From contig NC_092657.1 of assembly GCF_032118995.1 (NCBI RefSeq), positions 4,151,891 through 4,215,890 on the forward strand: a stretch of 64,000 bases of DNA, written 5' to 3'. Numbering within the stretch: the stretch's first letter is position 1; each line of letters begins with the position of its first letter. The notes beneath the pieces are model-generated. The model saw only the letters and a list, made by a program, of their open reading frames with translations. It was not told the origin of the DNA and made no database searches. This document shows, in pieces, positions 1 through 64,000 of this stretch. A program made the position numbers and the translations under genes. The DNA is from Asterias amurensis (taxonomy: Eukaryota; Echinodermata; Asteroidea; Forcipulatida; Asteriidae).

Positions 1-190
1 ATAATTCAAGTGTTTTGCAACCCATCTATTGAAGCTGCGTGCATCGCAACCCTCGGTCGATGCTACAATATCTTTTTGTGTGCTTATGGTTAGCAGACCT
101 ATGAAATAGAAACTCATGACGGTAAGCACAAAATCAGCCGTTAAGCGGCTCTATAAAATCAGGCCCTGGACTGGATCCACCCTATGTTTT

Positions 191-339
191 CAGGCCTGGA
201 ATTTCATCAATGAGAGGGCAAGGCTGTTTTCAATTTGTAAAGGGCATTTCCATCGGAAAACCTGAGAGTTTTTTGAAGGGGCACCAAAGCCAAGACCAGG
301 GCAACAGAACCCATGGCCTCCGTGAAATTCCAGGCCTGA
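191..339. repeat. Palindromic MITE, CAGGCCTG-ended family
   Basis: The ends are inverted repeats (CAGGCCTGGAATTTCA at the left, its complement at the right). Inside is the phrase about a GGGCACCAAGGC-like block seen again at 7620-8070, 14290-14450, 19550-19600 and in the nested element at 22385-23115. No coding content. Confidence 0.7.
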
Positions 340-400
340 ACTTGACCCCTGGATCCATTCCACGTGAGGGCGCTCTCAAACATATTTGTATCACTTACGC

Positions 401-421
401 GGGGGGGGGGGGGGGGGGGGG
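401..421. repeat. Poly-G run
   Basis: Twenty-one consecutive G on the plus strand. Such runs can fold as G-quadruplexes and are prone to assembly error. Confidence 0.9.
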
Positions 422-473
422 TATATTCATTCATACCGAAACAATTAATAGACTAGAACATTACCACCGCGGG

Positions 474-622
474 TGAGCCCCTGACCAGGCCAGCCCCAAA
501 GTGACCCACTCCACAAGCATGGCACTTGGGGCTGACCCGCGTAAGCCCCTGGAATGACGTCAAAGCTATTCGAACGTACCCGGGGCAGACCAGGGTCGAC
601 CCAGGGAAGCTAATCGAACGCA
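474..622. repeat. GC-rich palindromic element, partial copy
   Basis: Shares blocks such as GAGCCCCTGGAATGACGTCA and GGAAGCTAATCGAACGCA with the fuller copies at 29860-30105 and 55283-55530. The left arm is missing here. It ends about 45 bases from exon 3 of gene C. Confidence 0.65.
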
Positions 623-667
623 CCCATTTTTATTATTATTATTACTCCACCCTGTATGGGTTCTTAC

Positions 668-796
668 CACAGTGAAGTCATGTAGGATAGTCAGTCTTTC
701 TACTTCGTCTTGTTCAGGGATCTCGATTCTCTCATAGTGCTTGGCTGTGTCGACCTCAATGTCCTCATTCAAAGAATCCTGGCCTATCTGTTGACC
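668..796 (-). CDS. Gene C exon 3 (start of probable BRICHOS domain)
   Basis: Acceptor TTGTCAG, 43 codons, donor GTG|GTAAGA, phase 0 both sides. The residue pattern, acidic linker then EVD...IEIP...HDFTV, fits the N-terminal strands and the conserved Asp of BRICHOS domains. The following exon would be left of base 1. Confidence 0.65.
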
Positions 797-3700
797 CTGA
801 CAAGAACAATTATATTGAGACAAATTTATATTTAGTCTAGTAAGTTTTGAGTCTAGTAAGTTTTTAGACTAGTAAGTTTTGTGGTTACAGCCAAAGCAAA
901 GGAGTGTCAGGAGTCTTTTGGACACCATGTTTTAAACTTGCACACCCTTTTTTATCCGTCATTCATGAATACACCAGACAGTTTTGCTACTCCTATTGGT
1001 GGAGAGCGTGGCATGTGAGGGTGTTTAAATGGTTGATAATGACCAGCTGGAGCTGTTTCTAACCAGCCAGCTTCCTGGTGTCGGGCGAGCAAGCTAATGT
1101 ACGCCAATTTTATTAGGCGGAACGCAATTCATAGCTAATAGTAACAAAGCGTAATCTGTATTCTAAGTGCGAGTTCTTTGCAAACTGTTGTGCGCACTGC
1201 AGCCTAACAAAATAATGGCTGTCAGAAACTCCACACAGAACATGCCTTATATTTTCCCCAAACAATTTGTAAGCACTAAACATCAACTATTAGAGAAAAT
1301 AATGATGGAACTGGGCATGCTCACCATATTAGCATCACTCATGTCATAGTCCGGGTAGTCTTCATATGTTACACCACATCTGAAAGAGTACTGCAATAGA
1401 TTGAAGTGAATACAAATCATTAGCATTTTCAATATCTGCATATTCATGTATGGAGGTGAATACAAGGTAGATCTAGGTACATTTGCATATTCATTATTTG
1501 CATATTCATGAAATGGCAGTGAATAAAGGTACAATGAGGTAAATTTGCATTTGCATTATTTGCATCATGTATGGAGGTGAAAACAAGGTACATCTACATA
1601 AGCACTTTCATTATTTGCATTATACACATGTATGAGTACAAGATACTTAAAGATGCCGAGTCATATTTTTTTACCCAAACCTTAAAAAATAGGGTTTTTT
1701 TAGTGAATGGTTTGAGTATCACCCGCTCTAATGAAAAAAAGGTTTAACTTTTACTTTTAATGGTCAGGAACCATGATAAAAATTCAAAATGTTTCTTATA
1801 AAACACATAAGAATTTGTCACGTGATATATTTTCGGGATCCCGACAAAAACTAATTTTGAGCACTTTATTTCACTGCTACTAATAATTGGCGGACTTTCT
1901 CGAGCAATGGCTCAAATGAAAGCTTGTGACTTTCTCGACCCCCATCAAAATACCTGTTGAATTTTAAATCAAAATTTTTGGGTCAAATCGGCCAAAAATC
2001 TGACATAGCATCTCTAAGGTACGTTTACAAATGTATACATTAGCATTTTCAATATTTGAATATTGAATACCCATGAAATGGAAGTGACTACAAGGTACAC
2101 ATTTGAATTCTTATTATTTACATATTTACATATTCATGCATGGAAGTAAACACAAGGTACATTCGAGTACATTAGATCTTTTATTATTTGCATATTGTTT
2201 GCATATTCATGACATAGGAGTGAATACAATGACAATTTATGTACATTTCCATTTTCATTATTTGAATATTCATGAAATGGAAGTGAGTACAAATATGATT
2301 ATTTTTTTTTTATGCAAGTCGCCTAACACACAAGGCCTGTAGGCCACTTCAAGGTGTGGGCTACAATCAACTTTTTACCAGGGTCCGTTGCCACCTACTC
2401 CTGGGGCGGATTGCAATAAAACGGTCTTAGTCAGCGGTCTAAGACCAGTCAGTTATAGCAGGCGATCTGCCTTAGCTTAGTCAGTCATAAAGCCTGTTGC
2501 AATAAGACGGTCTTAGATAAGTCGGCGAAAAGTAATGCAATACGAACCATCGTCCCATAAGCACTTCTGCAGGCACTGGCGGTATGGCATTGTTCTTATT
2601 GCTTTGGTTTGAACCATCGGATATCCAATCTCTGAGTTGTATAATTTTTACTGTTGGGAACATATGACACTTACGATGCAAAGTATCATCATCATAATGC
2701 CTCTAATGGGTGTAATCTATTTCTAAAACACAATCTCATCGTAGAGCTCTTTGTATCAAATCATCTACAACTAACAAATGCAGCACCGTCTTTAAAACCA
2801 AAACAAAGACCGATTATAGCCAGCTCAGAGCAGGCTTAAGATTTAAGACTGGCTATAATTATAGACCGCGCTATTGCAATCGGTCTATAATTAAAGACTG
2901 TCTAAGCATGTTTCAAGTTAGCCGGCTATAGCGCATAGATTGGCTTAAGACCGCTTGGTGCAATCCGCCCCTGGGGCTGAAACAGGGTTACCCCCTTCAC
3001 AGTCCATACGGATGTAGGCTTGGGTATCATCCATCAGAAGCCTGGCTGGTAGAGCAATGAAAGCACTACCTCCCCCAAACTTTACAAAGCAATTATGGTG
3101 AAGTGTCTTGCTAACTCTTTGGTGCAAAAGGCGGTCCCTCTAGTGACCACCAAAAACACACCAAATTGAACTTTGATAACAGGTCATAACTTAATAACTA
3201 CAACACCTATATATATATACACTACCCTCTCTCGGCCGTTTAGAGCAAATGTTGAGCGTTCGTTGGATTTGATGTTCGGGCGCTATTGAAAAGTTTTGAG
3301 AAAAACAGTTTAATTTTTTTTTTCTTTGTTAAAGTTTTTAACTAATCTGCGTCACCAAAGGGATAAGGACACATGTGTCACGACTGGGACTCGAACCCAA
3401 ACTCTGCTGATCAAACACCAGAGTTTGAATCCGGTGCTCCTAACCGCTCGGCCACGACTGATCGCCACAAAAAAAATGCGCTATACGAACTACATGTAGT
3501 TTTTTAAAATTATTATTATTACAAACTCATACATGTGCCCTGTTTCTGTGTTGCCCGATAAGTAGCGCCATCTAGACCCCGAGGATCAGCACAACAATGT
3601 GGACACAAGTGTCACTGTCATGACCAGGATTCGAACCCACACACTCCGATGACTTAACCACCATGAGCTTGAATTCGCTTCTCTAAACCACCCAGCCACA

Positions 3701-6700
3701 CCCCCATTACACGTCGCACAGCTGGGTATACATGTGTACATGTACATGTATTACTATATTATACATCATAGGGATGGCCGAGTGGTTAAGGACAGTGGAC
3801 ACTATTGGTAATTGTCAAAGACCAGTCTTCTCACTTGGTGTATCTCAACATATGCATAAAATAACAAACCTGTGAAAATTTGAGCTCCATCGGTCGACGA
3901 ATTTGCGAGATAATAATGAAAGAAAAAACACCCTTGTCACACGAAGTTGTGTGCTTTCTGATGCTTGATTTTGAGACCTTAAATTCTAAACTTGAGGTCT
4001 CAAAATCAAATTTGTGGAAATTAGGCCTACTTTCTTGAAAACTACATCACTTCAGAGGGAGCCGTTTCTCACAATGTTTTATACCATCAACCTCTCCCCA
4101 TTACTCGTCACCAAGTAAGGTTTTATGGTGATAATTATTTTGAGTAATTACAAATAGTGTCCACTGCCTTTAAGGGCATCAAATTCAAGTTCTCCTGGTT
4201 AAAGTCATCAGAGTGTGGGTTCGAATCCCGGTCGTGACACTTGTGTCCTTGAGAAAGTACCTTCACTATAATTGCTTCTCTCCACCCAGGGGTATAAATG
4301 GGTACCTGCAGGGGCAGAGATGGTTCTTGTGATTGATTTAGCCGAGCGGCACTTATCCCAGGGAGCTGAGATGGTTTAAGGAATGAATTAAGGCCCATTG
4401 ACCAGGGGTAATAATGTTGGAGCGCCATGAGCGTCACTGCGTGACGGACCGGAGCGCTATATAAGAAACCATTATTATTATTATTATCTTCAAGTACGCG
4501 CTAATCCTCCAATCAGATTGGCAGAATGGAGTGGTGATAAAAACCTATATTGCACGACTAATATCACTACCATGCGTCTTGTGTGTTCTATGTCAAGATA
4601 AATACGTTATCACATGCGCGCTCGTGGAAATACGGAAAATATAGCGCGTCTGCGTCCCAAATCTAACTCGGCCTTCGGCCTCGTTGGATATGGGACGCAG
4701 AAGCGCTATATTTTTCCGTATTCCACTCTCGCTTGTGTGATAACTTATATTATTATTATCATTAGAGGTTGATATTGTGTATGAAAAAGCCTTTGGAGCG
4801 CCATGAAACCCACAGACACGCCACATGGCCAGATATTACAAAGTACTATACCCTATTTCAGTGTTGTCCCGTGAACAGCGCCATTCTGACCCCGAGGACG
4901 AGCACATTAATGTGGACACTGTCATGACCAGGATTCGAACCCACACTCCGATGACTTACATGTAACCACCAGAGCTTGAATTTGATTCTAAAAACCACTC
5001 GGCCATGATACCAAAACAGACTGGACAACGGCCTCAAAGGGTCTGGGGTCGATTTCACAAAGAGTTAGGACTAGTCCTGGGAGATATACAAATTGCATGG
5101 ATAGTCCTAAGTTAGAACGAGTAACTGGTCCTAACTCGAGATAAGACTAGTCCTAACTCTTTGTGAAATCCACCCCCCTTTTTGTAGGACACAAAACACA
5201 ATGTTAACAGATTTACATTAAACTCACACAGTTTAAAGAAGGGATGGTCGAAAGCTTTATTTAAAATAAATATGACTTGCCGAGGCGCTGTAGTTTTTGA
5301 GAAATGAGTAAAACAAGTCACGAAAATAATTTGGCGTATACATGTAAAGCGTATTTTTGTGACATTGTTTACTCGTTACTCAAAAACTACAGCACCTCAG
5401 CTAGTATTATTTTAAGGGAAGCTTTCTACTCTCATTATCTTCAAACGGTGTAAGTCTCATGTTAATCTGTGGGCATTATGTTTTGTGTTACAAAAACTAC
5501 CCAAATCCTTTAAAACCGACATTATTACAAAGTCTACATACCCTGTCTCCGTGATGTCCCATGAATAGCGCCATTCCGACACCAAGGATCAGCACAATGA
5601 CTACGACTGTCGAGACGCAGAGACACAGGCTCATGTTGGCCTTCCTCCGGATGGGGACGGCAACCACATCAGCCGGGTCCTGTTTCTGGAAAGGCTCCTC
5701 ATATGTCAACTGCAGTAAGATTGTAAAGAAAAGAAGAAAAATTTACGCAAATATACATTACTGGCCTGTATGCTTTGTTTTTGAAAGAGCAAGGGCACCG
5801 AGATATGGAAGTGTCGTGGCCCGAGCGGTTAAAAGCACCGAATTCAAACTCTGGTGTTTCTGATCAGCAGCGTGTGGGTTTGAATCCCCAGCCGTGACAC
5901 TTGTGTCCTTAAGCAAGACACTTAACCATTGCTTCGTCCTTCGGATGGGACGTAAAGCCGTTGGTCCCATGTGTTGTGTAATGCATGTAAAAGAACCCAG
6001 TGCACTTTTCGAAAAGAGAAGGGGTTCGCCCCGGTGCTCCTGGCTGTGGCTGCTGTATGCGCCGTAGCACCTTGTAAAACCTTATACGGTGCTAAATAGA
6101 TGGGTCTCAAAATTAATCACTGCTATTACCCATCTTTCTGAAAGTTTGTATATACTCAGCGCCTTGAGTACCTTGTTTGGTAGATACATACGCTATATAA
6201 GACTTTGATATTATATTATGATTATTATTATTCACTGCTTGGTTTAAGGTACCCTAGAGGAAAAGTGTAAATTTCTTCTGAAGCATTTCAAGGGCACCAA
6301 GGCAATGACTAGGGGGCATGAAGGCTGTGAAGTATCAGGGCTGTACGTATTTATAATAAGAGTAATGAGGCTTTAGTGCCGTTGTGCCAGGGAATTCTGT
6401 CAGCCGGAGATTCATTCCCCATGTAGAAATTTAACATGGGCTGGAGGAGGATATTCAACAGAGGGCACTAGCAGAAGTAGTTTTAACACAGTTCACCATA
6501 TACATGTAGGGGATAGAGTATCCTGCCACACCGCATGGACGCACCATGATAAACGTCTATTGGTTTATAGACCATATTGAATAACCACTTTTTTTTCTGT
6601 AGGTCAAACCGTATACATGCATGTCCAAACGCGTACATCAATGAAGCACGCATCACACAGCATTCCCAGTTTGATTTCTACGGCACATGCACGCACACAC

Positions 6701-9700
6701 CCATGCACACGCGCACAGACGCCACCTTGTGGGGCATATATTTGAACAGTGACGTCATATTCAATACGGTCTATTGGTTTCCAATAAATTCGACACTTTT
6801 GTTGAATGTTTGTGTAACATTGAAACAGACAGTAGCTTTCTGTTTTTGCTTTGCATTTTTGGCTACCAATAGTTTTCCAACCTCAACTGGCAAAAACTCG
6901 GACTGTGACGTTGCAATAGAAAGGTCTATCATAATACCATAAAGCCAGGTTCATACTTCCTGCGAAAGTGAATGCGTTACAAATGTTGATGTCACAAATT
7001 CACACCAAATAGCAGCAGCAATTGAGCTGTGCTTAACTCTTGCGAATATTTGCAGCGAAAACAGAGTTGTGAAGACAAATTCATGTCAATTCGTTTCGCA
7101 GGAAGTATGAACCGGGCTTATAAGACCTTTGTAAAAACTTGGGCTGTGACGTTGCAATAAAAAGTGTATCTCTGTTTTTATCACCGTCAGATACTTTAGT
7201 ACGACAGTAAAGGCACTTAATATCTGCTTCAGTTTGTTGTCAGAGAATTCCCTCGCGGACTGTTTGTGTACAGCCCCAAAGGCCTTCCTAACGACCTACG
7301 TAACAATCGCCATGGTGATGTAACGACATTATTGTCCACAGTAATCAAATCAACATCATTAAAATCTATCATGTTTGACAGAAAAAGAAGGAAAAAAAAT
7401 TGCTGATACAAAAAAAAATGAAAGAAAAAAACATAAAAATTGGGACACAGATGCAACAAGTTGAAGAAAACAACATCATCTCAGGCAATTACATACATTC
7501 TACAGGTAATTTGTTGTGCACACTCTGGAGCTTTATTTCCTAATTTAGCTATATCAGTCGTGCGAGGTATGATTAATTTCATCCATTCAGACAGGTCTGG
7601 CTTTTTATCTTTGAACATGTTGAAAAGGCAAGGCCATTTTACAAAGGGCACTTACATAAAAAATCTTTACAGGCCTGCAGTTGATTTCACAAAACTTTAC
7701 GCAACTGCATAAGTCCACTTGCGCAACATTTATGGCCCAACTTACACCATAAACGTTGCGCAAGTGGACTTACGCAGTAACGTTTTGTGAAATCTGCTAC
7801 TGTATGCTTTATTTTGAAAGTGCAAGGGCACCAAGGCATTTTCTCCTTGGTAAAGCGCATCCTATGAGGAAATTGCAAAGTGCTACTGTAGAGCGTAGAG
7901 CATTTCAAGGGCACCAAGAGGGCACGGAGGCAATCGCCATCGTTGCCTCTGTGAAGTACTATGTATCAGTCCGTCCTTAAAGTCAATGGGAAACTTTTGA
8001 TGGGCACCAAGGCCAAGACCAGGGGCAACGGAGGCAATGGCAACCGAGGCGTGCTGTAATTCCAGACCTGTTCAGATTATTAAAAAAAAAAAAAAAATTG
8101 TATTTGTATTTTGGAGACCTTATAAAGCCATTGGACCCTTTCGGTTCAGAAAAAAAAAAAAAAAATTCACAGATTTACAAATAACTTACAGGGTTTACAG
8201 AAGGCAACGGTGAAAGACTTCTCTTGAAATTCCATGAAATGCTTTACTTTTTGAGAAAACAGCAAAACAATATAAATTCTCGTTATCGAGAATTACAGAT
8301 TTATTTGAAACACGTGTCATGACACGGCGAAACGCGCGCGGTAAGGGTGGGTTTTTCCGTTGTTTTCTCCCGACTCCGATGAACGATTGAGCCTAAATTT
8401 TCACAGGTTTGTTATTTGATATAGAAGTTTTGGTACACAAAGTGTGGGCCTTGGACAACACTGTTTACCAAAAGGGTCCAATGGCTTTAAGTCTGACTGC
8501 TCATTAGATGGACAGCATTTTTTTTTGTTTTCCTTAATTAGGTTCGTTAGTCCTATGGTCTTATATCTGAATGCCATATTATGTAATACTGGCGGTCTGC
8601 TGGTTGGATAATCCATTAGACCTATGGGTTATTACACAATGTTCTCATTTTGGCCAAAAGGACTGCCGAACTAAATGGGGCATCAATCACAATGAGCTAC
8701 CATGGGCTGTAAAAAAAAAAATGGGCTGCTGAGAACATAAGGGGCTGTCAAATAAAAAAGGGGCCATCAACCAAATACGTTGCCGAACACTAGGGGCTGT
8801 ATGAAGAACAAAATGGGCTGACTTCTAACAAAATGAGCAGTAATCAACAAAATGAGCTTCTGAACAACTGAATGAAATGGGCTGCAGAACAAAAATGAGC
8901 TGCCCAACCAAGTGGGCTGCAGAACAAGAATGGGCTTTGGAATGAAATGGCTGAACTGTGGAAAAAAATGGGCATAAAAATAAAATACATTGTGTGTACA
9001 TGTAGTCATGTATGTGTAACCTGGGCATTGTACTTTTTGTGTCGTAATTTCCACATAAGTTACAGGATGGATAGGAATGACAGCTGAAACATTTTTGAGA
9101 TGTTCCAAAATAAAATTTGACAAACATACCCGCAGAGAGACTAGACTGTGTTTCGTTTGTAAATCTGTGTTGTCACAGGTCACACTGTAGTAACCGGGAT
9201 CCATGAATAATGCAGTTTCATCATGCCGTTTTCTTTGTCAGGCAGTGAGGCCCCATGGCCTAAACAAAAAGCAATTAGTGAGACGCTGACAAAAATACAA
9301 ATTCCAAACGCTCTTGCGGAATGATCTTCCTAATGACATTAACAGTTGCAAACTATTACGAGTTTAAAGGCACTGAGGTCGATTCAACAAAGCAATAAAC
9401 TCCATCGTAAGACAAATTGTCAGTATCACCATAGTGATTTGTATTGTGACATCACACTTTACTAAGCAACTACGATTGATTTGCAGTTAAGATCAATCTT
9501 AGCTCTTTGTGAAATAGACCCTTCCCATGTAATATGTAAATTACACATTGCGCGTGCGCACTAACGTTTTGGTTGGCAAAATGAGGGAACATCACGCTGT
9601 TTTGTACACGGCTAATGGGTGCGTGACGCACACGCGAATGCGCGTCTGCTTAGTGCACAACTCTATGGCGTTTGCCAACCAACAGGGTCTGTACGTATGC

Positions 9701-12700
9701 GTGAATGAAATTAGCATATTTCATGGGAAGGGTCCATTAGCGAGACGCTGAAAAAAATACTAATTCCAAATGCTCATGCTGAATGATCTTCCAATTGACA
9801 CTAACGTTTGCCAACCATTGCGAGCCACTGGGGTCGCTTTTGCAAAGCAATAAAAACCATCGTAAAACAAACCGTCAGTATCACCATAGTGATTTCTATT
9901 GTGAAATCACACTTTACTAAGCAACTACGATTGATTTGCAGTTTCGATCAATCTTAGCTCTTTAAAGACACTGGACACTATTGGTTATTGTCAAAGACCA
10001 GTCTTTTCACTTGGTGTATCTCAACTCATGCATAAAATAACGAACCTGTGAACATTTGAGCTCAATTGGTCGTCGAAGTTGGGAGATAATAATGAACGAA
10101 AAAACACACTTGTCACATGAAGTTGTGTGCGTTTAGATGGTTGATTTCGAGACCTCAAATTCTAAATCTGAGGTCTTGAAATCAAATTCGTGGAAAATTA
10201 TTTCTTTCTCAAAAACTATGTCACTTCAGAGGGAGCGGTTTCTCAAAATGTTTTATACTATCAACCTCTCCCCATTACTTGTCACCAAGTAAGGTTTTAT
10301 GCCAATAATTATTTTGAGTAATTACCAATAGTGTCCACTGCCTTTAAGAAATTGGCCCCAGCTGGACACCTTTGGTAATTGTCAAAGACCAGTATTCTCA
10401 CTTGGTGTAAAGGCCTTTGTATGCATAAACTAACAAACTGTGAAAATTTTGCGATACATTGGCAAGGTTGTTTGTTAGATTTTCAGTATTTCGCTTTCTG
10501 CTTAATTTTGAAATATTTAGCAAGAATTGTAACATCATGCAGGTAAATTTCATAGCAAGTGAAAAGGAAAACGATTTTCTTGTGTCTTTGTGCACAAAAT
10601 TAGGCACAAGTACACCGCAGCAGTGATGGCGTATACCAAACTGCGTGGATATTGTTATGCAGTTTGATGCAGTAGATCATTGGACCATTTTTATTAGCAT
10701 AGATTGAAAGGGCCTATTGATTTTAAAGGTATCATGCACCTTGCAAAGGACTGGTATAGCTAGTCTAAACCAATCGGCATGATCGAGGAGTGGACGTGAC
10801 TGTGCATGTTTTATCTCGATTCAATTTAGAGCCTCGTCGCAAATGAGCAAAAATAGCTGGATTAAAGGTTGATATATGAAAGTCTAATCCCTAGAACGAA
10901 TAGCAGGCCTGACACTTCACGGAGGCAGCGAAGGCGATTATGTCAGTAAATTGGGGATTTGCCCAAACAAATACACCAAACCTCATATAGAAATCAACAT
11001 CAAATGATATGCTACAAAATAAGTGAGCTCAATCTTCAAATCATTTTTCCCAACTAGTTTATTTTCAAGCATTTATTTTCGCCAATGACTCATGTAAAAT
11101 CATTCACAGATATGTCAAAGCCAGTCATTGTAAATGTGAGAAGACTATGGATTTGCCCAAACAGATCAACCAAAACTAACTGCACTAAGCCCTATAATAA
11201 GGGGGTCTCAAATAATTCTCTCCCAAAACCATTTACATGTATTTCGGCAACTCATGTAAAATCATTCACAGATATTTCCTACGCCCAGTCCCTGTAAATG
11301 TGAGTAAATTGTGTATTGACCAAACAGATCCACTGAAATTACCTCCGTATCCCTTATGAAAATCAACCTCGCATAATAAGAAAAAAACCTCAAGGTTAAA
11401 AGCCAGGCCTCACCAGAGTGTAATTATCATACCTTACAAAACCAAGCACCCCCCCCTCTCCCAACATATTCGCAATTAAATGAGCACGCGTGACTGGAAT
11501 AAACATCTTATAGGTAGGATGGTGAGGTAATCTGATTTAATTCAAATTCTCAAGTTGTGAATAGACATAATATGAAGAGATGATAGGCCTGCATCATTGG
11601 ACTTTTGGAACCGATTATTCATTCAAATCCTCTAGTTTACAGAAATGTATCATTACATCATTGGTTATTTGTGAGCATATTCATTCCAACCCTTTAGTTT
11701 TAGAGAAACATCATAAAGGGATTGTACATTTGTGCATCATTGGTTTTTAAAGAGTGCATTCATTCCAATCCTCTAGTTTACAAGAAACATATCATAAAGG
11801 GATGGTACATCATTGGTTATTGGAAGAGTACATTCATTCCAATCCTCTAGTTTTCAAAAAACACATCATAAAGGGATGGTACATCATTGGTTATTGGAAG
11901 AGTACATTCATTCCAATCCTCTAGTTTTCAAAAAACACATCATAAAGGGATGGTACTTCATTGGTTTTTGGAAGAGTACATTCATTCCAAGCCTCTAGTT
12001 TACAAGTAACATATCATAAAGGGATGGTACATCATTGGTTTTTGGAAGAGTACATTCATTCCAATCCTCTAGTTTTCAAGAAACACATCATAAAGGGATG
12101 GTACATCATTGGTTTTTGGAAGAGTACATTCATTCCAATCCCCTAGTTTTCAAGAGACATATCATGAAGGGATGGTACATCATTGGTTTTTGGAAGAGTA
12201 CATTCATTCCAATCCTCTAGTTTTCAAAAAACATATCATAAAAGGATGGTACATCATTGTTTTTGAAAGAATACATTAATTCCAATCCTCTAGTTTTCAA
12301 GAAACACATCATAAAGGGATGGTACATCATTGGTGTTTGGAAGAGTACATTCATTCCAATCCTCTAGTTTTCAAGAAACATCATAAAGGGATGGTACATC
12401 ATTGGTTATTGGAAGAGTACATTCATTCCAATCCTCTAGTTTTCAAGAAACATCATAAAGGGATGGTATTTTTTTTAAGCATTCATTCAAATTATCTAGT
12501 TTTCGAGAAACATATCATCACAGAGGGATGGTACATGTACACCACATTGGGTTTTTTTATGCCGACATTTTGCTTTAAATTGAAAGCCAATCCTTAATTT
12601 AAAAAGAGCAAATATTCCCCATCCTCCTTTTTTCATTCAGCAACCGCTGAAAATCAGATTAGGTGGTCCTTCGAGACAAATAGAGGTTTATGTTTCGTCT

Positions 12701-15700
12701 GAAGAGGAGGAGGCAATATGGGGTGGGGGGGGGGAAAGATTTACCACAAGAAATGTGTTGTTCCAATCAAAAACAAATTTTACATAAATGTTACAATAGA
12801 ATTTGACAAAACCAGGTGCAGAACTAAAGCGCAGTTGCACAACCATGCAGGTAGGCCCCACACCCGGTGCTCAGGACCCTAACCCCCCCCCAACCCCGAT
12901 CCCTAAAACAAAAAGACCCCCTGCAGTAATGCTATTTTTTTCTCAACCCCACCCTTCACCACCTCATCCCCTCTCCCTTCTCAAATGAAAATATCTAGTC
13001 ATGGCACTTATGAACTGGGTTTGAGAGCCGACTCCTGTTGCTAGGTAACAAAAAAATAACAATACCATTGGGAGTCTGTCCCTGACCCCCTCTTCAGCGA
13101 GGATGGATTCTCAACGAGAATAAATCAGAGAACGCCTCCTTCCCCCTCCACATCCATAGAAAGAAAATTGCGGTATTACCGTCCGATCTCGTGGATTTTG
13201 AAATTAAGTCAGTCGTTCAACGGGTGAGACCTTTTTTGTATGTTTTAACGTTTATGGGTCAGCAGGATGCAAGTGACGCTAGGACACCTCCGGGTTCTTG
13301 GAAATCTCATACGCAATATAGCGTGTTTTCTGACGGATAAAATTTACTGCCGCTCTCTACCCTTCACTATACTGGACTCATTTAAAACCGCTCTCAAAAC
13401 ACACTTATTAAAAGGAAGTGGACACTATTGATAATTACTCAAAATAATTATTAGCATAAAACCTTACTTGGAAACGAGTAATGGGGAGAGGTTGATAGTA
13501 TAAAACATTGTGAGAAACGGCTCCCTCTGAAGTAACGTAATTTCGAGAAAAAAAGAAGAAGTAATTTTACACAAATTTGATTTTGAGACCTCGGATTTAG
13601 AATTTGAGGTCTCGAAATCAAGCATCTGAAAGCACACAACTTCGTGTGACAAGGGTGATTTTTCTTTCATTATTATCTCGCAACTCCCGACAACCAATCA
13701 AGCTCAAATTTTCACAGGTTTGTTATTTTATGAATATGTTGAGATACACCAAGTGAGAAGACTGGCCTTTGACAAATTCCAATAGTGTCCAGTGTCTTTA
13801 AATCCATTCCAGATTCGAGTATTTCAGTGAGAAATTACCTTTTTCTCAAAATTTACAGTATTTCAGAGGGAACAGTTTCTCACAATGTTTTTTTTATTAC
13901 TTTCAGCAGCTCTCCATTGCTCCTATTTAATACTCCCCCCTCCGCACAATCATGCCACATTTGATCGGTACGATCTAATCACATGAACGAACATCAAAAC
14001 AAAAAATGTTAATGCGAGCTGGCTATAGCGATGGTGTTTAAAGGTGTTGAACACTGTAACATTTGTATTACTCAAAATAATTGTTTTGCATACGTTTTGG
14101 TTACGAGCAATGGAGAGCTGTTGTTAGTATAAAACATTGTGATAAACAGCTCCCTCTGAAGTAACATAGTTTTAAAGAATGAGATGATTTCGCACTCAAA
14201 TATTTAAATACTTTTAAGGCCTAAAGCCTTTTATTAGGCATCTGAAATAATACATGTATAAGTCTAACAAGGGTGTACTTTCTTCAATTATTCTCTTGCA
14301 GGGCTGTATGCTTCCTTTTTGAAAAGGGCAAGGGCACCAAGGCATTTTCATCTTGGTAAAGGGCACCCTATGATGAAATTGCAAATTTATACTGGAGCAT
14401 TTCAAGGGCACCAAGGCAATGACCAGGGGGAAACACAGGCAAAGTATCGGGCCTCAACTTGGATATCCCAATTGAGTCAAAATGTTCACAGGCTTGTTAT
14501 TTTATGCATTATGTTGGGAATACCCCAAGTGAGAATACTGGTCTTTGACAATTACCAAAGGTGTCCAGTGATTTCTCCGTTAGCGCATAACGCTGAATTC
14601 TTTCTGGGCACTCTGTACCGTAGATAAATATTGTTTCTGTTTGTACACCTGGTTTGCAGGAAGAGCAAATACACTAAATGAACATTGGCAGATTCATCAA
14701 AAATGAATGTTGTCTTTTCGTCATTGTGTATTTTAGCACTTCACATACATAATACTGCATGGACAAAATTAAAGATGCTTGGTTGGATTTTAGGCTGATT
14801 TGTTCTGAACTGCTGAATATGATTATTTTTCTAAAGGCACATTAAAAAATACCTAAGGTTTTAGGAAACGTTCAATTGTTTTAATCATCATGCTGTGAAA
14901 ATTTGACTTCAAAAAGCTGGCCGCGTTTTTTTATATAGAAACATGTATCACCGAAAAATCCGGAGCAAATTTTTTAAGATTTATTATTTTATTTATTTAT
15001 TTGCATCCACATGAAAATACAAAGTATGGTTTGATTAAAATACACCATTCTAAAAACTATCTACATGTAGGCGCTTACATTTACAGGAATGCATTCTATT
15101 ATAAAAACATTACTAAAACCTAAATTGAGGCAAGCATTAGAGAAAAGGGAAGAGCCAATAAAACTACATAACAGAAAACATGATCGACAAAAAACACAAC
15201 AAACCACCAAAATGTAACAAATAAAGGGACTTCAATGTACTGCACAAGCTCAGTTTACACAGGAAGAATAATCCTTAATATGATCTAAGATTCAAATTTT
15301 TCGGGGCAAAAAACTTATTGTCTGTCTACATTAAACATGCTAACACCACACTACTTTGAGATGACATGCCTACAAATGCTTAAAGGCAGTGGACACTATT
15401 GGTAATTACTCAAAATATTTATTAGCATAAAACCTTTCTTGGTGATGAGTAATGAGGAGAGGTTGATGGTATAAAACATTGTGAGAACCGGCTCCCTCTG
15501 AAGTGCCATAGTTTTGGAGAAATAGATAATTTTCCATGAATTTGATTTTGAGACCTCAGATTTAGAACTGAGGTCTCGAAATCAACCGTCTAAACGCACA
15601 CAACTTCGTGTGGCAGGGGTGTTTTTTCTTTCATTATTATCTCGCAAGTTCGATGACCGATTGAGCTCAAATTTTCACAGGTTTGTTATTTTATGCACAT

Positions 15701-18700
15701 GTTAAGATACACCAAGTGAGAAGGTTGGTCTTTGACAATTACCAATAGTGTCCACAGTCTTTAAACATGCTAAAACCACACTACTTTGAGATGAAATGCC
15801 TACAAATGCTTTAATTGAAAGCTTTTAACCAAAAGTATACATGTATATTGTCAATAATTTTCACATGTAATCTCAAAATGGCGGGTTGATGACGTCAATG
15901 CATTTTAAGATCCATTGAGTCCAATTTTGGGTGTGGTCCAAGTTGTACAATACATTGAACAGTTGAAAACATGACATAATGGGTACCAGGCGAATCAACT
16001 ACTGTAATGTGTTATATGCACAGTCTAAAATTCACGATACAAAACCGACTCAACAGTTGTCTGGTTTTACACAATGCTTGTACAAAACCAAACAAATAAA
16101 TTGTATTGAACACCATCATAAAATGTTATTTTAGTTTCCAGCGAAGGTTTCAATAGGTGTGTGCCTTTAGACGATGTGACCTTTGACATCATGTTGTCAA
16201 AAGAGCCACAGAGACTGAGACTTCCTGCAGGTGCATTGTAACAATACACAGCTCAATGAAAAAAAAACACATGAAATCTGATATTATCTGGAGATTGCAA
16301 TCACGTGTGATTTTTATAAACTTTTGATTTTTAGTAACCACATAGCATGAACCCGGATGTATACAACTTACATACTATTACAAAGGATGGAATTCTCATT
16401 GAACAAAAAGACATAAACATTGAATATAAGAAAACCAGGATACACCAGGGGTGGGTGGAGTCGCTGCTCACAAACAAGTCTGAAACTGGTATCCAGATCT
16501 TAGGTGTTAGGCCAAGTAAAACAAATTTGATCGTCCAAGTAAAAAAAAAAAGGGAAGATCAGGGCCTTTTTTAAAGCCATTGGACCCTTTCGGTTCAGAA
16601 AAAAAAAAAAAAGTTCACAGATTTACAAATAACTTACAGGGTTTACAGAAGGCAATGGTGAAAGACTTCTCTTGAAATATTATTCCATGAAATGCTTTAC
16701 TTTTTGAGAAAACAGCAAAACAGTATAAATTCTCGTTAACGAGAATTACGGATTTATTTTAAACACATGTCATGACACGGCGAAACGCGCGGAAACGAGG
16801 GTGGGTTTTTCCGTTGTTTTCTCCCGACTCTGATGACCGATTGAGCCTAAATTTTCACAGGTTTGTTATTTGATATAGAAGTTGTGGTACACAAAGTGTG
16901 GGCCTTGGACAACACTGTTTACCGAAAGGGTCCAATGGCTTTAATGTATAATATACAATTTTAAAATTTAATGTGTTTGTAGTTGCTGGGCACCTCTGAA
17001 ACACAGTGTTTCACTGAGAGGTTTCCCAAGGGTTAATAATAAATAAATAAATAAATAAATTGCAACTGTGAAATATTAGTTTTATATTGAAACAAAAGGT
17101 TATTTCATAGTTTTGTTTTTTAATCTCTGCAAACTTAGTTTCAACATGTCACTGATCACTGATCAGGTGACTTTCTATTTTTGGGGATGGAACTAAATTT
17201 GCAATAATGTTAAAGGCAGTGGACACTATTGGTAATTGCCAAAGACTAGCCTTCACAGTTGGTGTATCTCAACATAAGCATAAAATAACAAATCTGTGAA
17301 AATTTGAGCTCAATCGGTCATCGAACTTGCGAGATAATAATGAAAGAAAAAACACCCTTGTCACACGAAGTTGTGTGCGTTTAGAAAGTTCTAAATCTGA
17401 GGTCTCGAAATCAAATTCGTGGAAAATTACGTCTTTCTCTAAAACTATGGCACTTCAGAGGGAGCCGTTTCTCACAATGTTTTATACCATCAACCTCTCC
17501 CCATTACTCATCACCAAGTAAGGTTTATATGCCAATAATTATTTTGAGTAATTACCAATAGTGTCCACTGCCTTTAAAAAAAAAATCAAAACAAAAGTTA
17601 TATGACAAAACAACTTTTGTTTGATGATCTTTTGATGCACTGCACAAAGTACTTCCTTGTTGTACAATGATCACGAGGTTTCTGTTTTCCTTGTTTGACA
17701 AACTAGTTCCATTACTAATTATCATGGATGGGGAAATCATGTGTCATAAAATAAACAATGATGCTGCATATATAACCGAATCATTGTAATTGCTTATTCT
17801 TTTGTACGTTGCTAAAAATATTTTCTTTTATACAAGATTTTCTTTTTTAAATTCAAAGTCTCACTTCCCAAAAACCTTAAAAGAAGAAGTTTCTAGGGGA
17901 TGACACAAGATTGTTTTTCTTGAATTAAGATTGCTTTCTTATTTAAAAAAAAAATAAAAATATTTAAGTAGCGCTTTGTTTGCACCTTCCAGGGCCTTTC
18001 TGATAGGCAAGATACTACTGTAACTTCTATATAAATTTTAAGAGTTGTAAAAAACAGCTGAATAAGTTTTCAGCTGTTTTTATAACTCTTAAAGAGTAAG
18101 ACCGTGGACACTATTGGTAATTGTCAAAGACTCTAAGCCTTGACAGTTTGTGTATCTCAAAAGTATGCATAAAATAACAAACCTGTGAAAATTTGAGCTC
18201 ATCAAACTTGCGAGATCGGTCATCAAACTTGCGAGATAATAATGAAAGAAGAAAACACCCTTGTCACACGAAGTTGTGTGTGTTTAGATGGTTGATTTCG
18301 AGACCTCAAGTTCTATTAATATGAGGTCTCGAAATCAAATTCGTGGAAAATTACTTCTTTCTCGAATACTATGGCACTTCAGAGGGAGCCCGTTTCTCAC
18401 AATGTTTTATATCAACTTCTTCCCATTACTCGTCACCAAGAATGGTTTGAATATAGGGCTAGATAGCTCAGTTGGTAGAGCGCCTGCACGAATAATCTGA
18501 AGGTCGTTGGGTCGAATCTCACTCTAGTCAATTCTTTGTTCAACCCCCAAAATCACTGTCAAAAGTTGTTAAAAACCCACCAGCTTTAAATCCTTATTTA
18601 AAAAAACCCATCAGGCTACATAATGTATGCCTGCGGGAAGTCCAGGCTCTGTGGCTCTTTTGTATAGTAAAGGCCTAACTTGTCATGTACATGTACATGT

Positions 18701-20867
18701 AATAGTCTACTGACCCTTACAAAATGCATTCGTTGAAAAAAAACAACAACAGACAAACGTCAAGGGCCGGATATACAATCCATCAAGAGGTGGAGAGCCT
18801 GGTAGCAATTACATCATAGTCTATTAATAAAGCGGTGTGGCGTAGTAGAATTATTCATTGTGTTGTAAAAAAAGAAATTGCAATGCCTGAATAATTTTTG
18901 TTGTAAACACCATGACAAGTTGTTTTTTGCAAAGTGTATTCGACAATAACTGATATAATTTTAAATTGAAAAAAAAAATAAAATAGATTTTCATAATGTA
19001 GGCCTACTTTAAAAACATCTTTCCTTGATCATATGTTTCTTGAAAAATAGAGGTTGAAATGAATGTAAAACAAATGATGTACACTGTACTGTCTACAATC
19101 CCTTTAACATGTTTTTTGAAAACTATAGGAGTACTGTATGTTGGAAAATAATTATGCAAAAGTTTGATTTTTTAAAGGTAAAAGTTCTTAGCCAAAAATT
19201 CTCTTTGAAAGCTCAAATTTCAGCCTGCTACATTGCTACGATTCCTCTTAAAAAGAGGAATATTTTAAAAGGGAGATAAAGCCAAAAATCCGTTAAAAAA
19301 ATCAAATAAATCTCTCAGAAAATGGCTGCTGGGTAGGAAATGTTTCACTGAGGGCCCACTTTCAAAAAAGTTATAAAATAATAGGCCTAGATAGAACAGA
19401 TTTTAACAGCTAAAGCCCCGTTCAAACTTCCAGCGAATGCGAATGCGATCTGCGAATTTGACATGAATTTGGCGTCACAACTCTGTTTTCGCTGCGATAT
19501 TAACAGGAGAGTTGCAGGAAGTATGACCCGGGCTTTCTTGTCGATACATGAACTGGAATGAGAGGGCAAAGCACTTTTTCTTTGGATCAGCAAGGACGAC
19601 TCTTTCATGAGTACAACTTGCAAATACAACTTGTACCGGAACCTTGTTCAAAGGAGCACTGAGAAAACGACCGGAGGGGTGAGTATGGATCTGTCTTTTG
19701 ATCTATAGCTCTGGAAAGTCTATCCTCCCAGCTTACTCCCCCATGAATAATCAATACAGATTTCAAGTTGATGTCCTGTCACCACTTTTTCATTCCTTAG
19801 GAATTAAATAAGTATCTGATTTACTCGAATGTGTGGGGTAAAATTAGTGAAAAAGTAGTTGAAAGATACAGAGATTTTTCCTTGAAAAAGTGTCTGTATC
19901 TTGCCACCACTTTTTCATTTATGTAATTTGGTATATTTATTTGAATGACAAAGAGTCCTTTTGGTTAAAACAAGTGCAAGAAATTTGTGGCAGGAAACTG
20001 ACTTGAAAATTACAAAACAAACTTTCTGATAACAATAACAAGTAAACTAGTTGCGATAACGTAACCCTCCTGCCGACGGCGTAGGAGAGTTACGTTATCG
20101 CAACTACAAGTAAACAAGCTGCAGTTTTTTAAAGAGATTGTCAAAATTGCTCACTTTTTACAATGCAAACATGGTAAATGACAGTTTAAAACAGGTTTTC
20201 AAAATGTAAAACAGGGTGTCAACACCCAAACACTTTTCTGGCTAACATACAATAAACACTGTCACATGACTGTAGTGTGTAGGGAGACGACAAGCAAAAT
20301 ACCTATTTTTGTAACTCGTGAACAAAAAACATCAAACAAATTTTTGTTTTACTCATTTCTCAAAGACTACAGCACCTCAGTGAGTAAAACTTCAAGGGAA
20401 GCTTTCTACTATCATAATCTTCAAACTGTGTAAGTTTAATTTAAATCTGTGGACATTGTGTTTTTTGTTAAGAAAAAGTACATAGCCCCTTTAAATATTT
20501 TCTTTTACATGTTTTAGGTTCTTCTTTCTTCCATTAAAATAATAAACAATTACCGACCCAATTACATGAGAAAATCGTACAGATGGTATAACAATGATAC
20601 ATAAATATATTGAGTGCTTTTAAAATACTGCCTGGTCAAAAATACGCACAAGGCAGTCGAACTAAAAAAATACAACCCATCGCCATTTATATGCGATCGA
20701 GTGGAATAAATCCACGGCCCATTTGGCTCTGTCTGAAAAGGAAATAAATGTCCAATACTCGTCCCTCGACTTACCGGTATGACAGCGAAAGCAGCAAGGC
20801 CACTTTCCTTCCCTTTCTGATTCTCCTTTTTCATTCCTCCATCGGGATTAATGGTTGGTTTAACCAT
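668..20867 (-). CDS. Gene C: single-pass membrane protein with a likely BRICHOS domain (partial, continues off left edge)
   Basis: I assemble three in-frame exons, all phase 0: 20867-20775, 5709-5542 and 796-668. Exon 1 gives 31 residues starting MVKPTINPDGG and ending AFAVIP. Exon 2 gives a basic stretch (PIRRKAN) then one membrane helix of about 21 residues (cytosolic N-terminus inferred). Exon 3 gives an acidic linker and the pattern NEDIEVD ... ERIEIP ... LTILHDFTV. This resembles the first strands of a BRICHOS domain, a luminal chaperone-like fold found after a transmembrane helix in ITM2, tenomodulin, pro-SP-C and arenicin precursors. The conserved cysteines of BRICHOS would lie in later exons beyond the window. 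Intron 1 is about 15 kb and full of repeats. The family call comes from motif memory; the exon joins rest on GT/AG sites and phase. Confidence 0.6.
942..1065. repeat. Old fragment of the 'repeat E' family
   Basis: Contains a CTATTGGTGGAGAGCG block near a TCATGAATAC block, matching the better copies at 27045-27600, 37838-38198 and 41260-41815. Confidence 0.5.
1424..2300. repeat. Degenerate AT-rich tandem repeats
   Basis: Two stretches (about 1424-1650 and 2030-2300) repeat the phrase TGCATATTCATG, a short spacer, GGAGGTGAATACAAGGTACA at roughly 50-70 base spacing. The unit is too decayed to count exactly. The 380 bases between them are plain AT-rich DNA in which I see no feature. Confidence 0.6.
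2405..2972. mobile_element. MITE with CGGATTGCA terminal inverted repeats
   Basis: Ends are CGGATTGCA and TGCAATCCG. The interior repeats sub-blocks about GACGGTCTTAG and TCTAAGACCG. Flanks CCTGGGG at both sides look like a target duplication. It seems inserted in SINE-like sequence (2973-3135 continues a SINE-related stretch). No transposase. Confidence 0.65.
3368..3466 (-). mobile_element. tRNA-derived SINE head, fragment
   Basis: On the minus strand it carries an A-box-like GGCCGAGCGGTTAGGA and a B-box-like GGGTTCGAGTCCC, followed by the CGTGACACATGTGTCC phrase typical of the SINEs of this window. Too diverged in the stems to be a working tRNA gene. Confidence 0.7.
3535..3700 (-). pseudogene. 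Decayed copy of gene C transmembrane-exon end, fused to a SINE piece
   Basis: Bases 3535-3597 read on the minus strand as a worn VLILGV-MAL-like stretch ending at the exon/donor boundary of gene C exon 2. A minus-strand SINE head follows at once (3600-3700). The same exon-to-SINE join occurs at 4832-5010, so the composite was itself duplicated. Confidence 0.55.
3771..4490 (+). mobile_element. tRNA-derived SINE split by a MITE-A insertion
   Basis: The A-box region (GATGGCCGAGTGGTTAAG) ends at 3790 and the B box (GGGTTCGAATCCC) is at about 4217. Between them sits a MITE-A at 3786-4173. The SINE body then runs to a GAGCGCTATATAAGAA end and an (ATT)n tail. The SINE is therefore older than the MITE-A. 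Confidence 0.8.
3786..4173. mobile_element. MITE-A copy
   Basis: Ends TTAAGGACAGTGGACAC and GTGTCCACTGCCTTTAA form inverted repeats; TTAA or close variants lie at both borders. The centre is a hairpin around GAGACCTTAAATTC / GAGGTCTC. About 390 bp, no ORF of note. Confidence 0.85.
4607..4742. repeat. Long inverted repeat
   Basis: Arms of about 60 bases (including GGAAATACGGAAAATATAGC and its imperfect complement) meet at a GGCCTTCGGCC turn. This would form a strong hairpin; likely a small MITE. Confidence 0.75.
4832..5010 (-). pseudogene. Second decayed copy of gene C exon 2 end, fused to SINE
   Basis: Bases 4832-4915 retain the intron side (TATTACAAAGTACTATACCC) and the exon end (VLGVRMALFTG-like) of gene C exon 2. 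They then pass into a minus-strand SINE head. Closer to the true exon than the 3535 copy because it keeps the donor flank. Confidence 0.6.
5047..5185. repeat. Palindromic MITE (AGTTAGGACTAGTCC family)
   Basis: Left arm TTTCACAAAGAGTTAGGACT and its complement at the right end. Related partial copies lie at 24827-24925, 30187-30357 and 59650-59770. Confidence 0.75.
5187..5515. repeat. MITE-D copy next to gene C exon 2
   Basis: Imperfect palindrome about 330 bp long. The arms hold ACACAATGTTAACAGATTTA and its counterpart near 5460, and a central TTTGTGACATTGTTTACTCG. It ends about 26 bases from the donor of gene C exon 2. Partial relatives lie at 20300-20490, 24925-25010 and 57265-57420. Confidence 0.65.
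5542..5709 (-). CDS. Gene C exon 2 (transmembrane exon)
   Basis: Acceptor CTGCAG then 56 codons and AGG|GTATGT donor, phase 0 at both ends. It starts LTYEEPFQ, has the basic PIRRKAN segment, then a hydrophobic helix (about CLCVSTVVVIVLILGVGMAL) and ends MGHHGDR. Two decayed partial copies of the exon end and donor lie at 3535-3597 and 4832-4915. Confidence 0.72.
5807..6236 (+). mobile_element. Full-length tRNA-derived SINE
   Basis: tRNA-like head with A box (GTGGCCCGAGCGGTTAAA) and B box (GGGTTTGAATCCC). The body follows (GCAAGACACTTAACC; CGGATGGGACGTAAAGCCGT), then a tail with GCGCCTTGAGTACCTTG, GCTATATAAGACTTTG and an (ATT)n end. This is the most complete SINE of the window and can serve as its reference. 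Confidence 0.8.
6543..6780. repeat. Palindromic repeat with ATATTGAATA arms
   Basis: Bounded by GGTTTATAGACCATATTGAA and its complement near 6760-6780, with a CACACACCCATGCACACGCG-like core. A second copy is at 25915-26120. Confidence 0.6.
6943..7115. repeat. Palindromic MITE (GTTCATACTTCCTGCGAA family)
   Basis: Arms GTTCATACTTCCTGCGAA and TTCGCAGGAAGTATGAAC (imperfect) flank a core shared with 19412-19540. Confidence 0.75.
7620..8070. repeat. CAGGCCTG-family repeats with a nested palindrome
   Basis: GGCACCAAGGC blocks at about 7830 and 8000 mark the CAGGCCTG family. A separate inverted repeat at 7676-7800 (arms GATTTCACAAAACTTTACGC and complement) lies inside it, so it inserted later. Confidence 0.6.
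8121..8490. mobile_element. MITE-C copy
   Basis: Ends AAAGCCATTGGACCCTTT and AAAGGGTCCAATGGCTTT are inverted repeats. A short palindrome (TTCTCGTTATCGAGAA) sits in the middle, followed by CATGACACGGCGAAACGCGC. Confidence 0.85.
8640..8960. repeat. Degenerate short tandem repeat (GGGCTG...AACAAAATG)
   Basis: About a dozen irregular units of roughly 17-30 bases built on ATGGGCTGCAGAACAA. Spacing and sequence vary, so this is an old or fast-evolving array. Confidence 0.6.
9276..9520. repeat. Segmental duplication, copy 1
   Basis: Starts GAGACGCTGA and includes TCACCATAGTGATTTGTATT within a palindromic MITE whose body recurs at 54880-55025. It matches 9739-9965 with moderate divergence. Confidence 0.7.
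9739..9965. repeat. Segmental duplication, copy 2
   Basis: Same order of blocks as 9276-9520 (GAGACGCTGA, GGAATGATCTTCC-like, CAAAGCAATAAA, TCACCATAGTGATTT). Its right end passes into a MITE-A. Confidence 0.7.
9962..10347. mobile_element. MITE-A copy
   Basis: TTAAAGACACTGGACACTAT at the left and its complement ending CTGCCTTTAA at the right; central GAGACCTCAAATTC hairpin. A separate MITE-A scrap follows at 10360-10420. Confidence 0.85.
10930..11400. repeat. Degenerate tandem repeat, unit about 165-170 bases
   Basis: Three worn units share ACTCATGTAAAATCATTCAC and a block like ATTTGCCCAAACAGATC (near 10970, 11150 and 11315). Confidence 0.6.
11590..12525. repeat. 74-bp minisatellite
   Basis: About a dozen head-to-tail units containing GGGATGGTACATCATTGG, AGAGTACATTCATTCCAATC and CTAGTTTTCAAGAAACA. 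The period is 74 bases in the best part (about 11810-12240); outer units are worn. The unit is not a multiple of three, so open frames through it are incidental. It lies in intron 1 of gene C. Confidence 0.9.
12526..13400. other. Unassigned intronic DNA
   Basis: I see no gene. The stretch holds a G-rich run (12719-12734), a C-rich tract (12880-12990) and otherwise ordinary sequence. Confidence 0.5.
13413..13801. mobile_element. MITE-A copy (reverse orientation)
   Basis: Starts near AAGTGGACACTATTGATAAT and ends AATAGTGTCCAGTGTCTTTA; same body as the other MITE-A copies but inverted. Confidence 0.8.
14036..14580. repeat. Mosaic of MITE-A and CAGGCCTG-family fragments
   Basis: 14036-14225 is half of a MITE-A relative. 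14290-14450 is CAGGCCTG-family sequence (GGGCACCAAGGCAATGACCA). 14456-14575 resumes MITE-A-like sequence up to GGTGTCCAGTG. This suggests an older MITE-A split by a later insertion. Confidence 0.65.
15380..15764. mobile_element. MITE-A copy between direct duplications
   Basis: TTAAAGGCAGTGGACAC start and TTAA end. It is flanked by two copies (15331-15383 and 15761-15814) of a roughly 53-base host segment that begins and ends in TTAA. Confidence 0.85.
16571..16944. mobile_element. MITE-C copy
   Basis: TTAAAGCCATTGGACCCTTT start, AAAGGGTCCAATGGCTTTAA end, with the TTCTCGTTAACGAGAA palindrome in the middle. Confidence 0.85.
17034..17060. repeat. (AAAT)n microsatellite
   Basis: Six tetranucleotide units directly after a GGGTTAATAAT stretch. 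Confidence 0.85.
17210..17576. mobile_element. MITE-A copy
   Basis: TTAA-bounded, ends GGCAGTGGACACTATTGG and complement; a short internal deletion removes part of the central hairpin. Confidence 0.85.
18037..18092. repeat. Short hairpin beside a MITE-A
   Basis: Arms TAAGAGTTGTAAAAAACAGC and GCTGTTTTTATAACTCTTA (imperfect) with a small loop, directly adjoining the MITE-A at 18089. Confidence 0.75.
18089..18446. mobile_element. MITE-A copy, right end lost
   Basis: Begins TTAAAGAGTAAGACCGTGGACAC and stops at GTCACCAAGAATGG without the terminal repeat; a tRNA-like SINE follows at once. Confidence 0.75.
18455..18535 (+). mobile_element. tRNA-like SINE head (second SINE family)
   Basis: GGCTAGATAGCTCAGTTGG and the B-box-like GTTGGGTCGAATCTC. 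A 7-bp acceptor-like pairing (GGCTAGA with TCTAGTC) and the D stem hold, but the anticodon stem does not pair. A tRNA-derived repeat is likelier than a working tRNA. Confidence 0.6.
19412..19540. repeat. Palindromic MITE (second copy of the 6943 family)
   Basis: AAAGCCCCGTTCAAACTTCC at the left and GGAAGTATGACCCGGGCTTT at the right. Confidence 0.7.
20045..20107. repeat. Hairpin, arms about 27 bases
   Basis: GTTGCGATAACGTAACCCTC pairs with GAGTTACGTTATCGCAAC around a GCCGACGGCG loop. Confidence 0.8.
20300..20490. repeat. MITE-D fragment
   Basis: Right half only: CTACAGCACCTCAG, GGGAAGCTTTCTACT and AATCTGTGGACATTGTG match 5187-5515. Confidence 0.6.
20775..20867 (-). CDS. Gene C exon 1 (start codon exon)
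   Basis: ATG at 20867-20865, 31 codons, then a CCG|GTAAGT donor, phase 0. The MV start and the AVIP end match the first exons of the four neighbouring paralogs, which fixes the start. No signal peptide: the sequence is Lys-rich (KKENQKGKES). A TATA box lies 210 bases upstream. Confidence 0.7.
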
Positions 20868-21076
20868 GGTTGTTTCTTCAGTTCTGCACTGGTTTACGGC
20901 GGGGTATTAAAAACAACAACACTGTCTAGTACGACACAGCAGCGGGTTAATCAGTACACAGGCTGCCGTGGAATTCGCTTAGTTGACGGGGAGAGTGTTG
21001 TGACGACGATCGGTGGGCACGAGAAGTTCCCGTGGTCTATTCCTGTTGCTTGCTGAATCTATTATGAAACTTCACA

Positions 21077-21084
21077 CTTTTATA
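21077..21084 (-). promoter_or_regulatory. TATA box of gene C
   Basis: TATAAAAG on the minus strand, 210 bases before the ATG. A start site near 21050 is inferred. Confidence 0.55.
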
Positions 21085-21334
21085 GTCAGAGATCGTCTCT
21101 GGGGCTTACCAAGGCTGGATATGTAACAATTGCTTTTGTTAACAGTTCCGCATTCATTTGCTACACCGACTGGTACGAGCACACCGAATGCGCGTCAATA
21201 ATTTTCCCGCACACATTACAATGCAGAATAAAAAAGTGCACCTTTGACGTTTCAACTGTCAAGGGGTTAGACTTGATATAGTCCCGTGATCATTCACTTC
21301 GCAGGATGAAACCATGTATGCCTCATTAGGAAAC

Positions 21335-21712
21335 TTAAAGGCACTGGACAATATTGGTAATTGTCAAAGACTAGCTTTCCTAGTTGGTGTATCTAAACAG
21401 ATGCATAAAATAACAAACATGTGAAACTTTTACCTCAATCGGTCATCGAACTTGCGAGTACTAATGAAAGAAAAAACACCCTTGTCACACGAAGTTGTGT
21501 GCGTTAAGATGTATGATTTCGAGACCTCAGATCCGCAATCCCACGGGGGGACCATTGAAAAAAATATATCAATACTTCGTCTAATGTTAAAGAGAAATCG
21601 AAACAAAATTACAAAGCCCAATCTGAAGGAAAAGCCATTGTTTTAAAGTATCTTGCTCAAACACACAAGTGTCAAAACTGGGACTCGAACCCACACTCAG
21701 CTGATCAGAGAC
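21335..21712. mobile_element. Truncated MITE-A followed by a SINE head
   Basis: TTAAAGGCACTGGACAATAT begins a MITE-A that stops at about 21530. A minus-strand SINE head with a B box (GGGACTCGAACCC) lies at 21655-21712. Confidence 0.7.
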
Positions 21713-22384
21713 ACCCACAATATTGTACGACTATAGACATGCCCCTTTAAGCCATTATTGGACGTGGATAATCTCCACTGGAAGGACTGTTACAAGTTTG
21801 TGCGCATTGAAATGTGAGCTAGAACATGTAGTTCATTTTTGTTTTGCCGCATCGATGATGAAATAAAGAAAGATTATGTTTCTAGCCTACGCAGTTCCAT
21901 GTACTCGAGAGCAATCAGGTCGCACATTATATTGATTCAGGGGTGAACATTATTTTCGAAACAAAACATGTTAATGTTATGTCAGTTTTGTTGTAGTGGC
22001 TGTTTCATGTCGACGAATTAGCTATAGGCATCAGCCGCCGTAGGCATATTGTGTTACATGATTTTCCAGAAGATGACGGCTGTTTTACGTCGAATTAGTT
22101 TGAATTAATCAGAAACTTTGGTTCCCGAGTCCATCAAGTCCAATCCCAATTCACAGAAATGATAAATCTTGAACATTGTGTGGTGTGTTGTAGCTCTATT
22201 CTTAGTAAATTGCTTTAAAAATGCTCCATATACTAATATTATTATTCTAAAAAATTTGATTCTCTTGAAAAATAAAACAAAAGCATGGTAAAACAACTTC
22301 TTAAAAAGAAAAAGTATTTTTAGAAAGTTGTGCAGCCCCGTTTTGTTTGGTGTTTATCATGAAAGAAAACTTTCAAAAAGTTAA

Positions 22385-23115
22385 ACACCGGCCTGGTGCT
22401 TCGTTTCTGAGCCCCGAGGGCAAGGGCACCAAGACATGTTCTTCTTGGTAAAGGGCACCCTACAAATGAGGAAAGTGTAGATTTTTATATTGGAACATTT
22501 TAAAGTCACCTGGAAATATATATTTTTTTCTTTCAAACATAAAGAGTATATGCTTACGAACAATAAAACAACTTTATATGTTTAAAAAATATATAAAGTT
22601 GTTTTGGGGCTGACTCCGCCTACCCCTTTTGTGACGTCAATCGAGGCAGACTTTGCCTGCAATGCGTATAGTAAACACACGTGCAAAGTACATGTCGTCC
22701 AAGTCGTGAGTTGGTACATTTCAAAAAGTGTTTTTCTGCATTCAGCAGCAATACACCTGGTCGGCATTGCCGGAAAAAACAAAAAAATTGAAACGTACAA
22801 ACTCACGACTTGGTCCGTACATGTACTTTGCACGTGTGTTTACTATACGCATTGCAGGCAAAGTCTGCCTCGATTGACGTCACGAACAGCGCCCTCTCGG
22901 GTCGGGGTCTACTCTTAAATTTGTAAATAACATAAGAACTGATTGTTTAAAACCGTAGTTAACTGTTTATTCACATTCCACTCATCAAAACACATATATT
23001 AGTGACAAAAGCTTTATTTTGAAAAAATACCACTTCCAGGTGACTTTAAGGGGCTCCGAGGCAATGACCAGGGGCACACTTCCAACAAAGGGTCGTATCA
23101 GGCCTGGGTGTCTAC
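22385..23115. mobile_element. Nested MITEs: TTAAAGTCACCTGGAA element inside a CAGGCCTG-family element
   Basis: The outer element begins near 22385 and resumes at 23050 (GGGGCTCCGAGGCAATGACC). The inner element (about 22500-23050) has TTTAAAGTCACCTGGAA and complement ends, plus a very long inner inverted repeat (arms at 22620-22730 and 22795-22890). A second inner-type copy lies at 52545-53205. Confidence 0.75.
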
Positions 23116-23550
23116 AACCATCACTTGCAACTTTTTTTAAAACCGAGACCTTTTTCATTTCAAAAAGTGGTCAGTTTTTTTTTTATAGATATATCACCGA
23201 AGCGAATATGCCAAGCAGGAAGAATAATTCCTAACAGGAGTACACTTTCTCAGAAACGTATCTGACAGTAACCATCTCTGATTCAAACTTTGGAGCATAA
23301 AAACTGATAATTTTTTGCATAACCACATGACGTGTCTGACAGTAAAGCTTCTCAGATTCAAATTGATGGTGCATATAAAAACTGATATATCTTTACATAA
23401 CCACATTCTCTGAACATCTTCTGTCCTCACTACTTTACTCCTATTGGTCCATAGCCACCAATTGTTTCTGAAATAGAAACTTTGATTGGCTATAATTTTC
23501 CCCTTTTTTTCCTATAAAAGGATGTATTTGTTCGTACTTGTTTTACGCCT

Positions 23551-23580
23551 CTGAAGAAGGTCGGTTTGGATCGAAAGCTA
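23551..23580 (+). other. Hammerhead-like motif
   Basis: CTGAAGA, then an imperfect stem GGTC/GATC with loop, then GAAAGC. One of about nine similar motifs; see findings. Confidence 0.35.
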
Positions 23581-23643
23581 AGGCCATCTACCCTACTCAT
23601 ACATAACCACATTTATACAAAGTGAAATGGAAATGTCTCTCAA

Positions 23644-24030
23644 TTAAAGGCAGTGGACACTATTGGTAATTGTCAAAGACTAGCCTTCACAGTTGGTGTA
23701 TCTCAACATGTGCATAAAATAACAAACCTTTGAAAATTTGAGCTCAATCGGTCATCGAACTTGCGAGATAATAATGAAAGAAAAAACACCCCTGTCACAC
23801 GAAGTTGTGTGCGTTTAGATGGTTGATTTCGAGACCTCGAGTTCTAAAGCTGAGGTCTCGAAATCAAATTCGTGGAAAATTACTTCTTTCTCGTAAAACT
23901 ATGTCACTTCAGGGGGATCCGTTTCTCACAATGTTTTATACCATCAACCTCTCCCCATCACTCGTCACCAAGAAAGGTTTTATGCTAATAAATATTTTGA
24001 GTAATTACCAATAGTATCCACTGCCTTTAA
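23644..24030. mobile_element. MITE-A copy abutting a MITE-B
   Basis: Complete and TTAA-bounded. Its last TTAA is also the first TTAA of the MITE-B at 24027. Confidence 0.9.
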
Positions 24031-24415
24031 AGGAACACGTTGCCTTGGATCGGACGAGTTGGTCAAAACAAAAGCCCTGTAACCGTTTTTTATATAATGC
24101 ATATGGTTGGAAAGATGTTTTAAAAGTAGCATACAATGATCCACACAAGTTTGCCTCGAAATTGCGTGGTTTTCCTTCTACTGTGCGAACTATCACCGTC
24201 GGCCATTTATGGGAGTCAAAATTTTGACCCCCATAAATGGCCGACGTGTTAGTCGACGAGGTAAAAAGAAAACCGTGTAATTTCGAGGCATGTTTGTGTG
24301 GATCATTGTATTCTACTTTTGCAACATCTTTCTACCCATATGCATTTTATAAAAAACGGTTACAAACGTTTTTCAAAGACCAACTCGACCGATCCAAGGC
24401 AACGTGTTCCTTTAA
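24027..24415. mobile_element. MITE-B copy
   Basis: Near-complete palindrome: TTAAAGGAACACGTTGCC start and its complement at the end. The centre is GGCCATTTATGGGAGTCAAA facing its complement. No coding capacity. Confidence 0.9.
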
Positions 24416-24680
24416 GGCTTCTGCCACAACGAGTGATTACCAAACCTATGCCTCCCCTTTAAAATAATGAGCCACAAACGAAACCAAAAACAAAATGTAT
24501 GACTTCTGAGTATAAAGATAGATTTATTAATGAGATGGGGAGGAGTGACCAGCCTCTTCTAAAAAAAAGAAGATTTTTGCTATAATACAAAAAAAATAAC
24601 CGAAGGATATTGGGAGTCATGGCAACGCCTCCCTGAAGAGTTGCGGCGGTTCTCAAATGTGAACAGGTGTTGCGTGACAG

Positions 24681-24717
24681 CAACGTTTTGATCAGTGCCG
24701 TAGAGTGGTCTTCAGGG
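24681..24717 (-). other. Hammerhead-like motif, worn
   Basis: Minus strand CCTGAAGACCACTC ... ACTGATCAAAACGTTG: the GAAA box is changed to AAAA, so activity is unlikely. Confidence 0.3.
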
Positions 24718-25239
24718 AAATGAAGATGTAAAGTATAGTGCGACTATACCCTTAGGCAATGCATTATGCTGTCGACATTTTCACTAGATTCCATTAAACA
24801 GAATCTGAATAGCACAATGGATTTTAAAGGCACTGCCGTCGATTTCACCAAACTCTTCCTAATTTAGGTTTACTCTTAGGACTTAGGACGAGTTAAGTTC
24901 CGTATACCTTAGGCACAACGAACCCATCCTATCTTCAAACGGTGTAAGTTTAATGTAAATCTGTGGACATTGTTTGTTTTGTTACAAAAAGTAACCAAAT
25001 CCATTAATACGGGAATATCTTAATAGATAATGAAAGACAATGGATAATTATATAGTTTTAAACATAATAATAGTTCATGAGTTAAAATAGCTTGTCAAAG
25101 CTTGTAAGCTCGATAGACTAACAAGCGATGGCAACCATTTAAAAACTTTTTTTAACGTCCTTTTAAAATTTATGAAGGTCTACCTTCTTATTATAATTAT
25201 ATTTAAGCCTTTGACGGCTCTACAGCTAGACTTGTTGGC

Positions 25240-25465
25240 TAGTCGTTAATGGTCTGCCACGGTGAGATATTCGAGTTGTGGCGGTGCTCTCGCGAGATCA
25301 CTGCTCTCGCGGGAACTGCTGGTTGCTGACTTCTACTCCCTGTTAAATGGGACCATAGCCGTGAGAGCAGTAGTTTTGCGGGGCCAGCAGTCTCGCGAGA
25401 ATACCGCGGGAATCGCAGAGAGATTCGGAACGCTATCACCGCGACAGACATTTAACGACTTGTCC
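25240..25465. mobile_element. MITE carrying TCTCGCGAGA motifs
   Basis: Imperfect inverted ends (GTCGTTAATGGTCTGCCACG and TCACCGCGACAGACATTTAA). Two CTCTCGCGAG / TCTCGCGAGA palindromes and one CTCTCGCGGG lie inside. Local GC is much higher than in the neighbours. Confidence 0.7.
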
Positions 25466-25914
25466 ACAAGTCTACTCTACAGCCACATATCTTTTTCATG
25501 ACGTACTCTAACTGTGTATCAAATTTTCATACCAAGCAAGTCTAAAGTAAGATTTTCTTTGCTTTTGATATTAATAACAACAACAAAACAGACATTTTAT
25601 AGAGAATATAGTAGTAAGTATAGGATCAAGTCCTAAATAAGCTTTAACATATATATACTTTGACTATTAAGTGTAGAAAAGAATAGACTGTGCAAGTCTC
25701 ACGCGTATCCAAAACGAGAAAACTCCTTGAACGAAGACTATATTTTTCCATGAAATCAAATCTTCTTAAAAATTATATTTGTACAACATGATCTAATTTT
25801 TATAGCCATTTAAAAGCTAAAATATTTGAAAAAGCAGGATTGCGAAACACTTGATATGGTTGGGACCAACTTGGTCCAAGAAGTTGAATATATGAGAGAC
25901 TTGCACAGTCTATA

Positions 25915-26120
25915 GACCGCATTGCTATGAAAGTCGCCAACTTGAAAGCGAACCAAATGCACGTCTAAACGAGACATCAATGAAGCACCCAGCACGCAGC
26001 GTTCCTGGTTTGATTTCTATGGCACTCATACGCACACACGCACACGCACACGCTCACAGATGCCATGTTTGTAGGGCAGGTTTTTGAATGGTGACGTCAT
26101 ATTCAATACGGTCTATACTT
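25915..26120. repeat. Copy of the 6543-6780 repeat
   Basis: TCCTGGTTTGATTTCTATGG, a (CACACG)n-like stretch and TGACGTCATATTCAATACGG match the earlier copy. Confidence 0.6.
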
Positions 26121-26639
26121 TAAGAGTTAAAATACTCAATGAACGCTAGAAGTTTAAAACTCACTCACGATCATAAAATCTTATGCTGATTAATAAGGCC
26201 TCTGTATCATATAAAAAACTCTGCACTAATTTAAAAAGCAAGAAGAACTTTCACTTTGAAAGACGTTTCTTAATTTGTTTGTGTGTTATACTCTTTTTGA
26301 TGAAGATTGTCGGCAAAACCAATTTCAGAAGTCTTCAATGATAGACAACCCTCATATCACTAGGTCAAAGAGTGCCCTCACTGCGTTAAATCAAGACCAA
26401 CCATTGGCTGAGGGTTGAAACTTACACTCTCAAAACTCCCAATCAGAATTACCCAAATTTGGGCGCCATCGAACCTGACCCCTTCTTGGGTCAACATGAC
26501 CCAACAATCTGTGTCCAAATAACACAGAAATGATGCATGAAGTAAAATTGATATAACTATAAAAAAACTATAATAAGTAATTCGTAACACACCGCTGCTG
26601 ATGTTTATGTTTTAAATGTGGGTTTTTTCATAAGCCTTT

Positions 26640-26845
26640 CTGAGGTATGGCGGACGAGATTCGCGCGCGTCACACTTCGCGACTGATGCCATGCTCACCA
26701 TGTTGGTGGTCATTAGGTTTACGTGTAAACGCCGCGTTGCCTAAAATGCGCACTTCACTGAATAACATACGTTCTATTTCTATGGTCAATACGCACAAAT
26801 TTACCACAACTTTACAGTGTTGTAGTATTGTGTCCGCCATACCTC
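26640..26845. repeat. Palindromic MITE (TGAGGTATGGCGGAC ends)
   Basis: TGAGGTATGGCGGAC at 26641 and GTCCGCCATACCTCA at about 26830. The interior shares AAAATGCGCACTTCACTGAA (reverse) with the tandem pair at 32487-32820. Confidence 0.75.
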
Positions 26846-27044
26846 AAAAAGGCCTTTTGGAGGAGCGTCTGTTGAGTTGTACGATGGAATACTGCTACTG
26901 TGGCGCTGTGATCCTCCAGCAGACTCTAGTAGTCATCCTGAGTAACGAAAGACACATAATAAATAATGATAATATTATGCATTTACATTGCGCTTAGTAC
27001 ATGGCTTCTAAGCGCTGAAACATAAAAGTAATGAAATATGGGAA

Positions 27045-27600
27045 TCAATGTGTGGTGAAGAGGTTTTCAACTAGTGGTTAAATCCCAACGAGGCCTGGTT
27101 CTTGATAATTTTACCGAGATGAAGTCGAGGTAAATTATAAAGAAACATGCCTCGGCGGGTCTAAACCACTAGTTGAAAACCGATTCAACACACTTTGATT
27201 CCCATTCATAAATACCTTTTCGGTCAGAAAAATTAACACTTTTTTGTCAAAAAGTAAAATAAATGCAAATTTTTAATTGTTCAATGATTTCTTTCAACAC
27301 AACACCCCTCCAGCTATGAAATGGTAAAGCCCTCCGTCGCCCTCGGGTAAACAACTCCATATAAGGGAATGCGGTGCGCGTATCGCGCGATGTGGCACAA
27401 CTGTTTCAGCCGTTGCTCTCGACCAATAGGAATGAAGAAACTGTCTTTTAAGAACAGGTGCAAGCTCGTGTGTCACGCCCATGTTTCATAACTTTTTACT
27501 GGTCATAAACAAAGGTTTATACACACCCACGTGAGGCACTCTCCACCAATAGGAATAGCGAAACTGTCTGAGGTATTTATGAATACTCAATAAAGTGACC
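27045..27600. repeat. 'Repeat E' copy
   Basis: An inner palindrome (GAGGTTTTCAACTAGTGG ... CCACTAGTTGAAAACC) followed by CAACACAACACCCCTCC and ending GCGAAACTGTCTGAGGTATT. The same order recurs at 41260-41815 and, inverted, at 37838-38198. Confidence 0.75.
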
Positions 27601-27729
27601 ATAACAAAGTAAGTGTACAAAAACACAAAATGACAATGATTGAGAGAAGCACATTTGAACTGGTGTGTATAATAAACTGTGACTTCAAAGAATACAAATC
27701 CATCTTTAGATTATTCTGATCCCTGACAG

Positions 27730-28110
27730 TTAAAGGGAAGGTATGTACACGTTTGGTAATTACTCAAAACAAATATTAACTTAAAAACTGGCTCGGTAAC
27801 GAGCATTGGAGAGCTGTTCGATAGTATAAAACATTGCGGGAAACAACTCCCTCTGAAGTAACATAGTTTTTGATAAAGAGGTAATTTCTCACTAAAATAA
27901 TAAAAGACTTCTAGCTAGAAGTCTTTTATTCCTATCTGAAACCACAAAAATTCGTCCAACGAGGGTGTTGCTTCTTTCATCATTTTCTCGCAACTTCGAT
28001 GACTGATTGAGCTCAAATTTTCACAGGCTTGTTATTTTATGCTTATGATGGAATAAACCAAGTGAGAACACTGGTCTTTGACAATTATCAAACGTGTACA
28101 GTGCCTTTAA
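27730..28110. mobile_element. MITE-A relative (TTAAAGGGAAGGT subfamily)
   Basis: TTAA-bounded, ends GGGAAGGTATGTACACGTTT and CAAACGTGTACAGTGCC; central AAAAGACTTCTAGCTAGAAG hairpin. A shortened copy is at 60131-60325. Confidence 0.8.
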
Positions 28111-28304
28111 ACCCATATGTTTAGTTTAAGATACCCCTATGTTCTAACACCCATTGGGTATTTTCCCAACCCTAACCCTAACCATAATCCTAGCCCTAGC
28201 GTGTTAAATCCTGGGTTTTTTTAAATAGAGTTTTCAGAACATAGAGTTTTCAAAACAAAGGGGTGCCGGAATATAGAGCAGTATACCCCTCCTCCACACC
28301 TAAA

Positions 28305-28715
28305 AAGAATTCAAACTGCTTTTATCTCTGTACCTTTTTTTTTTTCTTTGTTCAAAATAAAAAATGTAGACCTTTTTTTTAATACGGATTATTCTGAATC
28401 CACTTTCAAAGAATTCAAACTGCCTTTTATTTCTGGCTCCAGTTGGTTCAAAAAGGCCAGGTGAACGATTACACAATCCCGGCAACCTTTTCGAGGGAAC
28501 CCCCTTTTAAACCCAAGAAGAACACTTCTTCAAAACAAATTTTGAGTAGACCTTTTCTTCATACGATTATTCAGAATCCACTTTCAAATAATAGAAACTG
28601 CCTTTTATTTCTGGCAGCTCCAGTTACATGTAGTTCAAAAGGGCCAGGTGATATGATTGCGCAATCCTGGCAACCTTTTCGGGGAAACCCCTTATAAACC
28701 CAAGAAGAACTTTTC
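28305..28715. repeat. Tandem duplication, unit about 175 bases
   Basis: Units at about 28387-28560 and 28563-28715 share ATCCACTTTCAAA, ACTGCCTTTTATTTCTGGC and CGGCAACCTTTTCG-like blocks. A partial third unit starts at 28305. Confidence 0.75.
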
Positions 28716-28778
28716 AGTGGAGAATGCTTTCCTCAACACACAAAGACATCATTGTTGAAAATTTCAATCACACAAGGC

Positions 28779-28802
28779 TTACAGTGAGGGGACAACATCC
28801 TG
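28779..28802 (-). CDS. Gene A exon 5, tentative terminal exon
   Basis: A strong pyrimidine-rich acceptor (TTTTGCCTTCGCTCAG) is followed by a phase 0 frame QDVVPSL and a TAA stop. It is short, so the match could be chance. The alternative is read-through of exon 4 into repeat sequence. Confidence 0.4.
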   Translation of the reverse strand, partial: QDVVPSL

Positions 28803-31800
28803 CTGAGCGAAGGCAAAAGAAAAAAATATGTAGGTCTTTGAGCCAGGAGATCGAAGCGCATTCCATTCTCATGATGGTATAAAGTATTATTAGGCCCCGT
28901 CCAAAACAGCGACTCTGGCTACAGCTAGATCAGCACGTCTGTCACTGTTGAAGCAAATAGGCAGACCCGCTGATCTAGCCGTATCTGTAGCCGAAGTGGC
29001 CGTTACGGACACGGCCTAAGTTTGCTTACAATAGACGATCATAGTGGTTTTAAGGCCATTGTCCAGTCTGTGTTAGACTTGATTCAAGTCTTTGATGGCG
29101 GTTATTCTTCTGCACCACGAAAAACGCCCCCACATTATTGGCTATCATGCACCCCAACTCGCAACCTGACAAAAGTTGATCACAAGAGGGCGCTGTTTCA
29201 GGACGACTTAAAAGCCATGATCAAAGACTTGGAACCAAGTCTAGTTCCGGGTTGGCCATGAAACCTCTGTTTACGAAAAAGAGCGACCTTGTGCATTCCA
29301 GTGCCTTTCCGGCAGGCAAGATACTGCACTGGTCCAAGGTTTCAGCCAGAAGTCGTTAAGGGTTTACTAAATTTGTTGACAATTTAAAACCTGGGTATCC
29401 AAAGTTTGTACTAGTCCTAAGTTCTTTGGGAAGCTGACCCCTGGAGAGCTGTTGATAAAATAAACAGTGTTAGAAACGACCCCTTTGAAGTATTAGTTTC
29501 AAAAAAAGTTTGGACCACTCCTAATGTGAAATCAACCCCTGGAGAGCTGATATAATAAAACATTGTAAGAATCGACCTCTTTGAAGTACTGTAGTTTAAA
29601 AAACGGGTAATTTTTCACCGACAAAAATAGAATCTGAAAAAAGCTTCAGGCATGAAGCCTTTTGTCAGGCAACTGAAAACACACAATTCTATGCAACAAC
29701 GTATTTTTATCCCCTTCATCGTGCCACTTACTTGTAGTGGAGCATCAGGAGGCGGAACAGGTCGTTCTTCAGGATGGTCGTCAGCATGCTCTGAAACACG
29801 AGAAAGTAGAGAGAAAACAAAGTGTAAAAGAAGTTGGGTTGGTAAATAGTGGTTGCTTTCGATTAGCTTCCCTGGGTCAACCCTGCAGTGCTCACTCGGG
29901 TGAGCCCCTGACAAGAGCTAATCGAACGATCACACTCGCCCTCTCGTGGTGACGTCATGCACCTCGGGTCACCCCAAGGCAACCCACTCCACGAGCGGGG
30001 CACTAGGGGCTGACCCTGGTGAGCCCCTGGAATGACGTCAAAGCTATTTGAGCATACCGAGGGCAGACCGGGGTCGACCCAAGGAAGCTAATCGAACGCA
30101 CGCATTGATGGAAAATGGGGGAGACGAAGTGCGCCCTCAATAGTCCTGAAACTTGTAATGGCACATTTACAATCAGACACAGTCGCCCTGCCGTCGAGTT
30201 CACCAACTCTTCCTAACTTAGGGTTAATCTTAGGGCTTAAGATGAGTTAAGTTCGGTAATCAAAGACGTTAGGATGCATTGAACCCATCCTGAGTTATAG
30301 CGAGTTACTCATCCTAACTCAAGAAAAGATTAATCTTAGCGTTTCATGAAACGACTGCGTGCCTACACAACAGGGTTCTCACCGTGGTGTCGTTCTTGGA
30401 CGGACCCATGTTCTTCTTCTGATGAGGAAGATGAGGAGTGGCCTCCATGACGATCGCCGTCAGGGTGGCGGCCGTCCGATTGGTGGTCACCGTCTCCACC
30501 GTGATGCGACCCGTGCCTTTCCTGCGAGTTATCGTCGCCGCTTTGTGGCTCCATACTGGGCCCATCATAGTGCTCTGCAGGTGGCACCTGAATCACGAAA
30601 AAAAAAAAAACACACAACCTGTACACCAACTCTTCAAAAATGTAGAAAACACAAAATGGTTACTTTTTTTCTTTCTTTCACTTATTCACAAATTTAAAGG
30701 AATGTTACAAAATTGGTAAGAAAACAAAATTGTGAAGATCACAGATTTACATCAAACTTACACATTCTAATGATGACATCCCTTGAAATATTTCTGCCTG
30801 AAATGTCATATTTGATGAGAAATAAATAGTTTAACTTTTCGTTTGGAGTTTATCGCTCATCCAGTGAGTGTTTTATTCATTTTCTTTTTTAGCATCAATG
30901 TCATGCAAAATTTGTGATCAGTTTACTACTATGTTCTCTTGACCCAGACGGCCGATCAATCTCAAACTTCTAGAGGTTTGTCAGTTAAAGGAACACATTG
31001 CCTTGGATTGGACGAGTTGGTCTATAAAAAAGCGTTTGTAACCGTTTGTAATAAAATGCATATGGTTGGAAAGATGTTTTAAAAGTAGATTACAATGATC
31101 CACACAAGTTTGCCTCGAAATTGCGTGTTTTTCCTTTTACTGTGCGAATTAACACGGTCACCAATTATGGGAGTCAAAAATTTGACTCCCATAAATGGCC
31201 GACTGTGTTAGTGGAAGAGGTAAAAGGAAAAACGGTAAAATTTCGAGGCATGTTTGTGTGGATCATTGTATTCTACTTTTACAGCATCTTTCTACCTATA
31301 TACATTATAACAAACGCTTTTCAAAGACCAACTCTTCCGATCCAAGGCAACGTGTTCCTTTAATGTTTATAGTGGATTACATAAAGTGCTTACACTGCCA
31401 ACTGTTTTGTTAGCAAAACCCATTCTGTAATGTTCCTTTAAAGGCACTTGGTAACGGGTAAAGGGGAGCTGTTGATATTGTGAAACATTGTGAGAAACAG
31501 CTCCCTCTGAAGTTAAGTAGTTTTCAGGAAAAAAGTAATTTTCCACGAATTTGATTTTGAGAACTCAGATTTAGAATTTGAGGTCTCGAAATCAAGCATC
31601 TGAAATCACACAACTTTGTGTGACAAGGGTGTTTTTTGTTTCATTATTATCTCACAACTTTGACGATCAATTGAGCTCAAATTTGCACAGGTTTGTTATT
31701 TTATGCATGTTGAGATACACCAAGTGAGAAGACTGGTCTTTGACAATTACAACTTGTGTCCAGTGTCTTTAATTCACTTATTTTCAAATTAAAGCAATAT

Positions 31801-33337
31801 GTTGGAGAAGTCATAATACACATACCGGTGGTCCCTTCATTTCACAATTGGGACCCCAGTCATAGCATTGTGGCGTACGGTGAGCATGGCTCAAGTGGAA
31901 TCCCAGTAAAGCACCAACGGCCAGAATAGTCAAGAAAACGAGGAGCGAGCAAACGGTGCCCTTTGTCCAGAACGGTCGACGAACCACGCCTACATCAACT
32001 TCTTTCTCAAGCTGTAGGAAAATTTTAAAAAGCTGATGTTAAGAAAAATTAAAGGCACTAGGCACCATTTATAATAGTCAAAGACCAGTATTCTCACTTG
32101 ATGAACTTGTTGGTGTATCCCAACATTTGCAGACACTGGTCTTTGACAATTACCAAACGTTTCCCTTCCCTTTAAAACACTGAGTAACCAGTCAGAATTC
32201 ACTTGGCTTAGTTCAACCTTTACCCTCCCGATCTTATTACATTACTCCCACGCTTTTCCGGGCAAACATTGTTAGGCCTAATTGTTATAATTTGAGTCAA
32301 TTAAACAGATGCTGGTATTAGGTGGCTGCAAATGTCAAAAAACCATTAGCTTAATTGTGTTGTCCAATGTCCATCCTCGTTCTTTATATATACAGTCTTA
32401 TCATCTCAAACAAAGAAGGCACATAAATCATCAGAACCATGGAGGAAAATAATTACTAGAACCAATAACTTATAATGTACATGTATTGACCCAATTCACC
32501 TGACGCCATCATCAGAATAATCTTGGTTTTTGGATGGGCCATTTTGGGGGTCAAATGTCACTGTGCGCTCTTCAGTGAAGTGCGCATTTTAGGCGACGCA
32601 GAATTAAAACATAAACCTATTGACCCATTTCACCTGAAGTCATCATCAGAATAATCTTGGATGCGCCATTTTGGTGGTCAATGTCAATGTGTGTTATTCA
32701 GTGAAGTGCGCATTTTTAGGTGATGCGGCGTTTACACGTAAACCTATTGACCACCAACATGGTGAGCGTGGCATCAGCCACCGCATGTGATGCGCGTGCA
32801 AGGGGTCAATAGACCAACTGTCTTAGTTTGGTACATAAATAGACCAGACCAGAAACTTGGGGCTCTGTATACTCATTTTGGAAAAGTTTCAGTATGGCGC
32901 CACCACTCAGTCATACAGAAAGTTAGTTATCCCTCACTTTTTTAAAGTTGTTGACAAGTGAAGTAATGCAAATGTCAAAATTTAGAGCCTAAGTTCAAGT
33001 TGTTACTCACCCTGGGTCTTCTAGTTTTTCAGCAGCTACTTAATCAGGTTAAGGTAGGGTAGGTAGTCAGAAATAATAATTAATTTAAATAAATACTTAT
33101 TATTATTATAAATATTATTAATATTAATAAAAGATCATGGATTAAAAATAGATGCATGCTGTAAGTGTAAAGTACAGTGAGTGTAACTTTTTGTTTCTAC
33201 CTCAATAGTTTTAATAAACGAAAAAGTACGTGAGTACTTACGGGAATTTCGACAACGCTACATGGTATTGGTGGTAGTTTCTTCCCGGTATCCTTAGCGT
33301 AGAGCTCCTGAGGAGGTGCTACCGTCAATTTCACCAT
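28779..33337 (-). CDS. Gene A: small single-pass membrane protein with a His/Asp-rich tail
   Basis: Five exons: 33337-33242, 32011-31826, 30587-30383, 29790-29732 and tentatively 28802-28779. About 189 residues. Order: 32-residue N-terminus (MVKLTVAPPQ ... CSVVEIP), basic RRPFW, one helix (about 22 residues, VCSLLVFLTILAVGALLGF), then HRTPQCYDWGPNCEMKG. Its two cysteines around WGP match gene D. A 68-residue segment rich in His, Asp, Gly and Ser follows, including GRHPDGDRHGGH and SSSSSSEEEH, then a proline-rich end. Intron phases 0-0-1 equal those of genes B, D and E. A His/Asp-rich outer tail could bind metal ions; that is inference. The family is not one I can name. The start is fixed by paralogy. 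Confidence 0.65.
28905..29013. repeat. Small palindromic element
   Basis: Ends TAGGCCCCGTCC and GGACACGGCCTA; the inner arms pair through GGCTACAGCTAGATCAGC and its complement. Confidence 0.7.
29400..29715. repeat. MITE-A-related fragment in gene A intron 4
   Basis: CTGGAGAGCTGTTGATA, TTGAAGTATTAGTTTC and GCTTCAGGCATGAAGCCTTT are MITE-A2 body motifs. It stops a few bases from the exon 4 donor. A tandem partial copy lies within (around 29500-29600). Confidence 0.55.
29732..29790 (-). CDS. Gene A exon 4
   Basis: Acceptor GTTTCAG, phase 1 in, phase 0 out, donor CAA|GTAAGT. Encodes EHADDHPEERPVPPPDAPLQ. A MITE-A relative begins directly after the donor (29400-29715), so the intron start has been invaded. 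Confidence 0.65.
29860..30105. repeat. GC-rich palindromic element, full copy
   Basis: Arms CGATTAGCTTCCCTGGGTC and GGTCGACCCAAGGAAGCTAA. Two GTGACGTCA / TGACGTCA sites lie in the body. It is in intron 3 of gene A. Other copies: 474-622 and 55283-55530. Confidence 0.8.
30187..30357. repeat. Palindromic MITE (5047 family)
   Basis: AACTCTTCCTAACTTAGGG at the left and its worn complement near 30330, directly beside gene A exon 3. Confidence 0.65.
30383..30587 (-). CDS. Gene A exon 3 (His/Asp/Ser-rich)
   Basis: Acceptor GATTCAG, 68 codons plus one base, donor G|GTGAGA, phase 1. Composition is extreme: 12 His and 9 Asp among 68 residues, with a run of six Ser then Glu. Confidence 0.75.
30985..31363. 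mobile_element. MITE-B copy
   Basis: TTAA-bounded palindrome, in intron 2 of gene A. Confidence 0.9.
31438..31772. mobile_element. MITE-A copy, left arm shortened
   Basis: TTAAAGGCACTTGG start, TCCAGTGTCTTTAA end; about 50 bases after the end of the MITE-B. Confidence 0.8.
31826..32011 (-). CDS. Gene A exon 2 (transmembrane exon)
   Basis: Acceptor CCTACAG, 62 codons, CCG|GTATGT donor. Contains VVRRPFWTKG, the helix, and the CYDWGPNC motif (a likely disulfide). Confidence 0.75.
32048..32178. repeat. Internally deleted MITE-A
   Basis: Both arms are present (AAAGGCACTAGGCACCATTT; CAAACGTTTCCCTTCCC) but the middle is gone, leaving about 130 bases just upstream of gene A exon 2. Confidence 0.7.
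32487..32820. repeat. Tandem duplication, unit about 132 bases
   Basis: Two units share ATCATCAGAATAATCTTGG, GCGCCATTTTGG-like and CAGTGAAGTGCGCATTTTA. The body is related to the MITE at 26640. Confidence 0.7.
33242..33337 (-). CDS. Gene A exon 1
   Basis: ATG at 33337, 32 codons, CCC|GTAAGT donor, phase 0. Ends CSVVEIP, the family's exon 1 signature. Confidence 0.72.
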
Positions 33338-33689
33338 TTTCACCCGTCAAGTTGTTCCAAGTTGCCCCCTCGATCTCGGAACTGCGAAATCAACGTCTTC
33401 AAGTTTTTTTTTCGGAACTCTCAATCAAAATAGATGAAGCCGGATCTGTCATTTACACTTTACGTGTTTTCTGTGAACTCTGCAGTTGATAATTTGCTTT
33501 TCAAAGGGCAGAAAATGACAGTTCAGCGTGTTTATGTGCGAACAGCACGGATGTGGTGAAATGCGTGTACTTTTTTCGGGTTATATTCCAGTCCGGAAAC
33601 CGCCTCTACACTTTGAGTCTGTTTATCACGTAATGGGATAATTTCTGATTGGGCTTGGCAGCCAGACTGCATTTAGCAGAAGGCTCAAT

Positions 33690-33735
33690 ATGCAAATGAC
33701 CACCATTTTTTGATTGATCGCCAAGAATAATGATG
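33690..33735 (-). promoter_or_regulatory. Candidate upstream regulatory sites of gene A
   Basis: An octamer (ATGCAAAT at 33690-33697) and a CRE-like TGATGTCA (about 33729) lie 350-400 bases before the ATG. Gene B has an octamer and a perfect CRE upstream as well. Confidence 0.35.
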
Positions 33736-33823
33736 TCATAAATAAACTTGCGACCTCGATTTTTTTTTATGACAGTCGCACTAGCTAGTGTCAATATTAT
33801 AGGTAGTTGGGCTGGCAATAGTT

Positions 33824-34209
33824 TTAAAGGCAGTGGACACTATTTGTTATTGTCAAAGACTAGCCTTCACAGTTGGTGTATCTCAACATATGCATAACAT
33901 AACTAACCTTTGAAAATTTGAGTTCAATCGGTCATCAAAGTTGCGAGATAATAATGAAAGAAGTGACACCCTTGTCAAACGAAGTTGTGTGCGTTTAGAT
34001 GGTTGATTTCGAGACCTCAAGTTCTAAATCTGAGGTCTCGAAATCAAATTCGTGGAAAATTACTTCCTTCTCGAAAACTATGGCACTTCAGATGGAGCCG
34101 TTTCTCATAATGTTTTATAACATCAACCTCTCCTCATTACTCGTCACCAAGAAAGGTTTTATGCTAATAATTATCTTGAGTAATTACCAATAGTGTCCTT
34201 TGCCTTTAA
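33824..34209. mobile_element. MITE-A copy
   Basis: Complete, TTAA at both borders, canonical central hairpin. Confidence 0.9.
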
Positions 34210-34642
34210 TGCGGATTTCGCAGTCAATAAAAAACCCTGCCAATTGTTTATTTTGAATATGACTCGAAAAAAAGAATTGGAGTTTGTTTGCAACTGCTTT
34301 TACAACCAGAAGTCCCTCAAACAAATTGGCCTAAGTTAACTGAGTTTCGACCCTAGCACTCGAGTCTTTCTCGAAGGCTAAACAACAACAACAACAACAA
34401 CATTTGTTTTGCAGTTTTGTGTAATAACAGACGGTGCCGTTGCAGGTTTATATTGTCGTGACCTTTAGAAGTGATTATTTTCGATTTTGATATCCGCATG
34501 AATTGTTCCCTTAGCCTATTTAGTTTTGTAAGTAATAGTGCCTGCCTAGAAATAAATAAATAGCAAATAAATAAGACGTGTTCTATTGCAAATGGAATGA
34601 AACCATTTTATACCATTTCAGATCATGTTTTTTTCAGTCAGT

Positions 34643-35028
34643 TTAAAGGAACACGTTGCCTTGGATCGATCGAGTTGGTCCTTGAAAAGCCGTTTAAAAA
34701 AAATGCATATGGGTAGAAAGATGTTGTCAAAGTAGAATACAATGATCCACACAAACATGCCTCGAAATTGCACGGTTTTCCTTTTACCTCGTCGACTAAC
34801 ACGGTCGGCCATTATTTTATGGGAGTCAAATTTTTGACTTCCATAAATGGCCGACCGTGTTAGTTCGCACAGTAAAAGGAAAACCACGCAATTTCGAGGC
34901 AAACTCGTGTGGATCATTGTATTCTACTTTTAAAATATCTTTCCAACCATATGCATTTTATAAAAAAAAGGGTTACAAACGCTTTTTATAGACCAACTCG
35001 TCCGATCCAAGGCAACGTGTTCCTTTAA
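34643..35028. mobile_element. MITE-B copy
   Basis: Complete TTAA-bounded palindrome. Confidence 0.9.
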
Positions 35029-36010
35029 TCAAATAGTGTAAATTCAGAAAATATCATTCAAAACTGCTTACCACCGTCATGGCCACTAAATGAACAACAA
35101 ATTTGCTGAGTGGCCTGACCATTCGAAAAACGAATTGGTAACAATTGGTAACGGGTGCATTTATTCTAACCCTCTAGTTTCCAAGAAACACAACATTAAT
35201 CATAAAATGCTCGTTTTCGGAAATTAATTTCAATAAAGTCATCAGGAAAAAATATATTCATTGTTAAACTTTTAAAGTTTGACATTTTGTTACGAAGTAC
35301 ACAGTTTCTGTTGATTATATATGCGAAAATTGAATAGCTTACGAATACATTTGAATACATTTACTTCGCGAACTTTTTTTACGAATACAAAACTAATCAG
35401 TTTTAAAAACATGCGTGTCAAAATACTTAGATATAACAGAAAAGAAAATAATATGTAGTTTAAAACAAATTCTCCATCAGCACATAAACAGTACAAACAC
35501 AAAATCCAGCATTGCCCAGAAGACAAGTAATATATGACTGTATCCTATTTCACGTTTAGAGTTACTCTTTGGAGGTAAAGGCTTATAACGAGACAAGACA
35601 AAAAAACTGTTCACAATAGACCTTTCTAACAACCCGCCATGGTTGGCATGGTCGGCCGAATGTTAGTAAAACACTTACGAAATCTTAAAAACAGATGTTT
35701 TAACCAAGTTCAGCATTTTCTGCAAACTTTCAATTAAATTAAATACCTCTCATAATTCACCCTATTCTCATAGCCGCATATGGTGCATAATTAATTGTTT
35801 TGTTTTTAACAAAATCAACAATTTGGGTCACATTGTTACCAAAAATAGCAATCTTTTCTTAATTTACACCTACGGCTTTCCATAGTTTTCCAATCTGGGT
35901 TGGCAAAAACTCGGGCTGTGACGTTGCAAAAGAAAGGTCTATAAACTACTGGACAGCGGTTACACCTTTTTTTTAAATTTAAGGGCGGCCACGTGCGAAT
36001 CTTGCCCAGT

Positions 36011-36048
36011 TTACGGACGCCCATCCGGGTAATGATGCCCCTCGTTCC
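36011..36048 (-). CDS. Gene E exon 4 (terminal)
   Basis: Acceptor ATGTACAG after a T-rich tract. The joined codon plus NEGHHYPDGRP and TAA. Phase fits exon 3. Confidence 0.62.
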
Positions 36049-38693
36049 CTGTACATATGTTGACAAGAAAAAAAAATTAAAATAAAAGATCAGTATGTAT
36101 TATGACAAAGTGAAATTGTTCATATGATAGGCCTTTTGAACTGATGAAATCATAATTCACGAAACCAACATAATTTATTACAAATCTTCCCAATAAACAC
36201 TATGTTTTCCAAGTTTCCCAAATCAGTCGATTCGTTGTTAAAGTAGCAACGAGAAGTAAAATAACTTTGTTTTTGTAATGCGATCCATATTTATTTGTTA
36301 TTTCTTGGTTTTGGTAAAGACTACATTTATTCCAATCCCATTGTGCAATTGGCTCTTCGAATATTACTTTGTTTCACTCCAATCGTCCATGAAGTTTTCA
36401 AGAAACACACCAAAAAGGGATAATACATGATTATTTTCGGCAGAGTACGTTCATTACAAACCTCTAGTTTTTAAGAAACTCTCATGTACATCATCAATTG
36501 GCTGTGGAAGATCGCATCAATTTCAGTCATAGTTTTCAAGAAAACACATAATCATCATAAGGAACGGCCTAACATCACTGGTTTTTGGAAGAATATGTGA
36601 GAGATCTGTGTGAGCTTTACTCGTACTACTTTTGCATCAGACAGGCTCAACTACCAACTATTTTTTATTGTACTGTAAATTTTCAAATACATCGTTATTT
36701 TTCAAGGGATACCGTAAAACTTACCATGATGTTGGCCACTCGCATCGGTCCAGTCACCCGGTGTAGTTAATTCATTCTGCCGGAAAAAGGGGAAAATATT
36801 TTGCGAATTATTACATTTTATGGACCCTGACATTATGTGCTGTGTGAATTCCCCCTATGCGCAGCATAAAAATGTTCAAACAAATGTGTTTAAAGATGAA
36901 GCAAGTCTCTTTTAATCCAGTCTCTATATTGCGAAAGCTAGAGTGTTACACATTTTTGACAAACTGTCACAAAAAAGATGCCGAACAAAAAATATCAAAA
37001 TTTACACTATGTGCTAAAATAAAACACCATTAAAAGATAAGATGTGCAAACATTATGCAAATTGTGTGCCTTCCGATACTTGATTTTGAAACCCCATATT
37101 CTAATTCTCGAAAACTATACGTTACTCCTTTCAGGAAGCCGTTTCTCACAATGTTTCATACCATCAACCTCTCCCCATTACTCGTTACCAAGAAAGGTTT
37201 TATGCTGATAATTATTTTGAGTATATTACCAATGTCCAGTGTCCACTGTCTTTAAAGGCAGTGGACACTATTATGAATTACTCAAAACAATTGTTAGCAT
37301 AAAACCTAACTTGATAGTATAAAACATTGTGAGAAACGGCTCCCTCTGAAGTAACGTAGTTTTCTACGAATTTGATTTCGAGACCTCAGATTTAGAATTT
37401 GAGGTCACAAAATCAAGCATCTGAAAGCACACAACTTCGTGCGACAAAGGTTTTTTTCCCATTATTGTCTCGCAACTTTGACGACCGATCGAGCTCAATT
37501 TTTCACAGGTTTGTTATTTTGTTTGTATGTTGATATACACCAAGAGAGAAGACTGGTCTTTGACACTTACCGATAGTGTCCAGTGTCTTTAAGTGGCGAC
37601 TTACCAGGCAATCTGAACCGAAGAACTGATGGAATTTTGATATCATAACAAAGAGTAACAAAGCTCCCATAGCGAGTATGAAGATCAGTGTAATTGAAGG
37701 TATCACGCTTCGGTATCGGGGAAGACTGTGAAGTCTCACGGTCATCAGCTTCGGTTTGCTCTTCTTCTGTTCTTCCACTTCCTTTGAAACAAAAAGAAAG
37801 AGCGAAGCTCTTTGTAATAAAACATAATAACAATCCAAGCATTCATAAATACCTCAGACACAGTTTCGCTATTCCTGTTGGTGGAGAGCGCGTCACGTGG
37901 GTGTGTATAAACCTTTGTTTATGACCAGTAAAAAGTGTTGAAACATGGGCGTGACACGCGAGCTTGCACCCGTTCTTATAAGACAGTTTCTTCATTCCTA
38001 TTGGTCGAGAGCAACGGCCGGGACAGCTGTGCCACATCAGGCGATACGCGCGACGCGCACAACATTCCCTTATAAGGAGTTGTTTACCCGAGGGCGGCGG
38101 AGGGCTTTACCATTTCATAGCTGGAGGGGTGTTGTGTTGAAAGAAATCATTGAACATTCAAAATGTTTGCATTTATTTTACTTTTTGACAAAAAAAGTTT
38201 ACTGTGCGAACTAACACGGTCGGCCATTTATGGGAGTCAAAAATTTGACTCCCATAAATGGCCGACCGTGTTAGTCGAAGAGGTAAAAGGAAAACCGTGC
38301 AATTTAGAGGCATGTTTGTGTGGATCATTGTATTCTACTTTTACATCTTTCTACCCATATGCATTTTATAACAAACGGTTACAAACGCTTTTCAAAGACC
38401 AACTCGACCGATCCAAGGCAACGTGTTCCTTTAATGTGTTCCTTAATAGTAACATTGGTTTAACATGCTATGGTTATGAATCGCACATAGTTATCAATAA
38501 AAGGTTATTCCTCAGTGACTATTATTTGCGAGTACCAGTTTCTAAACACGGATGGCTGCAAAAATACGCATTTCTAAAAGTAGTCGTAAAAAACACACAC
38601 AATTTTTTACAAATATTATGTACCTACCGGAATAAGCATTTCAAACTGTTTATTCGTTGTGTCCTTCGGGTTCTCAACAGTTACAAGCACCAT
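36011..38693 (-). CDS. Gene E: minimal single-pass membrane protein of the same family
   Basis: Four exons: 38693-38628, 37781-37605, 36776-36725, 36048-36011; 110 residues in total. The N-terminus MVLVTVENPKDTTNKQFEML ends in IP. A basic region (KKSKPKLMTVRLHSLPRYR) precedes one helix (about VIPSITLIFILAMGALLLFV). The outer tail is only about 40 residues: SDCL, TTPGDWTDASGQHH and NEGHHYPDGRP, then TAA. The HHYPDG end echoes RHHPDGD in gene B and RHPDGD in gene A, so this looks like a short version of the His-rich tail. Phases 0-0-1 match the paralogs. No BRICHOS-like sequence seen. A MITE-A lies 13 bases inside intron 2. Function unknown. Confidence 0.68.
36310..36600. repeat. Degenerate relatives of the 74-bp minisatellite
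   Basis: Phrases like GTTTTCAAGAAACACA, AGAGTACGTTCATTACAAAC and TTTTTGGAAGA recur about four times. A single isolated unit lies at 35140-35200. The main array is 24 kb away in gene C. Confidence 0.6.
36725..36776 (-). CDS. Gene E exon 3
   Basis: Acceptor TTCCGGCAG after a pyrimidine tract, 17 codons plus one base, donor G|GTAAGT, phase 1: NELTTPGDWTDASGQHH. Confidence 0.65.
37050..37592. mobile_element. Two abutting MITE-A copies
   Basis: A 5'-truncated copy (37050-37255) and a complete inverted copy (37252-37592) share a TTAA. The second stops 13 bases from gene E exon 2. Confidence 0.8.
37605..37781 (-). CDS. Gene E exon 2 (transmembrane exon)
   Basis: Acceptor TTTCAAAG, 59 codons, CTG|GTAAGT donor, phase 0 both sides. 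Confidence 0.72.
37838..38434. repeat. 'Repeat E' joined to a half MITE-B
   Basis: 37838-38198 is repeat E in inverse orientation. At about 38200 it passes into the right two thirds of a MITE-B ending TTAA at 38434. All of it lies in intron 1 of gene E. Confidence 0.75.
38628..38693 (-). CDS. Gene E exon 1
   Basis: ATG at 38693, 22 codons, CCG|GTAGGT donor, phase 0. An in-frame upstream ATG exists, but the MV start with VENPKD matches DNPKD of genes B and D at the same position. Confidence 0.68.
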
Positions 38694-38966
38694 TTTGGAA
38701 GCCTCACCGTCTAAAAAAATGATTGAAATACCCCCGACTGGATGTATGTTTCGACCAAAGTCCGAGGACTCAACTAATAATTGCGTAGTTTTACAGACGT
38801 TCCAATGCAAAGAAGTGGATGAGATATAGGTAAGGCTACTGCGCATTTACTTTGTTGTCGAGATTTTTCGTTTGGTGTTCGACATTGTTAATAATTAACG
38901 TGGGACAAGTGCCTCTTGTCAATGGTGGCATGCAACCTTTTGTCACCGGTGCCCATTTATTAATCC

Positions 38967-39352
38967 TTAAAGACACTGGACACTATTGGTAATTGTCAAA
39001 GATCAGTCTTCTCACTTGCTGTATCTCAACATATGCACAAAATAACAAACCTGTGAAAATTTGAGCTCAATCGATCGTCAAAGTTGGAAGATAACGATGA
39101 AAGAAAAAAACATCCTTGTCACACGGAGTTGTGTGTTTCAGATGCTTGATTTCGAGACCGTAAATTCTAATTTTGAGGCCTCGAAATCAAACTCGATGAA
39201 AATTACTTCCTCGTAAACTACGTCACTTTAGAAGGAGCTGTTTCTCACAATGCTTTACTTATCTATCAACCTCTCCTCATTACTCGTTACCAAGTAAGGT
39301 TTTGTGCTGATAATTATTTTGAGTGATTACAAATAGTGTCCACTGCCTTTAA
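38967..39352. mobile_element. MITE-A copy
   Basis: Complete, TTAA-bounded, upstream of gene E. Confidence 0.88.
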
Positions 39353-39469
39353 TTACTACTCCTTTGTTTTGTCTTAATTTTGTTTTCACACTAAAAACAA
39401 CGACATTTTGCTACGTCATTTTTGAGGATTTTAAGTCCAGTTGTTGTCAATTTTGTTTTGAGAAATTCA

Positions 39470-39645
39470 ATGCCCTTTTCGAAACCATGGATTCGGCTTT
39501 GGATTCGGCTTGAGGCTCCGTTCTCTCGTCTAAGCCCGGAGTGTGTATACCCGAAGCACGCACAATCGTCAAAACAACCGGCAGGGCCAAGCTAAGCCTG
39601 AGCCGAATCTAAAGCCGAAGCCGTGGTTTCGAAAAGGCCCATAAT
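39470..39645. repeat. Palindromic MITE
   Basis: GCCCTTTTCGAAACCATGG and CGTGGTTTCGAAAAGGCCC form the arms; GATTCGGCTTTGGATTCGGC repeats inside. Confidence 0.75.
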
Positions 39646-40149
39646 CTCGGCACTACCCGACGACCGATTGCTTTAGTACAAAACGGATTTGGGAAGTGTA
39701 TGTACATCATGTGTTTAGGATGCTGATAATCATTGACCCGAGATGTCACCGAATGTGATGGTAGTTTGCACAATGTTATCGAGAGGTTATAGACTTGGAA
39801 TTTTTCCAAACTCAAATGAGGACCCCATAACTATTGGAAAATAGGTACATTTGTTAATTTGAATTTGACATTCCCCTTCCTCTATCAGGTCAAGGGTCAA
39901 TACGGTATGGAGAGAAGTCACAAACTTAATTACATATACAATTTAGAATTGTATATTTTTTGGAAAACTGTCCAATCAACAAATCTGAGATTTGTTTTAA
40001 TTTGATGTTCTTCAGACCACTCTTAAAGTGGCCATGGTTATGATAGTTTACATGATATCATTATTTACGGGTCTATGTTCAAGTAGGGCCCATAATCTGT
40101 GTGGTAATATTTATTATTCTATAAAAGTGCTCTCAAACCGATTGATTGT

Positions 40150-40660
40150 TTAGGGTCTGCTTATAGGTATTGGACACGTTATTTGGTTTATCTCAACATG
40201 CACAAAATAACAAACCTGTGAAAATTTGGGTTCAATTGGTCGCTGAAGTTGCAAGAGAATAATGAAATGGAATTAACACACCCTTGTTGCACAGCATGTA
40301 GATGTTTTGAGTACCATAATAAAAGACTTCAGACCAGGGGCCAATTTCATATAGCTGCTTAAGTAAAAAATTTGCTTAAGCATGAAAATAGCTCGCTTAT
40401 TTTACACATGTTACTGGCCAAAATTTCCTGCCATATACATTGCTTATGACTAGTATTGGGCTGTTGTTTACTTAGCATAACAATTGAGTGGAGTCTTGGC
40501 CAGTATTCTGATATTACTAAGCAATGATTTTTTTGCTTAAGCAGAAACTTTTGCTTAAGCAGCTCTATGAAATTGGGCCCTGTGTGGTATTTTATTATTT
40601 AAGTGAGAAATGTCCTCTTTCTTAAATCCTACGTTACTTCGTAGGGAGCTTTTTCCAACG
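40150..40660. repeat. Old MITE-A split by a palindromic MITE
   Basis: The inner element (about 40335-40580) has GGCCAATTTCATA and TATGAAATTGGGCC ends and repeated GCTTAAGCA. MITE-A-like sequence lies on both sides. Confidence 0.7.
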
Positions 40661-41259
40661 GAGATTCGCAGTCACTTCACACGTACATGTACCCAACGCT
40701 ATACATGATGTTCAAAACACTGATGCGTGCACAACTGAACATTAGCAGCCAATGCCAGAGGTCTGTAGAAAAGTGTATAATTATGACTTTCGATTTTGGT
40801 TGCTGGATGGAGAGAAAGGGATTTTGCTTTTAGTTTAGATGGAAAAAAATAATGGACTGCCTTACTGAAGCTATGACGTCATGAACAGCGCCCTCAAACA
40901 GTACACCCACTGATGTGTAAATAAGAAGTTAGTAAAATAATGGTCTGTAATGAGTATCCATGCTTGTTGCTATCAATACTAACACCCTGCACGCAAACTG
41001 GTTTTGCTTAGTCTTGTGACAACAACAGATGACTTGCGCACATTATGTTTACAAACAAGGTTACCCAACATCGAAATGCTTTAATAAAAAACATTGGAAT
41101 ATTTTTTCAAATTTTAAGAATTTTGTGTAAACTGTATTTAAGCATTGAAGTCACGAGGCAAAATACATCCAAAAGTGATGAGAACAGATACTTATTTAAC
41201 AACTGTACTTAATATTTGTTCATAAACACCAAAACATATGTTATTGATCAAACAACAAA

Positions 41260-41815
41260 ATAAGGCAATCAATGTGTGGTGAAGAGGTTTTCAAAGTGGT
41301 TTAATCCCAAAGAGGCCTGGTTCTTGATAATTTTACCGAGACGATGTCGAGGTAAATTACCAAGAACCAGGCCTCGGCGGGTGTAAACCACTAATTGAAA
41401 ACCGATTCAACACACTTTGATTCCCATTCATAAATACTTTTTCGGGCAAAAAACATCAACACTTCTGGTCAAAAAGTAAAATAAATGCAATTTTTTTAAT
41501 TTTTCAATGATTTCTTTCAACACAACACCCCTCCGGCTATGAAATGGTAAGGCCCAGTCAAGGCCCTCGGGTAAACAACTCCTTATAAGGGAATGATGTG
41601 CGCGTCGCGCGTATCGTGTGATGTGGCACAACTGTTTCAGCCGTTGCTCTCAGGGATGAAGAAACTGTCTTATAAGCACAGGGTGCAAACACGCGTGTCA
41701 CGCCCATGTTCCAACACTTCTTACTGGTCATAAACAAAGGTTTATACACACCCACGTGACGCGCTCTCCACCAGTAGGAATAGCGAAACTGTCTCAGGTA
41801 TTTATGAATAATATA
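41260..41815. repeat. 'Repeat E' copy
   Basis: Same block order as 27045-27600; ends in an AT-rich TATAATA stretch. Confidence 0.75.
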
Positions 41816-42104
41816 TAATAGTAGAACAGTATAATATAATAGTATAACAGTAGAATAAAATGTTGTTTAATAAACAGCAAAATATTTTATTAAAAATAAA
41901 CGACAAGATAAATGTTAAAGGTTTGTTTACTTCTGGAAACGCAATAATTGCACGCGCTAACAAACTGTCCTGGTTTAGCGGCGCCAGGCGGCATTTTAGA
42001 TATAAAACAACGACAGCAAAAAGGGATTTTAGAGCAAACATTTTTATTATCTAAGTTTTTTCAGAATAATAAGCAATGTTGGAGCGTGCACAATTTCTAA
42101 TGAA

Positions 42105-42400
42105 CCTATATTGCTACGTTCTAACTTCTGGATGAGTTGACCAATCAGGGCCTTGATTATTTGCACGTGAACACGTGTGAGTTTAGTAGGCGGGACTTGA
42201 ATGTCTAAGAGTTCTGAAGTTTCGTGTGTTCTAACGTCTTTAAGAAATTGACCAATCACAGACGTGATTTACGTGCAAGTTATACGTGTGAGTGTATTGG
42301 GCGGGGCTTGCACTTACTTCTGGATGAAACTGACCAATCACAGCCATGGTGACGTGCACGTTAGCACACGTGATTGGAGAGGGCGGGGCTTGCATGAATA
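42105..42400. repeat. Three diverged tandem units with CCAAT, CACGTG-like and GC-box motifs
   Basis: Each unit has TGACCAATCA, then ACGTG sites (GTGAACACGTGTGAG; GCACACGTGATTG), then GGCGGGRCTTG. Units start near 42138, 42249 and 42329. See findings. Confidence 0.65.
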
Positions 42401-43024
42401 GTATTTGATTATCAAGAGCTTTATATTTCGTGCATTCTACCTGCCCAAAATAGTCCGTGTACACAGAAGCACACGATACACGTTTGATGGAACAATAATC
42501 TCAAAGCAAATTCTTTTCTTCAAAAGGTTATTCCAACATGCGGATAGGACAAGTTAAAACATTTACAAAAAGCAAAGATTTTAATACAAGCAATGTGTTG
42601 CATCCGAATAGAAACAATGAAGTCAGTTTTCAGGCACTTTATTTGTTTGCTGACTGCTTTTCAAATTTGTTTATTTGGCAATAAAATATGATTACTTTTT
42701 CGTCTAAAATTTAATTGAATACCTTTGTGGTCAATGTAATTGATTTGATCTCGTATAAATTATAATATCTATTATTTCTTGCAACAATAAGGCTATTTAC
42801 AACAGTAAAAACATATCCCCGAACAACTGGAGAGCACATGTCATGAGTTTCCAATACCGGCCTCGGTCGAATCCAATGCATTTTGTTGTTCTAAATCCCC
42901 TTTCACACGAGAGCAATTTAGCTAAGGTCCCTTGCTAAATGGTAGGATGATTGTAAAAAAAAAATCCAAAATGTACACCGTGTGAAAAGACAACAAATTA
43001 CTGTTTCCACTGTCCAAGTTCTCT

Positions 43025-43300
43025 TGCAAAAGCTTGTGAAACATTGCTAAAACCATTGCTGAGACCAATTCCGAACTGACTCCGCGGCAGTACAGTTATT
43101 ACGATCCTATAAGCTAAAGTAGTAGTCCAGTCAAATTTCTATACCATCCGCCCTGGTAATAGTTATAAAGCAGGACAGTTCTTTTCAGAACTGAGAAGTC
43201 TCCCGAACCTCCGATTATCTACTCCTCGGCAGTAGAATAAAGCAAGACAGTTCCCTAAGAACAACTCTACCTGGCAAGTAGATACACACATGGTGTTACC
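43025..43300. repeat. Dispersed repeat also present at 48300 and 48890
   Basis: Shares GACTCCGCGGCAGTACAGTT, AAGCTAAAGTAGTAGTCC and AACTCTACCTGGCAAGTA with the two copies upstream of gene B. The hammerhead-like front part is missing here. Confidence 0.7.
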
Positions 43301-43354
43301 GCAAACCAAACATACATTGCTAAAACCATGCTAAAACCATGCAAGGAACCCCAG

Positions 43355-43727
43355 TTAAAGGAACACGTTGCCCTGGATCGGACGAGTTGGTCTATAAAAA
43401 GCGTTTGTTACCGTTTTTAATAAAAATGCATATGGTTGGAAAGATATTTTAAAAGTAGAATACAATGATCCACACAAGTTTGCCTCGAAATTGCCAGGTT
43501 TTCCTTTTACTGTGCGAACTAACGCGGTCGGCCATTTATGGGAGTCCAAAATTTGACTCCCATAAAATGGCCGACCGTCTTAGTCTACGAGGTAAAAGGA
43601 AAACCGTGCAATTTCGAGGCATGTTTGTGTGGATCATTGTATTCTACTTATACAACATCTTTCTACCCATATGCATTTTATAAAAACCGGTTACAAACGC
43701 TTTTCAAAGACCAACTCGACCGATCCA
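43355..43727. mobile_element. MITE-B copy, right end lost
   Basis: Starts TTAAAGGAACACGTTGCC and stops at CTCGACCGATCC; ends about 35 bases past the gene B stop codon, so it lies in the presumed 3' region. Confidence 0.85.
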
Positions 43728-43760
43728 TGTGAAGAGCACTTTATCCGACAGGTTGCCACT

Positions 43761-43831
43761 TCAATGAACCATCCGTGGCTGAACTCTAGAAGGCGCTCTA
43801 ATATGCTGGTGGAGCGGGGGAGGTGGACCTC
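43761..43831 (-). CDS. Gene B exon 4 (terminal)
   Basis: Acceptor TTGTAATTTAG after a T-rich tract, phase 1, GPPPPLHQHIRAPSRVQPRM-type end, TGA stop at 43763-43761. Confidence 0.62.
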
Positions 43832-44314
43832 CTAAATTACAAAAAGACACACAAAAAAAAGCCAATAATTATTAGGAGATAAATACAACTATTATTATCT
43901 TCAGTATGGGTAACTACCAGTGCTCATAGCGCTGCTTGATGGTAAGCAAAAACTGTGTGCTTACTGTAGCAGACAAATTTGCTAAGGGGCAAGCGTATTA
44001 GACAGGTTAGCAGAACAACTTGAAGACCATTGCACATTCACCGTGTTTTTGTTTGTTACGTTATTTATTTTAGCGCAGTAAGCTCCGGAAGGTCATGTTC
44101 AGCAGCGAAATGGAAATCGCACAGTAGTAAGTACAAAATCGGCCGCTAAGCAGCTCTATGAAATAAGCCACCGACTTTACTGTTAAGCAAAGATACTTGC
44201 TAAATGACTTGAAAAAAAAAAATGACAAAACAAAATGATTTCTGAAAGTTTGTATATTCTCAGCGCCTTGAGTACCTTGTTTGGTAGATACGTGCGCTAT
44301 ATACAAGACTTTGA

Positions 44315-44350
<36 letters not shown>

Positions 44351-47300
44351 CATCTGGTTACAACACTGGCAACTACTCACCGTCGTGATGACCACCGTCG
44401 TGGTCACCGCCTCGTCGACCACCATCATGGTCGCCATCATGGCCGCCACTATGGCCGCCACTATGGCCGCCATCATGGCCGCCACTATGGCCGCCACTAT
44501 GGCCGCCACTATGGCCGCCACTATGGCCGCCATCTTGGCCGTGGCCATCCCGATCCATATCGCCGTCTGGGTGGTGCCGACCGTCACGCTGGTCGTCGGG
44601 GCTCATGCCGAAATCGTGGTCTCCGTCAAAGCCGTCAGCCCAGTCGCTACCGTGCAACTTGTCAATTAACCCACCATCATCAATACGCTGCTGTGAAGCA
44701 AAATAATGGTAAGTTCTGTTAGTTGAGACCAACAGACCTGTTAGTTGAGACTAACAGAACTGAACTAAAAAAAATTCAAACTCTGTTCTGAAAAGGTTGC
44801 GGGTTCCAATCATAGAGCTATATGCTCTATAGTTCGAGTCAATTTGACTCCCATAAATGGCCGACCGTGTTTGTCGAAGAGGTAAAAAGAAAACCACGCA
44901 ATTTCGAGTGATACTTGTGTGGATCATTATGTTCTATTTTTAAAATATCTTTCTAATCATTTGCATTTTATAACAAACGGTTACAGACGCTTTTCAAAGA
45001 CCAACTCGACCGATCCAAGGCAACGTGTTTCTTTAACGACTCAACGATTCAATCAGTAGGCCCAATTTCATAAAGCTGCTTAAGCACAAAATTTTGCTTA
45101 AGCGAAAAAATCCTTGCTTTTTAATAGTAAAATCAGATTCCCTGCCAAGACTCCACTCAATTCTTAAGCTTATAGTAAACAACAGCTAAATATCAGTCAC
45201 AAGCAATGTATATGCCATGAAATGTTGGCCAGTAACATGTGTAAAATAAGCAAGCTATTTTCGTGCTTAAGCAAAAATTTTCTTAAGCAGCTCTATGAAA
45301 TTGGCCCCTGGTCGTCTTCAGGAGAATTCTGGACTCTTTTGCTGGATGCTGCTTATAAGTATTTGACTCAATGTTCGTCTAGTTCCTTAAAGACACTGGA
45401 CACTATTGGTAATTGTCAAAGACCAGTCTCATCACTTGGTGTATCTAAACATATGCATAACATAACAAACCTGTGAAAATTTGAGCTCAATTGGTCGTCA
45501 AAGTTGCGAGATATGAATGAAATAAAAAACACCCTTGTCACACGAAGTTGTGTGCTTTCAGATGCTTGATTTCGAGACCTCAAATTCTAAATCTGAGGTC
45601 TCGAAATCAAATTCCTGGAAAATTACTTCTTTCTCGAAATCTACTTCACTTCAGAGGGAGACGTTTCTCACAATGTTTTATACTATAAACCTCTCCCCAT
45701 TACTCGTTACCACGGGGGTTTCATGATGCTAGCTATTTTGAGTAATTACCAATAGTGTCCACTGCCTTTAATCACAATTCTTGATTTGTGCAATTCATTA
45801 TCATAGACGTTAATGGCACTGGACACCTTTGATTGTCAAAGACCATGCAGTCTTCTCACTTGGTGTATCTCAACATTATTGTCTGCATAAAAATAACAAA
45901 CCTGTGAAATTTACGAGCTCAATATTGGTCGTCGAAGTTGTGAGAGAATAATGGAGGAAAAAACAACATTGTCGCACAAGTTGTGTGCTTTCAGCTGAGG
46001 TCTCTAATTCAACTCAAGTATTTTTGTGGAAAATGACTTCGTTTCTTTCTCAAAAACTACGTTACTTCAGAGGGAGCTGTTTCTCACAATGTTTTACACT
46101 ATCAACAGCTCTCCGTTGCTCGTCACCAAGTAAGTATTTACGCTAACAATAATCTTGAGTTACTACCAGTAGTGTTCCCAAAAAATATACATCTGAAATG
46201 TGATCAATGCTTCAATTACTTACCCTGGTGCCACAACCGTAACGGCGATACAAGCGAAAACCCACAAGGCAACCAAGGATTGCCAGAGTACCAACGAAAC
46301 ACAAGACAACCACTGAGATCTTGACTCGCCTAGTGCAGCATGATGACTTGGCTCTGGGTGGTGCCGTCTGCTGTGAAAAAAAAGACGGTGCAGTATTTTA
46401 CTAAAACTGTTGGATAATAACCGTTTTCATGCAAAAATTAGCTAATGGCTTGACGTTTCGACCCTAGCAGAGTCTTTTTAGAAGTGTGTTAAATACCAAA
46501 TTATAAACCAAACAGAAACACTTTTGTTCACCAGAAATTGTTTTTTTAAATATCATTTTCCTCGTTCACGGTATTGAATACGTCATACAGAAAACGGGTT
46601 CCTAGAACATTTTTAAAAATTAACAATAGGCCTAAAGATATATAAAAAATAATACAAATAAATTATTAAAAACTTTAAGGTCTATAGATAGATTTCGTTG
46701 ATATCACAGAAAACCCAAACATTTGGCCATGGACACGACTCAAATTAATTTCTATATTTATTTAGTAGGTCTAGTTGAAGATTTTTAGGAATGATATTTC
46801 GGCCAGTGGAAAGAAGCAAGAAAAACATCCCACTTCAAAGCGTCCCACTTCAACTCAGAAAAGCAGATACTTGTTCCAAATTCAAAAATCATCTCAAAAC
46901 ATATCTATTTCGGAAACAATAGCCTCCAAACTTTTGGTTGTCTTGTGTCATTGTGTATTAGCAGAGTTCTTGTTTTTTGCACCAGGAGTGTCATCATTGA
47001 CAGACGTGGCGCACTAGATTAATGTTCAACATTATTATTATTATTATTACTTATTATATTGGGAACAGGGGCTGAACTATTCATGACAGTTTTTTTCTGT
47101 GGGCAGAAAACAATCAGACTAAAGTAGGAAAAATATGGAAAAATTAAATTTAAAACAAGAAATTGTTTATAATTATACTCAAATGAGATAAACCTTTTGG
47201 TAAAAATCTGAGAAAACTGGCTGTGTAACGAAAATCCAGACTATTTGTTGTCATGGATGACCAATACACGTAGGCCTTATATATTTTATAAGGATTTATA

Positions 47301-47906
47301 TGTACACTATTTTACTGTGGGCAGAAACCAAAATCAGAAATCAGACTAAAACAGAACAAATATCTTGCCTGTATATTAACATGTTAGTAACTTGTGTTAA
47401 AAATGGAGTAAGAAGAACAACTCGGGAGAAAATGTCCGTATCCTGTCACTTTTTATAAAAATATAAATTAGTTTCTAATTTACTCAAGAATGACGAGATA
47501 TTCCTATCGGTAAAATGAGTGATGGCGGTTGCATTTGATATATATATTAGGCCTGTATACATGGTTAAGGCTTTAGGACATAATTAAACGCTGATCAAGC
47601 TATTTAATAACAATTTTCCACATAATTTCTGAGGACAGAACCAAACAAAATCAGAAACTAAAGTAGGGTGAATATTACAGCATTTTAAAAATTGCTTTAA
47701 AAATGACTTTGCAATTAAAATGGACTCGGTAAGAAATAACACCTAGCTATCTTCATAATAAAAAAAACAATAATAATATACATTATAAATCCACACTTTC
47801 ACTGCTTCACACTTACCGGTAGAACAACAACAGTGCTCGGAGCTTCTGCGACCGGTTTCTGGTCTAGATGGTCCTTAGGATTATCTGATACTTTTAACTG
47901 CACCAT
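43761..47906 (-). CDS. Gene B: single-pass membrane protein with a (HSGG)n His/Asp/Gly tail
   Basis: Four exons: 47906-47817, 46370-46224, 44690-44381, 43831-43761; 205 residues. N-terminus MVQLKVSDNPKD ... STVVVLP, then TAPPRAKSSCCTRR (a Cys pair just before the membrane, a possible palmitoylation site) and one helix (about VKISVVVLCFVGTLAILGCL) ending FRLYRRYGCG. Exon 3 encodes 103 residues that become a run of HSGG and HDGG units, with RDGRHHPDGDMDRDGHGQDG before them and DHDGGHHDG after. The tail ends in PPPP and a basic C-terminus. Such a tail could bind divalent metals (inference). Closest sister is gene D over exons 1-2. Promoter signals lie at 48041-48133. Phases 0-0-1. I know no named family. 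Confidence 0.7.
44236..44351 (+). mobile_element. SINE 3' tail
   Basis: TCTCAGCGCCTTGAGTACC, CGCTATATACAAGACTTTG and an (ATT)n run, identical in layout to the end of the 5807 SINE. It ends 30 bases from the donor of gene B exon 3. Confidence 0.8.
44381..44690 (-). CDS. Gene B exon 3 ((HSGG)n repeat exon)
   Basis: Acceptor TTCACAG|CAG, 103 codons plus one base, donor G|GTGAGT, phase 1. A 12-base DNA unit (GGCCATAGTGGC register) repeats about eight times, encoding HSGG/HDGG tetrads, so length is likely variable between individuals. Confidence 0.75.
44838..45325. repeat. Half MITE-B, hammerhead-like motif and a palindromic MITE inserted in it
   Basis: 44838-45036 is the right half of a MITE-B. 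CGACTCAACGATTCAATCAG (45037-45056) and GTCGTCTTCAGGAG (45311-45324) are the two halves of the motif seen whole at 50259-50303. A GGCCCAATTTCATA...GAAATTGGCCCC palindrome sits between them. Confidence 0.7.
45387..45771. mobile_element. MITE-A copy
   Basis: Complete and TTAA-bounded, in intron 2 of gene B. An older, worn relative follows at 45810-46175. Confidence 0.88.
46224..46370 (-). CDS. Gene B exon 2 (transmembrane exon)
   Basis: Acceptor TTCACAG|CAG, a tandem CAG that could shift by one codon; 49 codons; AGG|GTAAGT donor. Confidence 0.75.
47817..47906 (-). CDS. Gene B exon 1
   Basis: ATG at 47906, 30 codons, CCG|GTAAGT donor, phase 0. Shares MVQL, DNPK and STVVVL with gene D. Confidence 0.75.
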
Positions 47907-48040
47907 CTTGCTTAGCTCTGATAGTCAGAGTTAGACTATTTAAACACAAGCAAGCAAGCAAGCAAAACAGAGAAGAACTGAACGATTTGAGCAGCGGTGA
48001 AGTAAAGAGACTGTATAGCGATAATATAACTGCGTGATCA

Positions 48041-48133
48041 GTTTATATAATATGGCATCGGCAGATCAGGGTGAATTCAATTATGGTAAATTATTATAAT
48101 AATAATAGCGTGACGTCATGTACTCATTTGCAT
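48041..48133 (-). promoter_or_regulatory. Gene B promoter signals
   Basis: TATATAAAC (48049-48041) lies 135 bases before the ATG. A perfect CRE palindrome TGACGTCA (48111-48118) and an octamer ATTTGCAT (48126-48133) are 60-90 bases further upstream. Start of transcription near 48010 is inferred. Confidence 0.55.
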
Positions 48134-48299
48134 ATTTCCTTTTTTAATGACAATACGTGCCGAGTGCGGCCAGGTACGTTTTCACGTGATGAGAGATGCT
48201 GTACGGATCGCTGGTTTCGTACAATAGTGTCTCACTCTTTTATAATGTAAAAAATGCATAGACTCGCTCAGTCAGTTCAGTTTAGTTAAAATAACAATA

Positions 48300-48570
48300 A
48301 CAACACTGACGATGACTATACCGAGCAAGCTAGTCGAAACGTTGAGACCGATTCAAGAACTGACTCCGCGGCAGTGCAGTTAATTACGATCCTAAGCTAA
48401 AGTAGTAGTCCCAGCCAATTTTCTATGCTTCCCGCCCGGGTAGAAGTTAAAAAGCACAGTTCTTTTCAGAAGTCTCCCTAAGATCCGATAAATCTATTCT
48501 GCGGTAGTAGAATAAATAAAGACAGACATTTCTCTAACAACAAACTCTACCTGGCAAGTATAGATACACA
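48300..48570 (+). repeat. Dispersed repeat with hammerhead-like front, copy 1
   Basis: CTGACGATGACTA ... TAGTCGAAACG at 48306-48345, then GACTCCGCGGCAG, CTAAAGTAGTAGTCCCAGCC and ACTCTACCTGGCAAG. The tail matches 43025-43300 and 48890-49150. Confidence 0.65.
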
Positions 48571-48889
48571 CATTATGTATAAGGACAAGTTTTTTGTTCA
48601 ACACACACTATGCAAGTTATACAAGTGCTTTTCTATTTTTCCCCACACACTATATGCAAGTTGTAAACACATACTTCCATCAGTCACCTTATAATGTATA
48701 AAGTTTAGCTATCAATACAGGTATAGCCGATTACATGCGTGTGGATGGAGGCCCTCAAAAAGTCATTGCTTGTTTGGTAAGGACCCCGGGACAAAAACTT
48801 TAGCGAACAATGGAGTGTTTGTTAACAGGTGGGACAGAAACAACAGATGACATCATGAGAAATGTCATTCAAAGTCAGTTAACTCGGCA

Positions 48890-49150
48890 GTCTCCTGACG
48901 ATGACTAGAGCAAGCTAGTCGAAACGTTGAGACCAATTTAAGAAATGACTCCGCGGTAGTACGGTTAATCACGATCCTATAAGCTAAAGTAGTAGTCCCA
49001 GCCTATTTCTATACCATCAACCCGGGTAATAGTTAATAAAAGCAGGACAGTTCTTTTTAGAACTGAGAAGTATCCCGAACCCCCGAACATCTATACTCCG
49101 CGGTATCAGAATAAAGCAAGACAGTTCTCTATAAGAACAAACTCTACCCC
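48890..49150 (+). repeat. Dispersed repeat with hammerhead-like front, copy 2
   Basis: CTGACGATGACTAG, loop AGCAAG, CTAGTCGAAACG at 48895-48925, followed by the same body as copy 1. The motif is better kept here than in copy 1. Confidence 0.7.
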
Positions 49151-49327
49151 AACAAGGGGTCCTTAAATTTACGTTTGAAAGATATTACGGTTGGAGCAGT
49201 TTTACAATAAATGAATACACCATAACATAGGACTTTCTGCTTGACAGTTCTTGATAAGAAAATTTGAAAACGTTGTAGTCTTCTGTTTTTTTCCTTCTTT
49301 TAGGTGCAGTGGGCGGAGTAGTGACTT

Positions 49328-49703
49328 TTAAAGCCATTTATACACTTTTGGTACAAAAAAAAAAAAGTTCACAGATTTACAAATAATTTACAGGGTTTAC
49401 AGATGGTAATGGTGAAAGACTTCTATTGAAAAAATATTATTCCATGAAATGCTTTACTTTTTGAGAAAACATTAAAACGTATCAATTCTCGATATCGAGA
49501 ATTACAGATTTATTTTAATAAACACATGTCATGACACGGCGAAACGTGCGAAAACAAGGGTGGGTTTTCCCGTTATTTTCTCCTGACTCCGATGACCGAT
49601 TGAGCCTAAATTTTCACAGGTTTGTTATTTTATATATAAGTTGTGATACACAAAGTGTTGGCCTTGGACAATACTGTTTACCGAAAGTGTCCCATGGCTT
49701 TAA
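49328..49703. mobile_element. MITE-C copy
   Basis: TTAAAGCCATTTATACACTT start, GTCCCATGGCTTTAA end; central CTCGATATCGAG palindrome. Confidence 0.85.
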
Positions 49704-49887
49704 AGTGAATCTGTCTTTATAATTAAGTTGGCAATAAAAAAAGTTTCACGTTATACTAGGATTCGAAACTTTGTGAGGTGGAAATATGACAATAGAGGTT
49801 TGCGGTTATATGTGAATAATAATATTCACATGGTGTTACTTAACAAACAATTCTTGTTCGAGTGTTGATTCTGGAAAGAACCAGTGG

Positions 49888-50259
49888 TTAAAGGCACTAT
49901 TGGTAATTGTCAAACTTCACAGTTGGTGTTTCTCAACATATGCATAAAATAACAAACCTGTGAAAATTTGAGCTCAATCGGTCATCGAAGTTGCGAGATA
50001 ATAATGAAAGAAAAATAACCCTTCTCACACGAAGTTGTGTGCGTTTAGATGGTTGATTTCGAGACCTCAAGTTCTAAACTTGAGGTCTCGAAATCAAATT
50101 CGTGGAAAATTACTTCTTTCTCGAAAACTATGGCACTTCAGAGGGAGCCGTTTCTCATAATGTTTTATACTATCAACCTCTCCCCATTACTTGTAATCAA
50201 GAAAGGTTTTATGATAATAATTATTTTCAGAAATTACCAATAGTGTCCACTGCCTTTAA
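49888..50259. mobile_element. MITE-A copy
   Basis: TTAA-bounded with a shortened left arm; the right end abuts the hammerhead-like motif at 50259. Confidence 0.85.
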
Positions 50260-50303
50260 CGACTCAACGTTTTGATCAGTATGCTCTGATCGTCTTCGGG
50301 AGC
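50259..50303 (-). other. Hammerhead-like motif
   Basis: Minus strand: CCGAAGACGATCAGAGCATA, CTGATCAAAACGTTGAGTCG. The stem (GATCAG/CTGATC) is intact but the GAAA box reads AAAA. Confidence 0.35.
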
Positions 50304-50394
50304 ATGTTGACACAAACTAATATGACCCTACCTTCCAACTAAAACTTTCATTACATGAAAATAACCTATTATTCGCCGTGCCGGTCGGTAGCAG

Positions 50395-50422
50395 CATAGA
50401 GTAAGGACGTCCTTACTCTATG
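50395..50422. repeat. Perfect 28-base palindrome between 8-bp direct repeats
   Basis: CATAGAGTAAGGAC meets its exact complement with no spacer. GGTAGCAG lies on each side (50387-50394 and about 50422-50429), like a target duplication. Confidence 0.85.
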
Positions 50423-51280
50423 GTAGCAGCTACCAATATAAGCGCCAACAATAACATTGTCAAAAACTAAATAGAGAATAGACAACCACAGCATAACAAC
50501 ATCAACAATGAAAGATTTACACAACTTGATTTGTTGCGTGCCCCAAGGTTTAGTGATTGGTCCACTCACTTTTAATGACGGAGACGGTGTTTACACAAAA
50601 TCCCAGACTCTCACTGCAAGGCAAACAGTCATTGAAAATTTTCTGGTCAAATGACTTCAATTATTCCCGCTTATGAAACCTGTGTTGACAAGGGTATAAA
50701 GATAAAAATATCTTTATATAATTTGTTTACTGATTTTGAAGGTCATCTCTCTTAATATAAAAAAAAAGTGAAGAAAAAAACCCACTCGTTTTGCTCGCCA
50801 TATCACTCTTGCAAAGAGCCATTGGCATAAATAAAACTCGTTTTAAAAGACGGGCACTTTCAACTCGATTTAGAGTGAAGTTCATTCCAACTTCACTCAA
50901 ACAAATGGACAAAGATTTACTTTCAATCTCAAACTGACCACACCTGGACAAGAGAGTGAAATATTCAGCTTTTTACAGAATCAATTATGCTACGAAATAT
51001 TCCCTTCTGAAATGAAGTCATAATTCGAGAAAATTGTGTGGAATTAAATGAACGCCAGAAATTATGTCACAAGATTTTATAAAATAAAACACAGGAAAAC
51101 AGCACATTGTCTTCTAAAAATCATTTATTTATAAATCATATAATTATTTTATACACTAATTTTAGAAATTGACCTGGTTTAAACTCTTTGTAAAAAATTT
51201 CATGGCACCATTTTTGCGCTGAATATTTTTAATCAGTGGCATTGCTTTTGAACCGAGAAAGTGACGCTCATCAAGGCGCT

Positions 51281-51670
51281 TTAAAGATACTGGACACTAT
51301 TGGTAACTGTCAAAGACTAGTCTTCTCACTTAGTGTTTCTCAGTATATACATTAAAAAAAAACTGTGAAAATTTCAGCTCAATTGGTCGTCCAGGTTGCG
51401 AGATAACTATGGAAGCAAAGAACACCCTTGTCACACGAAGTTGTGTGCTTTCAGATGCTTGATTTCGAGACCTTAAATTCTAAATCTGAGGTCTCGAAAC
51501 CAAATTCGTGGAAAATTACTTCTTTCTCTCGAAAATACTCCACTTCAGAGGGAGCCGTTTCTCACAATGTTTTATAATATCATCCTCTCCCCATTACTCG
51601 TTACAAAGTAATTAAGGTTTTATGCTATTAAATATTTTGAGTAATTACCAATAGTGTCCACTGCCTTTAA
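51281..51670. mobile_element. MITE-A copy
   Basis: Complete, TTAA at both ends. Confidence 0.88.
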
Positions 51671-51734
51671 CATTCGGTATTTTCCGCAAGGTATGTGGGA
51701 CTACGTTTGCATTATGAGACCTGATCCTTTTACG

Positions 51735-51990
51735 TAGCACCATGTCATGGTTTACAAGTAGCCCTATATAGGACTCTTCCTCTGTACACATTAAGAAAGT
51801 GTAAGGCCGCCATGGCTAGGTTAACAAGGTGCTTTGGCGCAATTTACAGCCAATCAAACCAGGAACACCAGGGCAAACCCCTTCTCTTTTCGACAAGTGA
51901 ACCGGGTTATTTTACGTGCGTTAGACAACACACGGGACCAACGGCTTGACGTCCCCTTCGAAGGGCGAATCATTATGGTTAAGTGTCTTG
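51735..51990 (-). mobile_element. SINE body, minus strand, 5' part missing
   Basis: TTCTCTTTTCGACAAGTGAA, GGGACCAACGGCTTGACGTC and GGTTAAGTGTCTTGCTTA are the reverse of the 5807 SINE body. The tRNA head is absent. Confidence 0.7.
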
Positions 51991-52544
51991 CTTATAGGGA
52001 TAAATGCACTGGTTTTGTTTTTACGTGTGTTACAATTCAGAAGAATTGACCAGGATTCAATACAAAATATTATTCTTGACTATATACTTTGCACTCGTTG
52101 TGCGCACCATTTCTGGTCTATTTGCTATTTATACACTTCGAAAGACATAATTAATATTACTAAGTTAATTGTCCGAATGGAGAAAAAAATACAATCTCGA
52201 GTGGACAATCTTTGCAAAGTTTAGCTCGGTTTGTCTTGTATTTTGTTTTCCCATTTGTATTAATAACACAGCTTATGTCTATTTTTCTTAGTTCAACCCA
52301 AATTAGATTAAGTCAGATTCCCTTGTGGTTTATTACTTGGTATCTTACATTTAAAACTATTAAAATGTATTTATTTATTATAGAGCATTTTTTATACATA
52401 AAATTATACGCCATTAGGCTTAGCATCGTTTAAAAAAATCTAAGAAAAGGCAGAACAAACTTTAAAAAAGAAATATTCGCTGTGCACAGACGTTGATGTG
52501 CACGACTGTTGTTTTTGGCCATTAAACAAACATTTTATTTCAGT

Positions 52545-53205
52545 TAAAGTCACCTGGAAATATAATTTCTTTTTTCTTCAAACATCAGATAATATGTTCC
52601 TGAACTAAAAATTTTGAGTTATTGTTTTTAACGATTTATATGTTAAAAAAAAATAAATAAGGTTGTGTGGGGGTGACTCCGTCTACCCCTTTTGTGACGT
52701 CAATCGAAGAAGACTTTTCCTCGATCGAACATCGAACACACGTACGTGCAAGTACATTCAAGTCCTAGCCGTGAGTTTGTACGTTTTGAAAAAAAGAATA
52801 CACTACACATTTTGACATGAAGAGAACAGTTCTTTTCTAAAACATGACGCCATCCCAATAATTTTCCCAGGTAGTGGGGAAGTCGAATAAGGTACCTGAA
52901 AGACGTATGCAGCACTTGCCTAACGTGAAAAAAAATCAGGTATTGTTTCACTTTGAGGGCATGTGTTGAGCTTGCGCCAAGCGTCACCGTCTTGTGTTGG
53001 CGCTGCATGCGGTTCATCGCGCCTCGGTTGACGTCACGAACAGCGCCCTCTCGGGTCGGGATTTTTTTCAAATTTGTGAATAACATGGAAACTATTTTTT
53101 TTTTAACCTTAGTTAATTGTTTATTCATATTCCACTCATCAAAACACATAGTTTAGTGTCAAAAGCTTTGTTTGGACAAAATACCACTTCCAGGTGACTT
53201 TAAGA
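52545..53205. mobile_element. MITE with TTAAAGTCACCTGGAA ends
   Basis: GTTAAAGTCACCTGGAAATA and CACTTCCAGGTGACTTTAA ends; GTGACGTCAATCGA and TTGACGTCACGAACAGCG mark the inner arms. Second copy of the inner element at 22500-23050, here with a different middle. It lies just downstream of gene D. Confidence 0.8.
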
Positions 53206-53370
53206 TAATCCTACACGAAGAAACATACAACACTAAACAGCCGTTCGTGATTAAGTAACAAATCTTTCTTTTTTAACAGTTATCAAATCTCATATAAAAA
53301 TAACATGCTACATGAAACAGCCGTTTGTGATGACGTTAATAACAAAGTACATGTAACAGTCGTTGGTATT

Positions 53371-53423
53371 TTATTCTACATAGTCGACTATCTGGGTTAT
53401 CTCTGGCGGAACAACGATGATTC
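53371..53423 (-). CDS. Gene D exon 4 (terminal)
   Basis: A very strong acceptor (TTTTTTCTTTTTCCAG), phase 1, 16 codons and TAA. An AATAAA overlaps the stop codon (GAATAAAATACC), a possible poly(A) signal though very close. Confidence 0.65.
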
Positions 53424-56400
53424 CTGGAAAAAGAAAAAAAACAAAAAACAATCAATAAATTAATTTGCTTTTTGTTGAATGATGTATTCATAAATTATTC
53501 ATACGTCATAGCTAATGACCCTTGACCTGTTAAGTTTATGAAAATACATGTCCCAACATAGTGACGTCCAGTTAAAGCCATTGGACCCTTTCGGTACAGA
53601 CAAAAACAAATAAAAGTTCACAGATTTACAAATAATTTACAGGGTTTACAGAAGGTAATGGTGAAAGACTTCTCTTGAAATATTACCATGAAATGCTTTA
53701 ATTTTGAGAAAACAGTAAAACAGTAAAACAGAACTACGGATAGATATTAAAAAACACATGTCATGACACGGCGAAACGCGCGGAAACAAGAGTAGGTTTT
53801 CCCGTTATTTTCTCCCGACTCCGATGACCGATTGAGCCTAAATTTTCACAGGTTTGTTGTTTTATATGTAAGTTGTGATACACGAAGTGTGGGCCTTGGG
53901 CAATACTGTTTATCGGAAGTGTATAATGGCTTTAAAGCCATTATTCGGAACAGACATTTTTGTTTTATTCACACAGATTTACAAATAACTTACAGGGTTT
54001 ACAGAAGGTAATGGTGAAAGACTTCTCTTGAAATATTATTCCATGAAATGCTTTACTTTTTGAGAAAACATTAAAACAATATCAATTCGCGATATCGAGA
54101 ATTACAGATTTTGTTTAAACACATGTCATGACACGGCGAAACGTGCGGAAACAAATGTGGGTTTTCCCGTTATTTTCTCCCGACTCCGATGACTGGTTGA
54201 GCCTAATTTTTCACAGGTTTGTTATTTTATATTATAAGTTGTGATAGACGAAGTGTGGGCCTTGGGCAATACTGTTTACCGAAAGTGTCCAATGGCTTTA
54301 GGTGTTTTTTCCCCAATTCAATTAGGTGTATTATTTACATCTCAAACAATATGCCTAAACAACAGAAGTTGACAAGACTTAAATTTACGTGTTTACATTG
54401 TTAACAGGTTCAACGTGTGTCTTTGTCTTTGTCCAGACATGCTTCATCAAACGGAGTAAAAGTCAAACCAATTATTACTAAAGTTTTCTCGTTTATTCTG
54501 ATCAAAAATTATTTTGTTATGGAAAAAATATCTTTGTTAAAAACAACAACTTAGATAAGTTCAATTACCAAATGGGAACCGTTTGTATTGCTTTGTACTA
54601 TAGATGCCATGCTTTTCATAAAATTTCCTGTTTTTGTCATTTGCCAATTCTTATTTCGTATCGTTCTAAAAGATGTTGGTTTTACCAGTAGTTTGTGTAG
54701 CTTTGTACATTAAAAGTAACTTGAAAAAAAATTCCTCCGCCAATGGAAAAAAACAAATGGGGGAAAAAATATAAAAAAATGTTATGTTACTACAGATTTC
54801 GGGGCACACTGCGCAAATGACAATCCTACTGGTAATGATGAAAATCATGCCGGCAGTGGACACGTTTGATAATATTGTCAAAGACCAAGGGGCCAAATCA
54901 CAAAAGCAATACAACTCATCACAAGACAAAATTGTCAGTATCGCCATAGTAATTTGTATTGTGACATCACACTTTACTTAGCAACTAAGATTGATTTGCA
55001 GTTACAATCGATCTTAGATCAGCCCCTGGACACATTAGGTGCATGTGTCAAAGACCATGCAGTCTTCTCACTTGGTGTATCTCAACATATGAATAAAATA
55101 ACAAACCTGTAAAAAATTTGAGCCCAATTGGTCGTCGAAGTTGCAAGGGACTAATGAATGAAAGTTTTGAGTTCGATTTTTGTTTGTTTGGTTTTGTATT
55201 TCCAAATATCACAAATTAATAATCATAATAACAATCAAGCATTACGTTACTTCAGAGGGAGCTGTTTCTCACAATGTTTTGTTCGTTTAGCTTCCCTGGT
55301 CGACCGTGGGTGCTCACTTGGGTGAGCCCCTGACAAGAGCTAATCGAACAATCACACTCGCCCTCTCGTGGTGACGTCATGCACCTCGGGTCACCCCCAA
55401 GTGACCCACTCCACAAGCAGGGCACTGGGAGCTGACTCGGGTGAGCCCCTGGAAGGCTGTCAAAGCTATTTGAACGCATCGGGGCAGACCGGGAATGACC
55501 CAGGGAAGCTAAACGAACGCACCCAATGTGCGCTCTCAATTGCTCGTTACTAATAATTTTGTATGCTAACAATAATTTCACATGGCTTTCTTGTTTAGGA
55601 GATTCCCAGTTAAATTCGACGTACATTTGTATACGTATAAAGCCAACTTGCGGATAAGGACAGTGAACCAGTTTAACATTAAGTAGGATTTGAAACTTTG
55701 CATGGTCGAAATACGAAATGGAAAGGTTTGCGGAAAAGCTTTCTCCAGAAGAGGAAGAGAGCATAGACCTATACTGATCGAAACGTCGAGTTGAAACCAA
55801 CGGTTCTCAGTGAACGATTTCCCTTGTATAGCAGTTGCTATTAAAAAAAGATGCACTTGCTACTCTATTACCATTCAGTGCCTACAAATTTGTTCACCGT
55901 CAAAATATTTTGCTATGCAAAAATGTCGTTTCATGGTGTTACCATTTCATTTCTATACAGTCTACCATTTACACACCTAAAGGTTGTCCGGGTACGTGCT
56001 CGCCGCTGGGGTCAACTTGTTGACCTCCCGCTTCATCAAGGGGGACGCCATCTTGCCATTCCCCTTCATACTCATGTCCGCCATCTTGCCACTCCCCGTT
56101 CATGATGTTTTCAATAATAGTCACGCTTGATCCAGACGAACTATAATCAGATGATTGAATGACGACGTCATCATGATTCCACACTGAGAAATCACTCTGT
56201 CAGATCAAACGAAAAAAATATAAATTAGTAATCACAGAATCACACTTTTTATACACTGAAGAATAAGTAGCCGACATCTTGGATTGAATTTCGTAAGCTT
56301 CAAAGGACCTCTCAAAAATGGGAGACTTTGGAACGCTAGGTGGCAGCAGACTTACCAGGTAAATTTCCATTGTTTACGTAGTTCTGAGCATGCGCACTTA

Positions 56401-59400
56401 ACCGAGAACGATGGATTTTACCTGGTAAGTCTGCTGCCACCAAGCGTCCCAAAAGTCTCTCATTGGAAGGCTATTTCCTGCGCAACCTAAATGCCACACC
56501 CTTCACAAAGTGAGCTCATCCAAGCATGAATTATTTACAGACTTCTTGGTGTCATATGAAAGTCGAGTCCATAAGCTATCCATACATCTAAAACTTCCCC
56601 CAGAATCCTATACTTTTTATTCGGGGCAGCCATTTCAAAAGTGTATTTTTTGAGACACCCTGTAGTGTCCAGTGCTTGTATATATTACTCTAGTCTTGGT
56701 GCAAGACCTTTCTCGTTTCCCTTTCACGTACACCGGTGAGTCGGTGCGGGCGCTGTCGGTGAATTGGCTGCGGTGTGCGTGAAAGGGAAACGAGAAACCT
56801 CTTGCACCAAGACTAGTATTACTCACGTCATAAACGATGTCGTCAGATAAGTCGATGTAGTAAGGTTCGCACGGTCCCCAGTACGTGAGACATGAATCAC
56901 GGCGGACGTAGAGGGCCAGCAGGACACAAGCGATCGTTATGGCCAACAGGACACACGTCACAGATATGCAAATGATGACACGCCTCGTGCAACATGACTT
57001 TTTGGCCGTTGGTGGCGCTGTTGACTGCGGAGATATAAAGATAAAGGGTATGATACCTTTAAGATGAATTTTATTTTAGCCATGATATGAATTCCTACTC
57101 ATGAAGATGCATGGAAAATAAGCCTATAGAAGTTTCATCTTCATTAGTCGTCAAGTTTTTAAGGAAAAGAAAGGTGAAAATCACAGCGAAATTGTTTACA
57201 GGAGTCGCATAAATCCGTTGTACATGCTGAAATATAAATTTTCGTTTCACACGTAAAACTTTTGTGAAATTGTACATTTCTCAAAAACTGCAACACCTCA
57301 GCAAGTAATATTTTAAGGTAAGCTGTTTACTTTCATGATCTTCAAATGGTGTAAGTTTAATGTAAATCTGGGGACATTGTGTGTTGTGTTACAAAAAGTA
57401 GGCCTACCCAAATCATTTAGAGGTAAAAAATACGGTTTACTTGTTAAAGGAACACGTTGCCTTGGATCGGACGAGTTGGTCTATAAAAAGCGTTTGAAAC
57501 CGTTTGTTATGAAATGCATATGGTTAGAAAGATGTTTTAAAAGTAGAATATAATGATCCACGCAAGTATCACTCAAAATTGCACGGTTTACTTTTTACGT
57601 CGGGAACTATCACCGTCGGCCATTTATGGGAGTCAAAATTTTGACTCCCATAAATGGCCGACCGTGTTATTGGACGAGGTAAAAAGAAAACCACGCAATT
57701 TCGAGGCATATTTGTGTAGATCATTGTAATCTACTTTTACAACATCTTTCGAACCATATGCATTTTATAACAAACGGTTACAAAACGTTTTTCAAAGACC
57801 AACTCGACCGATCCAAGGCAACGTGTTCCTTTAAACTAATGCCGATAACGTAGAGAATAATTGGATACAAACATTAGGCAGACCAACTGTCGATAAAAAC
57901 TCTTCAAAACCCGAAATTTCTTCATTGTCTTCTTTAACAAAAGTTGTCTTTGACATTACCTAAAGTATACAATGCTTTTAAATATATATTTGTTTGAATA
58001 ACCCCCATTTCACACGACAGTGAATTTAGAAACCACTGAGTCAACCGACTACCTTTTAGCTTTCAAGGGAGGAAAGGAAGTCAGGTTGACTCAGCGGTTT
58101 CTGTCCCTGCCGTTCACCTCCGGGACCCTAAACTTGACCCAAGTCCCAATCTCGTAAGAGTCCTTTTATTTCCAGTCACATTGCCTAACGTCGGGAAACT
58201 TGGCCGATGTGGCAGGAGATTCGGTGTCCCCCTCCCCCCCCCGTCCACTCCCATGGCGAACTATGTACAAACTTCTTCTGATAGCGCCCTCTTTTGACCC
58301 ACGTTAATTTCCCATTATGGGGGACCGAATCTCCGGTGTCGCATGCAATTATGTCCTCTATGCAATACTATCCGGAGGACATTATTGCATATGCAATAAT
58401 GTCCGCCGGACGGTTTTGCATACGCAATCGTGTCCGCCCGGACGCTGCTGCATAATGCAATTGTGTCCGCCCGGACATAATTTGCAAATGCAGTTGTGTC
58501 CGCCCCCGTGCAAATCCGTCCTTGCAGTAAATTATTAAACGCCCTCGGTCGACGGAACAAGTTCGCCTTTGCTTTTACAAGTGCATGTCATGAATGACAT
58601 TGGAAATGTTCGGCCGTTGTGTATTCGCTGCAATCATAAAATACGTGAATATTCATGCTGCATATGCGTAGGTTCAGTGCATGCACGCTCTCTTACGCGC
58701 GCACATTGGGGGGGGGGGGGTGATACAGTCATGCACATGTCCGCCGGACGGTTTTTGCATAGCCCCGGACACAATTGCATGTGCGAAAGTGTCCGCATGC
58801 CGCAGGTTCTCGGGACCACTATAGGCTAGCTACATTTTTGTTTTCCTATTTGGCGCCGAAACCTCCCGAACGAGAACGGGACTTGAATCAAGTCTATGTG
58901 GACGACCGAAGCCTTTTGCGGCTGGACTTGTTTTTTCAGGTACCAACTGCGTGGGTTCTTTTCCCTATTATTGGGTATTTCCTGTGTGACACAAATTGTG
59001 CTTATATGCTCTATGCATATATGCAAAACTTTTTCTTGAAAATGGAGTGGAAATCTACCCTTCTTCTTGAAATAGCTCTGGGCTTGGATGCAGAGCATCC
59101 CCATGAAATCATGGTGAAACTCACGGAGGAAACGTTAAATTGCCTGTCTCCGACACCCCAAACTCTTCCTAACTTAAAGGCAGTGGACACTATTGGTAAA
59201 TGTCAAAGACTAGCCTTCACAGTTGGTGTATCTCAACATATGCATAAAATAACAAACCTGTGAAAATCTGAGCTCAATCGGTCATCGAACTTGCGAGATA
59301 ATAATGAAAGAAAAAAGCAACCTTGTCACACGAAGTTGTGTGCGTTTAGATGGTTGATTTCGAGACCTCAAGTTCTAAATCTGAGGTCTCGAAATCAAAT

Positions 59401-60667
59401 TCGTGGAAAATTACTTCTTTCTCGTAAAACTATGGCACTTCAGAGGGAGCCGTTTCTCACAATGTTTTATACCGTCAACCTCTCCCCATTACTCGTCACC
59501 AAGAAAGGTTGTATGCTAATAAATATTTTGAGTAATTACCAATAGTGTCCACTGCCTTTAAATAGCTCTGGGCTTGGATGCAGAGCATCCCCATGAGATC
59601 ATGGTGAAACTCACGGAGGAAACGTTAAATTGCCTGTCTTCGACACCCCAAACTCTTCCTAACTTTAGGATTATTTTAGGACTTATGACGAGTTAATTTC
59701 CGTATGTTAGGACGCATTGAACCCATCCTAACTCGAGATAGGGTTAGTCCAAACGTTTCGTGAAAACCGGCTGCTGGGTACTCTTTGGTGAAGAAGTTAA
59801 TGAAGTTGCAATTCCCTTTACGGTATGGTGAAAGAGAAATTACAATTCCCGTAATGCATGGTGAAAGAAAAGTAGCTCCTCAAAATTCGGCAAAATCTTG
59901 CACTGAAATTTCAGGGTTTCACAGCAAAGATAAAAAACCAATACCTAAGTTAAGTCTAGAATATTTGTGAACACCATGCAGGAACATTTTCTAGGCCTAA
60001 ATGCTAAATTAGAAACATCCATGGGCTTAGTCATATGTTTTGTATAGTTGCACCCCTCTGTGACGTCACTCACATAGAGTCTAATGCTGTCTTAGTTAAA
60101 TATTGTACCTTTACTATCTCACTGTTCTTGTTAAAGGGAAGGTACACCTTTGGTAATTACTCAAAATCAATATTAACTTAAAAACTTACAAGGGTGTTTT
60201 CTCGCAACTTCGATGTCCAATTTAGCTCAAAAATGTCCAAAGGCTTGTTATTTTATGCTTATGATGGGATACATCAAGTGAGAAGACTGGTCATTGACAA
60301 TTACCAAACGTGTACCTTTCCTTTAATGTTTATGTAATAGTCCAGTTTGTGTTGTTTTTCTAGGCATATCTACCACAAGCTGGGCTTAAAAGTTGTGGCT
60401 TTTCTGGTTATGTCCCCATTTCAAAGTCTCAATCAGTCTTTACCGATTTTTTTAAAACATTTTTTAGCATCCAAACAGTGTAGGCGCATATAATTATAAA
60501 ACAATGTTATTTTTATTCCTCTTGGAATGGAAATAAACGTCTATAAAATAAAATGAAATACTGAGAAAAGGTGAACTCACCTGCAAGACGACAACTGTGC
60601 TATCAACGGGAGGAGGCAGTTTCAACGCCTTCTCTTTCGGATTATCTGTCACCCCTAATTGAACCAT
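53371..60667 (-). CDS. Gene D: single-pass membrane protein with an acidic tail
   Basis: Four exons: 60667-60581, 57024-56827, 56196-55977, 53423-53371; 185 residues. N-terminus MVQLGVTDNPKEKALKLPPP ... STVVVLQ, then TAPPTAKKSCCTRR with the same Cys pair as gene B, one helix (VIICISVTCVLLAITIACVL) and VRRDSCLTYWGPCEPYY. The two Cys around WGP match gene A. Exon 3 is acidic and holds two GEWQDG units (NGEWQDGGHEY, EGEWQDGVPL). Exon 4 gives IIVVPPEITQIVDYVE and stops. Unlike A and B the tail is poor in His. Phases 0-0-1. If exon 3 were read on, a TAA stop would follow its donor within two codons, so a form ending there is possible. TATA box at 60848-60841. Function unknown. Confidence 0.7.
53572..54300. 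mobile_element. Two abutting MITE-C copies
   Basis: 53572-53935 and 53932-54300 lie head to tail in the same orientation and share one TTAA. Both are in the last intron of gene D. Confidence 0.85.
54880..55025. repeat. Palindromic MITE (9276 family)
   Basis: AAGACAAAATTGTCAGTATC, GCCATAGTAATTTGTATTGT and GATTGATTTGCAGTTACAAT; third copy of the element in the 9.3 and 9.8 kb duplications. Confidence 0.65.
55025..55590. repeat. Old MITE-A relative split by the GC-rich palindromic element
   Basis: MITE-A-like sequence up to CACAATGTTTTG at 55281. The GC-rich element follows at 55283-55530 (GTTTAGCTTCCCTGG ... GGAAGCTAAACGAACGC), then more MITE-A-like sequence. Confidence 0.7.
55977..56196 (-). 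CDS. Gene D exon 3 (GEWQDG repeat exon)
   Basis: Acceptor TCTGACAG, 73 codons plus one base, donor G|GTGTGT, phase 1. The donor is weaker than those of the paralogs. Confidence 0.65.
56318..56460. repeat. Palindromic MITE in gene D intron 2
   Basis: GGTGGCAGCAGACTTACCAG and its exact complement form the core of arms of about 45 bases. Confidence 0.8.
56691..56815. repeat. Palindromic MITE in gene D intron 2, near the donor
   Basis: CTAGTCTTGGTGCAAGA and CTCGTTTCCCTTTCACG on the left are mirrored on the right. It ends 12 bases from exon 2. Confidence 0.8.
56827..57024 (-). CDS. Gene D exon 2 (transmembrane exon)
   Basis: Acceptor TCTCCGCAG, 66 codons, GAC|GTGAGT donor, phase 0. A palindromic MITE (56691-56815) begins 12 bases inside the following intron. 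Confidence 0.75.
57265..57834. mobile_element. MITE-D fragment followed by a complete MITE-B
   Basis: 57265-57420 matches half of MITE-D. 57444-57834 is a TTAA-bounded MITE-B palindrome. Confidence 0.8.
58355..58800. repeat. GTCCGCCCGGAC / TGCAAT short-period repeat
   Basis: TGCAAT-N-TGTCCGCC(C/G)GGAC recurs about five times at 30-35 base spacing between 58355 and 58520, and again at 58735-58800. Ordinary DNA with a GGGGGGGGGGGG run lies between. Confidence 0.75.
59066..59175. repeat. Direct duplication flanking a MITE-A, left copy
   Basis: Begins ATAGCTCTGGGCTTGGATGC and ends CAAACTCTTCCTAAC. Matches 59562-59668 with only about two differences. Confidence 0.9.
59174..59561. mobile_element. 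MITE-A copy between direct duplications
   Basis: Complete and TTAA-bounded; see the flanking duplication entries. Confidence 0.9.
59562..59668. repeat. Direct duplication flanking a MITE-A, right copy
   Basis: Continues past the shared part into TTTAGGATTATTTTAGG, a 5047-family palindromic MITE (to about 59770). Confidence 0.9.
60131..60325. mobile_element. Shortened MITE-A relative
   Basis: TTAAAGGGAAGGTACACCTT start and GTGTACCTTTCCTTTAA end; the middle is deleted relative to 27730-28110. Confidence 0.8.
60581..60667 (-). CDS. Gene D exon 1
   Basis: ATG at 60667, 29 codons, CAG|GTGAGT donor, phase 0. Half of its residues equal those of gene B exon 1. Confidence 0.75.
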
Positions 60668-60840
60668 ATTTCTCCCCCTAAATTTCTGTCTCTCTGCCGA
60701 CGATATTTCCGGACAAATTACAAATTGGCCTCAAAATCTAACTCGATCAGCCTGGTTGCAATCGTAGTCAAGAGAAGAAACGCAACATGCAAAGGCTTTG
60801 ATAAGTAGCCCAGATGTAGATGTAAACAGACAACACTGAT

Positions 60841-60848
60841 GTTTTATA
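60841..60848 (-). promoter_or_regulatory. TATA box of gene D
   Basis: TATAAAAC on the minus strand, 174 bases before the ATG. GATTGCAACCAG lies just upstream of it and again at about 60750. Confidence 0.55.
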
Positions 60849-61335
60849 CTGGTTGCAATCGACAGGCCTATGTCAAGGCTATGTGATGTACGCATTAATG
60901 AGGAGTGTGTGTTATCATAGAGATGCGACAGGAAGAAAAAATGTACGTGCGGTACGACGTTAGCCTTTTGTCAAGGCTGTGTTTGCTAGGACAGCTTCAC
61001 AGAGCTGCTATGATATATCCTATGAAGCGGCTCTACGGAGTTGTAGAACCCATGAAGGCCTTGACATAAGCCTACGACGTCGACCGTGCCAGGTACGATC
61101 ACATTTTTATTATTATTCATACACGGATGAGGGGTCGCGGGGTTGAGGAATAATAGACTCGCAAACGAGTCGCTTCACATCACAGTTACCCTCCGCTTCT
61201 AATTCTTCATCAAGCGTTTTAGATGCTTAAAGATATTTCTTGCAAAGTCACAGCCCAAGTTTTTGTCAGCCGAGGTTGGAAAACTAGAAAGCCATATACA
61301 AAAAAAAAAACCCAAAAAACAGAGAGCTACTGTTT

Positions 61336-62212
61336 CAATAAAGGCCATGGACACTATAGGTAACTACTAAAAACAATTATTAGCATAAAAGCTTACTTGA
61401 AAATGAGTAATAGGGAGAGGTGGATAGTATAAAACATTGTGAGTAAGGGCTCCATCTGAAGTAATTTTGTTTTCGAGAAAGAAGTAATTCAGTTTCCACG
61501 AATTTGATTTAGAGACCTCAAAATTAGATTTTGAGGTCTAGAAATCAAGCATCTGTGAAGCACACAATTTTGTGTGACAATAATTTTTTTCTGTCATTAT
61601 TATCTCGCAATCGACGACTAATTGAGCTCAAACTTTCACAGGTTTGTTATTTTATGTATATTTTGAGATACAGCAAGTGAGAAGACTGGTGTTTGACAAT
61701 TACCAATAGTGTCCACTGCCTTTAAACATAGCGTTGAATTTGTTGGAAGAAGCAAACAATCATGTGAGGTATTTTAATTAGTTGAGAGTTTGTAGAAAAT
61801 GTTTAATTTTTCTTAAAAACATCTGTTAAAGCCAGTGGACACTATTGGTAATTGTCAAAGACCAGTCTCCTCACTTGCTGTATCTCAACATATGCATAAA
61901 ATAACAAACCTGTGAAAATTTGAGCTCGATTGGTCGTTGGAGTTGCGAGATAACTAAGAAAGAAAAAACACCCTTGTCACATAAAGACGGTGCTTTCAGA
62001 TGCTTGATTTCGAGACCTCAAATTCTAAACTTGAGGTCTCGAAATCAAATTCGTGGAAAATTACTTCTTTCTCGAAAACTACTCCACTTCAGAGGGAGCC
62101 GTTTCTCACACAATGTTTTATACTACCAATCTCTCCCCATTACTCACTACCAAGCAAGGTTTTATGCTAATAATTATTTTGAGTAATCACCAATAGTGTC
62201 CACTGCCTTTAA
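61336..62212. mobile_element. Two MITE-A copies, inverted relative to each other
   Basis: 61336-61725 (reverse) and 61826-62212 (forward), separated by 100 bases of AT-rich DNA. They could pair as a long hairpin in a transcript. Confidence 0.85.
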
Positions 62213-62519
62213 CACCGTTGAGTATTTTACCAAAATAAGAACCTATAGTATTTATCCTAACCAGCGCGGTTTGTTTACCAACAATAGAAAGATATAAGGC
62301 CAGGTATTCAAATTAATACCAAATAAATAAACAAAGTAGATTCGCACGAACTTTGAACTTCTGCAGAAGATGCGTGCAGATTCGGAACAAACAAAAGTGA
62401 ATTGTTCAAAGTGGACAAGGTCGATCTAACTATGGAAATAAAACAACAATATCATGGGTTGAACAACACACCTGCTATTCGTATCAAAAACATGTTGTTC
62501 AACCACGAGGTAGCACTGA

Positions 62520-62780
62520 ACAGAGTTGGTAATACTGTCAAAGACCAGTGTTCTCACTTGATGTATCCAAACATATGCATAAAACAACAAACCTGTGAAA
62601 ATTTGAAAAAAAAAAAAATCGAAGTTGCAAGAGAACGTTATGTGTGCTTTCAGATGCATAAAAAAAGCTTCAGCTGAAGTCTTTTAATATTTAAGAGAGA
62701 TAGAAATTACCTCTCTCTCCTTCATATTATGAGCAGCTCCCCATTGCTCGTTACCAAGTAAGGTTTGTGCTAACAATTAC
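62520..62780. repeat. Worn MITE-A relative
   Basis: GTCAAAGACCAGTGTTCTCA, CATAAAACAACAAACCTGTG and GCTCGTTACCAAGTAAGG keep the MITE-A order; the ends are lost. Confidence 0.6.
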
Positions 62781-62844
62781 CGTATCAAAACATCAGGCTC
62801 GATTATGCAAACAATAGACCTAAAGTATAGGCAAGCACAATTGC

Positions 62845-62915
62845 AAAGAAAGTTTAGTTGGCAAGACACTGCTCTAGAATTGCAAAGGTCGTGGGTTCGA
62901 ATTCTACCCGAGTGA
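62845..62915 (+). mobile_element. tRNA-like SINE fragment (18455 family)
   Basis: TTTAGTTGGCAAGACACTGC and B box GGGTTCGAATTC; no cloverleaf can be drawn. Confidence 0.5.
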
Positions 62916-63246
62916 TATTTTTTCGCAGAACTCGAGAAAGTATATTGATACAGTGCTAACACACATCGGTTTGGGTAAAAACCAAAATAAATATTCTTTA
63001 TATCCCCGATGCAAATTTAACATCCATTAAAACGTTTATATTGTCACCAAACATCGTTTCACACAAAAGAAAAATAAATATATACACTTATACTAATAAT
63101 GCAAATACATTGTATTTGACTGTTTAAAATGTCCCTTGAATACCCAATTTAATAGGCTTTAACATGAAAAATGCAGAGCCGCCAAATTTGAACTAAATAA
63201 TAATGGCTTCTTCACAAGCAAAGACGTGCGGGTAATATGCTTAAAA

Positions 63247-63475
63247 ACTCCCGTGTCAGATTTGACCCGGATTTGGGTCCCGCGGTGCCAGACCCATTTC
63301 TGGGTCTGTTTGACCCGGAATCCATGTCATTGTGACCAGAAATTTGGTTTAAAGCGGGGATTTTGACTCGGACTCTTGGACACATTGACCCGGATTCCGG
63401 GCCAAACTAACCCAGAAATGGGTCTGGCCCCCTGGGACTCAAATCCGGGTCAATTTTGACCCGGGAGTTTATTAG
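63247..63475. repeat. Palindromic MITE rich in GACCCGG
   Basis: ACTCCCGTGTCAGATTTGAC and GTCAATTTTGACCCGGGAGT at the ends; CCCATTTCTGGGT and ACCCAGAAATGGG inside. Arms of about 65 bases. Confidence 0.8.
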
Positions 63476-64000
63476 AGTGCAAATATTATTTTTCTGCAAA
63501 CCGCAAAAGCAAAGTATAACCTTTGCTTCTGTTGAGCCGTTGATTGTTGTAATTGTATAAATATGTAGATGTATAAAATAATATGTGAATTTCTTTTTTC
63601 AAAAGGTGGTCGCGTTTTTAAGATATCGTCGAAAATCCGAATATTATATCCACGCAGGAAGACTAATCCCTGGAAGACACAATCTCAGAAACGTTCGACG
63701 ATGGAATATTATTGCCATTTTTTCGTGGAACCCAGACATCACAGCCCGAAATAGTTGCACGAGACCGTGGCGTGGTGACATCATCACCCCAAAATAGATG
63801 AAGAGCCTGAACAACACTGGACATGCTTGGCTGGACGCCATATTGGGTCGCACCACCCATATAACAGAGAAATGACGTCACTGCGAATTCCACAGGTTGT
63901 GTGTGCGTGTGTGTGAAGTGTTGTTCTGGTTTTGCAGCGTCATTGCACTATATTCTATGGAGAAAAAGAAAGTTGTTTTGTTTGGGTTTTGCTGATGGCA
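63476..64000. other. Unassigned DNA at the right edge
   Basis: No feature I can support. A short frame (63585-63797) follows a CAAAAG acceptor-like site but has no recognisable domain. A (GT)n-rich stretch lies at 63898-63920. Confidence 0.4.

Follow-up and report, generated by a model that had tools for sequence, protein, structure and literature searches.

We observed a tandem of at least six genes for single-pass membrane proteins on the minus strand in and next to the Asterias amurensis window (the whole 64,000-nucleotide stretch that was analysed), arranged in the order F, B, D, A, E, C. Exon 1 starts at 60667 in B, 47906 in D, 38693 in A, 33337 in E and 20867 in C. An earlier note on this DNA had described a cluster of five genes at 668-60667, limits that coincide exactly with where C exon 4 ends and B exon 1 starts. 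Gene F raises the count to at least six – it lies beyond the window, just upstream, with exon 1 at window-relative position 69686. The modelled exons of the other five genes are as follows.

60581..60667, minus strand: B exon 1, predicted cytosolic, MV...STVVVLQ, phase 0, donor CAG/GTGAGT
56827..57024, minus strand: B exon 2, membrane helix, external Cys at +9 and +16, phase 0
55977..56196, minus strand: B exon 3, acidic ectodomain with little His, phase 1; first of two candidate exons
53371..53423, minus strand: B exon 4, contains the stop; model of 185 aa
47817..47906, minus strand: D exon 1, MV...STVVVLP, phase 0
46224..46370, minus strand: D exon 2, membrane helix, external Cys at +8, phase 0
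44381..44690, minus strand: D exon 3, H/D/G-rich ectodomain with HSGG/HDGG repeats, phase 1
44427-44541: 12-bp tandem repeat of D exon 3
43761..43831, minus strand: D exon 4, contains the stop; model of 205 aa
38628..38693, minus strand: A exon 1, MV...FEMLIP, phase 0
37605..37781, minus strand: A exon 2, membrane helix, external Cys at +11, phase 0
36725..36776, minus strand: A exon 3, short His/Asp tail, phase 1
36011..36048, minus strand: A exon 4, contains the stop; model of 110 aa
33242..33337, minus strand: E exon 1, MVK...CSVVEIP, phase 0
31826..32011, minus strand: E exon 2, membrane helix, external Cys at +9 and +16, phase 0
30383..30587, minus strand: E exon 3, His/Asp/Ser/Glu-rich ectodomain, phase 1
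29732..29790, minus strand: E exon 4, phase 0
26926..26937, minus strand: E exon 5, DDY and stop, the least certain exon; model of 185 aa
20775..20867, minus strand: C exon 1, MVK...AAFAVIP, phase 0
5542..5709, minus strand: C exon 2, membrane helix, phase 0
1325..1390, minus strand: C exon 3, membrane-proximal Cys at +13, phase 0
668..796, minus strand: C exon 4, linker and start of the BRICHOS domain, ends LHDFTV, phase 0
window-relative -583..-687 and -1159..-1411: C exons 5 and 6, outside the window (locus L007)

Every exon 1 begins with MV and closes with a hydrophobic stretch and P or Q at a donor in phase 0; the membrane exon that comes next likewise ends in phase 0. The phase series 0, 0, 1 closes the reading frame in each of the five smaller genes (F, B, D, A and E; hereafter the small genes), and the 27 modelled exons contain no internal stops and have GT/AG borders throughout. 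Under generic splice rules, among them two rare donor forms derived from F and B themselves, each small gene offered one to three candidates for its third exon, and the exon chosen ranked top in four of the five; that of D came second, behind its own 3-nt-shifted acceptor. We considered whether some members are decayed or not expressed, or whether exon chains have been misread. The three-residue exon 5 of E and the 29-residue tail of A would fit such a reading, but the intact frames, the uniform GT/AG borders and the scarcity of third-exon alternatives make it very improbable. As judged from the sequence, the gene models are very likely correct as listed, and the coding structure of the cluster is well supported.

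The cluster stands out clearly from background. Across 124 kb, the exon-1 motif matched six times on the minus strand and never on the plus strand, against a mean of 0.16 and a maximum of 1 match per strand in 100 first-order Markov sequences; it was absent from both strands of a 90-kb control from another contig (C12). The membrane-exon pattern returned eight rows that collapse into six distinct minus-strand exons, precisely the membrane exons of the six genes; the plus strand, both strands of contig C12 and 30 Markov sequences gave no match. Both patterns were composed once five of the genes were known, and the sixth exon 1, that of F, was a new finding. An initial pattern search of the whole genome (491.5 Mb, 23 contigs) gave no match. 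With both scans far above the Markov and C12 controls, the proposed tandem cluster of single-pass membrane genes holds. The common orientation, MV start, membrane exon and phase 0 after exons 1 and 2 recur in all five genes originally described, and phase 1 after exon 3 is seen in the models of A, B, D and E. The proposed exon-1 end motif could be located on the minus strand in all five, but as a motif it is loose.

The window edge cut gene C, and the extended model comprises at least 271 residues; the statement that no member exceeds 210 residues thus fails for this gene, which runs out of the window. Exons 4–6 of C alone matched the BRICHOS family (PF04089) with 38.7 bits (E 1.2e-9, cut-off 25), and a longer model that included a later-rejected exon scored 35.5 bits. 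The nearest solved structure was that of ITM2B (8rnu, E 0.0013), found with a query that also carried the later-rejected repeat stretch. Because that stretch was present in the longer queries, the BRICHOS call for C rests on the exon 4–6 query.

ITM2 proteins begin with MVK, as does C. Gene C has one N-terminal hydrophobic segment (helix 59-79; the best other 19-residue average is 1.01), and its exon 6 ends in a basic RRRR, a candidate for the convertase site that ITM2 proteins have near the C-terminus. The invariant D, C and C of the domain are present with a D-to-C spacing of 16 and a C-to-C spacing of 60; the corresponding ITM2 spacings, from residue numbers in PMC2751770, are 16 and 59. 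Gene C therefore resembles the ITM2/BRI proteins of the BRICHOS superfamily (ITM2A, ITM2B/BRI2 and ITM2C) in its single membrane pass, MVK start, BRICHOS domain at ITM2 spacing, membrane-proximal Cys and basic site, putatively near the C-terminus, but it is divergent, with an ITM2B match of only the E value given above. We conclude that C is almost certainly an ITM2-type BRICHOS gene. The family had been put forward as unnamed; since C carries a BRICHOS domain and, among solved structures, comes closest to ITM2B, the chassis probably has a name.

No convincing candidate for the last exon of C was found downstream of exon 6, so its C-terminal region, in which ITM2 proper has two conserved cysteines, is incomplete. 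A phase-compatible stretch at window-relative -10920, which ends in LVIC, was tried as exon 7 and rejected as a dispersed repeat, since it recurs at six other places in the genome with 87–96% identity, and open frames as long as 983 aa contain related places. Matches of the N-terminal part of C to SEC24 and a methyltransferase in the PDB (E 0.9 or worse) were set aside as chance.

Searching the whole genome with the BRICHOS family gave two sub-threshold places (E values 2.3 and 5.5), one of them on contig C12 and the other on C19; gene C was absent from the matches. The C12 place is a second BRICHOS gene (35.4 bits) and was also the sole match of a human ITM2B fragment to the genome (E 0.78), a search that missed gene C; a local search reached C exon 5 only at E 0.61. 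Gene C and the C12 gene have a phase-0 intron at an identical position, four residues from the invariant D, and the far end of that exon is in phase 0 in both, but two residues apart. A genome search with the BRICHOS part of C missed the C12 gene, which indicates that the two are well diverged. Exon 1 and the last exons of the C12 gene were looked for and not found. Hedlund et al. (2009), in the part of their article available (PMC2751770), describe a BRICHOS 'divergent group' from echinoderms and amphioxus and a 'group A', and place echinoderm members near ITM2. Gene C, or its counterpart on C12, may be a member of one of these groups, beside which we set them by description only; that part of the article does not mention BRICHOS-less relatives of the kind described here.

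What links the small genes to C is the N-terminal unit. All six proteins have one helix with three to five K/R in the 15 residues before it, and an external Cys lies +8 to +13 beyond the membrane in six of six. B, D, A, E and F each combine this helix and membrane-proximal Cys with phase-0 exons 1 and 2, and in N-terminal unit, helix and external Cys they resemble ITM2/BRI proteins. Gene D has five K/R on either side of its helix (15 residues each side), so charge leaves its orientation unfixed. In 2000 shuffles of exon-1 interiors, with MV and the last residue fixed, the interiors of F, B, D and E, each compared with the other four small genes, beat every shuffle. That of A was more weakly tied (p 0.0245 against the other small genes; p 0.56 for the pair F-A), and that of C showed a modest similarity to the five (p 0.0125; single pairs 0.03–0.31, B-C being the worst). 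C has only the N-terminal unit in common with the other five.

The small genes might instead form a separate membrane-protein family that merely adjoins C, with the MV start, phase-0 exons and helix being convergent or generic. The confinement of the likeness to the N-terminal unit, the modest exon-1 similarity of C and its exon-3 phase (0, as against 1 in the other five) would all suit this reading. We nevertheless regard it as unlikely, given six genes in one run and one orientation, two identical phase-0 introns, an exon-1 motif confined to one strand of the 124 kb and a Cys at the same side of every helix. Common ancestry of C with the other five genes is probable on these sequence features.

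The cluster had been called a young family, which the comparisons do not support: in exons 1-2, B, D, E and A reach only 15–26% identity to C, and a five-sequence alignment of these exons retains three invariant columns. In genome searches, whose cluster queries left out gene A, B-D was the only cross-match among cluster genes, with exon 2 47% identical. A match on contig C20 to D exons 1-2 (E 0.0495, 36%, one stop) was considered as a possible retrocopy and found unconvincing.

Exon 2 ends in phase 0 in six of six genes and C exon 3 starts in phase 0, so the upstream exon 1-2 pairs could in principle be alternative first exons that are also spliced onto the BRICHOS exons of C. Each small gene, however, continues into a third exon of its own and closes its frame with a stop exon, and we consider this arrangement highly improbable.

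Beyond the membrane the small genes part from C and from ITM2/BRI proteins, bearing an acidic, mostly His-rich tail and no detected BRICHOS domain. Pfam scans of B, E, F, D and A found no family over cut-off, BRICHOS included (THBD, SelP_N and MHYT matches fell under it and were rejected), and each gene has its own stop after four or five exons. Gene C and ITM2B BRICHOS queries found nothing better than E 0.69 in the 124 kb outside gene C. The tail of each small gene spans 29–126 residues and is encoded by a single phase-1 exon together with one or two short ones. All five tails are acidic, with a net charge of -4 to -18, and four of the five are rich in His, Asp and Gly – the exception being B, with 3% His against 14–20% in F, D, A and E. 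The three most H/D/G-rich 30-residue stretches in all frames of the 124 kb belong to F, D and E. Differences among the tails had been attributed to diversifying pressure; they differ as low-complexity acidic repeats do, which is no sign of positive selection. From their composition, binding of metal (Zn, Cu, Ni or Ca) can tentatively be put forward as the main role of these tails.

The tails could alternatively be precursors of shed Gly/His-rich antimicrobial peptides, anchored in the membrane until cleavage. The His-Gly-Gly texture of the F and D tails recalls that of the Gly/His-rich beetle antifungal peptides tenecin-3 and holotricin-3, for which we claim no homology and which are secreted as free peptides without a membrane anchor. 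A parallel would be found in marine worms, where polychaete antimicrobial precursors of the arenicin type include BRICHOS and form a BRICHOS family with varied C-terminal cargo, according to PMC10608444. Those precursors, however, retain BRICHOS and carry a beta-hairpin peptide, whereas here the tail is acidic and BRICHOS was not found. The acidity of the tails runs contrary to most such peptides, and inspection of the models by eye turned up no conserved site for cleavage that would free the tail from the helix; we consider a role as peptide precursors distinctly unlikely.

We favour, with some reserve, an explanation that starts from duplication of an ITM2-like membrane unit, with five of the copies bearing a tail, probably metal-binding, instead of BRICHOS. 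The unit would consist of an exon 1 that is short and cytosolic (MV...hydrophobic-P), the membrane exon and a Cys outside the membrane and close to it, with phase-0 introns after exons 1 and 2. The ancestral ectodomain would survive in gene C, whose BRICHOS chaperone domain precedes the RRRR that closes exon 6. The small-gene proteins would be oriented N-in/C-out, either in the plasma membrane or within the secretory pathway, and, from the position of the Cys, may pair through it as BRI2 does, which is described as a disulphide homodimer through Cys89 in PMC4578630. Their flexible anionic tails would bind divalent metal ions in a pH-dependent manner, with capture or buffering as the putative role. 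This suggests reuse of a known membrane anchor for the display of metal-binding tails. In a further scheme, to which we give little credence, BRICHOS would have been swapped for acidic, metal-binding exons in five copies, and the phase-0 junction that follows exon 2 would also let the upstream anchors be spliced onto the BRICHOS member, or the products would form heterodimers with it, yielding combinatorial surface dimers.

The ITM2/BRI family is of importance for familial dementias in humans, and to our knowledge little is known of its role in other animals. If the favoured explanation is true, BRICHOS-less paralogues that keep the membrane unit and Cys separate the anchor function from the chaperone function, and the cluster shows how low-complexity sequence can replace an intron-bounded ectodomain. 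Among the titles and abstract openings listed in literature searches, which do not prove absence in print, none concerned BRICHOS-less ITM2 relatives or echinoderm clusters of His-rich membrane proteins. Short exons embedded in repeats are easily overlooked, as the failure of the BRICHOS family search to report gene C illustrates.

All five of the exon-1 end motifs that an earlier note had assigned to a tandem cluster of five small single-pass membrane protein genes (B, D, A, E and C) were located, each on the minus strand. The gene models, in which splice sites were picked by hand and afterwards fixed in a script, have GT/AG at all exon borders and include a sixth cluster gene, F, that was absent from that note. 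Here and below, coordinates are counted from the start of the window, which spans 4151891-4215890 of contig C10, such that negative values or values above 64,000 lie outside it.

69686-65383, minus strand, gene F, outside the window (gene models and exon-1 scan)

Exon 1 of F was recovered by the exon-1 scan, its membrane exon was already visible in a separate search, and its tail is a His-Gly-Gly repeat. The models comprise four exons each in F, B, D and A and five in E, with frames closed by a stop codon in every case (184, 185, 205, 110 and 185 residues for F, B, D, A and E, respectively). Intron phases after exons 1-3 are 0, 0 and 1 in all five of these small genes.

Using a pattern drawn up in the light of the genes already known, the exon-1 scan of 124 kb gave six minus-strand hits and no plus-strand hit; 100 first-order Markov sequences averaged 0.16 hits per strand (at most 1), and there was no match on either strand of 90 kb of C12, a control contig from the same genome. 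A phase-0 membrane-exon scan, with its pattern set likewise, returned eight rows that represent the six known exons (two rows being alternative acceptors), and none on the plus strand, in C12 or in 30 Markov sequences. Generic splice rules, including two donor forms that were likewise chosen in the light of those genes, were applied from each exon 2 to the next gene and gave one candidate third exon for F, two for B, three for D, two for A and two for E. The chosen exon ranked top by H/D/G/E content in four of the five small genes; that of D was second, behind its own 3-nt-shifted form. Genome searches (491,506,623 bases, 23 contigs) that took five of the six genes as queries (B, C, D, E and F) found no further convincing member, with a method that ranks the best candidates only and ignores introns, so that diverged members may escape.

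Gene C extends beyond the window:

20867-668, minus strand, gene C exons 1-4, inside the window
-583 and -1159, minus strand, gene C exons 5 and 6, outside the window and continuing exon 4
contig C12, about 17608300-17618000, plus strand, second BRICHOS gene (BRICHOS 35.4 bits)

Exons 4-6 of gene C score 38.7 bits for BRICHOS, and the nearest solved structure is that of ITM2B (E 0.0013). The spacing from the invariant D to the first C (16 residues) equals that in the ITM2A numbering given in PMC2751770, and C to C is 60 residues in gene C versus 59 in ITM2A. Exon 6 ends in RRRR at a GAG/GTAAGC donor in phase 1. Judged by sequence, we identify gene C as a new ITM2-like member of the BRICHOS superfamily. 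Gene C and the C12 gene have an intron at an identical position and phase (DFTV/NMTAYRL and DFYN/EVTVYLD, respectively), and the next donor is in phase 0 in both, at positions two residues apart. The C12 place was the only genomic match reported for a human ITM2B fragment (E 0.78); the first and last exons of the C12 gene were looked for and not found.

All six cluster genes encode one helix, preceded by 15 positions holding 3-5 basic residues and followed by a cysteine (F +9, B +9, D +8, A +11, E +9, C +13). Passages in PMC4578630 and PMC5824958 describe Cys89 of BRI2 (ITM2B) as making the intermolecular disulphide of the homodimer. Because basic residues in gene D are balanced across the helix (5 before, 5 after), its presumed membrane orientation rests on analogy. 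In 2000 exon-1 shuffles with exon ends held fixed, each small gene was compared with the other four (0/2000 for F, B, D and E; p 0.0245 for A), and gene C with all five together (p 0.0125) and one at a time (p 0.03-0.31); the pair F-A gave p 0.56. On account of these results, there is good support for F, B, D and E representing one family, the case for A is weaker, and descent of the small genes from an ITM2-like gene is likely, though not proven.

BRICHOS queries from gene C and ITM2B found no match in the 124 kb outside gene C better than E 0.69. By this comparison F, B, D, A and E would not be BRICHOS proteins, and appear to share only the ITM2-type N-terminal unit of such proteins. Among H/D/G-rich 30-residue stretches in all frames of both strands, those of F, D and E rank 1-3, and ranks 4-5 are antisense of F and D. 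Histidine makes up 20%, 3%, 16%, 14% and 14% of the tails of F, B, D, A and E, respectively; B has little histidine, yet its exon 2 is 47% identical to that of D (E 2.0e-4 and 3.8e-4). An ITM2 chassis – a cytosolic tail, a signal-anchor helix and a dimer cysteine – would present either a BRICHOS chaperone (gene C) or a flexible acidic tail (the other five). The tails might be antimicrobial cargo, but their acidic net charge (-13, -18, -13, -4 and -18, in the same order) speaks against this. Since divalent metals are bound by clusters of histidine and acidic side chains, and the charge of histidine shifts near pH 6-7, our best single guess is that the tails capture or buffer metals on the surface or inside secretory vesicles.

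Other elements were observed in and around the window. Intron 1 of gene C contains a 74-bp tandem repeat (11735-12468, 10 copies, 93% matches), and its intron 2 contains degraded copies of the latter half of exon 2 at 4861-5064 minus (E 0.014, 60% over 20 residues) and, by eye, at about 3540-3600 minus. Also by eye, a short element with inverted ends lies directly past exon 6 (about -1480 to -1760 minus), and an inverted repeat begins gene B intron 2 (56827 to about 56690 minus). ARAGORN called a tRNA-Leu (CAA) at 3375-3458 minus without an Rfam match, and an Rfam tRNA match (34.1 bits, 18457-18530 plus) was not called by ARAGORN. A dispersed repeat at -10920 to -11075 minus has copies on C1, C2, C10 (the contig of the window), C13, C16 and C18, and on C10, C3 and C4 related places fall within frames as long as 983 aa. 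Introns across the window carry interspersed repeat families that recur around each of the five genes inside it.
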